Shown here in pieces: positions 1 to 64,000 of a stretch of 64,000 nucleotides of DNA; the first letter of the stretch is position 1; the number at the start of each line of letters is the position of its first letter. The notes beneath the pieces were generated by a model. The model was given only the letters and a program-made list of their open reading frames with translations. It had not been told where the DNA came from and ran no database searches. Origin of the DNA: Spinellus fusiger (lineage: Eukaryota > Mucoromycota > Mucoromycetes > Mucorales > Phycomycetaceae). The stretch covers positions 1 through 64,000 of the forward strand of contig JALLLS010000109.1 of the NCBI GenBank assembly GCA_025094145.1, given 5' to 3'. The translations under genes and the position numbers were made by a program.

Positions 1-879
1 CAAATACAAAAGTGGAAAAAATAAATGCAAGGAAAAAAGAAACAGAAGATATGAGTATATAAAACCTCGAAATGAGGGAAAAAATGAAGAGAAATATGAG
101 AAATGAGAGAAAATGACAATGCAGACATAGACATTGGTTTGAGCCTAATCCCACAAGCTTTCAATAGACCAAAGATGGGTCTATTTACAAGTCTTGTTGG
201 GTGTGTTGATTGTTTCCCTCGACTCCTTCCATGGCTGAGTCAGACCCAAATGCCTGGAGGGCTTCTTTTTCAAGGGTGGCGGGAGGGCTGGTGACTGTGG
301 CCTTGGCCTTGAGGTCTGCCAAGAGCTTCTCAAAGGCAATGGTGGATAGACGGGGTGTGGCAATGCTTGAGCCAAAGTGGCGAGCAATGCTGTGCCCTAA
401 ATGAATGGGGGCACGAAGACAGGTGTTGGACACTCGTTGCTCAAAGAGTTTTTGGGCCATTACAGCCTTGGTGCTATCTGACTCCTGCTGGAGCTTAGGG
501 TCTGCAATCACCGTTGCAGCTACTGGATCAAAGCTTGCCTGTGGCTTGATCTTTGATTTCTCGAGTTTCTCCTCGAGTTCTTGCTTGAAGCTACTGTGTA
601 CAAGCAGTGCAATTGTACCCCTTGCTGGAAAGTGGATGTCTATGATCCGTGACTGTTGGATCTTCAGTGATCCCAACATCTTGCGGATCTGGCCGTACTT
701 GAGGTAGCAGCGACAGGGCAAGTGTACAAAGTCGTATACTGAGGGCCCAGTAGGCTCTTGTAAGGCCCGAACTGTTTGTGCTCTAAGCACTGCTCTGGCC
801 TTTGCTGTCTTCTTTGGTGGAGAGGCGTTCTTTTTAGCCATGTTGGCATAAGTGACAGTAGCCTTTTCTATGGTATCTG
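1..879 (-). mobile_element. LINE copy, internally deleted, 5'-truncated (runs off the left edge)
   Basis: A non-LTR retrotransposon copy on the minus strand. It carries an open ORF1 (185-841), then about 17 codons resembling the start of ORF2 (around 143-190), then jumps directly into LINE 3'UTR sequence (1 to about 142) that matches the 3'UTR of the long LINE at 38341-43549. The endonuclease and reverse transcriptase are missing. The 5' end lies 12 bp outside the TA that borders Tc1-A. The 3' end lies beyond the window, so its target-site duplication cannot be checked. Positions 195-1564 are almost identical, inverted, to 7971-9341. Confidence 0.8.
185..841 (-). CDS. LINE ORF1-type protein (218 aa), orphaned from ORF2
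   Basis: The protein aligns over its length with ORF1 of the long LINE at 42328-43242, including the stretches PTGPSVYDFVHLPCR, GSLKIQQSRIIDIHFPARG and CLRAPIHLGHSIARHFGS. It starts MAKKN where the longer ORF1 reads ASMAKKN, so the N-terminal third (coiled coil plus Thr/Pro-rich linker) is lost by 5' truncation. LINE ORF1 proteins generally bind the element RNA; that role is inferred from family and position. I see no CCHC knuckle or recognisable RRM signature. The frame is intact and identical through ...NNQHTQ to the copy at 8695-9363. The last three residues (QDL) read into the ORF1/ORF2 junction. Whether it is expressed is unknown. Confidence 0.65.
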   Translation of the reverse strand: MAKKNASPPKKTAKARAVLRAQTVRALQEPTGPSVYDFVHLPCRCYLKYGQIRKMLGSLKIQQSRIIDIHFPARGTIALLVHSSFKQELEEKLEKSKIKPQASFDPVAATVIADPKLQQESDSTKAVMAQKLFEQRVSNTCLRAPIHLGHSIARHFGSSIATPRLSTIAFEKLLADLKAKATVTSPPATLEKEALQAFGSDSAMEGVEGNNQHTQQDL

Positions 880-893
880 TTAAGGATGAACTA

Positions 894-2259
894 CAGTGTC
901 CAGCAAAATAGATATAACCCTTTTTATTTTCCGATAGGATTCTTGTTTGGGGAAATACTTATTGTTTGTCATAAAAACACACATTAAACACACAGTAGAG
1001 ACTTGAAAATTGGATTAGATATAAAAGAAAGTTCAACAGGATAACAGGATAACATATACAAGTTTACTGGGTGGAAACCCTTAATATTTGATGCTTCCAC
1101 CCTTGGTCTCTATCACAGCCCTACATCTCCGATGCATGCTGTTGATGAGGTTGTTGGTAACCTCCTTGAGGATTTTATCTCACTCTTGGACCAAAATATC
1201 CTTCAGATTCTGGAGGGTGCTTTCTGGGGTCATCCTCTTCCGAACTCTCTGTCCAACTCTTCCCAAAGATGTTCAATTGGGTTCAGGTCAGGGCTTTGAG
1301 TGGGCAACACCTCCACAGTGACAATGCCTCTCTCATCCTTCCATTTCCTAGTCTCCTTACTAGTATGGCAACTGGCATTGTCCTCTTGAAGAACACAGCC
1401 TACCACTGAATTCAGTGCCGAAAAGACAAGACAGCTCGGGGCAATAGGCCGTTTCTAAAATACTGGTGTATTTGGCGCTATTGATGGACCCCTCCACCGT
1501 AACAAGTCTACCAACACCTTCACCAGAAAAGGACCCCTCCACCATCACCCCACCATCACCAAACTTCATGGTAGGCTTCAAATTCTTTGGGAGCAGTCCC
1601 TCCTTCTTTCTGTGCACTACTCTGTTGCAGTGGTTGTTGCTCATTAGCTGGAACTTGGACTCATCGGACCAGATGACTGTCATCCAGTCTTCATCTGTCC
1701 AATGAAGGTAGGTCCTAGTCCAAGTAAGCCTCAACTTCTTGTGTTTAATGCTGAGAGAGGGTTTTTTAACCACCCTGAAAGAAGAAAGGCCAATCCTCTT
1801 TATCATTTCTCTAATAGTGCTCATGCACACTTTGGTGGTCATCTGCTTGCAAAGTTGATCTATTGTCTGAAATGAATCTCTTTCCATCTCGTATACAAAC
1901 TCTCTCTTGTACTTCTACGTCAGAATAGACTTGCGCCTAAAGCCTATTCTTGCTTTAAAACAGTCAGTTTCCCTGTACTTCTTCACGATAAGGCTGACAG
2001 TGGAATTACTGATGCCAAACATGGCTGCAATCTCCACTTGGCTGGTGTCATTTACAGTAGCCTCGTGTACAATGAGTTTACAAGTAAATTTGTTGATATT
2101 TTTCTTTCTGTTTACAAAAGGCTTGGTGGTTTGTTCAGTGGTGTTAGACATAATAGATAATATAACGGAAAAAGAAGAAATGAGGAATGTGTAAAAAAAA
2201 GAATTTATTTTGAGCAAAATAAAGGTCGGAAAACGATTTTTTTTTTGCCGGATACTGTG
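894..2259 (-). mobile_element. Tc1/mariner transposon Tc1-A (left copy), defective
   Basis: Outer end at 894 reads CAGTGTCCAGCAAAATAG, preceded by TA (892-893). The inner end near 2259 is eroded (rc CAGTATCCGGC). The element is about 1.37 kb, normal for Tc1. The outer half (up to 1564) is virtually identical in inverted orientation to the right copy at 7272-8642; the inner half is only moderately similar. Confidence 0.85.
1081..2151 (-). pseudogene. Tc1-A transposase pseudogene (DD34E), left copy
   Basis: The N-terminal part (MSNTTEQTTKP..., from 2151) holds the paired-type helix-turn-helix (VEIAAMFGISNSTVSLIVKKY). The catalytic part includes VIWSDESKFQL with the first Asp, and further on a segment matching DLNPIEHLW with the Glu. 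The frame is broken: a stop lies between the HTH block and the MERDSFQTIDQL block, a frameshift follows GRLVTVEG...CPELSCLFG, and one base present in the right copy (the T of GAGTAGTTCGG near 8290) is missing here. It ends at the TTA complement at 1081 after GGSIKY. Tc1 transposases cut and paste the element at TA dinucleotides; this copy cannot encode one. Confidence 0.8.
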
Positions 2260-2279
2260 ATAAGCTCAGTCTGACTATA

Positions 2280-2400
2280 AAGCAGCTAATACTTTGTTGG
2301 GCCACCTTTGACATCAATGAAGCCCTCTGTATATTCTTTGAGGATTACATTGCACTCTGACATAATGACAGTATTCAAGCCTGTCTTGATCTTGCTCTTG
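2280..2400 (-). pseudogene. C-terminal relic of another Tc1-type transposase
   Basis: The reverse complement reads ILKEYTEGFIDVKGGPTKY followed by a stop, the usual last residues of Tc1 transposases (compare KGGNTKY at 43739 and KGGSIKY at 8440). It abuts the eroded inner end of Tc1-A left, so that element probably inserted next to or into an older copy. Only about 40 codons remain. Confidence 0.5.
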
Positions 2401-2683
2401 CTCTTGCTCTTGTTTTAATTTGTTTTAAGAAAACACATTTACTAATACTACATTTATTCTTTCTATTAGTTGAGAAATGAAAAATAAAATACCGTAAATC
2501 GTATATTTCTTCAACCTTATATTACTCTATTCAAAAGAGTAATAAAGTGTTTATATATTACGTTTGTATTGATTTTAAGACATAAAAAGGTATACTTCAA
2601 TCTACACATTGAGGTATAGCTTTTATAAACAACATTAAAATAGCACTGAATAGCTTCTATAGATTGAATAATAATAAAGGACG

Positions 2684-4339
2684 CTAATGATATCTTGAGA
2701 CTTTAGCATTTAGATTTGACATATGGTATGCAAAATTGGTATCACTGCTGTTCGTATGCTGAAGAATTGGCTTTAAAGTAGTAGGGGTGCTATTCAAAGG
2801 ACTTGATGGATTGCTCTGTAGATCCTTTGCAGGAAAATTTATAACATCAACAGAAAGATTTCCAGACTGGCAAATTATTTTTTGAAGCACATTACGACAC
2901 CTTCTGGTTGAGCTAGTTACCTAAAATGGTGCTCATGTTAATTGATGTCCTTTATCTTTTTTTTTAAAATAAATAAATGAATAAAGATATCTAGAGAAAG
3001 AGAGAGAGAGAGAGAAATAATTACCCAGTGCACTGTAACAACATTGACCTAAAAGATATGAAGATAGATTAATAGGGCGTTCTTATATGTTCATTTAAAA
3101 CAATGCCAGCAATAGGCGTTGAAAGAGAAAGAGAAAAGGGATAATTATATGAGTTCAACAAACTTACAGTCACATCAACCGTGCACATTGTTAGACAAAC
3201 CAAACCTCTCTCGTGCCCTTGTGTAATCACAACCGCTAATGCATTAGCAAGAGAAACTAAAAGAGAAACAAGAGAGGCTACAAAAGTTCTTCTTGCAAGT
3301 TTATAGAGTCTTGATCTCCTCCAATCCACTCGTGAATCGCGACCAATAGTCAATAATGGTCGCACAAAAAGCCATGTAAGATAAAAGTTTAAAAGCTTAT
3401 TGATAGTATAGAGAAAAGTTAGTTCTATTTTATATACCATAAAGGCCTATGTTTGGGTATTTATTTTTATACTTACAAAATCATAAACCTTTAAATGAGT
3501 TTAGAAAGAGAGATTAGCCAGTGCATTGACCATTGCTATATATTTTTCTTGTTGCAGACATCGCAGACTTACCATAAGTGGAATACTAGCTATTGGCTTT
3601 AATCCAATAGTACATTTTCCATCTTCTTCCAGGTAGATATTTTTGTAAGAAAGCTATGTATATATAGAGTTACAAGGTGAAAAATGATAAGAAAACAGGT
3701 ACATCAATTTTTAAAAAAAAAACTTTTTTTCTAATGTGTTTAATTGTACCATAAGTGAGAAGATGATGACATAGGGGCATAGCAATACAATGTGAGCTTT
3801 GTACTGGAGTGTTTTTAATCGAGCGGTTTTTACGGCTGTCACCAGGTGGACACGCTCAACAAGCCTATAAAAATAAGAATTGTATTAATTTCTTAGTTAT
3901 TAAATTTCCTTAACCCTAAGCTTATTGTGTCAGGAGACTCTCTTACCAAGCGTAGATAACAATTTTACTACCAGCGTAAAATACATCGCATGTCAACATC
4001 CCCAAAGTGCAAGATGTTATATTATCTATATGAAAAACAAGCACATTAGCAGCAGGATCTCATTCAATCTATCCTCTGTATGAATACATTTATAAAACAC
4101 ATTGTTTTAGATAACATACTATTATTGGTAGACACTAAGATGACAGATGACACTGTAAATGACCAAGAAAGAAAGTATAGTAAAATAACAAGCATACGAC
4201 CATAATTAATCGTTTGAAGCTGTTCTCCATAAGTTCTTGACCCCATTACAACAGCAAGCACTGTAATGCAACTCAATGAAATGCCTTCTGATATAATCTC
4301 AAATATATCTGGTCCCACTATGCCATGCTCTAGTTGCAT
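2684..4339 (-). CDS. Seven-transmembrane-like membrane protein, 331 aa, 8 exons
   Basis: I joined eight exons at GT-AG sites: 4120-4339, 3947-4025, 3750-3864, 3573-3653, 3477-3488, 3168-3395, 3025-3048, 2684-2920. They sum to 996 nt (331 codons plus stop) with every phase closing. The product has an N-terminal ISEGISLSCITVLAVV helix, an RTYGEQLQTINYGRML loop, a helix ending in STNN, then SCTLGMLTCDVFYAGSKIV, LVERVHLV, a helix HIVLLCPYVIIFSLM, the conserved-looking GLKPIASIPLM, LNFYLTWLFVRPLL, a basic loop, further helices and a Ser-rich C-tail from about residue 253. This layout matches a 7TM family I associate with Mucoromycota from memory; the ligand and role are unknown. The start is the ATG before QLEHGIVGPDIFEI. 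Exons 5 and 7 are micro-exons of 12 and 24 nt. Confidence 0.72.
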
Positions 4340-5394
4340 TCTAGATATTATTTCTTGACCTTGAACTTCCTGGCTATCTCAGTGGACAAAGAAAGCAAGA
4401 ATAGGAATATAAATGAATATAGATATAAGAATGTAAAGATGTAAATAATCAATGTTATCTATTTAAAGAAATAAATAGGTAAAAAAAGATCTAATGAGCT
4501 TATATGGCTTTAAAAGAAGAATAAGGAAATAGTCTTGTCACTATGCCTGTCTCTCTGCCTCTCCTTAATTCGCCGTGATAAAGCTAGATCTATAAACTAA
4601 CTGTTGTGACCTGGAATAACTTTTAAGCCTGTGATATTGTTGTTTATTTGCTGGCTATGTCGGTGATACTGAAATTTCTGTAGATTATCTCAACTCTTAA
4701 TTTATCTCAACCATACTATGCTAAATAATATATGAATAAATAGTTACAATAGTATAAAGCCATTATATACTTGCTGTCTTTTATGTACACTGAATTTTTG
4801 TCCGTGTACTTTATTTCATGTGATTATTCATTAGGAAGGAGTCTCGAAGTGTTTTTTTCCCTTGTGTTCTCCTTTCATTGATCTTCAAGGTATGAAAGTT
4901 TATACAACAGAAGAAGAAATTCTGATAAAAACATATATTTATTTATTTTACTGTGGAACTTGGTGGATGGTGCACTGACACAAATAGTACATGAGTTAAT
5001 ATGAAAGTAACATTAGAGATCATTAGAGAGTCTTTAAGTAAAGAGTAATAAATATAGTTCAGGAGATAAATCAAATAAACCATGCAGACAAAATACAGGA
5101 TCGAATGGCTGGCTACACACAGTTTAAGATGTTTAAAAGCTTAAGCATAGATCTGTGTATTTATCAGCTTTGTCGATGATTTCAAAGGGGCTTTATTTAT
5201 TTATATGAAAAAGAGGTTCCTATTGCTTACGCTTAAGCCTTCGCAGGGTTCATTTTCTCTTTATTAGGCTAATCATTCTTCTTATTACCAGTAACAGAGA
5301 AAGAAAATAATACTGATATGTCTATACTGCCACAGATTAGACACATTATTATCCTCATGCAAATGTCTCTATTAACTTCTTTCTTTCCTCTTCT
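4340..5394. other. Intergenic, no gene seen
   Basis: This AT-rich stretch is the upstream flank of the 7TM gene and the 3' flank of sec66, both on the minus strand. I see no convincing ORF, repeat family or RNA gene. Confidence 0.5.
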
Positions 5395-6022
5395 TTAAAC
5401 ACTTTCATCTCTCTGAATTTTTCTTAGATCTTCAAACTCCAACATCTGGGCCGCAGTAGAGAAGATTGTTTTCCCCCACCCATTCCTATACAGATCGGCC
5501 TCGTGTGAAATTTCTTTCATCTCGACAATAAGGGCTTGTTCTTCTGCAACCATTTCCTGCCAGAGGCCATTGCTCATGCTATTGATTTGAATCAGTTCCC
5601 ATGCTGCTGGTTTCTCTTTCTGAATATGAAAGAGTCGTTTGACAGCTTCTGTGGCTCTTAGTAAAAGAGCAGTACGCAAATGATGATCTGGAATTGGAAA
5701 CTTGCTGCTTAAGAGCATAATGTAGTTTTCTTTTTGTATGTTTTTGGAAAACCAGGGATCAATCAGTTGGAGGCCTAAATCAAAGAGTTCAGCCAATGGG
5801 TCTTATTGTTATCTTAACATAATTGTATCAAAAGATGAATAGCAATCACAGTAACAATAATAATAACAATAATAATAACATCAACACCTTTATATATAAT
5901 ACATCCATCGTAAATAGCCAATCTATTCTCTAACCTTTAATGCTACGGTAGACATACAAAACTATGCTCAAGACAAGAACACAGCTACTCAGGTAAACTA
6001 TAGGAATAATTAAAGAATACAT
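5395..6022 (-). CDS. sec66: Sec66-like subunit of the ER Sec62/63 translocation complex, 164 aa
   Basis: Two exons, 5935-6022 and 5395-5801, join at GT-AG sites in phase 1 to give 165 codons including the stop. Residues about 3-24 form one hydrophobic N-terminal helix (SLIIPIVYLSSCVLVLSIVL). The soluble part carries the Sec66 (Sec71) pattern: DPWF, LRTALLLRATEAVKRLF, LWQEMVAEEQALIVEM and GWGKTIF. In yeast, Sec66 anchors Sec72 in the Sec63 complex, which drives post-translational import into the ER; this role is transferred by family. The protein is somewhat shorter than yeast Sec66 (206 aa). The start is the first ATG ahead of the membrane segment. Confidence 0.85.
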
Positions 6023-6784
6023 CTCTGCAGAGCTGATAAGGATAGAAACAAAAAATCAAAAAGTATTCATTTCTTCTTATTTACTCCTTATAGTGTTTCA
6101 TCTCATGATTGGTTAAGCAGGAATACCATATTTAAAGTCGATGCAGATTATAACATACTAAATGGTATTCTACACTATTCTTCGTAGTATGGAGTGCATT
6201 ATTCACTTAGTTTAATTACTTTATCTTTCTATGCTCCTTTATTTTAACAAAGTTGTAAATAGATCATTTCTATTTTACCATTCCATTATCAATTTATCGA
6301 TGATCGGGTATAGGACATTTATTTTGAAGATAAAGAAAGGTAATCTTTAGCAAGGTTCTTCTTTCTTCTAGAAAGGGGCAAGATGATCACTTGTACATTA
6401 CTTAAATGATCCGTTGAATTATGGGACTATTATCTATATGTAATCGTGCCTTATATGTTTATAGTATTTTAAGGTATGGTATAATGGTTTTACTACCTTT
6501 ATATAAATATATATAATACATCAAGTCAAGAAGTGCATTTATGACTGAAATTCAGTAATATAAAATACACATAACATCTTTTGTCTACCTATTAAAAAGT
6601 ATGAGAAAACTAGAAATGGATGTTTCGACACTTCTAATTACGACTTTTACACTGAGTTACACTAGGATGTTTACATGCCGCTAATTTACTTCATCGACAC
6701 CTTACACCCTACAATCATATTGAATCAACTATACTTTGCTTATACCTGTTCTTTTAATATACTTATTTATTTACTTACTATATT
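6023..6784. other. Intergenic, no gene seen
   Basis: AT-rich sequence between sec66 and the LINE fragment. I looked for the missing LINE 3' terminus (CTTTGAA followed by CTGTAGTAGC on the minus strand) and did not find it. Confidence 0.5.
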
Positions 6785-7258
6785 TTATATAAAGTGAAAA
6801 AATAAATGCAAAGAGAAAGGAAACACAAAACCTCAAATGAAGGAAAAATAATGAGAAATGAGTGGGAAATGACAGTAAATGATAATTATGAATAGACATC
6901 CAAAAGGCCATAAAGTCAGCAAGGAAAACAGAACACCAAGAAAAGATAACCGTCATCCTGTAGCAATTCGAAATTCAACGAGAGATACTTAGAGAAACTC
7001 GGACAATCCTGAGGACACAACTACAGCAACCACACTAGCAGCTTCTGGCTTTGCTAAACGGGTTAAAATGGGTGGTAGAGGAGAGATCAGAGGAGAAGTG
7101 AGGATACAGCGTCTGTTGCTGAAGGAGTCCTTTGCACTCTATGGCAGCGTTGGCTTTCCCGCTCAAAATAGCCATCAACAGCCTCAATGAGCAAGCTACC
7201 AGCTGATGGCTCTACCTTAAAGTCTCGAGTAGACGTGGCTCAATCAATGGCTTGCAGC
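6785..7258 (-). mobile_element. LINE 3' fragment abutting Tc1-A right copy
   Basis: Minus-strand sequence matches the ORF2 C-terminus and 3'UTR of the long LINE (compare 38500-38934) at roughly 90 percent. The 5' break lies at the GCTGCAAGCC match (7258), 13 bp from the Tc1 end at 7272. The last ~130 bp of the LINE 3'UTR are missing or unrecognisable below 6785, so no target duplication is visible. Confidence 0.75.
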
Positions 7259-7271
7259 AAAGTAGCTACTA

Positions 7272-8642
7272 CAGTGTTCGGCAAAATATATATAACCTTT
7301 TTCATTCTCAGACCTTTATTTTGCTCAAAATAAATTCTTTTTTATACTTATTCCTCATTTATTCTTTTCCTGCTATATCATTTATTATGTCTAACACTAC
7401 TGAACAAATCACCAAGCCTATTGGAAACAGAAAAAAGAATATTGATGATTTTACTTGTAAACTCATTCTTCACTAGGCCACTGTAAATGGCACCAAACAA
7501 GTGGATATTGCAGTCATATTTGGTGTCAGTAAACCCACTGTCAGCCTTATCATAAAGAGATATAGGAAAACTGACAGCTTCAAATCAGGAAAGAGATATA
7601 GACGCAAGTCTATTCTGAAGGATATGGACGAGAGAGAGGTTTCTTGTGAGATGGAAAGGGATTCATTTCAGACAATAGATCAACTTTGCAAGCAGATGAC
7701 CACCAAAGTGTGTATGAGCACCTTTAGAAATATGATGAAGCTTGGCTTGTTTTCTTTCAGGGTGGTTAATAAACCTTCCCTCACCATTAAACACAAGAAG
7801 TTGAGGCTTGCTTGGGCCAAGGTCCATCTCCCCTGGATTGAGGAAGAGTAAAAGGTAGTCATCTGGTTTGATGAGTCAAGGTTCCAGTTGATGAAGACCA
7901 ACAACCGTAACAGAGTGGTGCGCAGAAAGAAGGGGGGCTACTCCCAAAGAACATTTATCCAAAAAAGGAGGTTTGGTGATGGTGGGGTGATGGTGGAGGG
8001 GTCCTTTTCTGGTGAAGGTGTTGGTAGACTTGTTACGGTGGAGGGGTCCATCAATAGCGCCAAATACACCAGTATTTTAGAAACGGCCTATTGCCCCGAG
8101 CTGTCTTGTCTTTTCGGCACTGAATTCAGTGGTAGGCTGTGTTCTTCAAGAGGACAATGCCAGTTGCCATACTAGTAAGGAGACTAGGAAATGGAAGGAT
8201 GAGAGAGGCATTGTCACTGTGGAGGTGTTGCCCACTCAAAGCCCTGACCTGAACCCAATTGAACATCTTTGGGAAGAGTTGGACAGAGTAGTTCGGAAGA
8301 GGATGACCCCAGAAAGCACCCTCCAGAATCTGAAGGATATTTTGGTCCAAGAGTGAGATAAAATCCTCAAGGAGGTTACCAACAACCTCATCAACAGCAT
8401 GCATCGGAGATGTAGGGCTGTGATAGAGACCAAGGGTGGAAGCATCAAATATTAAGGGTTTCCACCCAGTAAACTTGTATATGTTATCCTGTTATCCTGT
8501 TGAACTTTCTTTTATATCTAATCCAATTTTCAAGTCTCTACTGTGTGTTTAATGTGTGTTTTTATGACAAACAATAAGTATTTCCCCAAACAAGAATCCT
8601 ATCGGAAAATAAAAAGGGTTATATCTATTTTGCTGGACACTG
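7272..8642 (+). mobile_element. Tc1/mariner transposon Tc1-A (right copy), defective
   Basis: 1371 bp, bounded by TA at 7270-7271 and 8643-8644. Ends read CAGTGTTCGGCAAAATAT and, as reverse complement, CAGTGTCCAGCAAAATAG, so the terminal inverted repeat is imperfect. Both ends have a LINE fragment directed outward (6785-7258 and 8657-9364). Confidence 0.88.
7387..8455 (+). pseudogene. Tc1-A transposase pseudogene (DD34E), right copy
   Basis: Starts MSNTTEQITKPIGNRKKN. An in-frame TAG at about 7474 follows CKLILH, a TAA follows LPWIEEE (near 7850), and the frame shifts near 8130 so that VLQEDNASCHTS is read in another frame. Domain order is HTH (IAVIFGVSKPTVSLIIKRY), second HTH (TKVCMSTFRNMMKLG), first catalytic Asp in VIWFDESRFQL, second Asp in QEDNASCH, Glu in DLNPIEHLWEELDR, C-terminus GGSIKY. 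Downstream of 7971 the sequence is nearly identical to the left copy. No functional transposase is encoded. Confidence 0.83.
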
Positions 8643-8656
8643 TAGTTCATCCTTAA

Positions 8657-9364
8657 CAGATACCATAGAAAAGGCTACTGTCACTTATGCCAACATGGCT
8701 AAAAAGAACGCCTCTCCACCAAAGAAGACAGCAAAGGCCAGAGCAGTGCTTAGAGCACAAACAGTTCGGGCCTTACAAGAGCCTACTGGGCCCTCAGTAT
8801 ACGACTTTGTACACTTGCCCTGTCGCTGCTACCTCAAGTACGGCCAGATCCGCAAGATGTTGGGATCACTGAAGATCCAACAGTCACGGATCATAGACAT
8901 CCACTTTCCAGCAAGGGGTACAATTGCACTGCTTGTACACAGTAGCTTCAAGCAAGAACTCGAGGAGAAACTCGAGAAATCAAAGATCAAGCCACAGGCA
9001 AGCTTTGATCCAGTAGCTGCAACGGTGATTGCAGACCCTAAGCTCCAGCAGGAGTCAGATAGCACCAAGGCTGTAATGGCCCAAAAACTCTTTGAGCAAC
9101 GAGTGTCCAACACCTGTCTTCGTGCCCCCATTCATTTAGGGCACAGCATTGCTCGCCACTTTGGCTCAAGCATTGCCACACCCCGTCTATCCACCATTGC
9201 CTTTGAGAAGCTCTTGGCAGACCTCAAGGCCAAGGCCACAGTCACCAGCCCTCCCGCCACCCTTGAAAAAGAAGCCCTCCAGGCATTTGGGTCTGACTCA
9301 GCCATGGAAGGAGTCGAGGGAAACAATCAACACACCCAACACCCAAAAATAAAAATACTTTGAA
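8657..9364 (+). mobile_element. LINE copy reduced to ORF1 plus the 3' terminus
   Basis: The 3' end reads CCCAAAAATAAAAATACTTTGAA, the LINE terminus also seen at 38341 and 45412. ORF1 is fused directly to the last ~25 bases; ORF2 and most of the 3'UTR are absent, with CCAACA microhomology at the joint. The copy is flanked by 17-bp direct repeats CTGTAGTTCATCCTTAA (8640-8656) and CTGTAGTTCATCTTTAA (9365-9381), 16 of 17 matching. The first repeat starts with the last three bases of Tc1-A. Confidence 0.88.
8695..9363 (+). CDS. LINE ORF1-type protein (222 aa), orphaned from ORF2
   Basis: Identical to the product of 185-841 through residue 215 (...EGNNQHTQ), then ends HPKIKIL by reading into the fused LINE 3' terminus. 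It contains the same conserved blocks as ORF1 of the long LINE but lacks the N-terminal coiled coil. No ORF2 lies downstream, so the copy could only move with enzymes supplied elsewhere. The frame upstream of MAKKN stays open back toward the Tc1 end, consistent with 5' truncation inside ORF1. RNA binding is inferred from the family, not visible. Confidence 0.65.
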   Translation: MAKKNASPPKKTAKARAVLRAQTVRALQEPTGPSVYDFVHLPCRCYLKYGQIRKMLGSLKIQQSRIIDIHFPARGTIALLVHSSFKQELEEKLEKSKIKPQASFDPVAATVIADPKLQQESDSTKAVMAQKLFEQRVSNTCLRAPIHLGHSIARHFGSSIATPRLSTIAFEKLLADLKAKATVTSPPATLEKEALQAFGSDSAMEGVEGNNQHTQHPKIKIL

Positions 9365-9381
9365 CTGTAGTTCATCTTTAA

Positions 9382-11250
9382 TAAAATATTTATTTAAATA
9401 TATTACTATGCAAGAGTCAGTCGTAAACTAATAAGTGTAGCACTAAGATTGAAGTTATGCTTAATCATTGTGTATTCTTCTTTTTTACCATTTGTTTTTA
9501 AGGTATTAGAGTCATAATGACTCTTTTAAAGTTTCTTTCAGACCCAAAGGATAAGCTAAAAAAAAAGACATGAGATGAGATGAGATAAAATAGGGCTTTA
9601 TCTGATAACATTCTACCGTCTGTTAAATAATGACAGTTATACATCGCTAATTTTTTCAAATCAGTTTCCTTAAAAGAGATATGTTCTATTTCAGTCATAA
9701 ATAACTTTACACATAGTGTTTTGCTGGTAAAGAAGTCTTTACATTTTATTTATAAAAATATAGACCGTCAGAAGAGAAAAAAATACTGATACAGGCTTAC
9801 TCAAAATAAAAAACACATACTAGCAAGATTAAAATAGATACACTAACAATAACACTTTACTGTTGCTTAAGTTTATAAATCAGTGTCTTAATTGACAAGC
9901 CATAGTGTTATACAGTATGTGCTTATAAAAAGCAATACTGATCTTCTGGTAAAACACTCGAGACTTATGAACAACTTTAGTAATCTTTATGGTATGATAT
10001 AGGTCTACTTTAGTGGTAGACATAGTAGAAACTCGTGTAATGAAGAGAAATCAAAATTTATATCAGTATATTTTTATCCATTTTGCTTATTTCTTTGTTT
10101 GAATACTTTAACTTTAACATATCAGTAGCTTGAACGATGTAGATTATTCTGAGGTTTAATAACTCGTATTTTCAAACTTTGAGATTATTGATTGTCTTTA
10201 TAAAGAAAAGAAAAAAGCAGAGGCCACATCAATATCCTTGTGAAGGAGTAAGAAAGCAAATAGTCTAAACATTATGTTTGAGCAAATTGAGAAAATATCT
10301 CATGTAAATCAATTGAACGCTTATGGCATATTTCAAAGAAAAATATATCATTTTATCCCCAAGCAGCAGAAGGAGCTGTTTAATACAGGGATGAGATACA
10401 ATATTATGCTTGTCACGATATTTTCACAGTCAACATGAACCGGTAATGCTGGGTTGTCTTTAATACGTCAATTAGCTCCACTCAATGGTCTTTTCCTTGC
10501 AATGATACTACCCTCAAGCATAGAAGCTGTGGTTCTCATCTGTAGCCAAACCATCGACTTTTTACTAGGCATTTTTTAGAGTAGAATGGTATAAAAATAA
10601 TATCTAAAGATTAAGTCATTGGATAATAAACGAGTAAACTGTCTTTTTCAAGCTACTGTGCTCTTATTTTCTCATGGCGGTTAAAAGAAAACACAGCAAG
10701 TTTAGGGTTTTTTGGGTTTCATATTAAAAAGACTGTCCATTATAAACTTAACTTAGCACTCTTTTGATCCATTGTGTTAAAGATTTATCTATTCTAACAT
10801 CACACCCTGAATAGTGTGATGGTATGGGCTTGAGAGTGTATCCTATGTTTTATATTTTGGAGTACTTTAAAGTCTTAAGGTTTTGTGATGATAGGAATAA
10901 AATGTTATTATTATTAAAAAAAAACATAAATCAATTGAGCACCAAAATAAATTCTTTGGACAAGAACATCCGCTATTATTATTATTCAATAAGGGTATCT
11001 ACCCACCCTAGATTTACTGTAAGACAGTAAAAACAGTGGAAGAATAAAACAGCATGAGCTTAGTATAGCTCATGGGTCAAAATGTTTCTATTCTTTACTT
11101 ATCTCCATCAGTTTAAATATATGATATGATCAGCAACATAGTTCTATTTCTAATATAGAAAATAATAAAGTAAGAATATGGAATACATTATTAATAAGAT
11201 AAAAGAAGGCAGATCTCTATCCTCCCCGACTATCCACTATAAAGGACTAA
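9382..11250. other. Intergenic desert with one coding-like island
   Basis: AT-rich sequence with no complete gene model. On the minus strand 10380-10560 reads as a plausible broken coding segment (SMVWLQMRTTASMLEGSII, then a stop, then KDNPALPVHVDCENI). I cannot place it in a family. Confidence 0.4.
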
Positions 11251-12720
11251 ATAATTACTAAGATAGGTTGCCTTTAGTCTCAGTTCTCTTTCTACTAGAC
11301 ATTATATAAAATAGACAGTGAGATAAACATTCATATAGTTGTATATTAATAATAACAATAGCCAAAACCACACATCTGTTTTCCCAATCAATAGAGTCCA
11401 TTCTTTCTATTTCTTGCTTATAGTCGCAAGATAAATGAATAAAACAGCAATTCAATACAGACTTTTTGTTTATTAGAACAGGTGTGTATAAAGGCACAAT
11501 GAACCAATCATCTACAAATGCAAGTTGAGCATTATCAGATAACATAAGTGATATCCTCTTATTAATATATCTCTATAATCTAACTCTAATCTATTAAGTA
11601 ATCTATTTAGTCATTTTGGATGAATAAATGACTGGATAAAAAGATAAAGCAGAAAACATTTTATTATGTCTTAATTTATATCTCAATAGAATATATTTAT
11701 ATATTTTAATTATAAAAGCCCTCAACTGTTCACAAGCGAAACAAATGACAAATAGAAGAAAAGAGCGCCGAGAGAACCCACATTGGTGAATTAGCAAATC
11801 AGTAAAAAGATTAGCCTACAAAGGGTAATATTATTATACTTTTGCCCGTATTAGTAATAATGAGATGACTGATGTTTATATGTTCATATATGTATATTTT
11901 AAATGGGCCTTTTAACCTTTTCTTTATTTGATCTCAAATATATACAGCCGACCTTATATTTCTTAATATAAATAAATACACATATAGAAGGAGATATAAT
12001 AGAGCCACTGATGACTATGGGGTTTCTTTTTTTTTGGATGAACATCAAGTTGTGCTTAGATGCTGTTCCATTGAAGAGAATCTTATGGGTGATACTTTAA
12101 TTTACTTACTTTTGCAAAGGGTGACACTAAGAAGGCGCTTTCTTGTATTCAGAAAATCGCTGAGATAGAACAGGGATAGGCCGTAAAACACCGGCAGCAG
12201 TAAGAGCAGTGGTATATGAAAGATAACCAACGATCTCTGTGAAGATCACACCATTGTCAATCGATTAATTCCATATTCATTTATTCTATATTTAAACTAG
12301 ACACAATAGAGGATCTGTTCTATTCTACCTGTTCTTACTTTCTTGTTCTTCAGTTGTAAACCATAGAGAAGATACAAAAATAAAGTTATTGTCCAACATA
12401 AAATCTGATTTACAAAATAGATAGGTGAAGGGTTATCCAATCATATATTCTTGTAGTTATTATTCTGAAATCCATCTACTCATCATGGTTCTCTTTAATA
12501 ACTAGTGCAGTAATGTAATACACATTGATTTAAGCTCCAATCATGCCTTGTATTATCGGTTTGTGGTGTATAGAGTTAACGAGGACACCATCAACAGCCT
12601 CAGTTACTCGACCTGAAATCTGATAAGTATGTATAAGATAGCGCCAAGACGTTATATCAATATCACTATTAATTAAAACAATGGAGCCAGTTGAAAGAAA
12701 TTAGACCTAATCTATCCACT
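11250..12720 (-). pseudogene. Possible multi-exon membrane-protein gene or remnant
   Basis: Several minus-strand segments look like exons of one gene: around 12540-12700 (SWRYLIHTYQISGRVTEAV), around 12110-12240 (FHIPLLLLLPVFYGLSLFYL ending at a GTAAGT donor), around 11700-11815 (FSRRSFLLFVICFACEQLRA) and 11258-11545 (FVDDWFIVPLYTPVL). Hydrophobic helices and the cysteine/arginine pattern resemble the 7TM gene at 2684-4339. I could not join them into a continuous frame and do not identify the product. It may be decayed or chance. Confidence 0.3.
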
Positions 12721-14740
12721 GCTAATATCAGCGGTAATGACCTCACCTCACCTTACACTGCTCAAAACCTTATTCGCTCGCTTATGCTTGCTCTAATATT
12801 TTCTCTATGTGTGTTACTTGACTCAAACATCTAGGGTTGAACATGTTTCGATACTTTATGAATATCTTGTCTATTTTGTTTCATTTTATTCTGTATCTTG
12901 CATTTTTACGTTTTACATTATAATCTTCTTTACTTATCACATGTATTACCCAATGAATAATTGTGTCTGTCTGTGTTAAAGCAGAGTCCCTGTAACAGCT
13001 GTCCTTTGTTTTATATTTTTATACATATAAAAAAGCAAATGCCCTTCAGGGAACCAAGTCATGTACCACCCTTAGCAGTAAGAGAGACACTAAGCAAATT
13101 CATAAAAAAGGAAATTGGGGGTGGAAGAAGAAGAGAAATTTCATAGACCTGCTAACCCATAGGATTTGTAAGTGAGCGGCCCTCTAATGTATTAATATAT
13201 AAACATAAACATATAAAATATCACAGCGTTCATCTTTAAATGACTTTTCATGTTTTACTTGTTACTTAATTTGCTACCCTGCATATCAATGAACAACATG
13301 AATCTGCCTAACCAAAAAGATATATTAATAAATGAATAGTATTATCCAGAAATTGTAAATGGAAATCGCTGTTGGGAATTGGATGAGAGTATAGACAATG
13401 ATTGGATCATTTTTCTTCTTTCTTTCTATAAGTATCCAAACGTGTACACAGATTTTTCTTAATGGGTTGAATGATAAGCCTGGAAGATGACTAGGTGCTT
13501 ATTAAGTGCAGTAGTAATTCTTTCGGTTTCAATGCTTAGTATCAATTATAATTGATTTACTATAGATTATTCATTTTATATTGATAAATAAAAATATAAT
13601 TGTGGATTAATGTAGACAGGTGTTATTTATAGGGGCTTACTACTTCAACTACAATGCTGATCTATTCAGGCATAGTGTTTATGGTCGTTCCATTGGATGG
13701 GACTTTGCATTATAGCTGTACCTATTTATCAATTTTTTTATATTCTTAGTGTTGGTGCTAACACAATCAATTATAGCCACACTTGCTATTTCAATCACAT
13801 AAACTGGCATGGTACGAGTGATTGTAAGTAAATCCATATTAGTTAAACAGTGTCAACTCATTCGATACAAAGAATCCTCCCTATGAAACAACTGTTTAGT
13901 CTATTTATTTATTTATTTTAGAATTTCCACTCATGTTCTTTCATGTTGACATGAGGTTGGAGTAACAATTGCTTATCCATATTATTTTACTTTACATTTC
14001 ACACTCACTCTCTTTTACCATTAAGCCTTACACATTTGTGTAATAATACAGAGACAAGACATACAGTTTTAATCTTATCATCACTATTTAAAAATAAATA
14101 ATAATTGATATATTTTCATACACATTTATATAAAAAGATAACAACAATACACTTGCACGTAGCTATCGTATAATGACGGATGAAACAAACCAATAAGAAC
14201 GACCAAAGAGTGATGTTCCTTTTTATTTTCTCGGGTGTTTAACTGGGCCGGAAGCAATAAGATAAATTATAATATAAATATAAAAAAAAAACTGCCACTC
14301 TCTATACTAGGAAAGGGGTGAACGTTGAAATGTGTCTTTTTTATATATATATCTAATTCTTTTTTAGCATTTGGGTTTTAGAATAGTATCTATGTAATCT
14401 GTCATCTATTGCAACGACCTTTTATTCTATTGTATACATTGAGATCTATGAGTAGACTCTCCTCCTATATCTAGGATGGAGGGTCAATAACATTGAAAAG
14501 AAAAGCTATTGTAATAAGAATAATAGAAACTAAGTCCATGGAATAGGAGATGGATGAATAGTGTAAATAGTAGCCACCCGCACTTATCAATAATAAAAAT
14601 AACAATAAAGAACCCTGGCACAATGATTCTCTGTGCCAATGAAAGACCTTTAATGTCCATGTGCACTGATAGTAGGAGTTCTATAGAGTTGATTGGTATG
14701 TGTTGATAAGGATAGAGTGTTGAACGTAAAAGGGAGATTA
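12720..14740. other. Intergenic desert, no gene seen
   Basis: AT-rich; the only longer ORF (12961-13146, plus) has a low-complexity tail and no recognisable domain. Confidence 0.4.
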
Positions 14741-14742
14741 GG

Positions 14743-15900
14743 ATATCCTTGGGCTGGACAGTCTAAAGTTTTCTGTCTCTGCACTGTCTTTTTGTTTCAA
14801 CTGACCCAATAGATTCTTAAGTGGTCGGGCTTCTTCTGTGATCTGTGGGTGTCGAATGTATAGAAAAGTGTGTTGGCTGACATGTGGCAGTCAAGGAATC
14901 TCAAATAAGAAAGCATCACTTGTTTCTTTGATTTACCTGCGGACACATTTGCCTCAATTAGATGAGGATGTGGTGTCAGGGTGCTGATGTTGATACCAAT
15001 ACTACTACTACTACTACTACTACTAATAATAATAATAATAATACATTTGCTGTAATTGCATATAATTCTGAGGGAATAGAAATCCAGGAAAATGAAAAAT
15101 AAGTTCTATGAAATTTGATGTCTTTCATACCATTGGCACGTTACTTCTCCTCAAACAGACTATTCTTCTAACCCCTGGTTTGTCTATAGCTGGCTCACTC
15201 GTCTTTAAGATTTATTTATTCAATTAAAAGAAAGTTCCTTCTTAATGTGTGTAGGATGACAATCTAATAATTAAATGCTATTTAGAATAATAAACAATAC
15301 AGGTATTCCAGGCCATGACAATCACATGCCTCATCTCTACAGCAGAGTGTTTAGTTTATAAGATAGAGACACTGGTGGATGATGAAAAGACCTATGCTTC
15401 TTCTAGTATTACCATACCCTTCATCTGCTGTTGTTTATTGGTATGCATCCAGTGGAGACTCTAGATCTTTTTTCTTCTGAATAAGAATCTTTCTGTTACT
15501 TCTAATGATGAGAACAGACTGCCCTTGAGAATAAAAATAAAAAAGTGCAAGATACATTTGCTTGGTTATTTATCAGAAAAGGGAGAAGTTGGAGAGAATG
15601 ACAAGGTATCCATGAATAGAATGTTTCAGCCAATTGGTCTGTATCTCGGTGGTCTGTGGAGAGGTGTCCCTCGCTCACTCCTTCAATCACTCCACTCGTC
15701 TACTTTTCTATCTATTTCTTATCACTCGTCTTTACAAGCTGGAACTCCTGATAAGTCTATTCTGTATTCATCTCCCACCTCATGGTAATGGCATTCCATA
15801 GACTCCGCACTTTTCTCCTTATCCTGTACCTTGGACTTATTTTTCTTACATTTAAGTCTTCAACACTACTTGATAGAGTGTGCTCAATAAGCCAAAGCAC
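14743..15900 (-). pseudogene. Coding-like islands, unidentified minus-strand gene or remnant
   Basis: Minus-strand segments with amino-acid composition typical of coding sequence occur in order: 15740-15870 (SMECHYHEVGDEYRIDLSG), 15600-15690, 14860-14930 (LSYLRFLDCHMSANTLFYTF) and 14743-14850 (ITEEARPLKNLLGQLKQKDS, ending in a stop after SSPRIS). A (CTA)n/(AAT)n microsatellite at 15001-15042 falls between them. I cannot assemble the segments and recognise no family. Confidence 0.28.
15001..15042. repeat. (ACT)n/(AAT)n microsatellite
   Basis: Tandem ACT triplets pass into AAT triplets. Confidence 0.9.
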
Positions 15901-17630
15901 ACCCTCTGGTGGATCTGGGTTGATACTATAATCTTAATTCAGCCTCCTACACCCACTTTTATTTTATTTTATCATTTAACCAGTGATCCAAAACAAAGCC
16001 TGAATATGCATCATTAAAGCAATCTGGGATTGATCTGTTGCTGCCATTGTTAAAAATCCCCATAAAGACATGGCTTCGTTTCATTCTCCAGGATTTATGG
16101 ATGTGGGGTGATTACAAGCGTTACCATAAGTTTTTTTTTTGTTTTTTGTTTTTGTTTTGTTTTTTGTTTTTCAAATCGAGTCTCTGTGAGTGGAGTATGG
16201 ATAGTGACTGAGGAAAATTAAATAAAAGCAGAAACAATAAAGATCTCCTTGCTTTATTATTATTATTATGAATACCATTGACCTTGGTAACAAATGTAAA
16301 AGCACAAGTGGAATGACTAGCATAGGGTATGGGCCTATTTTTACTTTCTTTTTTTTTTACTTTTTCTCTAAATTTCTCTTTTGATTCCTTCCATCTCCCT
16401 CCATGTATCAATATGGGTACTATTCTAGTTTAATAGTGAGAGACAGAAACCTCAACAGAACCTCAGCGTGTTCAAAGTCAGTGCATTTCATTCTTCTCAT
16501 TTTCACAAATTTCTAATAAGCTACGCCTTCTCTGTTTTGTATGGCGATAGAGTGTATGTTAAGCACCAGAAATAGGAATAAAAGAAACGCAGATAATAAA
16601 TGATCAAAAAGATAAGTATTGCTACTGCTGGCAGTTTTTGTTTATCATTTATGTCTCATTTTCTCACGCCACTTTAGCTTGACTTTAAGTTATTGCAAGC
16701 TATACTTACACAACATTGTCTGTGTATATTTCTGTTATCATTTCTTTCACTCTAGTTTATCCATGGCAGAGAGACATTTTGTGGCAGAACAAAAAGAAAA
16801 AGATCAATTTTTTAGCAGTGATGGTCTTATTTTATCTCTCTCTTTCTATTGACTGATTTGTTTTAAAATAGTAATACAAATACTCAATAAAAGAGTGGAG
16901 ACTGGAATGTTGGTTGAATTGCGAGCTTATCCATCTCAATTGCTCGGAGGATAGCTTTTGTTCCTATTTAAATCTCCTGCTGTTATGAAAAATGAACGCA
17001 GCCGCATTGCTCACTCTAGTTTTGATCTACCGCTCCTTGTGTTAAAAGCAACAAAAACAAAAGGAATCCAAGGCAAGAGAAAGAGAGAGAAAGAAAAAGA
17101 AAAAGAAGAATATTTCGTTTTTATTCACTTGTCAATAACAATAAGAATCCACATATCAATGCCAAAGTAGGATGGAGAATAGAGGCCACTTTCTTGATCA
17201 ATACAGCCAAAGGTATCTATACGCTATGCACAGTGCAAGGAGAGAAAGAGAATGACATATTTTTATATATGCCACTATCTCTCTACCTCAAGGGTTGTTC
17301 ATTAAATGAGCTATAAAATATACCTATCAGAATCCATGTGATAAAAACAGTTATTCTCTTATTTGATCTTATCACAGCTGCAAACACTCGTAGGATTCTC
17401 TTCATACCCTATCATTCTTCTATCTGCACACCTTTTTCCCTCTTGTCTTTTTATGATAATGATTATTTTCCCCACTCTATCCCCCGCCTTTCCCCACTCC
17501 CCACTCCCCCCATCTACTTCATCCCATGCACTTTGTTTCTGACAAACAAACCCCATAGCATAGTAGATCCTTGGATGACAATTTTATGAATAATGAAACC
17601 ACTGTCTTTCTCTGCTCACTCAATGACATT
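15900..17630. other. Intergenic desert, no gene seen
   Basis: Contains T-rich runs (16132-16168), a short ATT tract (16256-16268) and a pyrimidine-rich stretch (17425-17520). The ORFs present are low-complexity. Confidence 0.4.
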
Positions 17631-17634
17631 GTTC

Positions 17635-17922
17635 CTATCGTTGGTTATGCTCATCTACAAAGACAGCAGCTGTAAATAGCACGTATTCTTCTGTTTGCAC
17701 TACATTATAAGTACTTATTTCTCGTGTTACGTAAGAATTGGGTTTTAAAATCGTTGCTATGAAAGAGGAAACAGACGAGATGGAGAGAGAGGGTTTGGTC
17801 TCTTGAGAGAGAGAGTAAGGGTTAAGCGAATTTTGCCATTGATCGGCTTTACCTGTTGCTAAAATAGAAAAGAAAAAAAAAGAAAGTCCAAATAGAAAGT
17901 AATAGGAAAGACAAATCTTCAT
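17635..17922 (-). CDS. Possible small secreted protein (95 aa), doubtful
   Basis: The ORF begins with a signal-peptide-like N-terminus (MKICLSYYFLFGLSFFFFSI, then ATGKA) followed by a Ser/Thr-rich region. Part of the hydrophobic segment is encoded by a T-rich run, so the resemblance may be accidental. No family is recognised. Confidence 0.25.
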   Translation of the reverse strand: MKICLSYYFLFGLSFFFFSILATGKADQWQNSLNPYSLSQETKPSLSISSVSSFIATILKPNSYVTREISTYNVVQTEEYVLFTAAVFVDEHNQR

Positions 17923-17929
17923 AGAGAGA

Positions 17930-20600
17930 ACAAAATGTTCTTTATTAATTGCTATTGTTATTAGTGTTATTATGCCTATTTATTTCTCCATCTGTTCACT
18001 ATAAGAATGATTCTGATACATCTGTCAAAGGCCGCCCTTCACCTGTGTTATTCTATGGAACATCTTCTTTATCACTATCAGACAAAAACTTATAAAAAGA
18101 ATGCATAAACCAAGCATGTCTTTTTTATTTTTAATAGAATACCCTTGTTCTTTGGCTTTATTGGACAGCCTTATCAGTGGGTGCATAAAGCAGCTACCAC
18201 GTGCTGCCATACAGTCTATATCACAGGACAGACTGCAATGAGAGTCCGTATGACACTGAAGTCTCATCGGAGTGTTTTCTATAGAAGCTTGAGGCAGACT
18301 TATACTGTCTCTATTTCAACCATGCAGCTCATGTTTCAAATCGAATAAAGCGGGTGGATCTTATGAAGAAATAAAATGAAAGATTGACTTTCTCATGATG
18401 AAATTAAATCAAATAAAAATACACCACTAAAACAGAACACCTACAAAAGATAAAGATGCTAAAAAAGAAAAAAGAAAAAAGAAAAAAGAAGAAACTAAAA
18501 ATCTATTCTACTCGTAGGAGTCTGTAAAGTCTGTCAATGGGGGTTCTCTTCCGTGTCTATCTATTTCTGTCGCTTAGTCTCTGCCAATCTCCCATTGAAT
18601 GGCCAAGTCACCAAGTGATTCAGTGCGTGCAAACAAGATAAGCTTCATTGTCTTTTATTTTTTTTATTTTTATTTTCATGCCAAGCACAGCCATTCTCCT
18701 GTCTATTCTTTATTTTTGTGTTTGTGATCGTTTTTAGTTTTTTGGTTTTCTTTTTTTTTTGGCATTCAAAAAGGACACAAACCCTGGTCTTATAGAAGAA
18801 AGGAAAATGTTTTTTTTTCTTTCTTTCTGGCTAGCTGAATAACACTTGTAGGAACTTGTCTGTTTATTTTTTATTATTGTCTTTATTTATGGTGCTTTGG
18901 CTCTGTCATTGCATGATTGTGTACAGGCAGAGAAGAGCTCTGGACTATGGATGCCAACAATAACACAAATGACAAACTATAATGCATAAGGAGAGTATTT
19001 TTGGCAAGGATGAAGAAAGTCTATCTTTTGTAATATAATTAGAATATTTATACTACCACTGCTGCTATGACTACTAATGTTAATAATAATAATAATAATA
19101 ATAAAAATATCAATATCAACATCAACATCAACATCAATATCAACATCAACACCAATATCAACATCAACACCAATATCAACACCAATATCAACACCAATAT
19201 CAACACCAATATCAACACCAATATTAATAAAAACCCTAATGTTCGAGTGATGAAGGTGGGTTCATATAAGCACAAAAGAGTAGGCTTCCGTATCACTATT
19301 TTGACTTGCTCAAAGAGCTGAGAAAGTGCGATTGGTTCTTCATGACCAAACCAAGCACTAGCAGTGGATAGAGTTTCAAATCAGCGAAAAACGAGTCACC
19401 ACTTTTTCCTGGATCCAATGATAGCCGAGTCTTCATGTCTTGAGTTGCACAACAGCCACGCTAACTGTCTTCTTTGGATCTTACTGCTAAATTAAATAAG
19501 GCGGACTTCTAACTATAGTGCCAAAGTGCTGCAATGATGAATTGTATTCGGAGATAGCCAAGACAACTACAGAATATTTCAACACACATTAGATGACTAT
19601 CCATTAAAAGATTTTATTTACAATCTTATTTATTTATAGAGAAGTGTGTATGTGTTTTTTATGGGAGAAGAACGAAAGTGTTTTAGAGAAAACAAGATGA
19701 AGAAAGATAAATAGACAATCTATGATTTATTGGTTCTGCTGTAATTCGTACAGGGTTTGTTCTGAGTCTTTATGACTTGTCATGGTCTGCAGTTGTATGT
19801 TGTCTTCATCATGTAAACATTATGACGAAGATGAAACAAAACTGCATAGTACTACAATACAGAAAGGTATTTCACTCTGATTGTTGGTCATATTCCAAAA
19901 AAAAAGAAAAGAAAAAAAAACACACTTTTAGGAAACGCTGTCTATTGTCATTTTTAAATCATTCTATTTTCTATAATTCTGTGATGTGTCCGTACATTTT
20001 CCTTTTTCATTATGATTCCAAGTGAGAGGTCGGTGTAGGCGTGTGTCTGTGTCTGCCTTGAATGTCTTATAAGACATAGTACTTCATTACGTTGATAGGA
20101 CTTTAACCCGGTTAGGCCGTCCGATAGACCGATCCGTATGTGAAACCGAGACTGTGGGATGGCTGTTAAACATTCTTCCATGGCACTACACAGAAATTCA
20201 TGTTTGAACAGAGGACTGGATGCACTGCAGAAAGAAAGAAAGGGAGAAAGGGAGAAATATGCATACACCACCCTTCCATGGCCACTTTACTGCATTTATT
20301 TCTGCAATCAAGTCCAATTCAATTCAACTCAATTCAATCAACCAAAGATTGTAGTGTGGATGTGTTTGGTAGTGGATGAAACATGAATGGAGTTGGATAG
20401 AGCAAGACAATGACTATGATGATGCATCAGATGAGCAGGCGAGAAATAGAATAGGAATAAGGATCCAACAGAAGACATGTATAGTCTAGTGTCTAAAGGG
20501 ATAAACGTTAAACATTGGCTGTTGGAGGAGAGAGGAGTACAACATCAGAAAAAGGAGACGGTGGGTCGGATGAGATGGTAATAAGAAAGATGATGGATAG
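17930..20600. other. Intergenic desert with tandem repeats and weak coding-like islands
   Basis: Includes the minisatellite at 19081-19230. Less AT-rich islands lie at 18150-18330, 19350-19560 and 20040-20270 (minus strand, 19954-20271, 105 aa). None gives a recognisable protein, and no tRNA fold was found. Confidence 0.35.
19081..19230. repeat. AAT microsatellite leading into a 12-bp minisatellite
   Basis: AAT triplets are followed by variants of ATCAACACCAAT/ATCAACATCAAC in tandem. The repeat unit is a multiple of three, so it opens long reading frames on both strands that I do not regard as genes. Confidence 0.9.
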
Positions 20601-20689
20601 TTTTATTTTATTTCATTAGTAGAATAGGTGCAGTGATTGTGGTTGTTATGGTGGTTGTTATGGTGGTTGTTATGGAGATTATTATTGTT

Positions 20690-21180
20690 ATTCTTTTGGG
20701 ATGGCTCCAAAGTTGTTTATTGTATATCAGAAACCTACCTGGATCTAATGATATCCAACCTCAGAGACATACTCAATTCATTGAGGAGGAGGATTCAATG
20801 GAAATGGCATCAATAGTTCTATTATTTCAATCCATTAGCAATGAATGCATGGGTCTCTAAGGATAAGTGGATGAGTGTGGAGGAGGTACCCAGGCTTCTC
20901 CAGCAAACAGTGACGTCAATCATCAAGAGAGCTGGGAGAAAAGTACAGTGAACGTGGAGAGTTTCCCAAGGCGGTCCAAGCTTCACAATGGACTTTTGCA
21001 CTTTCTGTCGTCGGGAAAGGTGTCTGACATGGCGGGCAAATGCGGGGAATGGCATTTGATGACGGTGATGGTGTTCGGCAGGGTCAGTTCATCACTTATT
21101 GGTACTTATTCTATCGGCGTCCTAACATTCTCAAGTCATCGGGGAGCCTTTGTCAGCCGTACTGTAGCCGATAGATAGTC
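20690..21180 (+). pseudogene. Coding-like segments upstream of pma1, unidentified
   Basis: Plus-strand segments HTQFIEEEDSMEMASIVLLF (20770-20830), VEEVPRLLQQTVTSIIKRAG (20875-20940), MDFCTFCRRERCLTWRA (20990-21040) and QGQFITYWYLFYRRPNILKS (21080-21140) look coding by composition and base content. Splice sites that join them were not obvious, and the opposite strand is also open (20822-21055). No family is recognised. Confidence 0.25.
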
Positions 21181-21649
21181 CAGTTTTGGAAGGAAAGAAA
21201 GAGAAATAGAGAATAAGCCATTATTATTATTATTATTATTTTTCATGTTTTGTTTTTGTATCTCAAAATCCATAGGCTCATATTTACTATTTCAAAAAAT
21301 AAAAAATAAAAGTCTTAACTGTGGGGGGTGCGACACAACACACTCTATGGACGCACACCCATCTAGATATGGATACCATCTATGAGCACCTTCCCACTTG
21401 AGCATAGGCAGTAGATATTACAGGCAGTAGACACAGGCAGTAGACATCCTTGGGTGTTTGTCTTGTCACAAAGAACAACCCATTTATATCCACACACTCA
21501 TACAAAGAGATCCTTTTCCTGACTCTCCTTTATAAACTACACTCTACAAAATACATTTCTTCCACTGCCTACAACCATAACTACAGTGACATTCACTTTT
21601 ATACAGCCTGGAGACTTGCTTTCCTTTTCATTTTAATATCTTTTATCTA

Positions 21650-22216
21650 GATTATCTCCACCCCCACCTTCTTTCTAATCTTTCTGTCTCCTCCACCCCC
21701 TACTCTCCACCCCCCACACTCTGTCTTGATCTCTCTTACCCTACTTTTCCTCACTCACTCACTCACTCACTCAAACTTCACTCACAGTCCACCTTTTTTT
21801 CTTTTTCTTTTTTTCTTTTTTCCTTTTTCCTTTTTCCTTTTTCCTTTTTTATCTTTCCTTTTTTTCTTTCTCCTCCCCACCCTCCCCCCACCACCCCTCC
21901 TCCTCTTTCTTCTCTCCCTCTCCCCCCATCCCCGTCCTCCGTCCTCCCTTGCGCTGGTTTATCCCCAAGACAAAAAAATTATATCGTTTTCAGACTCAGC
22001 CTTTATTTATTTAAGAGTTTACTTTTATTCCTTCGCCTTTTCCTTCTTCTTTCTTTTCTTGTTCGTTCGACCTGTCGCCACCTAACCTCCCTTTCACCCC
22101 ACCCAACTTCCCTCTCCCCATCTTCCGCTCCTCTTTCTTATTGCTTCCACTCTAGAGAAGTCTGTTCTCTATTCTCAGAGCCATCTTCCTCTTCCCTCGC
22201 CTCCAACCTTCTCACC
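21650..22216 (+). promoter_or_regulatory. Polypyrimidine leader/promoter of pma1
   Basis: About 480 bp directly upstream of the pma1 start are strongly C/T-rich, with tandem CACT repeats (21758-21773) and TTTTTCC repeats (21797-21850). Long CT tracts close to the start site are typical of very highly expressed fungal genes. No obvious TATA box was assigned. Confidence 0.5.
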
Positions 22217-25200
22217 ATGTCTGAGAAAACGGAAAACATCGACGTGATTGGCGATGCTCCGGTTGACCATAAGAACAACGGCAACCTGGCCTCACTCACT
22301 GTCGAAGAGCTGTATGATAAAGACAAATTCGATCTCTCCACCATGGAACCTGGAGATGTGTTCCAGCTCCTACAGTATGTTTTTTCTCTTTTTCTTTTTC
22401 TTTTTCTATCTCTAGAGTAGTATTAGTGATTTCATCGAACAGAAAGAGGGAAAAATAACAAGAAAGAAAGAAAAACTACTCCTTTTTCCACTCCAATCCA
22501 TTCAACTCCCCAACCCTATCTATCTATCCACACACACATACCTTGTTGTTCCTAACCCAACACTCCTTCACTCATACCCACCCTTCTTATCTTTCATTGA
22601 CGGAAAGATAAAACGGTATGGGTAGAAGAGTGCTGGGTATGGGCAGCGATAAGACATGGGATAAGGAAGGATAGGATAAGAGAAGAAAAAAAAAGATAGG
22701 ATAGGATAGGTTGGGATGATATTTCGGTACCAAAAAAGGAAATTAAATAAGGAGGAGTAGGAAAAAATGAGAGTAAAAAAAGAGGAGAAGGAAAATAAGA
22801 GCAAGTAAAGAATTCCAATTCCAATTCCAGCAAAAGGGAAATGACTAATTATTATTACTCTTTATTATTACTCTTATTTATCTTTAATTTTCACTACTGC
22901 TCTCATCACACCACACCCTTCACCCTACTAAACGTCACTCTTTTATAGAACCAACTCCGATGGTCTGACCTCTGAGGAAGCTGCCCGTCGTATGGAGAAG
23001 TTTGGTCCCAACAAGCTCGAGACCAAAGATGTCAACCCTCTGTTGCAGTTCCTTGGCTTCATGTGGAATCCTCTGTCATGGGTCATGGAGGCCGCTGCCA
23101 TTGTGTCCATTGCTCTGTCCAACGGTGAAAACCGTCCCCCGGATTATCCCGATTTTATTGGTATTGTGCTCTTGTTGCTTGCCAACTCTGTCATTGGTTT
23201 CATGGAAGAACGCCAGGCTGGCAATGCTGTCAAGGCCTTGATGGCTGCCCTTGCTCCTGAATGTAAAGTAAAGCGTAACGGTGAATGGCTTACCATGGAG
23301 GCTGCTGAGCTTGTTCCTGGTGATGTTGTTAGCATCAAGTTGGGTGATGTTGTGCCTGCTGATGGTCGTCTTATTACTGTAAGTCGTTGGCGTGGCTTTG
23401 TGTATGTGTATTGATCCTTCTCTCTCTTTCTCTCTTCTAGGCTCACGGTCAGGTCTCTATTGATCAGGCCGCTCTTACTGGTGAATCTCTGCCTGTTGGT
23501 AAAGAGGCTGGTGATGAAGTCTTCTCTGGATCCACTGTCAAGCAGGGTGAAGCTGAAGCCATCATCATTGGTACTGGTCTCAACACCTTCTTTGGTCGTG
23601 CTGCTAAGCTTGTGGGCGAGGCCAACGACGATGTCGGCCACTTGCAAACCATTCTTGCCAAGATCGGTAACTTCTGTCTCTGCACCATTGGTATCTTCTT
23701 GGTCATCATCATCATTGTCCAGTACGCTGCCTTCCACTACACCTACCGCCGTGGTATTGACAACATGCTTGTCTTGCTCATTGGTGGTATCCCCATTGCC
23801 ATGCCTACTGTCTTGTCCGTCACTCTTGCCATTGGTGCCAAGCAGCTGGCTGAACACAAGGCCATTGTCACCCGCATCACTGCCATCGAGGAAATGGCTG
23901 CTGTCACCATCCTCTGCTCTGACAAGACCGGTACCTTGACCTTGAACAAGTTGATCGTAGACAAGCCTACTATCAAGACCTACGCCGAGTTTGGTGGCGA
24001 CGACATCATCCGTCTCTCTGCCTACTCTTCCCGTACTGAGAACCAGGATGCCATTGATTTCTGCATTGTCAACTCCCTGCCCGACCCCAAGGCCTCTCGT
24101 GAGGGCATTGAAGAACTCGAGTTCAAGCCCTTCAACCCCGTCAACAAGCGTACTGAAATCACCTACCGCCGTGTGTCCGATGGCAAGGTTCTCCGTTGCA
24201 CCAAAGGCATGTCCCACACCATTCTTGATCTCTGCACCCGCGACAAGACCGAAGAACAGATCAAGGCCTTGAACGATGATGTAGATGAATTTGCCCGTCG
24301 TGGTCTCCGTGCTTTGGCTGTGGCTGTGGATGAAGTTCCCAGCGGTGATGTGGAAGGTGAAGGTCTCGGCATGCGTCTCATTGGTCTCCTCCCCATCTAT
24401 GACCCCCCTCGCTCTGACACCAAGGAAACCATTGACCGTGCTATTGCTCTCGGTGTGCAGGTGAAGATGATTACTGGTGATCAGCTCGCCATTGCCAAGG
24501 AAACCGGTCGTCGTCTCGGTATGGGTGATAACATGTTCTTGTCCAAGACCCTCAAGGAAGGACCTCCCCCAGGCTCTGGCTACTCTGATGTCGATGAACT
24601 TGTCCTCCAGGCTGATGGATTTGCTGGTGTCTACCCTGAACACAAATACGAAATTGTCGAGCGTCTCCAGGCTCTTGGCCACATGACTGCCATGACGGGT
24701 GATGGTGTCAACGATGCCCCTGCTCTGTCCAAGGCCAATGTTGGTATTGCTGTCGATGATGCCTCTGATGCCGCCCGTTCTGCTGCTGATATTGTCCTGA
24801 CATCTCCTGGTCTGTCTGTCATCATTGAGGCTATCATTGGTTCTCGCCAGATCTTCCAGCGTATGCGCAACTACTCCATCTACACTTGCTCCGTCACCAT
24901 TCGTGTCGTCGTCGGTTTCTCCATTCTCTGCTGGGCCTTCCAATTCGACTTCCCTCCCTTCATGGTGTTGATTCTTGCCATTCTGAACGATGGTACCATC
25001 ATGACCATTTCGACAGATCGCGTCAAGCCCTCACCCTACCCTGATGCATGGAATCTTCGTGAGATTTTCTCCTATGCCATTGTCTACGGTCTTTACCTCA
25101 CTGCCTCCACCGTTGTCTTTTTCGCTGTTGCCTTCAAGACCACCTTCTTCATTGACAAGTTTGGTGTTGCCCCCGACAACGAGGCCAACTCCAGAATCTA

Positions 25201-25738
25201 CCACTCCATCATCTACTTGCAGGTGTCTACCATTTCTCAGGGACTGATCTTCATCACTCGTTCGCGCGGCTTTTTCTTCATGGAAAGACCCTCTATCATG
25301 TTGATGGTGGCCTTTGTCGTTGCTCAGCTGGTCGCCACCTTTATTGCTGTGTACGCCGACTGGCCTTTCACTGAAATCCAAGGCTGTGGATGGACCTGGG
25401 CCGGTATTGTCTGGATCTGGAACATCATCTGGTTCTTGCCCATGGATCTACTCAAGTTTGCCATGCGTTATCTTTTCGAACCCAAGAACACCCTCCAGGA
25501 ATCCAAGACCCCCATGGCAGGAGGTCAGTCCCGCCGTGCCTCTGTCATGTCAGGTACTTCCTCTGCTCGTTACTATGCCAACCGCACACGTTCTCTCAAG
25601 TCTCTTGAGCGTCCCCAGAACTTTGCCAAGAACTTGTTGGGCAAGAAGAAGCGTAGCATGGATGCTAAGGAAATGCGTCGTTTCTCTTCAGTACAGACCA
25701 ACCATGCTGCTCAAGTGTTGAACTCTAACAACCCTTAA
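22217..25738 (+). CDS. pma1: Plasma-membrane H+-transporting P-type ATPase, 961 aa
   Basis: Three exons, 22217-22374, 22949-23378 and 23441-25738, sum to 2886 nt (961 codons plus stop) with GT-AG borders. This is a P3A ATPase that pumps protons out of the cell and powers nutrient uptake. Visible in order: an acidic N-terminus, the first membrane hairpin (about residues 85-135, [17 protein letters not shown]), the actuator TGES motif at about 209-212, the phosphorylated Asp357 in [13 protein letters not shown], the hinge motif [19 protein letters not shown] at about 615, then the C-terminal membrane helices. The length is slightly above yeast Pma1 (918 aa). The C-tail is basic and Ser-rich ([29 protein letters not shown]), fitting an inhibitory regulatory domain. 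Codon use is biased to C-ending codons, unlike its neighbours, as expected for high expression. Intron 1 (574 bp) is long for this window. Confidence 0.97.
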
Positions 25739-28375
25739 AAAACAAAAACAAAATGGAAATATAGTATAATCATATAATAATAGAGAAAAAGAGAAACACA
25801 AAAAAAGAAAAAAAGAAAAAAAAAGAGAGAAAAAAAAGGAGAAAAGTATCCATTCCCTATTCTTATTTTGGTGTGCTTTACTTTTTTTTATTTTTTTTAT
25901 TTTTTTGTGTTTGTCTTTTTTTGTTTGCGTGTTTTGCAAGTATGTAGTGTTGTGGTGTGTCTGTGTGTTTTATTTGCTTGTTTGTTTATTTTCTTATTGT
26001 TTTCTCTTTTATTCTTATTTTTATTATCTTGTCTTTTTTATTTTCTTTTTGTGTCAAGTTTTTTATACAAATTAATAAAGCCATTACATCAAAAGGAAAA
26101 AGAAAAGGTCCATTAAAGTGTATACTTGTGAATTCCATTGACTGTGGATAAATAAAGGGAGTCGAGAAGATTAGAAAGTGGTTGATGACTGATGGTGTAT
26201 ATAAAAGTAATATTGGCATTGCATTTTGTTTATGTATTGATTCTTATGGTTGGTGTTTTTTAATGGTCTATTGGTACGGGCATGGGCATTGGGAGAGGAC
26301 CGAGGGGGTCTTGTCTTGGGGTGATAGTATAAACAAATAGACATGGAAATTCATAAAGGGGAGATGAGTGGGTTAAATCATTTTCTCCTCTGTCTCTAGT
26401 CTCTAGGGTGTTTTCTACATTAGACACTGCTCAATGACACCTCTATTACTGGATTGAAGTGTAGTGGTTACATTCAACACAGTAGAGTGGCCGGTCTCTT
26501 TTTTTTTCTTTTTCTTTTTTCTTCTTCTTCTTTGCCTTGCTACTGTTGCTGCTGCTAAGAAACATGATACAAAAACAAGTGCATTGCGGTGTCTCTGCCT
26601 GCCACTGAGGAAAAGACATTCTACCTGCTAGTATAGCCACTCCATGTTTGTTCTTGTCAAAAGAGACGGCGAGCAAAGAGACGGCGAACAAAGTGACATT
26701 GTAAGCAGGGGGTGTTGGAGGCAGTAAAAGGCATTAAAGGGCAGTGAGTGAGGAAAATAATAAAATAATAAAATAAAGAAATAGAGAACAAGTAAGAGGG
26801 GGGCTAAGTATGCTGATTATTGACAGTGATTCCTATTGCTACAATTGCTACGGAGGATAAAAGTCCAAGGTTAAATACAATACAATAAATGACATCAATG
26901 GATAACTAAAGAAAAAAAACTCACTGACACTGATTTCTAGAATGTGTGATGTGTCTTGTGCAGGTTTTTTATTTTATTTTAGATTCTGTAGGTAGAATTA
27001 TGTCCATTGAGGGAATAGGGTATAGACTACATACATAATTATATTTATGATACAGTAGAGTGTATTGTAGTATGACCAATCGATAGATAGACAGACAAGC
27101 AAGGCATGCATGTCTATAAGTGTGGGTGCGATTGCATTAGTTTTGGGTGGATCGAATGATGATAATAATGACAGATAAACCTGGGGTTGATCCAAAGAAA
27201 GTCAAAGTACAGTGATGAATGAATGAATTCTATAGTGTCTTTCCTTCTCTCGAGCAGTCTGTAAAGATGGGTGGAGTTGCAGTCATCGTGTCAGTCGTAG
27301 TCATGGTATTAGCCGTAGTATCGGCAAGATCCTCCTTTGCATGAGTAGTTATCTCAGCAGTACACCCACACACTACATACCCACACACACATACATACAG
27401 CATCATCATCATTAGCAGCAAAAGGCCATCATGCCATTCATTCATTCATCTCAGCTCCAAACTCTAGTGAGTAGAGTCCATTCAAGTCAACAGGTATCAT
27501 AGAGAGATAGGAGAAAAAAGTAGGGTCGGTTCATTTGAGGATAGGAGAATCACACTGCTGGTTTTGAGATGATTGGTGCCTTTGACGAACATGAAGGGGT
27601 CTTATAAGATCCATTGAGCATTTGAGATAGCCTCTACAGGTATTGCATAATGAGAAAGAAAAAAAGAAAGAAAAAAAAGAAAAAGAAACTCAAAAGAAAA
27701 GATCATGAGTATATTTCCAAAGTAGTTTCTTTCTTAACACAAGCATCAAAAGAGTATGTATGTATGCATCTCTCTATGGGTCCATGTAGAAATAATATTG
27801 TTATTTCTCTCATTTCTTCTTCTTTGCCCTAATGCCTTTTTGTTTGACTTTTTACTGTTTGAGTGTTTAAAAGGCCGTCTTTGCCGGTTCATTCCATAGA
27901 TCAGTCATAAAAAGAAACTCAAAAGAACGACTATCAGAAGCACTATTGTCTTGTAATATTGGTGCTTGGTGGCAAGTGAGTTTAATAAAAATAGACACTC
28001 TCCAAATCAAGAATCTAACAAATGAAAAGGACAAGTGGCTATAGACATATAAAAAAAGAAAAGCATAATGATGAGATAATGTATAGGACTATTGTAGATG
28101 GAGCCAATAGATGAAATAGGCAAAAGGATAATCATTTTTATTACAAAGCGACTGTAAGAATAAATAAGTGGGGGGAAGGGTAAGATGGAGATGTAGAATG
28201 ACCTAACAGTAGCAGTCAACTTTCTTATTCAGGATTCTCTCTTGACTTGATATGTCCGCGGTGGTACTCTGTAGTTGGAAGGGGTTATAAAGTGATTGTG
28301 TAGAATAGCAGTAGTTCATAACAGATGTATTTGTGAATCCACAGATCATTCACCATGGATGAAGTTGAAAAATAG
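25739..28375. other. Intergenic, no gene seen
   Basis: Follows pma1; begins with A-rich then T-rich 3'-flank sequence. ORFs are low-complexity or antisense noise. Confidence 0.45.
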
Positions 28376-28471
28376 AAAAGGACACTCAATTCAGGTTTAT
28401 TATTACTCAAAACATTCATCAGCGGAAAAGCAAACCCTTATGTCAAATAAACTTGAATTGAGCGTCCTTTT
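28376..28471. repeat. Hairpin-forming inverted repeat (MITE-like)
   Basis: Arms of 26 bp (28376-28401 and 28446-28471) match at 24 of 26 positions, starting AAAAGGACRCTCAATTCA, with a 44-bp loop. It sits 40 bp outside the Fanzor-bearing element. Without other copies its origin is unclear. Confidence 0.5.
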
Positions 28472-28626
28472 ATTTATTTATTGAGATTCTACTTGCAAGA
28501 TGGTTTCTTCCTACACACCAGGAGATTTCTCTGGCCTTTAAGCGGTGATATCTCCTTCCTTTTACGACACAACGCGGTTTTGCCCTTCTATGGATCTGTG
28601 TTTAAAATCAAAGGTTTGTAAGTATC

Positions 28627-28814
28627 TGTAATAAAGAGTACTAAGGTTATCAACAGGACCACTAGAGAGATAAATGTATAGATATCTTGTCTCTAGCAGG
28701 GATGAAGAAATAGAGTATTAGTACAAAGGCTGATTTAAGGAAATCAAAGAAGGTACATGAACAGGAACACAGTATACAATTTGATCACAACAGGTAACTA
28801 GGCAACTGTTCTTT
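28627..28814 (+). repeat. Dispersed repeat, copy 1
   Basis: 188 bp with roughly 75-80 percent identity to 46163-46350 in the same orientation, including GGTAACTAGGCAACTGTTCT and CACTAGAGAGAT. No protein was recognised. It lies inside the TIR element, so copy 2 may be a relic of the same family. Confidence 0.7.
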
Positions 28815-29199
28815 AAGCAATTCTTTTTCTTTCTAAAATGTTGTTGTAGTCTGCATTACTTTGGTGGTTCTGATTAAGCAAATGACTTGTGAAAATTCGA
28901 TTTGTTCTCTTCTGTTCGAATATTAATACCTGCTAATTACACTGTCTGTTGTTCTTCATGACTTCCATCCTCTTTAACTTGTTTGCCTTTGTCTGGCATA
29001 TAAACCAACAGTTGTGATCTGGTGAGTATATGTTTATTATGTCTGACATGTTAGTCAGTTTCTATTTTATATTCTTTTATTTTAATAAACCCAGTGAATC
29101 CGTTACAAAGACAAGAAGGTACCAGTGCAAGGGTAATACGATACACACAGAGAGTACATTAATACATCTCAAACTAATCATTTTTACTGTTTTATTATT

Positions 29200-29619
29200 G
29201 AAAAGGGGTATTGGCACCTAGAAGGATTGGATTATGATCCTACCAATCTGCCAGTTATTGCTTATGGTGTAGGAATAAAGGTAAAAGATGCTATCAAGTT
29301 TAAAGGTCATTGTGTTGGTTTGACAATAATTTTATATCAATCATTGAAAAAGAGACAAAAGGGTGGAGATCTTCTTATGGTTGATATTGATGAGTTCGTA
29401 ACATCGAGTGTAAACATGATTGACCTCTTACCCAATATGAAAAGCTCTTCTAACAGCTACTCTGTTTTATTTTTTGTTCTCAAGATCTGCCATACTTGTA
29501 GCACAAATAACCTCACTGAGGTATTAGTGAATTTCAACAATATCCGCACTTGCCAAAGTTGTGGAATTGTTTGGAACAAAGATGTGAATGTATCAAAGGG
29601 TATCTACACAGTCACATAA
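29200..29619 (+). pseudogene. Fanzor/TnpB-like RNA-guided nuclease, C-terminal remnant
   Basis: The segment shows the C-terminal layout of TnpB/Fanzor proteins: GDLLMVDIDEFVTSSV (RuvC region), then a zinc ribbon with CHTC and, about 25 residues on, CQSC, followed at once by GIVWNKDVNVSKGI, where NKDVN matches the last RuvC aspartate motif (NRDxN). Upstream, VIAYGVGIKVKDAIKFKGHC matches the pre-RuvC region of fungal relatives. The frame is open a little upstream of the Met at 29227, so the start is unknown, and the N-terminal two-thirds are missing or degenerate. It stops soon after GIYTVT, and a related C-terminal tail continues in another frame from about 29600. Fanzors are eukaryotic TnpB homologues carried by transposons; activity here is unlikely. 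Confidence 0.6.
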
Positions 29620-29829
29620 GAATAGATATTTGTATTCATATTATATATCACCATATCAAAGGTGGTTTCCTTCGGGATTCAGATATTTACAGGTAAATTT
29701 ACATAATCTTTATTTAAGAACTAACATGAATACATTTCACTTTTTTTGCTCCTTTTCAAATCGATGTCATTTTTAAACAAATGTATTTCGACATTTCCTT
29801 TTATATCCTAAAGATCTCCTGGTGTGTAG

Positions 29830-31109
29830 TTGATGAGAGAAGGATGGCGATGGTTATCTATATCTCTATGACTATCTATATCTCTATGGATCTCTGTTTG
29901 TATATAACTGTTAAAAAAGTGGAGAGATACAAGAGATAAGATCTGTGCCAATAAAGTCATGTCTTGGCATCATTCAACTCCCTCATTTTACAAGAACAAC
30001 TATTCATAGACTGACTGTATAAAAATATGTTCTTTATCTACACACATACAATTCTACTCTTTGTGTACATGGAGTAAATAATCTTAAACATGTCTATAGT
30101 CTATACACTATAGAATTGAATTGAGTTAAAGAAAAATACATTTCCTTGTTCAGCGAGTATTTCTTACTTTACACACACACTTTTATCTGATCTTATCCAC
30201 TTTGCTTGTCCCATTCTAATATATTACAGTAAAATGCTACCCTCTTTGTCTCTTATTGGCCCTCTCATAAGGGATTACAAATGTATTACAAGAGATATAC
30301 ATTTACTACTGTATAGGTGGGTGGATTGAGCTGTGTCTCCGGAGTTGTAAGATGCAATAAAAATATAAATCATAAAATTGTATTGGAGCCACCTTTTCAT
30401 TTTATTTTTATATTAAAAAGAGAGAGAGAGAGATTTGTGTGGTGGATATGTCTTGTTGTTAGTGCATTTATCTTAGCCTCGTCTTTCTTGTCTCATTTCT
30501 TGTCCCATTAAAAGAGAATATCCTATTTTAATATAGAAATAGAATACCTTTTCTCTTTTTATTTCTTATATTTTAATAGCATTTCCTATGAAGCATCTCC
30601 TTTCTAGAATAGGGCTCATTAATCACTACAGCAGCAGTGTCAAATATACTTTCTATTATGAAGAAAAGGAATGAATGTATTGATAGAGTATTGAGTCATT
30701 TTTTCACTGTGTAAAAAGGCAATGTCCTTTATCTGTCCATGATGCTGGTAGATTGATCTATGGATAGGCAATATAAATAAAGGCTACTGACTCTATAGAC
30801 CTTATTCCACAAAGGAGGCTCTATACCACAGCCGTTTAGTGTGTGCTAATAACAAGCACTCTTATATATAGATATACACTTTCTCTTCTTCCTCTGTCTA
30901 TCCTCACATAGCCCCTACATAAATCCCATTTCTTTTTACCCATTCTCGGTGCCACGCATAGTACTGCGTTTCCTTTGTGTGGCTGATACAAGAGGGAAAA
31001 AAAGATATCCTCTACTCCCTTTCTAATCTTCACTCTATCGCCACCCTTTTCTCCCCCTCTCCTTGCTCTCTTCCTCTCCACCCACTGCAAGTGAACGAGA
31101 GAGGTGACC
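29830..31109. other. Intergenic, no gene seen
   Basis: AT-rich, with a short GA run at 30420-30434 and a pyrimidine-rich stretch at 31010-31085 just upstream of the DUF2039 gene, probably its promoter. No coding sequence recognised. Confidence 0.45.
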
Positions 31110-31883
31110 ATGTCAACTTACGAAAGTAAAGCCACCCACAGAAAGGGTAACAATTCAAAACAAGGCCAGAAGCACCAAAACACAACAGCTTGGAAACCCA
31201 ACAAGAATTCTCGAAAAACAAAGATAATTAATGCATTGCCTGTGTATGGCCTGTGCCAACGCTGTACGGATGTTATCATGTGGCGTAAGAAATATAAAAA
31301 GTACAAGCCATTGACAGCTGTGAAGCGTTGGTAAGTGAAAGAAAGAAAGAAAGAAAAAAAAGAGAACTATGACTATCTATGGACAGAGTATGAACAGTGT
31401 CTCATTTTATTTATATTTATATATATTTTTTTAAAAAAAAAAGTACTTCCTGCCAAGAAAAGACCATTAAAGAAGCCTACCATGTTCTCTGCAATAACTG
31501 TGCCACTACAAAGAAAGTGTGTGCAAAGTGTACTGAAAGCAAGGAGATTGTTATTGAGTAAGTGCATTGGCTGCAAGATACCACTGATGACTCATGTCTT
31601 TTTATGATGTGATAGTAAGGAGGATGTCAAGACAGAAGCCAGTACTATTAAAGAAGAGTTGGAGTTGGAGAGACTGTTGGCAAGAATGACACTGCGTCAA
31701 CGAAAGTCTTATATGAGAAAACTCGAAATGGGAGAGGATCTTTCACATATCAAAGAAGAAGACTTTGAAGACAGTGATTTTGAATTTGGCAGTGATTTTG
31801 ATGAAGAGGAAGAAGAGGAGGAAGAGAAGGAGGAAGAGGAAGAGATAAAGGAATCCACCACATCAAAAGCCAAACCTCAATAG
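31110..31883 (+). CDS. DUF2039/C9orf85-family zinc-binding protein, 200 aa
   Basis: Exons 31110-31330, 31444-31557 and 31616-31883 sum to 603 nt. The N-terminus (RKGNNSKQGQKHQNTTAWKP) is basic and matches the start of the family. Zinc ligands come as CQRC (about 50-53), CTSC across the first splice junction (about 74-77), then CNNC and CAKC. The C-terminal third holds a helix rich in Arg/Lys (MTLRQRKSYMRKLEMGED) and a long acidic run, then a short basic tail. The family is conserved from fungi to humans, but its molecular function is not established to my knowledge. I chose the ATG at 31110. The 3' end is 195 bp from the convergent ost3 gene. Confidence 0.85.
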
Positions 31884-32078
31884 ACATCCTAAGCAGACAC
31901 ACTTCTCCCTCCTTCCATTTGTAAAGTAGAATAGGATGCATTATAGCCTTCAACTAACTCACCCTGGCATCTTCATTTCATGTCTCTCTCCCCTCCCCTC
32001 CCCTTCCCTTCCTTCCCTTGTCATTGCAGTGCATTGAAAGAAAATAAAGAAAAAGAACGATTGTTTTTAATGGATGAA

Positions 32079-33469
32079 TTAAAAGAGAATCTTGAATGGA
32101 TAGCCCCCATTCTTCAGTTTGAATAGATTCATCAAGCAGCTAAAGATGAACAGAATAGCCATCATCCATATATAAACACCTGTACGTTGACGAAAGCTGT
32201 CATCAAAAGAAGGCACAGAGCAGATCAAAGCAGTAATGGAGAATGCAAGGACGCCATCTAAACAAGCACAGCATAAGTGGGGTTTTTCTTCTTTCCTATG
32301 CTGTAGCTATCTATGCTATAGCTATATAGGTGGATACTTACAGATGGAGGCCACAATATGAGATTCCATACCGAGTTGCTGTTGGAATCTATAGAAATAC
32401 AATAATAAAAGGGAGGAGGGGCATATAGAGTGTGATGTTTTCCTTCTTATCCACATGTAACCTGGACTTACCCTGAAGCAATGTAGTTGATTTGTCCATT
32501 CTTACCAGGCATCACATAGGGAGGAGTACGGATACGATTCCACATATGGCCAGAGGTCATAACAAGGATAATGAGCTAGATACCAGCACACACCATCAGC
32601 GCCCTTTTTCTGTCTGGTCTAACATGGAGTAAGCACTTACAATTGAAATCAAGGCCCAGGTGTTCTTGTGGTAAATAATGAACCTGAAATGGGCGACAAA
32701 CACTCTAAGAAGAGCCAAAACACCCACAGCCAACACTGCCTGTAGACCCACTTTCATGTAGTTGATAGGACGATTCACAGGCACAGTGTCATTTAATTGG
32801 AGTGATAAGAATTCAGCAAAGGCCTCTGCTGTAAATCCACTAAGAAGAGAGAAAATAGCCAGTAAGAAAAAGAGCACTGGATTGCTGTTCTTTTCTCTCA
32901 CTTACTGCTTGTTCAAGTCATAGCGCTCTGGTTCTCTTGCACTTCCTGTCTTTGAAGGGGGAAAGTAGAATACATTGGGTGCTGTTTGAAGGCCCAGCTA
33001 AGAAAGAATAGAATGTCAGGGCCTGCCATTTCTTCCCTACACTCCAGAGCCTATTTTACCTGTTGATAGATGGCCTGTCCCTGTTCAAAATCAAGAGAGC
33101 CAAAAAAGACACGTGCAGGATTCTTTGTTGTTTGGAAACTGGACGCTACTAGTCTGTACTCAGGATCAAAGTCACTGTACACGGAATAAGCAGTAGTTCT
33201 CTAGTCACCCTTCTTCTTCCTCTTCTTTTATTATTATTTTACCGACAAGGAGTGCACTGGAACCGTTCACTCAAGGCAGTCAACACCACCACCATGCCAT
33301 AGTTCCGTTTTCCTTGTGTAAATTGAGTGTAGGTTTCGCTTGTCAGTTGAATAAGCCCGTTCTTGGCCTTGGCTAGTTTGACTAGTTTGTTTGTTTTTGA
33401 GTCCAGCTGTGCATTGACCAAAAACAGGCAATGAGCAAGTACAAGGGAAAACACAGGTAACAGCCTCAT
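32079..33469 (-). CDS. ost3: Oligosaccharyltransferase subunit Ost3/Ost6 (TUSC3/MAGT1 family), 320 aa
   Basis: Seven exons (33243-33469, 33060-33174, 32906-32997, 32641-32839, 32472-32575, 32342-32388, 32079-32257) sum to 963 nt, all GT-AG. The product has a signal peptide (MRLLPVFSLVLAHCLFLVNA), a lumenal thioredoxin-like domain with redox motif CTPC at about residues 73-76, then DFDPEYRLVASSF and LGLQTAPNVFYFPP, and four C-terminal membrane helices (GLQAVLAVGVLALLRVFVA, WALISILIILVMTSGHMW, VLAFSITALICSVP, IWMMAILFIFSCLMNLF). Ost3/Ost6 hold acceptor proteins by transient disulfides while the oligosaccharyltransferase glycosylates Asn in the ER. The VMPGKNGQINYIASG block is typical of the family. 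Length fits (yeast Ost3 350, Ost6 332). Confidence 0.93.
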
Positions 33470-33901
33470 CTCTCTTTTCTAGGTTAAAGCAGAAGCAGAA
33501 AAGGAAGAAGTATTGAAAAAAAAAGAAAGGACACGGACAAATAGACGCACTGTTTGTCACTGCTTTTTGATTGGCTTATTCCACCACCACCACCACCACC
33601 TACACACCTACACACATCCACACACATCCACCACCAGGCGTACTTTCTTAAAAGTAAAAAAAAAAAAAGGGGGTGACGTCTCTTATCGTGGGCTATACAC
33701 ACACACACTTCTCTACTACTTCCTACCCTACCCTACACAGACAGACACACAGACAGAAAGAAGATGTACAAAGGCGAGGGTTGAGTGTCTATTGTTTCTA
33801 TGCAATCAATAGCTCATAGTATGACGTCTTCACCCATAAGCCTACAGTGTGTTTTTTTTTCTTTCTCTATGCAACTCATAGCCTACAGTATGTGTGTTTT
33901 T

Positions 33902-34546
33902 CTATGCAGTCTCCTCCCATACATCATATTCTTCTTTTGCCAATGCCTCTTGGTATGTCTTATGAATATGAGCACACATGTCGTTCAAGTCGTTCAATCC
34001 CTTTGTCAGTGCCTCTACTGCAGTTGTTTGTCCTAGAAACAAGTCACTCAGTCCTTCTGCTACCTTCTCTTTCCTCTTTACCTGTGGTCTGTATACGGAG
34101 GTTAAGTTTGGCTTCTGAAGGATGAGGAATTGAATAACCACAGAAATTGACCTGTGGACTAAACACAATAGAATGACCCATCATCCTTACTGTTAGTTCC
34201 CACTCTTCCTTGCAGAGTAGACAATGGGCTTACTTTTTGTTAATCATGTGTCGAAGTGAGTTGCCTATTGTATGGTCTTCTTCTTTAAAGCAGAACGTCA
34301 TGGCTGTTTGGTCACTGGAAGCACCTGCAATCTGTCCAGTGTCATAAGATACTATGGTTAGGACAAGGGGCTTACAATCTCAACTTTGTCTGTGCTGGTC
34401 AGTCTATCAGTGTCTTCTTCCATATCCTCGCCCTGTTCCTCTTCCTCTTCCTCTTCCTCCATAGCCTCGTCAAAGGTGTCTGCTACTTCATCATAGTCAT
34501 TATCAGGTGAGTCTGCGACTGCTTCTTTTTGCTTCTTGGCAACCAT
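33902..34546 (-). CDS. rpc19: RNA polymerase I and III subunit AC19 (Rpc19), 158 aa
   Basis: Four exons (34376-34546, 34234-34331, 34082-34158, 33902-34032) sum to 477 nt. After a strongly acidic N-terminus (about residues 20-50), the RpoA/Rpb11-type dimerisation domain reads [39 protein letters not shown] and [13 protein letters not shown], the diagnostic AC19 pattern. AC19 pairs with AC40 to nucleate assembly of Pol I and Pol III. The second intron acceptor (TTTAG before TCCACAG) was chosen because it restores NPQVNFCGY; the downstream CACAG would break the frame. Introns are very short (44, 75 and 49 nt). The gene is transcribed in the same direction as ost3, about 430 bp upstream of it. 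Confidence 0.95.
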
Positions 34547-35388
34547 AGTGTTAAGACAGAAGGACTTGAATATTGGGAGGGAGGGGAGAATAAAAGACAG
34601 TGCTGTTGATCTTTGCTGTCTCTATGCATTTCAAGAGCAGTGTGACAGCGATTCAGTGGCTTGTTCTTTTTTATTTCTAACATGGTGCTGTCGTTGGAGC
34701 GTAGTAGTGTGAGAAAGTATAAGTAAGGCATGGTTGGTAAGAAAGGAGACACCTGTCCATGTCTACAGTCCATTTCTACAGTCCATCCATTGGAAATAGC
34801 CCAGGTAGGACTGCTTATACTCTCTCTCCCTCTCCACTCCTACCTACCTACCTATCCCACAAGTTGATAAAATCTAGTAATTACATATTTACATTTCTTA
34901 ATTTTTCAATCTTTTTTCTTTATCCTTATTCTAGTACTGGCTTTGGCTAGGTTTCGAGTATCTTAACCATAGGCACTCGGGAACGGAGCTAGAAGAGAGT
35001 GACTTGAGATGAATATAAAAAGTCTTGGTCAGAGCTACATTTATTTGTATTCCTCTGTTCAAGAAAGAGACGTCTCGTACACCTCTTTAATGTTTATAAA
35101 AAATAATGATAATAATAATAATTCATAGTAGCGAGTGGGGAGAATGCACCTGTACATTTATAAATAAATAAACAGAGTATACCCTTCTCTGTTCATCTGA
35201 TTGGCTATACACCCAACCTAAACTCGGTGCCAAGTGCGTTCCTCTGCTGACTTGTGTTGTTGCACCAAAATAATAATAATAATAATAGATTCATATAAAA
35301 AAGGCACGGTTAGTAAAGGGATACCCTAGAAAGAACGCTTTTCTCTTTTTCTTCTTCTTTTCTCTTTCTGCTTTAGTGACTGCACTTT

Positions 35389-36489
35389 ATGGCCACTCCA
35401 GTTGACACAGCCGAGCAAAGGGTTCACTACCAAAAGCCAGACACGATTGATTCTCCTGTCTATCACAAACCCAACGCCTATGACGAAGACACGATTCCTA
35501 CCTATAGCAGTATAGAAACACACCAGGAGACAATGGACCCTGTTCCTGACTGCCACCCACCACCACCTACCACACACAGGCTTCGTACTTCTCTCTTGCA
35601 CCACGCACCACCCACAAGCCTAGAAACAGTGCTGTCAGATACATTTGTGTATTCTACTTCCACCACCAGCCTCCCCGAACCCACCACCACCACCACAAGC
35701 AACCTAACAGCAACAACAGTAACAAATAGTGGTAGTAGTACACACCAGCTCCTTCTTAACAAACTCAAACAAAAGACACAACAAGACATGCTCATGTATG
35801 ATATTCGAAAGCGCAGTCTATTGAAGCCCCACCAACATGATATTTACCAGAGTGGAACTAAAACACTTGTCTATTACAAAACACAGTCCCACTCCTACTC
35901 TTGGGGATTCCAGAATACCCTCTACCGAACCCAAGACCACACCACCAGCCAACAGCTGCACCAAAAGGGTGACTGTAAAATGGCAGAAGCACGAAGAAGA
36001 GCCTTCCAAAAGGAAATGACGGTAGAATATGGCTACACTGGCACCGAAACATCCCAGCCACCCCCCACACTGATCTCTCATGAACTGTCCAACAAGACTA
36101 ACTCCCACCTACTGTTTGTCTATGAGACAGAATTCAGTACCTACCGTCTGCGTTGGCGGCGTCCTAGTCTCTTGTCCCATGATATGGTCTGTGAGATTCT
36201 ATTGACACTTAGCAGTGAAGAGAGAAAGAGAAGAGAAAGAGAGAAAATAGCCATGGAAGACACAGCTCAGTGGAGAACTATTGCTGCATTTAATAGTCAC
36301 GGAATGGGGTATTTCTTACAGGTGGGTCAACTGTCAGTGGATCCTCAGGCATTGGAGTTGGTGGACCCACAGGACCATCCCATGGAGGCCGATCTACTGA
36401 TCACGTGTTGTACATTGATTGATCTTATGCGAGAAGTAGTAGAAAAGGCTATTGGATTAGGGAATGGAGGGGTGGCTAGTAGTGATTAG
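35389..36489 (+). CDS. Uncharacterised protein with tubby/LURP-like C-terminal region, 366 aa
   Basis: Single exon. Residues 1 to about 120 are rich in Pro, Thr, Ser and His and look disordered. From about residue 230 a compact domain follows: LLFVYETEFSTYRLRWRRPS, SHDMVCEILLTL, AAFNSHGMGYFLQVGQL and ADLLITCCTLIDLMREVVEK. The pattern of short strands, a W-R-R-P-S turn and a final hydrophobic helix resembles the fungal tubby/LURP-like beta-barrel families; this is inference from pattern only. A charged helix (EERKRREREKIAMED) is inserted in the domain. The start is the first ATG after a promoter-like CT-rich stretch. It diverges from rpc19, with 842 bp between starts, and converges with the POLE3 gene 181 bp downstream. 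No function is known to me. Confidence 0.75.
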   Translation: MATPVDTAEQRVHYQKPDTIDSPVYHKPNAYDEDTIPTYSSIETHQETMDPVPDCHPPPPTTHRLRTSLLHHAPPTSLETVLSDTFVYSTSTTSLPEPTTTTTSNLTATTVTNSGSSTHQLLLNKLKQKTQQDMLMYDIRKRSLLKPHQHDIYQSGTKTLVYYKTQSHSYSWGFQNTLYRTQDHTTSQQLHQKGDCKMAEARRRAFQKEMTVEYGYTGTETSQPPPTLISHELSNKTNSHLLFVYETEFSTYRLRWRRPSLLSHDMVCEILLTLSSEERKRREREKIAMEDTAQWRTIAAFNSHGMGYFLQVGQLSVDPQALELVDPQDHPMEADLLITCCTLIDLMREVVEKAIGLGNGGVASSD

Positions 36490-36670
36490 CAAAATTGTGA
36501 CTGGTGTATACAAAAAGATACACACACATCACACACAGCAACACAAACTCATCATACTATATGAAAAACAAGACAGTAAAGAACAGAACTCCTTTCTCTT
36601 TATTATCCAATCAGTCAATAGAATACATGTTTGAGAGACAAGCTGACAGTACTTTCTCTTGTGACGTGTT

Positions 36671-37517
36671 TTATTCCATGTCTCTGGACAGCTTGTCTCC
36701 ACTTGTACCGTCTGTCTTTTTCTCTTCAATGTCTTCCTCCTCCTCTTCCTCTTCTTCAATGTCTTCTTCAATGTCTTCTTCAATGTCCTCTTCAATGTCT
36801 TCTTCTTCAATGTCCTCTTCTTCTTCAATGTCCTCTTCCTCATTGAGTTTCTTCTTTCTCTGTGAATCTTCCTTCATAGAAACATCTTTCTCCAACTGAC
36901 GCTTCTTTCCTCTGTGAGGAGAGGGATCATCCACTTGCATGGCCACTTCCTGAACACTCACTCCATCCTCCTCTGTCTTTTTTTCTTTTTTACGCAGCTT
37001 CTTATCCGACTGTAACTGTTGGTACACTGCCCATAAAGAGTGAGCAACATCTGTGTTTATCCTCTTTCTCTAATGCCCTGTTTTACCTGTAAAAGACTCT
37101 TTCAACAGTGGAGACAAATGATCCAACTCTAGGATTTCCATGGCTTTAAACACGTCTGCAGCAGAGATTGTCTTGTGGTTGGCACTCTTGGCAATATCAT
37201 TTGCACTAGTAAAGAAGAAAGAAAAAGAAAGAGAGAAAGAGAGAGAGTAAGAAACAGATTTCTTTTTTTTTTCTTTTTTTTTCAATAACCCACTTACACT
37301 GTGCTAAGGTAACTGATAAACACAGCAGACGCTTTGCTCACTGCTAATTTCGCATCTTTTTGAAGTGCAGTGCCAGTCGGTAACTTATACCAAGGGATAA
37401 TACTGGTAAGAAGGATGAATGCTTCAGTAGACAAGTAGACTCACTGATACTTACAGCATTCTTGAGGACTCTGGCTACGTTGGCCTTGGGCAATTCGTTA
37501 TCTTCAATAGAAGACAT
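36671..37517 (-). CDS. dpb4: DNA polymerase epsilon subunit / CHRAC histone-fold protein (POLE3, Dpb4 type), 207 aa
   Basis: Four exons (37455-37517, 37298-37383, 37087-37205, 36671-37026) sum to 624 nt. The histone fold reads [20 protein letters not shown], then [20 protein letters not shown], then AANDIA-type helix ([20 protein letters not shown]) and [19 protein letters not shown], as in POLE3. It pairs with a POLE4/Dpb3-type partner in DNA polymerase epsilon and in ISWI (CHRAC) remodellers. The C-terminal half is charged: a Lys-rich region, then a repetitive acidic tail of EEDIEE units encoded by tandem TCTTCAATGTCC-like repeats (36725-36842, genomic strand). The tail is longer than in human POLE3 (147 aa in total). 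The exon 2 acceptor was placed at ATAAG before TTACCG because earlier AGs give a stop. Confidence 0.9.
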
Positions 37518-37895
37518 GTTGAGACTTTTCTTTTATATAGATATATAGATATATGTGTGTGATTCTATAATTATAGTGTTCTTCACTTGGCTAACAGGCA
37601 AATAAAGAAGCAAAAAGGGGTTTACAAGTGTGTGTAAGGAAAAGAAAAGAGAGGAAAAATATAAAATATGAAAATAGAAACACGTATTCAATTGACTGAG
37701 TAAAGTAGCCGTCACATGAAAACATAAAATAAAAAGGCAAGTCCACTCGGGAGTGATTAGAGGAATGATCAAATGTATTCAATGCTAAAGGAAGTCTTCT
37801 TTCTTTTCTTAATAGGGTTATCACTTTATGGACTCATTAGATAGAAGCATAGAGCCTTCAATAGATGCATAAAGTAGTGTATAAGATACATAATA

Positions 37896-38340
37896 GTGGT
37901 TTTTATTACCAGGTTGCTTAGTAACCATTGTTGGTCTTTGGCATCTATCACAGCCTGGCATCTCCGTCCTATGCTGGTAACAAAGGTATCTGTTACTTCT
38001 TTCGATATTTTATCTTATTCTAGCACCAGAGCAGCCTTCAACTCATGTTTGGTGGAGTATACCCTTTTGTTCTTCCTAATAATATTCAATTAAGCCCACA
38101 GATGCTCCATTGGATTAAGATCAGTATTGCAAGAAACAGTAAAGAGTCATTGCTATACCATTTACTGCTCTCTCATTGGGTTGTCTTACTCGTATGAGGT
38201 CTAGTATCGTCCTCTGTAAGTATTAACTGACTCCAGAGTTTATATATATATATATATGTGTGTGTGAGTATGTGTGTGAGTGAGTGAGAGAGATGCTCGA
38301 GTTCATGGAGGTAGACATCTCCCAAGACATCAATGTACAG
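37896..38340 (-). pseudogene. Tc1-C transposase relic, C-terminal half
   Basis: The minus strand reads YIDVLGDVYLHELEHLS (38280-38336), then microsatellite (TA/TG) insertions, TEDDTRPHTSK with the second catalytic Asp, and, after frameshifts, DLNPMEHLWA with the Glu and SIGRRCQAVIDAKDQQW. Its N-terminal continuation is at 45427-45580, on the far side of the Tc1-B/LINE nest. This old copy was the landing site of Tc1-B. Confidence 0.72.
38242..38291. repeat. (TA)n/(TG)n/(GA)n microsatellite inside the Tc1-C relic
   Basis: Alternating TATATA, TGTGTG, GAGTGAGTGAGAGAG. Confidence 0.85.
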
Positions 38341-38814
38341 TTCAAAGTATTTTTATTTTTGGGTGTTGGTTGTTATTCGCGCATTGGGCATTTTAGCCAC
38401 CCTATGAGATCGTTTGAACAATTAAGATATACATATAAACACTTCAAATACATAAGTGAAAAAAATAATGCAAAGAGAGAAGAGACGGAAAGAAAAGAGA
38501 ATATAAAACCTCGAAATGAGGGGAAAATAATGAAAATGAGTGGAAATGATGGTAAAATGAGAATTATGAATAGACATCCAAAAGGCCATAAAGTCAGCAA
38601 GGAAACCAGGACACCAAAAAGATAACCGTCATCCTGTGGCGATTCGAAATCCAACGAGGGATACTTAGAGCAACTCGGACAATCCTGAGAATATATCTAG
38701 CAGTTACACTAACAGCTTCTGGCTTTGCTAAACAGGTTAAGAATGGGTAGTAGAGGAGAGATCGGAGGAGAAGTGAGGATACAGCGTCTGTTGCTGCAGG
38801 AGTCTTTGCACTCT
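38341..38814. repeat. Inverted-repeat arm: LINE 3' end (left)
   Basis: About 474 bp, inverted and closely similar to 44937-45412. The arms are the 3' ends of two LINE copies in opposite orientation, not transposon TIRs. Confidence 0.88.
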
Positions 38815-41145
38815 ATGGCGGCGTTGGCGTTCCCGCTCAACACACCCATCAGCAGCCTCAATGAGCAGGCTACCAGCTGATGGCTCTACCTTAAAGTCTC
38901 GAGTAGACGTGGCTCGATCAATGGCTTGCAGCAGTATTAACAAACTGGGCCAAAGATCTCGCCATTTAACAAAAGACTTAACCGTGCGCGGCAGAAGATT
39001 TAGACAATAGTCAATTGGATGAACGTCTTGTGTTGGTGCAGGAACTAAGAAGAACAAGAACGTGGAGCGTTCATGGTCAACGAATGTGCAAGTGAGAAAG
39101 TGGTCCCGATTGGCAGATGGGTGGCCACATTGGCAAGGAACTGAAGGTGTTGGTGGTAACCAAGCAATCCTCCATTTTAGTAGGCGATGTATTTCTTTGC
39201 GCGTGCACGGTAGTAGAAGAATTGGATCCCAAACAGGTCTACATAGTCCACGGGCTACCGTCACCAGCGGATTCTTGCCACGTACTAGACTAGTAATTTT
39301 ACTTTGAAGACGTTCAAGATAAGCTACTTTTAATGGATATTTAGGAGGGTTGTGAGCCCGTCCTATTCTTTGAGCATTTTGCCAGAGTACATTGCCACGT
39401 AGCTTAATCCATCTGGCTTTACTCTGGGGTGCTTCAAGCTGCGGGACAAGGCACCAGAGGAGGGTGTCTTCAGGAAGGGTAGCTGCGCGCTCAACAAATT
39501 TGGCTTGCAGATAAAGAAAACGAGAGTATATGTTAGGGAGGGCAGCTAATTGGGCAACCTGGATCGTTCCAAACCTAGCAGTAGCAGATCTAGCAAGACA
39601 AAGTCTCAGACAAGCAGACTGACAGATTTGTAGCGGGCGGATGCCTAGTCTATTGACATTACAAATAGCCAACCCATACTCAAGGATAGGCCGAACAAAA
39701 ACAGTATACGCTCTTAGGGCTGCTGTAATCCCAAAGCCATACATGTTTACACCCATTCCTCTCAGCTTTTGCATTACTGCAATTGCCTTGACTTGTGAGT
39801 GTGAGAAAAGTGCGTCTTGGTTAATACCTTGACGTGAAAAGGGGATACCAAGGTACTTGAAAGTATCACAGGTTGGAAGCTCGTTGCCATAGAGGTAAAA
39901 CGGCACATTGGCCGGGGCATTGAGTACTTCACATTTGGAGGGACTCCATTTGTAACCAAGGAGGGTCGAGTGAATTTCGGCAAGTGCCAGCATTCGATGT
40001 ATATCTTCTGGGCAGCCCATAAGAGCCACATCATCAGCATACAACAAACAATTCACAGGAGCCCAAGTAACAGTGACATGAGACGGACTGTAAGAGGAAT
40101 CTGACAACTCAGAAGAGTCATCCGAAACTGTAGAAGTAGGAAAAGGATTGTGAAGGGAATTCTGTAACTCGTCAAGCAATGCGTGAACAGTTGCCTGTGG
40201 GGAAGCAAAAGAGAAAGGATTTCGAGCACAGAGATTAATGGACCGTCCCATGGTAGGTGGGTGCATACCAACCAGTATTGGGGATACCGAAGCAAACCTC
40301 AAGAAACGTGGAAGAGTATCAATGAAAATAGAATAAAGAAATGGAGAAAGAATACTACCCTGTAAGACTCCTCGTTTAGGTGCAATGTCCCGGGATGCTA
40401 CATTTTTCAGAATCACATTCACCACAATGTCATCAAACAAATTCTGTAGTAGCAAGAGCAACGGCTGAGACACGAAGGGCATCAGCGACTCCCATATGAC
40501 AGAGCGTTCCACACTATCATATGCAGCTTTAATATCTAGGAAGACGACGACTGGAGGTTTTGGATCTTGCTCTCCTGATCCTTGGGCAGCGTACAACCCC
40601 ATAAGTTCGTGGAGACAGAGGGCCTGGTCTAGAGTTCCACGACGAGCGCGAAATCCACCTTGAGCCATGTCCAATGCAGGCATGGTCGAAAGGAGCTCCC
40701 CAGCTATACATCTTTCTAAGAGCTTACGAAACACCGATGTCAAGCTAATAGGCCGATAGTTACTAGGGTCATCCTGCTCTCCTTTGTTTTTGTAAATAGG
40801 TACCACCTGTGCTGTTCTCCAGGCCACAGGCGTCCACGACCATCTCCAACACAATGTGAAGATCTGATGTAACAGAGGCACTAGCACTCGAACTAGGGGT
40901 TTGAGCATTTCTGCTCTAATATGATCAATGCCTGGTGCTTTTCGATTTGGCATCTTTCGAATAGCAGAGTGAATAAAGTCTACGTCCCATGGGACTGGAT
41001 TGTCTTGGAGAGTAAACTCCTGACGCTCCTGTCTTTCCGTAGATCCGCCAAACACTCTCTCTAGGTGGTCAATCATGCGATTGGCAGCATGCCGAGGGCC
41101 CTCTGGAGATGACAGGGAAATTGGCGAACGTCTCCGCAGCCTCAT
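38737..41145 (-). CDS. LINE ORF2, reverse transcriptase part (802 aa)
   Basis: Target-primed reverse transcription domain. Motifs in order: VPIYKNKGEQDDPSNYRPISL (finger region), GFRARRGTLDQAL, VVFLDIKAAYDSV with the first catalytic Asp, GVLQGSILSPFLYSIFID, and LLYADDVALMG with the YADD catalytic pair. The C-terminus has a CQCGHPSANRDHFLTC zinc knuckle of the type common in non-LTR ORF2 proteins. There is no RNase H domain. The frame differs by one base from the endonuclease part, overlapping it at 41069-41145. In an active element this would be one polypeptide; here either a mutation or frameshifting separates them. The first Met (41145) is only the first in the frame, not a demonstrated start. 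Confidence 0.92.
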   Translation of the reverse strand: MRLRRRSPISLSSPEGPRHAANRMIDHLERVFGGSTERQERQEFTLQDNPVPWDVDFIHSAIRKMPNRKAPGIDHIRAEMLKPLVRVLVPLLHQIFTLCWRWSWTPVAWRTAQVVPIYKNKGEQDDPSNYRPISLTSVFRKLLERCIAGELLSTMPALDMAQGGFRARRGTLDQALCLHELMGLYAAQGSGEQDPKPPVVVFLDIKAAYDSVERSVIWESLMPFVSQPLLLLLQNLFDDIVVNVILKNVASRDIAPKRGVLQGSILSPFLYSIFIDTLPRFLRFASVSPILVGMHPPTMGRSINLCARNPFSFASPQATVHALLDELQNSLHNPFPTSTVSDDSSELSDSSYSPSHVTVTWAPVNCLLYADDVALMGCPEDIHRMLALAEIHSTLLGYKWSPSKCEVLNAPANVPFYLYGNELPTCDTFKYLGIPFSRQGINQDALFSHSQVKAIAVMQKLRGMGVNMYGFGITAALRAYTVFVRPILEYGLAICNVNRLGIRPLQICQSACLRLCLARSATARFGTIQVAQLAALPNIYSRFLYLQAKFVERAATLPEDTLLWCLVPQLEAPQSKARWIKLRGNVLWQNAQRIGRAHNPPKYPLKVAYLERLQSKITSLVRGKNPLVTVARGLCRPVWDPILLLPCTRKEIHRLLKWRIAWLPPTPSVPCQCGHPSANRDHFLTCTFVDHERSTFLFFLVPAPTQDVHPIDYCLNLLPRTVKSFVKWRDLWPSLLILLQAIDRATSTRDFKVEPSAGSLLIEAADGCVERERQRRHRVQRLLQQQTLYPHFSSDLSSTTHS

Positions 41146-42331
41146 TCCTTTTCACAGCACTTGTCATCTCTGTTAAGCCCTTACGGACTTTATCACAAAA
41201 TACATGCCAGGTTTGTCGTTGTGCTTGCCTTATAGCCTTTTTCAAAGCTAAACACGCTTCCTCATACAAGCGGTGGGCTTCAATGCGTTCAATATCATTG
41301 CCTACCCGTCGTCTAAAACGATAAAGTTCTTGACGACGGTCAGCTAACTGTTGTAGATCAGCATTCCAGTAGCTTTTCCAAGCTTTTGGATGGGATTGTG
41401 CGCGCCCTACGCTATCATCCAGGGCCTTGTAGATTGACTCATTGAGTCTCTCAGCAAAGTCCTCCATCTTAACAGAGCACAACGGGGTTTTGTCTTCCAA
41501 TATTTTTTGGATCTCTCTTTGCAGTTCACCTGTGTTCTCTGCAAAACATCGCTTGTACTGGTCACAGACTGTTTGTTTGTTTAAACGTTGCAGTCTCCAG
41601 AGGCGACGGACAGCTGTTTCTGTCATGAGCGGTGGCATGAGCACCGGCTGAAAGGACAGCTCACACAAGTGGTGGTCTGAACCTAACGTCAGATCGTCCC
41701 TAATGTGCAAGCACACTTCGGAGAAGTTGTAGCTTCTTGACAGGAACAGGTCAATAATGCTAGCAAACCGACGACCATCTGCTAGAATTCGCTCATATGT
41801 AGGCAAGCCAAATGCCAACTCTGAGTTCCACAAGGTTAGATCCTGACGGCAGATCCAGTCTTCAAATCCCACATGTCTGTCGTTTATGCCATGATCTCCA
41901 GTCAGGCGGCCTAAACGTGTATTCAGGTCACCAAGGACGAGTGTGAAGTCGTCTATGGGTAGTGAATTCAACCTTTCCGCAGCCTCACTAGACGACAGCC
42001 TCGGAGGTAGGTACAGACCATGGAGTGTATATGGGCCAATCCTACAGGAGACCACAAAAGGATTAGTAATTGGTAAGGAATGTACATGGTAAGGAAAGTC
42101 AGGACGAATAAAGAACGAAACTCCATCAAAACCTCGTCCAGCATCACCATGGGCTGTAGCATAGTTGTGTATTTGTATCCAGGGGCACCTCAACATTTGC
42201 ATGTCTTTGGTCAGGAAAGTCTCTGTCACTAAAAGTATATCAATATCATTCTGCACACACACATTCAGAACGTTCACCAGTTTGGGCCTGATTCCACAAG
42301 CATTCAATAGACCAATCTTCAGTCTATTCAT
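41069..42331 (-). CDS. LINE ORF2, apurinic-like endonuclease part (420 aa)
   Basis: The endonuclease/exonuclease/phosphatase fold is recognisable: KIGLLNACGI with the conserved Asn, LLVTETFL with the metal-binding Glu, GDLNTRLG with Asp/Asn, and a final SDHHL with the catalytic His. A basic, Arg-rich linker follows (LYRFRRRVGNDIERIEAHRL) that leads to the RT. The ATG at 42331 overlaps the TGA of ORF1 as ATGA. In LINEs this enzyme nicks the target DNA and sets site preference; the junctions in this window suggest a preference for Tc1 termini. The frame ends soon after 41145, where the RT frame has already opened. Confidence 0.9.
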   Translation of the reverse strand: MNRLKIGLLNACGIRPKLVNVLNVCVQNDIDILLVTETFLTKDMQMLRCPWIQIHNYATAHGDAGRGFDGVSFFIRPDFPYHVHSLPITNPFVVSCRIGPYTLHGLYLPPRLSSSEAAERLNSLPIDDFTLVLGDLNTRLGRLTGDHGINDRHVGFEDWICRQDLTLWNSELAFGLPTYERILADGRRFASIIDLFLSRSYNFSEVCLHIRDDLTLGSDHHLCELSFQPVLMPPLMTETAVRRLWRLQRLNKQTVCDQYKRCFAENTGELQREIQKILEDKTPLCSVKMEDFAERLNESIYKALDDSVGRAQSHPKAWKSYWNADLQQLADRRQELYRFRRRVGNDIERIEAHRLYEEACLALKKAIRQAQRQTWHVFCDKVRKGLTEMTSAVKRNEAAETFANFPVISRGPSACCQSHD

Positions 42332-43242
42332 AATTCTTCTCGGTGGATGTTTTGGGCGTCTCCCTCATCTTCTTCCATAGCTGAGCCTGATCCAAATGCC
42401 TGGATGGCCTCTTCTTCAAGGGTGGCGGGGCGGCTGGCAACTGGGGTCTTGGCCTTGAGATCCGCCAAGAGCTTCTCAAAGGCAGTGGCAGAGAGGCGGG
42501 GAGTGGCATTACCAGAGCCAAAGTGGCGAGCAATGCTGTACCCTAAGTGGGTGGGGGAACGAAGACAGGTGTTTGACACTCTCTGGTCAAAGAGTTCCTG
42601 GGCCTTTGCAGCCTTGGTACTGTTGGTTTCCCCTTGGAGCTTTGGGTCTGCAATGACTGCAGCGGACACAGGGTTGAAGTCCTTCACTGGACTGATCTTA
42701 AGCTTCTCGAGGTGCTCCTCGAGTTCCTTCTTGTAGCTGCTGTGGACCAGCAGCGCAACTGTTCCCCTTGCCGGGAAGTGGATGTCAATGATCCGTGACT
42801 GTTGGATCTTCAACGATCCCAACATCTTGCGGACCTGGCCGTACTTAAGGTATCGGCGGCAAGGGACGTATACGAATTCGTACACTGAGGGTCCAGTGGA
42901 CTCCTGCAAGGCACGTACTGCTTGTGCCTTAAGCACTGCTTTGGCCTTTGTAGGCTTCTTGGCCTGGGGGTTCTTCTTTGCCATGCTGGCGTAGGTGGTG
43001 GGTGTGGGTGTGGGTGTGGAGGTTGGGGCATGCTTTGAAGCAGCAGTCGAGTTGTCCTGATTGGCAGGGGTGGCAGGGGTGGCAGTGGTGGTGCTGTTGG
43101 TGGTGCTGGTGGTGCTGGTAGTGGCCTGAGCCTGGAGGGATGCAATCATTGCATCCTTGGCCTTCAATTGGGCCTCCAATTCCTGGATACGGAGTCCAAA
43201 GATCTCCATCTGTTTTTGGATTGCCGCCATCATCTGCAGCAT
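42328..43242 (-). CDS. LINE ORF1 protein
   Basis: From the first in-frame ATG (43242) the protein begins MLQMMAAIQKQMEIFGLRIQ, a coiled coil, followed by a Thr/Ser/Pro-rich linker (about residues 45-85), then the conserved half shared with the two truncated copies (PTGPSVYEFVYVPCR type, with SLKIQQSRIIDIHFPARGTV). The open frame extends upstream without a stop to 43527, with PPATYITLDPLTTDPTSAP and a basic KLLAKRTRARTNEEN; the true start may be lost by 5' truncation or be non-AUG. No CCHC zinc knuckles are seen. The TGA stop overlaps the ORF2 ATG. Confidence 0.82.
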   Translation of the reverse strand: MLQMMAAIQKQMEIFGLRIQELEAQLKAKDAMIASLQAQATTSTTSTTNSTTTATPATPANQDNSTAASKHAPTSTPTPTPTTYASMAKKNPQAKKPTKAKAVLKAQAVRALQESTGPSVYEFVYVPCRRYLKYGQVRKMLGSLKIQQSRIIDIHFPARGTVALLVHSSYKKELEEHLEKLKISPVKDFNPVSAAVIADPKLQGETNSTKAAKAQELFDQRVSNTCLRSPTHLGYSIARHFGSGNATPRLSATAFEKLLADLKAKTPVASRPATLEEEAIQAFGSGSAMEEDEGDAQNIHREEL

Positions 43243-43560
43243 TTGTTGGGCGTGGGTGTCGGCCTTTTCCACCTCGGATATTTTGTTCTCCTCGTTGGTT
43301 CTTGCTCGGGTGCGTTTGGCAAGCAGTTTTTCTTTTCTGCTTTTAGGGACGTCGTAGGTGGTGGGGACGTCGGTAAGGCCAAACTCGAAGGGTTTGGCGG
43401 GTGGTGCTGAGGTGGGGTCCGTGGTTAATGGATCCAGTGTGATATAGGTGGCGGGGGGTGTTGGTGTTGACGGATGGGTGATTGTAATGTTTGCTGTAGA
43501 TTTTATTATAACTCTTTGGGGTAATATTTATTACGCGAAAGAGCCTCCTTCCAACAAGTA

Positions 43561-44924
43561 CAGTGACTCGTGGAAATCTTACGTAGATTTTTTACATTCC
43601 GATATGATTCTTGTTTATGGAAATACTCATTCTTTGTCATAAAAACACACATTAAACACACAGTAGAGACTTCAAAATCGGATGAAGTATAAAGAAGGTC
43701 AATAGAATAATAAAAATAATTTTATTGGGTAGAAACCATTAATATTTGGTGTTTCCACCCTTGGCCTCAATGACGGCCCTACATCTCTGATGCATGCTGG
43801 AAATGAGGGCGTCTGTGGTGTCCTTGGGGATTTTCTCCCATTCTTCCAACAGAAGCACCTCCAAATCCTGGAGAATGCTTCTTGGGTTCATCCTCTTGCG
43901 GATAGCCCTGTCAAGCACCTCCCAAAGGTGCTCTATGGGGTTGAGATCGGGGCTCTGGGAAGGCCACCCCTCCATGGTGGCAATGGTCTCTTTTGCCTTC
44001 CACAACCTGGACTCTCTGCTCTTGTGGCAGGTGGCATTGTCCTCTTGAAGAACATAATCCACCTCTGGATTCAGTGCCTTGAGTCGGGCCAGCTCAGGGC
44101 AGTATTACTTCTTCAATATCTCAATGTATCTTGCACTATCAATACTGCCCTTCACAGGCGCCAATCTCCCAACACCTTCACCAGAGAAAGATTCCCACAC
44201 CATCACGCTACCACCTCCAAACTTCACAGTAGGGTTGACGTTCTTTGGGAGCAGTCCTTCACTCGCTTTTCGTACTACCCTGGTACGGTTGTTGGTGGTG
44301 ACCAACTGGTATCTGGACTCATTGGACCAGATGACCGTCTTCCAGTCGTCCTCGGTCCAGTGGAGGTGGGCCTTAGCCCAAGCAAGCCTCAGCTTCTTGT
44401 GCTTCTTGGTCAAAGAAGGCTTCTTGACCCCCCTGCAAGATAACAGGCCAAGCTTCTTCATCATCTTTGAGAAAGTGGTCATGGACACTTTGGTGGTCAT
44501 CTGGCTGCGAAGCTGATTCATTGTCTGGAATGAATCTCTTGCCACTTCGCGGGCAACTTCTCTCTCGTCCCTCTCTGTCAGAATGGGCTTGCGCCCAGTG
44601 CTCTTTTTGGCCTTGAAGCAGCCAGTTTCCTTATATCTCTTTACGATAAAGGAAACCGACTGCGCACTGACTCCAAACCCAGCAGCAATGGCAACCTGCC
44701 TGGTCCCATTTACCGTGGCCTCGTGAGCAATGAGGCATCGAGTGAAGTCATCGATATTTTTCTTCTTGTTTCCAAGAGGTCTCATGGGTTGTTCAGTGGT
44801 GTTAGATGAGGTAGACATTATGGTGGAAAAGCAATAAATGAGGAATGTTTAATAAAATAAAAAATTTTAAGGAAGAAATTAGGGTTTGAATTTGAGATCT
44901 ACGTATGTTTTCCACGAGCCACTG
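43561..44924 (-). mobile_element. Tc1/mariner transposon Tc1-B
   Basis: 1364 bp with 28-bp imperfect TIRs (CAGTGACTCGTGGAAATC and, reversed from the right end, CAGTGGCTCGTGGAAAAC). TA at 43559-43560 and 44925-44926. It is a different TIR subfamily from Tc1-A, though the transposase-coding 3' flank is similar. LINE copies start 11-12 bp outside both ends. Confidence 0.92.
43739..44818 (-). pseudogene. Tc1-B transposase, nearly intact pseudogene
   Basis: About 360 codons in one frame with a single stop (TAA near 44105, after ARYIEILKK). Domains: MSTSSNTTEQPMRPLGNKKK start, HTH (VAIAAGFGVSAQSVSFIVKR), second HTH (TKVSMTTFSKMMKKLGLL), catalytic region VIWSNESRYQL, QEDNATCH, DLNPIEHLWEVLDR, C-terminus KGGNTKY. 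The first catalytic Asp of the DD34E triad is Asn here (WSNES versus WSDES in Tc1-A left). A helix rich in TKKHKKLRLAWAKAH is preserved. With both the Asn and the stop, no active enzyme is made. Confidence 0.88.
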
Positions 44925-44936
44925 TACATTGATGTC

Positions 44937-45412
44937 AGAGTGCAAAGATTCCTTCAGCAACAGACGCTGTATCCTCACTTCTCCTCCGATCTCTCCTCTA
45001 CTACCCATTCTTAACCTGTTTAGCAAAGCCAGAAGCTGTTAGTGTAACTGCTAGATATATTCTCAGGATTGTCCGAGTTGCTCTAAGTATCCCTCGTTGG
45101 ATTTCGAATCGCCACAGGATGACGGTTATCTTTTTGGTGTCCTGGTTTCCTTGCTGACTTTATGGCCTTTTGGATGTCTATTCATAATTCTCATTTTACC
45201 ATCATTTCCACTCATTTTCATTATTTTCCCCTCATTTCGAGGTTTTATATTCTCTTTTCTTTCCGTCTCTTCTCTCTTTGCATTATTTTTTCACTTATGT
45301 ATTTGAAGTGTTTCAATGTTTATTCTTTTTTTTTCAAACGATCTCATAGGGTGGCTAAAATGCCCAATGCGCGAATAGCAACCAACACCCAAAAATAATA
45401 AAATACTTTGAA
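44937..45412 (+). mobile_element. 5'-truncated LINE copy (3' end only)
   Basis: 476 bp matching the ORF2 C-terminus and 3'UTR of the long LINE, ending AATAATAAAATACTTTGAA. Its 5' break follows TACATTGATGTC, which borders the Tc1-B right end. It lies in opposite orientation to the long LINE. Confidence 0.9.
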
Positions 45413-45426
45413 CTATACTTGTTGGA

Positions 45427-45580
45427 GTTTATTATGCCCTCCACTACAATCCATCTCTCAATACCTTCATTGTTAAAGCAACCCAACCATCACTTTATAA
45501 AAGGTTACAATGATCATCAAGAACAACTCTATATGTTTATTCTTTAACTAAGAAAGCAGTGGAAATTTGAAATATCTGAT
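45427..45580 (-). pseudogene. Tc1-C transposase relic, upstream half
   Basis: The minus strand reads GCFNNEGIERWIVVEGIINS followed by NK; this continues, once the Tc1-B/LINE nest and the inversion are removed, into YIDVLGDV at 38336. It corresponds to the MVWGSFSGEGVGRL...GSINS region of Tc1 transposases. Confidence 0.65.
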
Positions 45581-46162
45581 AATTTCCTCAAACCAGTTTG
45601 CACTGTATATGATTTTGTAGGTCATTTTGTAGACACAGGCTATCTGCTACACTATATTACCTCTGTTATTAACCTACCTCCTTGTTTATTTATGTAGCTT
45701 ATCATTCTATTATTATCCATCACAGACCATGTTCTATATCATAGACGCTGGTGTACAACAATAAATACAATCTATAAAAGAACTGCTACTATCCTTCTCA
45801 ACCCAAGTTGTATAAAACACCACATGAAGTAATAATAATAAAAAAAATAGCCTTAATAAAAGTAAGCCTATCTTTCTACAAATAGCAGTCACGTTCTTTA
45901 GAATAAGTTATTATACTCTCCACAAAAGAACAGATCTCCATAAAACGCCACTTTTCTACTGTATTGTGTTGTGTTGTGTGTGGTTCTGATGTAAATTCAT
46001 GCAGATTGGACTCCACAGTCCAGGTTATAATTAGTAGGACATGGGCCTAATTCATGGATAGAAATAACAAAACTAATCTCTAAAAGGTCAATGTCTCCAC
46101 TTTTTTTCAATCATTTTCTTTTACCCTACCAAGGTACTTAAATAGGACAAATAAAATATATT

Positions 46163-46350
46163 TGTAATAAAGGGCACCAAGGTTATGAACAGAACCACTA
46201 GAGAGATGAATTGGTAGTAGTTTGGTCTCTAGCAGGGACAACGAAATAGAGTTTTAGCACAAAGGCTAGTTTAAGGAAATCCAAGGGGTACGGGGGCGGG
46301 GACACAGTACACGATTTAAATACAACGGGTAACTAGGCAACTGTTCTTTC
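46163..46350 (+). repeat. Dispersed repeat, copy 2
   Basis: 188 bp related to 28627-28814 in the same orientation. No TIR or Fanzor-like sequence was seen around this copy. Confidence 0.7.
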
Positions 46351-47540
46351 AACAATCCTTGCTCCTCTCAAAAGTCCCAAAGATACTTAACATTAACAAG
46401 ATTGATGTTCTTATTGATGTTTAGATTGTATGGTTCTTATACACCGTTTCCTTGTGTTGTTAGCTAGAAATACTTATATATAATGCACCTCCAACACTGT
46501 TCATGCATGTAAAAGTGTCGACTATCTATACTATAGCCTCGGCTATATCACAAATGTAACATGAATAGGAAGAAAAAAAAAGAAAAAAGAAGGGGGAGGG
46601 GAGAGTTCAGACCAAAGCCAATTCTCTAAGCAGTCCAAAGACACTGCAAGTTGGAAATGATAAACGTTTATTCACAATAAAAGTTAATCATAATGCGTAT
46701 TTGTGATAGTAGGAAGATGTATATCCTATCACTGGTCACTGGAAGGAGACGGATGACTTGAGTCACAAATACACAACACCACATTTAGCTTTTTAGTTCT
46801 GGTTTTTTTTTTGGCTTTGTTATTAGCTATTAGATATAGACAAAAAAAATCCATCCTAGTGGGGTTTCCTTCCAATACTAATGATAATAGTCACTTTGCT
46901 TTTTTCTTTCTCTTTCAATACCCCAAGTGTGTTGGCTTCTTTTTAGACCTATCCACATGCATTTGGAATGTCGATCCATGTACGATCGTGAATGAGTCAA
47001 TTGAATTATAATTGAACGACAAGGTCTCACACTCTTCTTTCTTGTGCTGTTAGCTACCCTGAATAAATAAATAAATAAAGTTTGATTAATGTCTAAGCAA
47101 TGTTTTATGGATAATGAACGGCTGTCTAATCTTAATGGCCTGAGTCTATTGACAAAGAACCTCTTATCTTTATCATCTATAAATAATACTCTATATCCAC
47201 AGCCTATGTTTTATATGTGGAGTGTAGTTTAAACCATGTGGCTATGTACAGTCACTCACAATGTAATTAAGAAGTAGCCACATTAATTGTGTTTTACTAT
47301 AGTGACGGATCAATATTCAAATTCAAGTCTTGCAGTTATCTTCATTGTGAGATAGGATCTAGATTTAGTACTAAATTATGTTATTCAATAGATCAGTAAT
47401 AACATGTGTCTTCAAGTGCAATTATGGTCTTCATTCCTTCTTCTTCCCCCCTGTTATGTATTCCTGTTCCATGGTAATATCATCATGGTTTGTAAATTAT
47501 ACAAGGTATTTCGGTGGCGATTGAAAAGGACTTGCAGGAT

Positions 47541-47573
47541 AAATATCACACACACACACACACACACACACAC
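47541..47573. repeat. (CA)n microsatellite
   Basis: About 16 CA units. Confidence 0.92.
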
Positions 47574-49921
47574 TTATTAATAAGATAGAAACATGGGGTG
47601 TCTATCAATGGAGATCTCTAGGCCACTTTGTACTAGTCCAACAGTGAATCATTTCTCCAGGAGATCAGTATCACACAGTCTCTTTATGCATATAAATGTC
47701 AATAACCTAATCTTATGTCATGATGCAATGAGTATAGAGAAAGTGACTATTGGACCATAAGAATCTACACCCATAGTGATTTCCAAAACAGGTCTACCTT
47801 TGTCTTTTATTCATTCTTTCTTTTCTTAACACTCTAAAGATAGGCGGCCTCACTATTATTTGATCGACAGAGATATTCAATCCTAACTGGTCGATGACTC
47901 TTATCACCATGCCCACCATTAGTTACAGTCTATAGAAAGTAACAGAATCATGTCTAGCCCTCTTTTGTAGTATTGAAGACAAAAGAGATCGAAGAGTAGT
48001 TTGAACTTTAAACTAGATTGTATAAATGTACATAGGAGTGTATCTCAGCAATACTAAGCCAGAGAAGGACAAATGAGAGAGTCCAATCGTCATGTGGATA
48101 TTTTATAATTAAGCTATTAAAGACATCTTACGATTGAAATTCCCAATGACCCATTCTATCAACACCCATCTCCAAGATTCAATCCTCAAGAATAGTATTG
48201 GAAAGAAGAAGGGTTTCTATTTAAAATTCAATGGAGAAATGTATTTTCTGGAGAAAAAAAGTCATTTTCTATTCTCTATTCTCTCTTATTTCTTGATTCC
48301 CCAAGGCCATAAGATGCTCTTTTTTTTCTTTCTTTTTCTTTTCTCTTCCCCATTAGTAAGGTATAAAAGAGAGCTAAAGGATATAAATAGTAAGTAGTGC
48401 AACGATTTAGATTCTTGTAACGCCTTTCTGTTTCGACTGTTTTTTTATAATATCCTTTTCCTTTGTGAGGATGTTTTTATTGAACCTATGTGCAAGTGAG
48501 AGAGAAGCCTCAACTACAAAAAGGGACCATCGCAAAGTATATTCTCTATAAAGAACATTCAATTGATAAGAACAATGAATTTATAAAGGGGTGGCTCTTG
48601 GAGGAGAAAGAGAATATAAAAATATAAAAATATAAAAATATAAAAAAAGAGAAATGGAGTCGGAATGGGAAACATACAATTGCCTTTTTTTTCACTTTTT
48701 TTTTTCTTCCCTGGTATGATAGAGAATGCTCTTCTCGTACAATAGTAGTAGATGAAAAGGCAGATCACACCAATAATTCAGTGGAAAGTGTATTTATCAT
48801 GGATTAAATCAATAAATCTAATGTTTGAGAAATAAATGACCAAAATAATTAAAACAATGAGTGAAACAATGAGCAAAACAATGAACTATATTAAAAAGAA
48901 AATGAACCATCAATGAAAGATCGGACCCTCCTTTATGGACAAGCCAAAGAATTTTAAATAAAAAATAAAAAATAAAAAAAAATAGGTAGAAATAGGTAGA
49001 AATTTCACCAGCGCTAAAATATTCATCACCAACTTAAACACTGAAAAACAAAAACACCATGGAATGACAAAAAGACATATCTGCAAAATAAAAATCAACC
49101 CAGCAAGGAAGGACAAATGTGCTAAATAAATCACAAAAAGGTCATCCCATCTTATTTATCTCTTGGATATAAAGGCTGCAGCCAACTTAATGGAGAGAAA
49201 GAGAGAAACAACAGGGTTAGTACTCCGACCCTCTCTTTTCTTCTTCTTTCTAGTGTGGGATTGGCTTAAAGAAGAAACCTACAGGGCATTCTTATTGAGG
49301 CAGTGTCCTCAAATAAAAAATAAATAAATAAAAAAGGTCTATTGAAGAATTAGCATTAAAAAATGGATAGCCTACCATGGGACGTGTGACGTGTGACTTG
49401 TTTGTGTTGGCCTACTCGATTGACTCTGTGAGTCCACTTAATAAAGTAATGTAGCCAATCACTTTTAATGAGCCACCGGATGGTTGGATGAGAAGGGTTT
49501 CCTATGCTAACCCAAAACTGCCCAATTTTCTATTTCATTTTTTGTAACTCCACATAAGAATGCTCGTCTTCTCATTTTCTCACTTTCTCACTTTCTCACT
49601 TTCTTTACTTTTATTACTATTATTATTAAATAGTTGACTTTCTCTCTCCATTCATTCATCAATTGAGGTGGGTCTACTTATAAAGATACTCAAGGAAAAG
49701 TGAAAGAAAAAAAGGAAGCTCCATGACAAAAATATAAATACAATACATCTAAATACAATACATCAAAAGAAAAACGATGAAAAAACAACAATAAAGAGGG
49801 TGGATGTGTGTGTTCACCGAGAAAAAAGAAGAGAAAATTCTAGACAAAAATAGACTCGCAGTGAATATCTTGTTTATTTATATATCTGTATTCTTTTTTA
49901 ATGATGGATCTAGATTTCACT

Positions 49922-51811
49922 ATGGGTTGCTGCGTATCTACCGAGACTGCTGATAAAGATGCTAAACAAAGAAGTCGAAGAATTGATAAAACATTACATT
50001 CAGAGAAGGGGAAATCAAAGAATGAGGTCAAATTACTGCTATTAGGTAATCTATTTTTATTTATTTATTATAGCCTAGGGATAGTTAGCAGTAGTAAAGT
50101 CAACACCACCAACAACAATAACAATAACAATAATAACAATAACAATAATAACAATAACAATAATAACAATAACAATAATAACAATAACAATAATAACAAT
50201 AACAATAATAACAATAACAATAATAACAATAATAACAATAACAATAATAACAATAACAATAATAACAATAACAATAATAACAATAATAACAATAACAATA
50301 ATAACAATAACAATAATAACAATAACAATAATAACAATAACAATAACAATAATAACAATAACAATAAAAAAACAATAATAACAATAACAATAACAATAAT
50401 AACAACAACAATAACAACAACAACAATAACAACAACAACAATAACAACAACAACAATAACAACAACAACAATAACAACAACAACAATAACAACAACAACA
50501 ATAACAACAACAACAATAACAACAACAACAATAACAACAACAACAATAACAACAACAACAATAACAACAACAATAACAACAACAATAACAACAACAACAA
50601 CAACAACAACAACAATAATAATAACAATAATAATAACAACAATAATAACAATAATAATAACAACAACAATAATAATAATAATTCACAGACATGGATGGAT
50701 CGACTTACCTTGGGCGTGCTTCGTTCTATTCTATTGTTATTAGGCACAGGGGAATCTGGCAAATCCACAATTCTTAAACAGATGAGACTTATTCATGAGG
50801 GTGGATTTTCAGCAACTGAGAGAATGTCTTACCATAAAATCATTATCAGCAACACCATACAATCGATGCAGACAATTCTACAAGCAATGGCTGCCATGCG
50901 CATCGAACTAGAGCGACCTGAAAACATAAGAAACTCGGATATTGTAAAGAAGACTTGGTTCATGCCGATCAGTGCTTGATAATGTCACCTGACTTGGTAA
51001 AAGCAATTGAAATGCTTTGGGTGGATCAAGGTGTACTGGAAACCTACAAAAGAAATAACGAGTACCAGTTGATTTACTCGGCCGCATAGTAAGTACACTA
51101 CCAAAGAAAGAAAGAACGGTACTAAGAAGGACACCCCCTCAGCTATTTTGATTCTGTCCAACGCATTGGAGATCTCCGCTATCTACCTACAGACCAAGAC
51201 CTTTTACAATCTCGAGTCAAAACAGCAGGGATCACCGAGACAAAATTCATTTGGAACCATCTGACCTATCGAATGTTTGATGTGGGAGGACAGCGTTCAG
51301 AAAGGAAGAAATGGATCCATTGTTTTGAGGATGTCACTGCTATTCTGTTTCTTGTCGCCATGAGCGAGTATGACCAAGTACTCATTGAAGACGAGTCCGT
51401 CAACCGCATGCAAGAGGCACTTATACTGTTTGGCTCTATATGGAAATCACGGTGGTTTAACAGAACGTCCATCATTCTGTTTCTCAACAAGATAGATGTG
51501 CTGAAAGAGAAATTACCAAACAGCAAAGTATCAACCTACTTCCCAGACTATAAAGGTACAGTAGTAGCATGGTATAGGCTTTGTTCCAATGGTATACTGA
51601 TTCAGGAGGGGGATGCTTAGGTGAAAATGACTACGAATCCGTTAGTAATTACTTCAAATGGCGTTTCTTGTCACTAGATTCAGTTCACAAGGATAGACAG
51701 GTCTATACTCATTTTACCTGTGCAACCGACACAAAACAGATTAAGTTTGTTATGACAGCTGTGAATGATATTGTTATACAAACAAACATGCGAAATATGG
51801 GATTAGTATGA
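49922..51811 (+). CDS. Heterotrimeric G-protein alpha subunit (frame broken once)
   Basis: Exons 49922-50045, 50744-51088, 51143-51555 and 51606-51811. The MGCCVS start carries Gly2/Cys3 for myristoylation and palmitoylation. Motifs: P-loop GTGESGKST (about 42-50, split by intron 1), RVKTAGITE (switch I Arg/Thr), [12 protein letters not shown] (switch II), NKIDVL and TCATDTKQ (guanine recognition). The C-terminus is NMRNMGLV, without the Cys at -4 that pertussis toxin modifies. The exons sum to 1088 nt, one short of a multiple of three: between about 50941 and 50960 the frame shifts from NIRNSDIVK to [17 protein letters not shown]. Either one base is missing, or GTAAAG...ATCAG (29 nt) is an ultra-short intron, which would give 352 aa. 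It would couple a 7TM receptor to downstream signalling; the upstream ATG at 49901 is less likely. Confidence 0.88.
50100..50680. repeat. AAC/AAT tandem repeat array inside G-alpha intron 1
   Basis: About 580 bp of AACAAT-type units: first a 15-bp period (AATAACAATAACAAT), then a 12-bp period (AACAACAACAAT), then loose triplets. All frames on both strands are open, giving poly-Asn, poly-Thr, poly-Leu or Tyr/Cys ORFs that are artefacts. Confidence 0.95.
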
Positions 51812-54800
51812 AAAGATCATGTCCCATGTCTCCTAGTATAAATAATACCCTTTGTCCCTATCCACTTCATTTACTTTACCCTTATTCTAAAACTAATTAA
51901 TGACCATTAAAATACATTCCCTTTCTATTGTTCATGTAAATAACCATCCACTGAATAAGAAACGTGTTTTTTTTGTATAAACTATGGCATTTCGATGGGT
52001 CTTTAGTCATCTCTCTTTGTTTAAACTCCATACACGCCTGCCCCCCTTATTATTATTCTACTACACACCCAAAGATATACATCTATAGATATAATGTCAC
52101 ACGCTCTTTATTTCATCTACTAATCAATACTTGTGGTCTTGTCTTTCATTCATGTATCTCTACACCTTTGGAGGATCTTCATCAGATTCTCTTTTTATAT
52201 CTCCACATCCATTATTACTTATTATCCAGTAATTAATCAGACTCACTGACATGTGGAAAGTTACAAGTCTGAAAAATTAACTCTAATTATGCATTTACAG
52301 CAGTATCTTAACGCCCACAGCCAATGAATATCATTCTACTTGTTACTGTTCTTGCTGCTACTATTCTTTCTACCAGTAAGGCATCCAGTATTCTAACAGA
52401 GTTTCCTCCTTTTTAAATAGTTGGCCATCTTATAAATCTGTAAATAGTGGCTCATGATGGATGTTCTAAAACAAACAAAAAATCAACCCAACACTTTGTT
52501 TTCTTCTTCTTTGATGGATACATAGTTGTACTTTTGTAGAATCTGGTAAAAGTCACACTGAGAAAATCCTTAAAAATAATGTAATTCTTAACTATTAATG
52601 TTTTATTATTTGACCTGCCTACTTCTCTTCTATTTATGTATTCATTTTTGGGTTCTATTTTCCATCTGCAGTGTAATGCTACACATGGGCTCAATAGATC
52701 TATGACTTTCTCTTCATTAGAACGAAATGCACGTGTTTCTGTGGTCTTGGGCTTCATGCAATGCTATTAAAAATCTTTATATAGAATAAAGCAAAGAGGA
52801 CTCTATACCCCATAGACAAGAGTGTAAAAGATGAAGAAATAGGCAGAGGAAGAGAAAAAAGACGGAGGAATAGAAGAGTGATGAAGTGTTCATACTCCAC
52901 GATAGTATTTCTTCTTTTAAATCTCCTATTGACACTACTTTTGAAGTTTGTGTTTTTTTACTTGTCAATGCCATGGAAAGTACACACCCAAAGATTGTTC
53001 TGGCTTTCAATAGGAAACACTATCTTCCCTTCAAGTCACAACGCAATATTCACCTTTTATGGAAATATATTTAAGATCAAAAGGTTTGCAGATATCCAAA
53101 TAACTATTTCCTTTTGTAGTATACCTCACTATCAAATTGTATTATCAATAGAATATATTGTTTATGAATAGAATTGTTCGTTATATTAGTTAATACTATA
53201 GTATGACTATAGTGTCGTGATACCACTATCCATAAAAGGAAAGTGACATATTTAGTGAGGCCAACTGGAAATAGAAAGGTGAACAGAAGAAAGCAAGCAA
53301 GCAGACTAAAGGATAGCTTGTCTTTAAGATGTAGTTATTATACCATAAGTTAGCAGAAGTTGTGCGTAGAAATAATATAAAAGTATTGAAATGAATGAAT
53401 AAACATCAGAGTTCTAATATACGTTTAACTGTCCGGATTTCCTTTGATACCTAAGATCAAAGACGACAATAGCTACTGCCCAAGTGCATTCCCTTCATAG
53501 CAATAGAATTCACACCCTAATAGCCTTGTGTTTTATCCTTGGGAGATATATACCACTAGAGAATACACTCTAGACACCGTTGACAGTAGAGAAGACTACC
53601 CAAGACTGACTTGAGAGTCTTTATTAATGACAGAAGAGTGTCTTGTGGAATACAATGAGCTCAAGCCCAGTATTAGAAACAATACCTAGTTATTATTAAT
53701 TACTATTGTTAATACCAGTTACAATGAGACAGTTGAGGTGATGATGGATAGTGAGTCAATGAATGAATACACTGTTCTCAACACAACTAAGTTTGGTTCT
53801 ATTTTATGGACAATGATTAGAATTAACTCTATAAGTTCTATAATAAACATCTTTCTTAAGCAGTGTTCTACTGCAAATACTGTGGGCTTATGGATAACAT
53901 ATCAGAGAGGAATATCAACGACTAAGTTGTAATATCAGTTTCATTTCTTCCTTTTATATCCAACTTTATACTTTCTAATTGCAAAGTCAATCGTTATTTC
54001 TAAAATAGGCAAGTAGAATTTGAAATATTATATTTAGACAACGAAAAAGCATTCTCAAACACATTAGCCAATCAAGGAAATAGTATGATTTCATTCTCAG
54101 GATATTTCCTTATCTATCCCAAAAATCTTTGGGTGTGTCTATAGCTAGTTTCAAATGGCTTGAGTAACCATTTGTAAAAAGCAAAGAGATACTCGAGGTG
54201 CATGTTTCTAGATTTTTTTCAATTTGGGTGTAGGTAGCTTTTCTAGAACCTTTTTTTTTCCCATTATATTCTTGAAATATTCTCCTGTAGTGATTGTCAG
54301 AACCATAGACTTTCAAAAAAATTAAAATTAAAATTAAATAAAAGAGAGATAATAGTAGCAATATTTAGCAGTTGTAGGTGTGCTTGAAGACCAATGAAAT
54401 GGGTACTTTTAAACTCTATGTAAAGGATTGTACCTACAATGGATTTACATATTTTCTTGAGTATATTTAAGAACTCTCATTTTTATTCGACAGGATGATG
54501 CTTATTATAAATCAATGCTTTCAAGCATTTTTGTTGTTTACATATTTCAACTCACATAGCAGAAAATAGGTAGATTCTACCCTAGATCTTTTAGAAAAGT
54601 ATCTTTACATACTGTGTTGATAATAAATATTAACTGTATCTTCTAATATCACTTTATCATAAAGAGAAAAGAAAAAGAAATGTCTAAAGGGGTTTGTTGT
54701 TGTTGTACTGTAGTGACAATGATCAATAGATTCAACAATGAATTGCCTAAGCTAGAAATAAAGACCAAAGAAGATCAGATAAAGTGTTTTTGTATGTGTT

Positions 54801-57800
54801 TCATTTTTATATTTTTAATAATAAACTAGCAGGCACCTTGTCTTTTGTAATAGACCATGATTGCTAGCGTTTCGCACTCATAACTTATAACTCAAACCAA
54901 TACTATCAGAACTGTAATTTTTTATATAGTTTATAGAAACAATGTGTTAAAGCATTGGTATTATGTTTCCGACAACATAATATAAAATACATAGACTCAA
55001 GACTAAAGTATTTCTTTGTAAATAACATTAGCAGTACATCTACCCTCTCTTCCTAGTATTTGTGAGCTTTGAGAAACCAAAAGGACTAACTTTACAAGTG
55101 ATGGGGAGTTTTTTTTTTTTAATATACAAGATTGGATTACCTAATTATATGGTTAAGCAATATCTATGAAGAGAATACTTGACTGTATCTATCAGTATAA
55201 TGTCTTATATAATTTCTGCTCTTTTCATAATTCTTCTTGATGTTTCAATTTATATATAGCAATATTACAGTGGTTACGTAAATTTTCATATGCCTGATCG
55301 GGGGTGTTGAATGGCTATTTGTAGTCTAAACCAATTCTATTGTTCTTTATTCTGCTATCCTTTTTTTGTTTTTTGTTTTTGTTTTTCTACACTTCTTAGT
55401 CTTTTCATTGGCTGTCATAAATATAACCTATATTTCAGGAAAAAAAAAGGGTTCAAAGTAGATACCAAAAAAGGCAAAGCAAAAGATGGAGATATTTGTA
55501 TCTGAGAATAAATATACATCTCACAGTGAATATGTGAATAAATGAATGTGTATGTGTATGTGTATGTGTATGTGTGTTTGTGAATTATCTATATTAATAT
55601 GTTATATAAATACTATAATCATTTTGGTATGTTTGAAGGTTTTGGAAGGCACTGGTATAAGATTATAGATATATTATTAGACTATTTTTTCCTCCATCTT
55701 TTTCTTTTTTTCTTTCTCCCACTATTTTTTGGTAAAATGCCTCAATTTTTTTTAATTTATCCACTGAATGAGGTTCATTATCGCCTCATTATTTCTACAG
55801 TTAAATTCTTTTTCTGAAGGGTGGGTCTGGACATGTCCTTTATATGTACACCTTTTGGTGATACGAATTCATTTTGAGAATTATAACAGTCAGTGACGTC
55901 CAACATATATGTTTAGCCTGCTAAATAAAGCATGAGAACAGTATGGATTATTTAGGTGTTACCATTTTTTAAATATCAACCTTAAACTGTTTTCATAGGA
56001 GATAATTGGGATATTTATCCATGAGCAAAATATATATTTAGATGTATTGATATATCTTACTCTACTTTTTATTTTATTCTGCTTCCATAAATATACTAAT
56101 AGACTATTCTTTTATACTAAATAATTGTGAGGCTATATTAAATAATAATCTGAGTGAATAGTATTATTATTATTTCAATTTCCAAGCAACGTATCAAAAG
56201 AAAGAATAAGATGGAGAAGAAAGAGAAAACAATGATACTGAGTTTTGTGCATGTCCACTACATTTATAATCACTGTGAATACAATTCAACGCAATCTTTC
56301 TTTATACTTACATTATGTCCTGAATGAGATGAGATACAGGCAAATATTCATATTCCTAACGTTGACAGTATAACGAATAAGAAAAATCGGCATAAATTAG
56401 CTGAAACATACTAATCAATTATGAAGGATTAGTTGTTTCTTGAGCAGTCTAAATATTTTTCCATGAGCTTGCCTGATCCAGCACAAGGACTTGGCAATAG
56501 TGGTCTAAATTGTCCAATAGTAGGATAATAAAAGAAGATAAGTAATAAGTACCCCCGCTACTTTTGTGTCATCAAGGAGGATTACTAAACAACACAAAAG
56601 GCATCTCATTATCTAGAAAATTCCATCTGACAGTATACTATGGAGAATAGTCACTCATTGTTCTAATGATCATTAATAAGTTTATTATTGTTATTATTGT
56701 TATTAATAAATAAATAATAGGGTATATTACATCATCACAGTACAGTATATAGCACATAAAAATAATGATAAAGAGTAGGAAAATAGAAACAAAAGGTCAA
56801 TTGTTATGGCTTGAATATCTATGTGTTTATTTGGACAAACAGACAGTAACACAGTTGAGTACTTTGATACGCAACAAATGGAATTCGTAGCTATTAAAAA
56901 AAGTTTTCGATGAGTCAGTCAAGATTCCAAATGATCGGTAACTTGAGGAACTAGTCAACCCGGACTTCCTATTTCAGAACGCCACACATACACAAACACA
57001 AACACACATAACACATAACGATGATTTTAAAAATGATATATAAAAAAAAGAAATGCCGTTAATTTGCAGAGGAATGAATGAATGCATGAATGCATGCATG
57101 AGAATTAAAAACAAATGAATAAAATCAAGAAAAGAGGGACATTGTGCATTCCAACGGACACATACCGAAATCACCAATTTCATGACATCCCGTATTATAT
57201 TTTAACAAATATAACGTACTTTTAAAATAGTAACTATATACCAAAAATAATCATACCAGAATGGAAATTCATTTCTATCTTTTCCAAGTTAAAGAATAAT
57301 TAAAAACAAACATAAGATAGGGAATATTCTTAAGTGCGATTTTAGGACTCCGGGAACCAAGATATTTAATTGGAATAGAGTGTGATGATGGCCCTTTTAT
57401 GATAAATAGGGCATTGGGCCTGTAGGAATAAAGTATTGGACTTCACTTATTTGTCTATTTACCCACCCCCACCCCCAAATATTCTCTAGTCTTTTCATTT
57501 TCTTACTTAGCCACGATAGAGTAGGTATCCAAATCAGATAATACCAAGACGAAAGATAACGCAAGTAGTCTATTATTTTATCAGATAATACGTTTCTTTC
57601 GGCCAAGATTTTATTACTGGACCAATGGAAGTCTGATACTGCCGAGTGAAATGTCCATCATTCATTTATAAATAACTGACAGGTATAGAGACTAGAGTAG
57701 AACAATTACACTTCTATCTTGATCTTGTCCTGTAAAATAAGGAATAAACATGATGTTGGGCTGAAATTAATTTATGAATTGACACAGATCAGCAATTAAA

Positions 57801-58041
57801 GAGAATAGAGTCATTGCTTGGACGAGTCAATGTATTGTCTATACCGTGCACTCTGTATCTCTTTCTTCTGATTTCTTCTTTGCTTAATAAGCACTGACTG
57901 AAATAAGAATATGAAGATAGATATATAAATAAAAGGAGGGACAAAAGCTATCGTATCTTGACATAAAGTGTTGTTCTTGTTTAGCTATTTACAAATCATT
58001 TTGTTTGTTTGTTTGGGTTTTCACTGATAGTCTCCCTTTCA
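51812..58041. other. Intergenic desert, no gene seen
   Basis: AT-rich. Contains a TATGTG repeat (55546-55576), T-rich runs and CA repeats (56980-57010). ORFs such as 54110-54361 (minus, hydrophobic N-terminus) and 53738-53932 (plus) show no domain I can name. No transposon ends were recognised. Confidence 0.4.
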
Positions 58042-58807
58042 TTAATTTAGACTACTAATAAAACTATCAATATTGTACTCTTCTTCGTAGTCTTTGTCAT
58101 CCCATAAGTTCTCTAGATTCTCAAGAACAGCCTTGGCCTTGCCCATGCCATCAGAGGCTGCTGCTGCTGCTTCCTCGGCTTTCTTTTTCTTTTTTCTATT
58201 CTCAGTAGCCTCGCTACTCACACTGAAGAGGTCTAGAATTTGATCTGTGTCCATACTCTGCAGTCCAGAATTCTGCTGATTAACCACTGAATTGGCAATG
58301 TTCAGCTTGAACTTCTGCAGACCCATGATCTTCTCTTCCAGAGTGCCGCGTGTAATGAGACGATACACATTCACAACCTTCTTTTGCCCAATACGATGGG
58401 CTCTGTCCATGGCTTGTAAATCCTTCATTGGATTCCAATCATGCTCAACAAAAATCACTGTATCAGCTCCTGTCAAGTTAAGACCCAGTCCTCCCACATG
58501 CGTTGTCAAGAGCAACACATCAATGGAGGGATCTGCATTGAACTTCTGGACAAGTTCGTGACGTTTGCTGGCATCTACAGAGCCATCCAAGCGTAGATAA
58601 CTCACAGTGGGCATGAGTCTGCGGAAGAGATCGTTCTCTATAATGTCCAACATTGTTTTGAGCTGACAGAAAATAAGAGCACGATGTTGACTAACAGCAC
58701 CAATGGCCATAGCAGCAGGATCAGACTCTGATTCAGTGGTAGTGACGCCAATACCACACTCTCCAAGAAGTTGTCTAAAGAAGAGGAAAAAGGGTGATTG
58801 TTTAACA

Positions 58808-58842
<35 letters not shown>

Positions 58843-61800
58843 GGGTTTGCAGTAACTCTCCTCTAAACCTATGTTCTCGTACCTTAACGCAAGCAGCTTG
58901 GGGGCATTTTGAATGTCATGCAGTGATGTATTGGTGCGTGCCAATTGAGCCTGAACACGATCATAGCTAGGATGTTTATCATTGACCACCAGAAGAGGAT
59001 GGTTACAAAGCTTGCGTAGGTACTGAAGTGCTTGGAAGATATGGGTAGCCGTCTTTCCTCCTCCTCCATTGGTTTTCCCTGCCTCTGTTCCAAGATCCTG
59101 CTCAACCTCATTCTTGGTCTGAGACTTTGCAAATTCTTCATACAGGTTTTTCTAGGACATGGAGGGAGAAATGTTAGCATTGCCCTCACACTGTCTGTTG
59201 AATGGCATCTCCTGCTCACCTGTAAATCACTCAGTTCACAGTAATAGTCTTGGATGATTTTGGGTGGTAGATCGTGCAGTACATCTTCTTTCAAACGACG
59301 CAAAAGGAATGGCAAGACCTGTTTATGCAAGGCTTCAAGCGCCAGCGCACCTGCCTCCTGGTCTTTGGATGAACTTTTGCTGTCTCGACTCGCCAATATA
59401 GGTCGGCCAAACCTTTCATTGAATATCTTCTCAGTTCCTAAAAAGCCTGGCATAAGGAAGTCGAAGAGTGACCATAGTTCCAAGACATTGTTCTACATTG
59501 ACTTAGTTTTTTTATATCTCTCTCCCTTTCCCTCTCTCTCTATTCTCTCTATTCCCTCTCTTTCTATATAAAGTAGAGATTTACCTGTATGGGTGTGCCT
59601 GATAAAATAAGACGATGGTTGGATTTGATGGTTTTAATGGCCTTTGTGATCTTTGTTTTTCCGTTCTTAATGATATGTCCTTCATCAAGAATACAGTAAT
59701 TCCATTGAACATTGGAAAGATCATCAATGTCATTACGAATAATATCATAGGACATGATGATTATATCAAAGTTGTTGAGAGTAGACCGCAATCTAGAAGA
59801 GGATTGTCTTAGTCCTTCCACACACTACTCATTTTTAAATAGATAGATGAGATACCTCTTTCTTTCTGCAGGTCCGCCTGTGTATAAAAGTGGCTTCAGA
59901 TGATCAGAGTAATTTAATACTTCATGGTACCAATGGCCTGTAAGTGTAGGAGGACAAATCACAAGCGATGGACAGGGCACTGAATCCGGGGCTTTGGTGG
60001 CTGCATATTTCTTGGTTCTCAAATAATGATCACTGGTAAGAATACAAATGGACTGAAGTGTCTTGCCCAGCCCCATGTCTACAAAGCAAACAGAACCATA
60101 AAGACATGTTATATGACGCTTCTCTTCTCACCCTTGTATAAAACCTCTTACCATCACATAGAATGCCGTGAAGATGGAACTTATTAAGAAAGGCAAGCCA
60201 GTTGACACCTTCCTGCTGATACTTTCGAAGTTCAGCTTTGATCTTGACAGGGATTTCAAAATTCTCAACTTTGGAGCTATCCAGCAGCTGCGACAGGAAT
60301 CTACGTTCTTCATCACGATGCGAAAGAAGCTCTGCTGACATGCCGGGTGGATCAGGAATACCCGCTTCCAGAGGAACAAGTTTAATCAAGAGAGCAAAGC
60401 AGTTGGTGCATATCAAACGCACAGCATCATCAGTATCACTCATGCAGCCAAGAATAGGCACCACAAGAAAGATGGTGTAGGGTAGGATCTTGGTGTCGAG
60501 CATCTGCACGAGATGATAGACGAGTTCAGACGCACCTTGTCGGTGGTGGACATGAAGTTGGTTGCCGAGTTCTGGCAAGACACAGTCGATGATGATTTGC
60601 ATTGTTTCTGCTGTCATAACATTGGCAATAGTAGCTAAACAACGGGCACTCACTTGGCGAATAACGGCATAGCGTGATTGCAAGGCTGCACAAATGTCAG
60701 GCACAATGCCAATGATCTATACAACACCAATGCATAGACATTAAATCATAAGAAAGACGGTCTATTGTGGTGTAGTGTCTTGTCTTGTATCTTCATTTCT
60801 TTACCTTATCATACAGATCCTGAGACAGACAAGGTATCACAGTACTGATAATGGTGAGTGTGTCGATAAGATCCTGTCCTAGCTGGAAATTACGTCCAAT
60901 CAGTGCATCTGTTTCTGCCACACTGTCAACTCCTGTGGTAGAGTGAAAGACCTGCTTTAGCTTAAACGACATACACTCCCACAGTTTAGGGACAATATCA
61001 AAGACATGACGACCGAATTGATCACACAGTTCTTTCAATGCTGTTTCTGCACCACGCTTCATCAGCTGTGCTTCTTTCTGTTCAGGAGTAGGGACTGCCT
61101 CTTTTGCATTGGCTATAGGCTTGGTAGTCTCCTCTTTTAGAATAGATAATATTCCCAACGTCGTCTGGTTCTCTTCTAATACAGGCGTTTTGGTCGTATC
61201 CGAGCATAAGAATGTACATAGGTTCTTGACAATCTTGTCATTGGGATTGGCACGTTCAAGGGTACGAGCACACAGAGCTACTAAGTCTGCCAAGGTAGCA
61301 GCTGATCTCTGCTGTAACTCACAGTTCTCTTCAAACTAGAGGAAGCATTAGTAAAGATACTTTCATAAGAAAGAAAGAAATATGAAGACTACAATCGCCA
61401 TGGACCTATATTTTTAATCATTAAATTACCTTGATACTATTCATGACACTGCGAATGATTGAGTTTAGCTTGGAAGGAAGTACACCCAACTCAACCACTG
61501 CTCCTGCAGTACTGGCATACACATTGACTTCCACTTTTTGCTTCAATTCTTCATAGTAGCCTAGAGCAGCCACTACACGGCGTTGTCGTTCTTGTAAGAC
61601 TGTCAACGTAGCCGCTCTGCTCTTGCTCTTGGGCAGTCGTTCTAACAGAGCAGTAAAGGCCTCTCCTACGACCCAGCTGGCTGTTTCAATACCAAACAGG
61701 GTTTCATGTTCTGGGGAGGCTTCTCCCAGAACATAGGTGGGCAGCACAGGAATAATTGTGATTGGCAATTGAGCTTCTACAAAGGTGTTCAGAAGCGACT

Positions 61801-64000
61801 GACATTCACTGCGGATACGCTTGAGTTGGTACACCAATTCAAAGTAGAACCCAGTGCTATCAGAGGCAGCATTCTGCAGATTATGGATCATTGCTTGAGA
61901 AAGAACTTTGGGGAAGTTGTGGGTGGTTGCTAGTATTGCATAAGGAGGAGCATGGCTAATGCAATCCGCCTGATAACGTGTTTTCAAAACTGCCTTGGCC
62001 CATTCCTCAATCGCCATGGCTCCCAACTGTCTCTTTAATGCCCATTGAGAAGTAAGCAATGTCAACAGCACCTCCTGGTAAGAGAGTTCCATGGAGTCGT
62101 CTGGCCAAGTGCTCATGGCCATTCCCAGTGCTGAAGTACAAGCAATTCGACATCGCATTACTTTTTCAGTCGTCACCAGCGACAGATCCTGTGCAATCAT
62201 GCCTGCGTCCAGGTTGTGGCCTGTTTCTTCCTCCTCGTCACCACCACTAGTATTCTGGGGCATAGTGGAATTTGAAGCATTGCCTCGAATGCCTTTCTTC
62301 ACAATGGGTTTCTTTGTGGGTTGGTCGTCTTTCATCTGTCCACCCAGTCCAAAGGCCCCTGGTGGTTTGTAAAAGTGGGTAGCTACATCCAAGGGCTGTC
62401 CTATAGGTGTCATGGCAATTTCAAACCAACTACCAAGCCAATTAGCAGTGCCTTGAAGCACAAGTTGCTGATCCACGCGGCCTCCCATTGTCAGGTCTTT
62501 CCACACTTTGAGTGTTTTCTTCAGCACTTCTGGTTTTTCCTCTACCACAAGATTCTGGAATACAAGGCGATACACACGCTCATCCACCCACTCTGAAGAA
62601 GTCCCACACTCGAGAAAGGTCAGCAGTGTATTCAGTACTGCTAGTCGTACGCCTGTGATGGTATGTCGAAAGAACGGGTGGAGTCGAGGCACAAGATCTC
62701 CCAATGAATATTCACTTCTTACAATCTTCATTACACCTGGCTGCTCAAACATCTTGGCGATCAGATCCATCACGGCCCCCGTTGAAGCTGTCAAATCATC
62801 CTTGAGATCCACCAAGCAATCCCACAGGGTAGTAATAACATTGCTCACTCTATCTTGGGTACTCATTCTTACAAATTCAGCAGTGATGGGCAACAGAGTG
62901 GCTGCACTGACAGCACGTACATCATCGTCGTGGTCACGCAAGCCGAGAATCACAGCTCGGGTGGTGCCTTCGACCAATATCTCGACCAAATCTTTTCGTA
63001 CAGCCACAGCGTACTTTAATCCAAGCAGACCGGCATGACGTACTTCCCATATAGATTGTCCATTGAAGATAGGCACCTCTTGAGTAATCAGTTGCAGTAG
63101 TGTTGTGTGGACTTTGGCGACGGACAAGGGCTGCATGGATTGGAGAACAACGCCCAGTGTTTGAGAACAGGTCTCACGCACTGGACATACAACTTGGTCT
63201 GATACGAAATCAGCAAACCGATCCAGTGCAAATACACATAGCAGTCGAATAGCTACATCTTCAAGCCAAGCATCGTGTAATGCACTGTTCTTTTCTGAAG
63301 ACAGGCCTTCTACACACCGTCATGGTAGAAAGTAAAAAAAGATAAAGATAATAAATAAATAAAATGAAGGATGCGTTTTTTCTCTTTTTCTCTTTCTCTT
63401 TTTCTCTTTTTCTCTTTTTCTCTTTTTCCCTTTCTTCTCGTTAGGAGGGCAGGGCAAAGGAACTTACCTATTTTTCCTACACCTACACCATGGACTTTCA
63501 AGATACTGCGGATACCAATGCCTGCACCATGGCGGATTTCCCAAGCAGGATCAAATAGATCCATGCACAGATGCTCACAGACCATTTTAAATGGCCATTC
63601 ATTGGGTGACTCTTGTGTATTGACAGGCATTTTTGCTTCCACAACAAACTTGTTGGATTTTGGCTGGGCTGTTAATTCAAATGCTGATCATGAAAAGAGA
63701 AAGGGTACACCAGAAAGAAAGAAAAGGATATGAGTATGAGTATGAGATGTTCTTTGGTCAAAACTCCTTCTTCTTTTAACCCAAGAGCCAATTCCAAAAT
63801 CCATCTAGTATGTCTCTTGTCACTCACTCTCTTTCTCTTCCTTGACGGGTTTTGGTACTGCAAACTCGGGTTTTCCCTTGAGATCCAACACACGCACCCT
63901 AAGGTCCTATGGGTCAGCATGCATGACTGCAGATTCATTGCCTCTGCCACTGCTGTTGCTCCATGGAGAGTGCCAAGGCAAATCCACTTACTTGTCTTTG
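58042..64000 (-). CDS. mot1: MOT1/BTAF1, TBP-removing Swi2/Snf2 ATPase (3' part; gene continues past the window)
   Basis: Exons on the minus strand: 63992->64000, 63828-63906, 63468-63683, 61430-63306, 60805-61335, 60152-60716, 59856-60078, 59585-59792, 59220-59492, 58883-59151, 58042-58774, all GT-AG. Mot1 uses ATP to strip TBP from DNA. Visible: N-terminal HEAT repeats with WEIRHGAGIGIRSILK, CVFALDRFADFVSDQVV and VRETCSQTLG; the ATPase with LRKYQQEGVNWLAFLNKF, Walker A DMGLGKTLQS, Walker B LDEGHIIKN, RLILSGTPIQ; helicase C-lobe with ILASRD, LRLDGSVDASKRHELVQKFN, LLLTTHVGGLGLNLTGADTV, DWNPMKDLQAMDRAHRIGQK. The C-terminus has a KKKKKA run and the LWDDKDYEEEYNIDSFISSL tail typical of the family. 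The first exons lie beyond 64000. Introns are 44 to about 160 nt. Confidence 0.96.
58809..58842. repeat. (CA)n(GA)n microsatellite in a MOT1 intron
   Basis: Located in the intron between the exons ending at 58883 and starting at 58774. Confidence 0.85.
63378..63436. repeat. CTTTTTCT tandem repeat in a MOT1 intron
   Basis: On the coding strand it is purine-rich (GAGAAAAA units) between the donor at 63467 and the acceptor at 63307. Confidence 0.85.

Follow-up and report, generated by a model that had tools for sequence, protein, structure and literature searches.

Tx1L of Xenopus laevis is reportedly a LINE that targets a DNA transposon, Tx1D, and its target is a single internal position within one piggyBac-like transposon family. 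In mammals, HAL1 (half-LINE) is a LINE derivative that possesses ORF1 without ORF2, and Grem-LINE1 of Mucor is known for centromere regions. To our knowledge, no LINE other than the one described here is aimed at a tip common to many Tc1 subfamilies, and among the literature matches listed, no title or abstract opening deals with LINEs at Tc1 tips. In published accounts, LINE targets are described as including transposons, with the Tx1 clade among the target-specific groups (PMC4640811), and R1-clade LINEs are described as carrying a target-specific apurinic-type endonuclease (PMC4640811; R1Bm, PMC6895275).

Analysis of a 64-kb stretch of DNA (the window) from Spinellus fusiger, a member of the Mucorales, together with a scan for LINE junctions across the 38.1 Mb host assembly, makes it highly probable that this genome harbors a LINE, equipped with an apurinic-type endonuclease, whose insertions are directed to the last three bases and flanking TA of many Tc1 subfamilies, at either end of the transposon.

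The LINE, its ORF1-only derivative, and the Tc1 elements of the window

The LINE displays the hallmarks of its class (Table 1): a reverse transcriptase, for which the solved-structure matches are L1 ORF2p and R2, an endonuclease (29.9 bits against an Exo_endo_phos cut-off of 24.5), a constant 3' end, frequent 5' truncation, and target-site duplication. The endonuclease part gave no match to solved structures at E 0.01, and the ORF1 frame gave no Pfam family match at the family cut-off. Within the full-length window copy the endonuclease and reverse transcriptase parts occupy different reading frames, and relatives of the latter, among the matches listed (120 of 1630), belong to the Mucorales where labelled. 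TcA and TcB are assigned to Tc1/mariner on the basis of TA on both sides, CAGTG-tipped inverted repeats, and a Tc1-type transposase (profile match HTH_Tnp_Tc3_2, E 1.6e-12); in TcB, the transposase lies on the minus strand and is split over two frames.

A second form of the LINE is a half-LINE derivative in which ORF1 is kept and ORF2 is absent, and of which full-length copies exist. A 309-aa ORF1 is present in 10 of its 24 near-full-length copies, with a dN/dS of 0.24 relative to the LINE ORF1 and a pN/pS of 0.60 among the 10 intact copies. Its target sites are the same as those of the full LINE, and this, together with the common 3' end, suggests that the derivative may be mobilized in trans by the full LINE.

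Table 1. Transposable element features and target duplications in the window, in order of position.
Feature	Position	Strand	Evidence
ORF1-only derivative at tip of third Tc1; ends at contig edge	1..879	-	same 5' junction as 8640..8657
Third Tc1 element, 89% to TcA	894..2258	-	alignment
LINE piece adjoining TcA left tip	6796..7259	-	3' end lost
Tc1 element TcA, TA both sides	7272..8642	+	letters
Target duplication, 5' copy; starts with TcA last three bases	8640..8656	+	letters
ORF1-only LINE derivative copy, 5'-truncated and internally deleted	8657..9364	+	3' end at 9364 joined to CTGTA
Target duplication, 3' copy	9365..9381	+	16/17 vs 8640..8656
3' flank of full-length LINE, partner of 44922..44936	38326..38340	-	15/15 match
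Full-length LINE copy (5' end 43549, 3' end TTTGAA at 38341)	38341..43549	-	3' end pattern; 5' start common to other copies
LINE reverse transcriptase frame	38737..41151	-	RVT_1 E 7.5e-21
LINE apurinic-type endonuclease frame	41069..42364	-	Exo_endo_phos E 5.8e-7
LINE ORF1 frame, stop to stop	42328..43527	-	no Pfam match at cut-off
CTGTACTTGTTGGA: TcB tip, TA, flank	43550..43563	-	13/14 vs 45413..45426
Tc1 element TcB, CAGTG/CACTG tips, TA both sides	43561..44924	-	letters
CTGTACATTGATGTC: TcB last three bases, TA, flank	44922..44936	+	15/15 vs minus strand 38326..38340
5'-truncated LINE at TcB right tip	44937..45412	+	97.3% over 477 columns to full-length LINE
CTATACTTGTTGGA: 3' flank of short LINE	45413..45426	+	13/14 vs 43550..43563

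LINE sequence adjoins five of the six ends of the three near-full-length Tc1 elements in the window. The three LINE 3' junctions described in the first-pass annotation were found again when the letters were rechecked, and the three direct-repeat pairs that it had associated with them retain their positions and identities (16/17, 15/15, and 13/14). The idea that each pair flanks a single LINE is upheld for the first pair, at TcA, but the second and third pairs cross between two LINE copies. Specifically, the sequence beyond the 3' end of the full-length copy (38341-43549) is repeated upstream of the short copy (44937-45412), and the 3' flank of the short copy is in turn repeated upstream of the full-length one. 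Neither LINE, taken singly, shows a target-site duplication. Since the two pairs cross in this way an inversion is implied, and the simplest reading is that one LINE would have inserted at each end of TcB, with subsequent inversion through the 3' parts common to the two copies (97.3% over 477 columns). The window contains two further cases: the LINE piece at 6796-7259, which lies beside the other end of TcA, has lost its 3' end, and the copy at 1-879 is a duplicate of the 8657-9364 event, as judged from the identical 5' junction (8640-8657).

Target sites across the genome

Exact LINE 3' ends number 185 in the genome and 0 in a reversed-sequence control. CTGTA directly follows TTTGAA at 76 of the 93 distinct ends read, with another pentamer at the other 17, against a background CTGTA frequency in the window of 0.0011 per position; the word TTTGAACTGTA occurs 608 times genome-wide versus 61 times reversed. 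Chance is ruled out as a cause by these three comparisons. For 74 copies the 5' end lay in reach, and 48 of these exhibit a target-site duplication, mostly of 14-17 bp with a mode of 15-16 bp; 5' truncation points vary between copies. Nine of the 48 duplicated sites stand in tandem behind another LINE copy, and the duplication is the same in the tandem copies. In such tandems, either order of insertion yields an identical sequence.

Tc1 class labels were assigned by eye, with no cut-off fixed beforehand. On this basis, 27 of the 39 non-tandem duplicated sites begin 3 bp inward from the end of a Tc1 identified by nucleotide match, a further six lie close to a diverged Tc1-like transposase, and six are assigned to no Tc1, five of the latter being without any transposon end found. 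A random draw of 16 such sites comprised 10 Tc1 tips (nucleotide match), three sites beside a Tc1-like transposase, and three others. Insertion at Tc1 termini, as first proposed from the window, is supported both genome-wide and in the random draw; a majority of duplications lacking Tc1 terminal bases had been named as the observation that would speak against it, and the majority (27/39) is at Tc1 tips. With 27 to 33 of the 39 sites in one defined target, the element is a target-specific LINE, and at these insertions its 3' end points outward from the Tc1. The specificity is strong, not absolute, because 5 to 6 of the 39 sites are not at Tc1. Among the 26 of 74 copies that show no duplication at the threshold used, Tc1 nucleotides are seen at eight and a transposase at three, neither being assigned at 15.

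Across all 39 non-tandem sites, those outside Tc1 included, CTGTA is almost fixed, while target positions from +5 onward hold no more than 0.24 bits. The first-pass annotation had recognized two Tc1 TIR subfamilies sharing CAGTG; that several subfamilies are targeted holds true, but the targets are more diverse, and some Tc1-like tips lack the CA before CTG (L013, L016, L018, L027, L068, L076, L079, and L090).

Preference for Tc1 tips was assessed against CACTGTA sites elsewhere. Where LINE insertions occur at CACTGTA, 21 of 24 are at Tc1 tips, as compared to one of 20 control sites hand-picked from the first 100 places listed (Fisher p=3.9e-8). Every control site lies on the plus strand of contig C1, and for L111-L113 less than 200 bp of upstream sequence is included owing to the coordinates chosen. 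A second control, consisting of 17 CACTGTA sites within the window, is richer in Tc1 tips (5/17) and also differs from the insertions (p=2.3e-4). The first of these comparisons rules out recognition of CACTGTA alone as the sole cause.

A proposed mechanism and its alternatives

In the mechanism that we favor, the bottom strand would be opened at the bond TACAG^TG, 3 nt inward from the 5' end of the Tc1, and the resulting ...TACAG-3' end would serve as the primer for reverse transcription, probably through base-pairing to CUG(UA) past GAA in the LINE RNA. Cleavage of the top strand would follow at a distance of 14-17 bp outward, in flanking sequence that is not selected, and the Tc1-proximal duplication would restore CACTGTA at the Tc1 tip, such that the target would be regenerated and arrays would be able to grow. 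The minimum sequence read is predicted to be CTGTA, and an additional Tc1-specific factor may lift the use of Tc1 tips far above that of other CACTGTA sites. As to the enzyme responsible for the putative nick, the LINE endonuclease and the Tc1 transposase are both live alternatives.

Were the transposase responsible, it would make its usual first nick while bound to the Tc1 inverted repeats, and the LINE would prime on that nick (TACAG-3', on the non-transferred strand, three nucleotides inside) and would itself make only the second cut. Such priming is a form of the favored explanation that gives the Tc1-specific factor a name, and we regard it as unlikely, though deserving of serious consideration. 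Sleeping Beauty (SB) and mariner transposases are described as nicking first at an internal position, three nucleotides from the tip of the element (PMC7827188), and by analogy the bond at which the LINE would prime is the one that these enzymes nick first. The preference for Tc1 tips over CACTGTA elsewhere and the use of the eight Tc1-like tips without CA point in the same direction, as do the five non-Tc1 sites, which are few and unlike Tc1 inverted repeats (matrix scores of -2.2 to -21.7, where CTGTA in the window has a mean of -12.1, s.d. 8.0). However, the LINE carries an endonuclease of its own, and CTGTA, CTATA, or CTGTG is still the pentamer at those five sites. If true, a retrotransposon would be exploiting the reaction intermediate of a DNA transposon, restoring the target upon each insertion as arrays grow.

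The near fixation of CTGTA at all 39 sites, non-Tc1 sites included, could alternatively reflect an endonuclease that by itself reads CTGTA or CACTGTA anywhere, with Tc1 tips dominating as they are common or since genic insertions are lost. CACTGTA occurs 9558 times in the genome versus 4888 times for the reversed word, and Tc1 tips could therefore form a sizable share of such sites. This proposal nevertheless appears improbable, given that Tc1 tips make up only 1/20 (C1) and 5/17 (window) of the controls versus 21/24 of the insertions, and that an estimated 84,000 CTGTA sites stand against about 3,900 Tc1 ends in the genome.

A third proposal reverses the order of events: the LINE would end in ...TTTGAACTG and target TA, and a Tc1 would later have jumped into the TA of the 5' duplication. 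The nearly invariable CTGTA after TTTGAA fits this order, as does L063, where CTGTA follows the LINE yet GTGTA is present at the Tc1-like tip. The prediction that CTG should precede TA at the far Tc1 flank is contradicted at every independent readable far end (0/4, the inverted window pair being left out), and in L033 and L039 CTATA occurs on both sides; insertion of Tc1 beside existing LINEs is accordingly very improbable. Finally, chance or the copying of a few composite Tc1-LINE blocks merits almost no credence, as duplications vary from site to site, as do Tc1 subfamilies and LINE truncation points, despite one duplicated block in the window (1-2258 and 7271-9341).

Comparison with known systems

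The LINE directed to Tc1 tips would add another, independent example of LINE specialization on a DNA transposon, tying together two unrelated classes of parasite in one genome through a target that is made anew by each Tc1 jump and, apparently, by each LINE insertion. The system permits a clean test of what governs LINE target choice: the endonuclease, RNA-primer pairing, or the nicks of another enzyme.

R1-clade LINEs resemble the Spinellus LINE in having a fixed target, a constant 3' junction, and possible pairing between element RNA and target, but they insert into repeats, ribosomal genes for example, rather than into transposon tips. Like HAL1, the Spinellus derivative has ORF1 without ORF2; it differs in using the same Tc1-tip target as the full LINE. 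Grem-LINE1 is likewise a LINE of the Mucorales, though one for which no link to Tc1 appears among the matches listed. Tx1L, finally, is similar in that it, too, carries an apurinic-type endonuclease and has a DNA transposon for its target. In contrast to the one internal site of Tx1L, however, the sites of the Spinellus LINE are the tips of many Tc1 subfamilies, and its probable priming bond would equal that of the first transposase nick.

LINE 3' Junctions Across the Genome

The plasma-membrane ATPase of the Spinellus fusiger assembly (38,076,753 bases in 197 contigs) is most similar to Mucorales proteins (Apophysomyces, 89%), and a listed Spinellus fusiger protein matches it at 75%. A search of the assembly located the strict LINE 3' end at 185 places, as against 0 for the reversed control, and 184 of these came with coordinates. 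Junctions were read at 93 distinct ends, half of the strict 3' ends in this one genome. Specifically, 52 belong to the window or to the first 60 loci, the latter a non-random set that combines the best matches to a shorter, ORF1-only element with the places earliest in contig order, and 41 come from 40 places drawn at random out of the 132 remaining. CTGTA directly follows TTTGAA at 76 of the 93 ends, and at 31 of 41 in the random draw alone; the other ends read CTATA (4), CTGTG (3), CTTTA (3), CTGAA (2), ATGTA (2) and, once each, CTGAT, CTATT and CTGAG. Several hundred LINE copies obey this CTGTA rule, since TTTGAACTGTA occurs 608 times in the genome and its reversed word 61 times. Two loci, L062 and L084, hold distantly related elements (67% to the LINE chain) that have the same 5' flank and a TTTGAA terminus followed by ATGTA, and perhaps represent another subfamily with another junction.

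Tc1 Tips at the 5' Side

The 5' end was beyond reach in 19 of the 93 copies; among the 74 scored, 48 carry a target-site duplication and 26 show none at the threshold used. Nine of the 48 are tandem sites, lying behind another LINE 3' end, and in three such arrays (L006, L022, L060) a Tc1 is still visible further up. The first-pass annotation had proposed that the LINE inserts at Tc1 termini. Genome-wide junctions bear this out: with classes labeled by hand and nucleotides matched against the window's two Tc1s, 27 of the 39 non-tandem duplicated sites carry a Tc1 tip, at six (L013, L016, L018, L063, L076, L090) the tip lies 71 to 811 bp from Tc1-like transposase frames, and six are other sites (L039 and L040, together with the four in the table). 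A random subset of 16 such sites comprised 10 with a Tc1 tip, 3 with transposase nearby and 3 other. Among the 26 copies without a duplication, Tc1 nucleotides are found at the 5' end in eight and Tc1-like transposase in three more (L043, L073, L091); the remaining 15 have no class, and among them are L077 and L089, whose transposase matches are distant. Insertions occur at either end of Tc1, 18 on the 3' side of the transposase and 9 on the 5' side (hand count, p = 0.12). Tc1 transposase motifs number 2198 at up to two mismatches, versus 240 in the reversed control, leaving ~1,960 after subtraction and therefore ~3,900 Tc1 ends on offer, of which roughly one in ten would, by rough arithmetic, be occupied.

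The repeat at L082 belongs to a second TA-flanked family (L121-L132, L082), whose GGGTGTG terminus precedes TA in 11 of the 12 fetched relatives. These 12 include two that are identical, and 11 stop at GTGTG and then TA. LINE-occupied L082, however, has an extra GCTG before TA.

Features of the window and of individual LINE loci
Feature	Location	Strand	Description
Full-length LINE	38341-43549	minus	ORF1, endonuclease and reverse transcriptase frames
Endonuclease/reverse transcriptase overlap	41069-41151		different frames
First Tc1 block	1-2258	minus	Tc1 + ORF1-only LINE
Second Tc1 block	7271-9341	plus	Tc1 + ORF1-only LINE
Part common to both blocks	7971-9341		~1.37 kb
AAT-type repeat	50068-50743		long; open frames are N or L runs
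G-protein alpha-like frame	51126-51620		beside AAT-type repeat; resemblance by eye
ORF1-only element (example)	L017:966-2487		~1.5 kb
Other site	L015		within repeat of ~15 copies
Other site	L065		within a LINE
Other site	L070		single copy
Other site	L082		at end of another repeat family

Heptamer Versus Tc1 Context

Across the 39 non-tandem duplicated sites CTGTA is almost fixed and is preceded by CA in 27, and because no position from +5 onward exceeds 0.24 bits, the flank outside Tc1 is not read. Of 24 LINE insertions at CACTGTA, 21 lie at strict Tc1 ends. By comparison, 20 control CACTGTA sites, hand-picked from the first hundred listed, include one clear Tc1 end, by eye beside LINE sequence, and one weak transposase match (p = 3.9e-8, or 3.0e-7 counting the latter), and CACTGTA sites in the window show Tc1 tips in 5 of 17 (p = 2.3e-4). 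Genome-wide, CACTGTA occurs 9558 times versus 4888 for the reversed word, and the Tc1 share could therefore exceed that in the control. In a matrix built from the 27 Tc1 sites with the last two bases left out, leave-one-out Tc1 sites score 12.1 on average, and the five other sites not at a repeat end score from -2.2 to -21.7, resembling window CTGTA (mean -12.1, s.d. 8.0). These five sites weakly suggest that the LINE itself does not read inverted-repeat sequence.

The LINE and Its ORF1-Only Derivative

Domain searches identified the endonuclease frame of the full-length LINE as Exo_endo_phos (5.8e-7) and the reverse transcriptase frame as RVT_1 (7.5e-21). The two parts lie in different frames and overlap, ORF2 being either broken or frame-shifting in that copy. 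Compared with solved structures, the reverse transcriptase matched human L1 ORF2p (2.7e-13) and R2 (1.6e-10), and the endonuclease part matched none at E 0.01. Named relatives among the matches listed are from Circinella, Lichtheimia, Umbelopsis, Rhizopus, Mucor and Absidia. The second element, present genome-wide, has no ORF2 but retains ORF1 along with both the 5' region and the 3' end of the LINE. Ten of its 24 near-full-length copies encode the complete 309-aa ORF1, with a dN/dS of 0.24 against LINE ORF1 (283 codons) and a pN/pS of 0.60 among the 10 intact copies. We infer that this element is a half-LINE that the LINE serves in trans.

Apparently Rearranged Insertions Within the Window

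The three junctions and three direct-repeat pairs reported in the first-pass annotation are present as described; the second and third pairs run crosswise between two LINE copies. These copies, one on each strand, lie on either side of a Tc1, and each by itself lacks a duplication. An inversion through shared LINE 3' segments explains this arrangement, since, once it is undone on paper, each end of the Tc1 carries a single LINE flanked by a duplication of its own.

The two Tc1 blocks are inverted relative to one another, and their common part has one mismatch and contains the LINE junction; outside it, their Tc1s are only ~80% alike. It looks as though gene conversion carried a LINE insertion from one Tc1 onto another.

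Mechanism and Comparison with Known Systems

With CTGTA abutting the 3' end of the LINE, the first-strand primer should end ...TACAG-3', and because Tc1 begins CAG on the primer strand, the opened bond would lie three nucleotides inside the Tc1 5' end. Two ends, L026 and L087, read GAACTGAACTGTA; template RNA may include CUG past GAA, in which case primer slippage would give such ends. For R1Bm and other site-specific LINEs, target sequences are described as important for contact between element RNA and target DNA (PMC6895275). We think that target choice combines CTGTA pairing or cutting with a Tc1-specific factor. In one form of this, which we hold to be less likely than not, the nick made by Tc1 transposase itself would supply the LINE primer. 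According to a Sleeping Beauty review, the initial nick by SB and mariner transposases falls three nucleotides within the element, and for Mos1 the non-transferred strand is the first to be cut (PMC7827188); the putative LINE priming bond coincides with this nick, which makes such a model possible. The reverse order of events, with Tc1 jumping next to a resident LINE, predicts CTG before the far-flank TA, found in none of four readable cases (the window 3' end at 9364, WIN_9364, and loci L021, L063 and L079; inverted pair excluded).

A LINE that inserts at Tc1 ends has a counterpart in Tx1L, which targets Tx1D. The Tx1 and R1 clades are described as target-specific with an apurinic-type endonuclease, and transposons are listed among LINE targets in the introduction of the same paper (PMC4640811).
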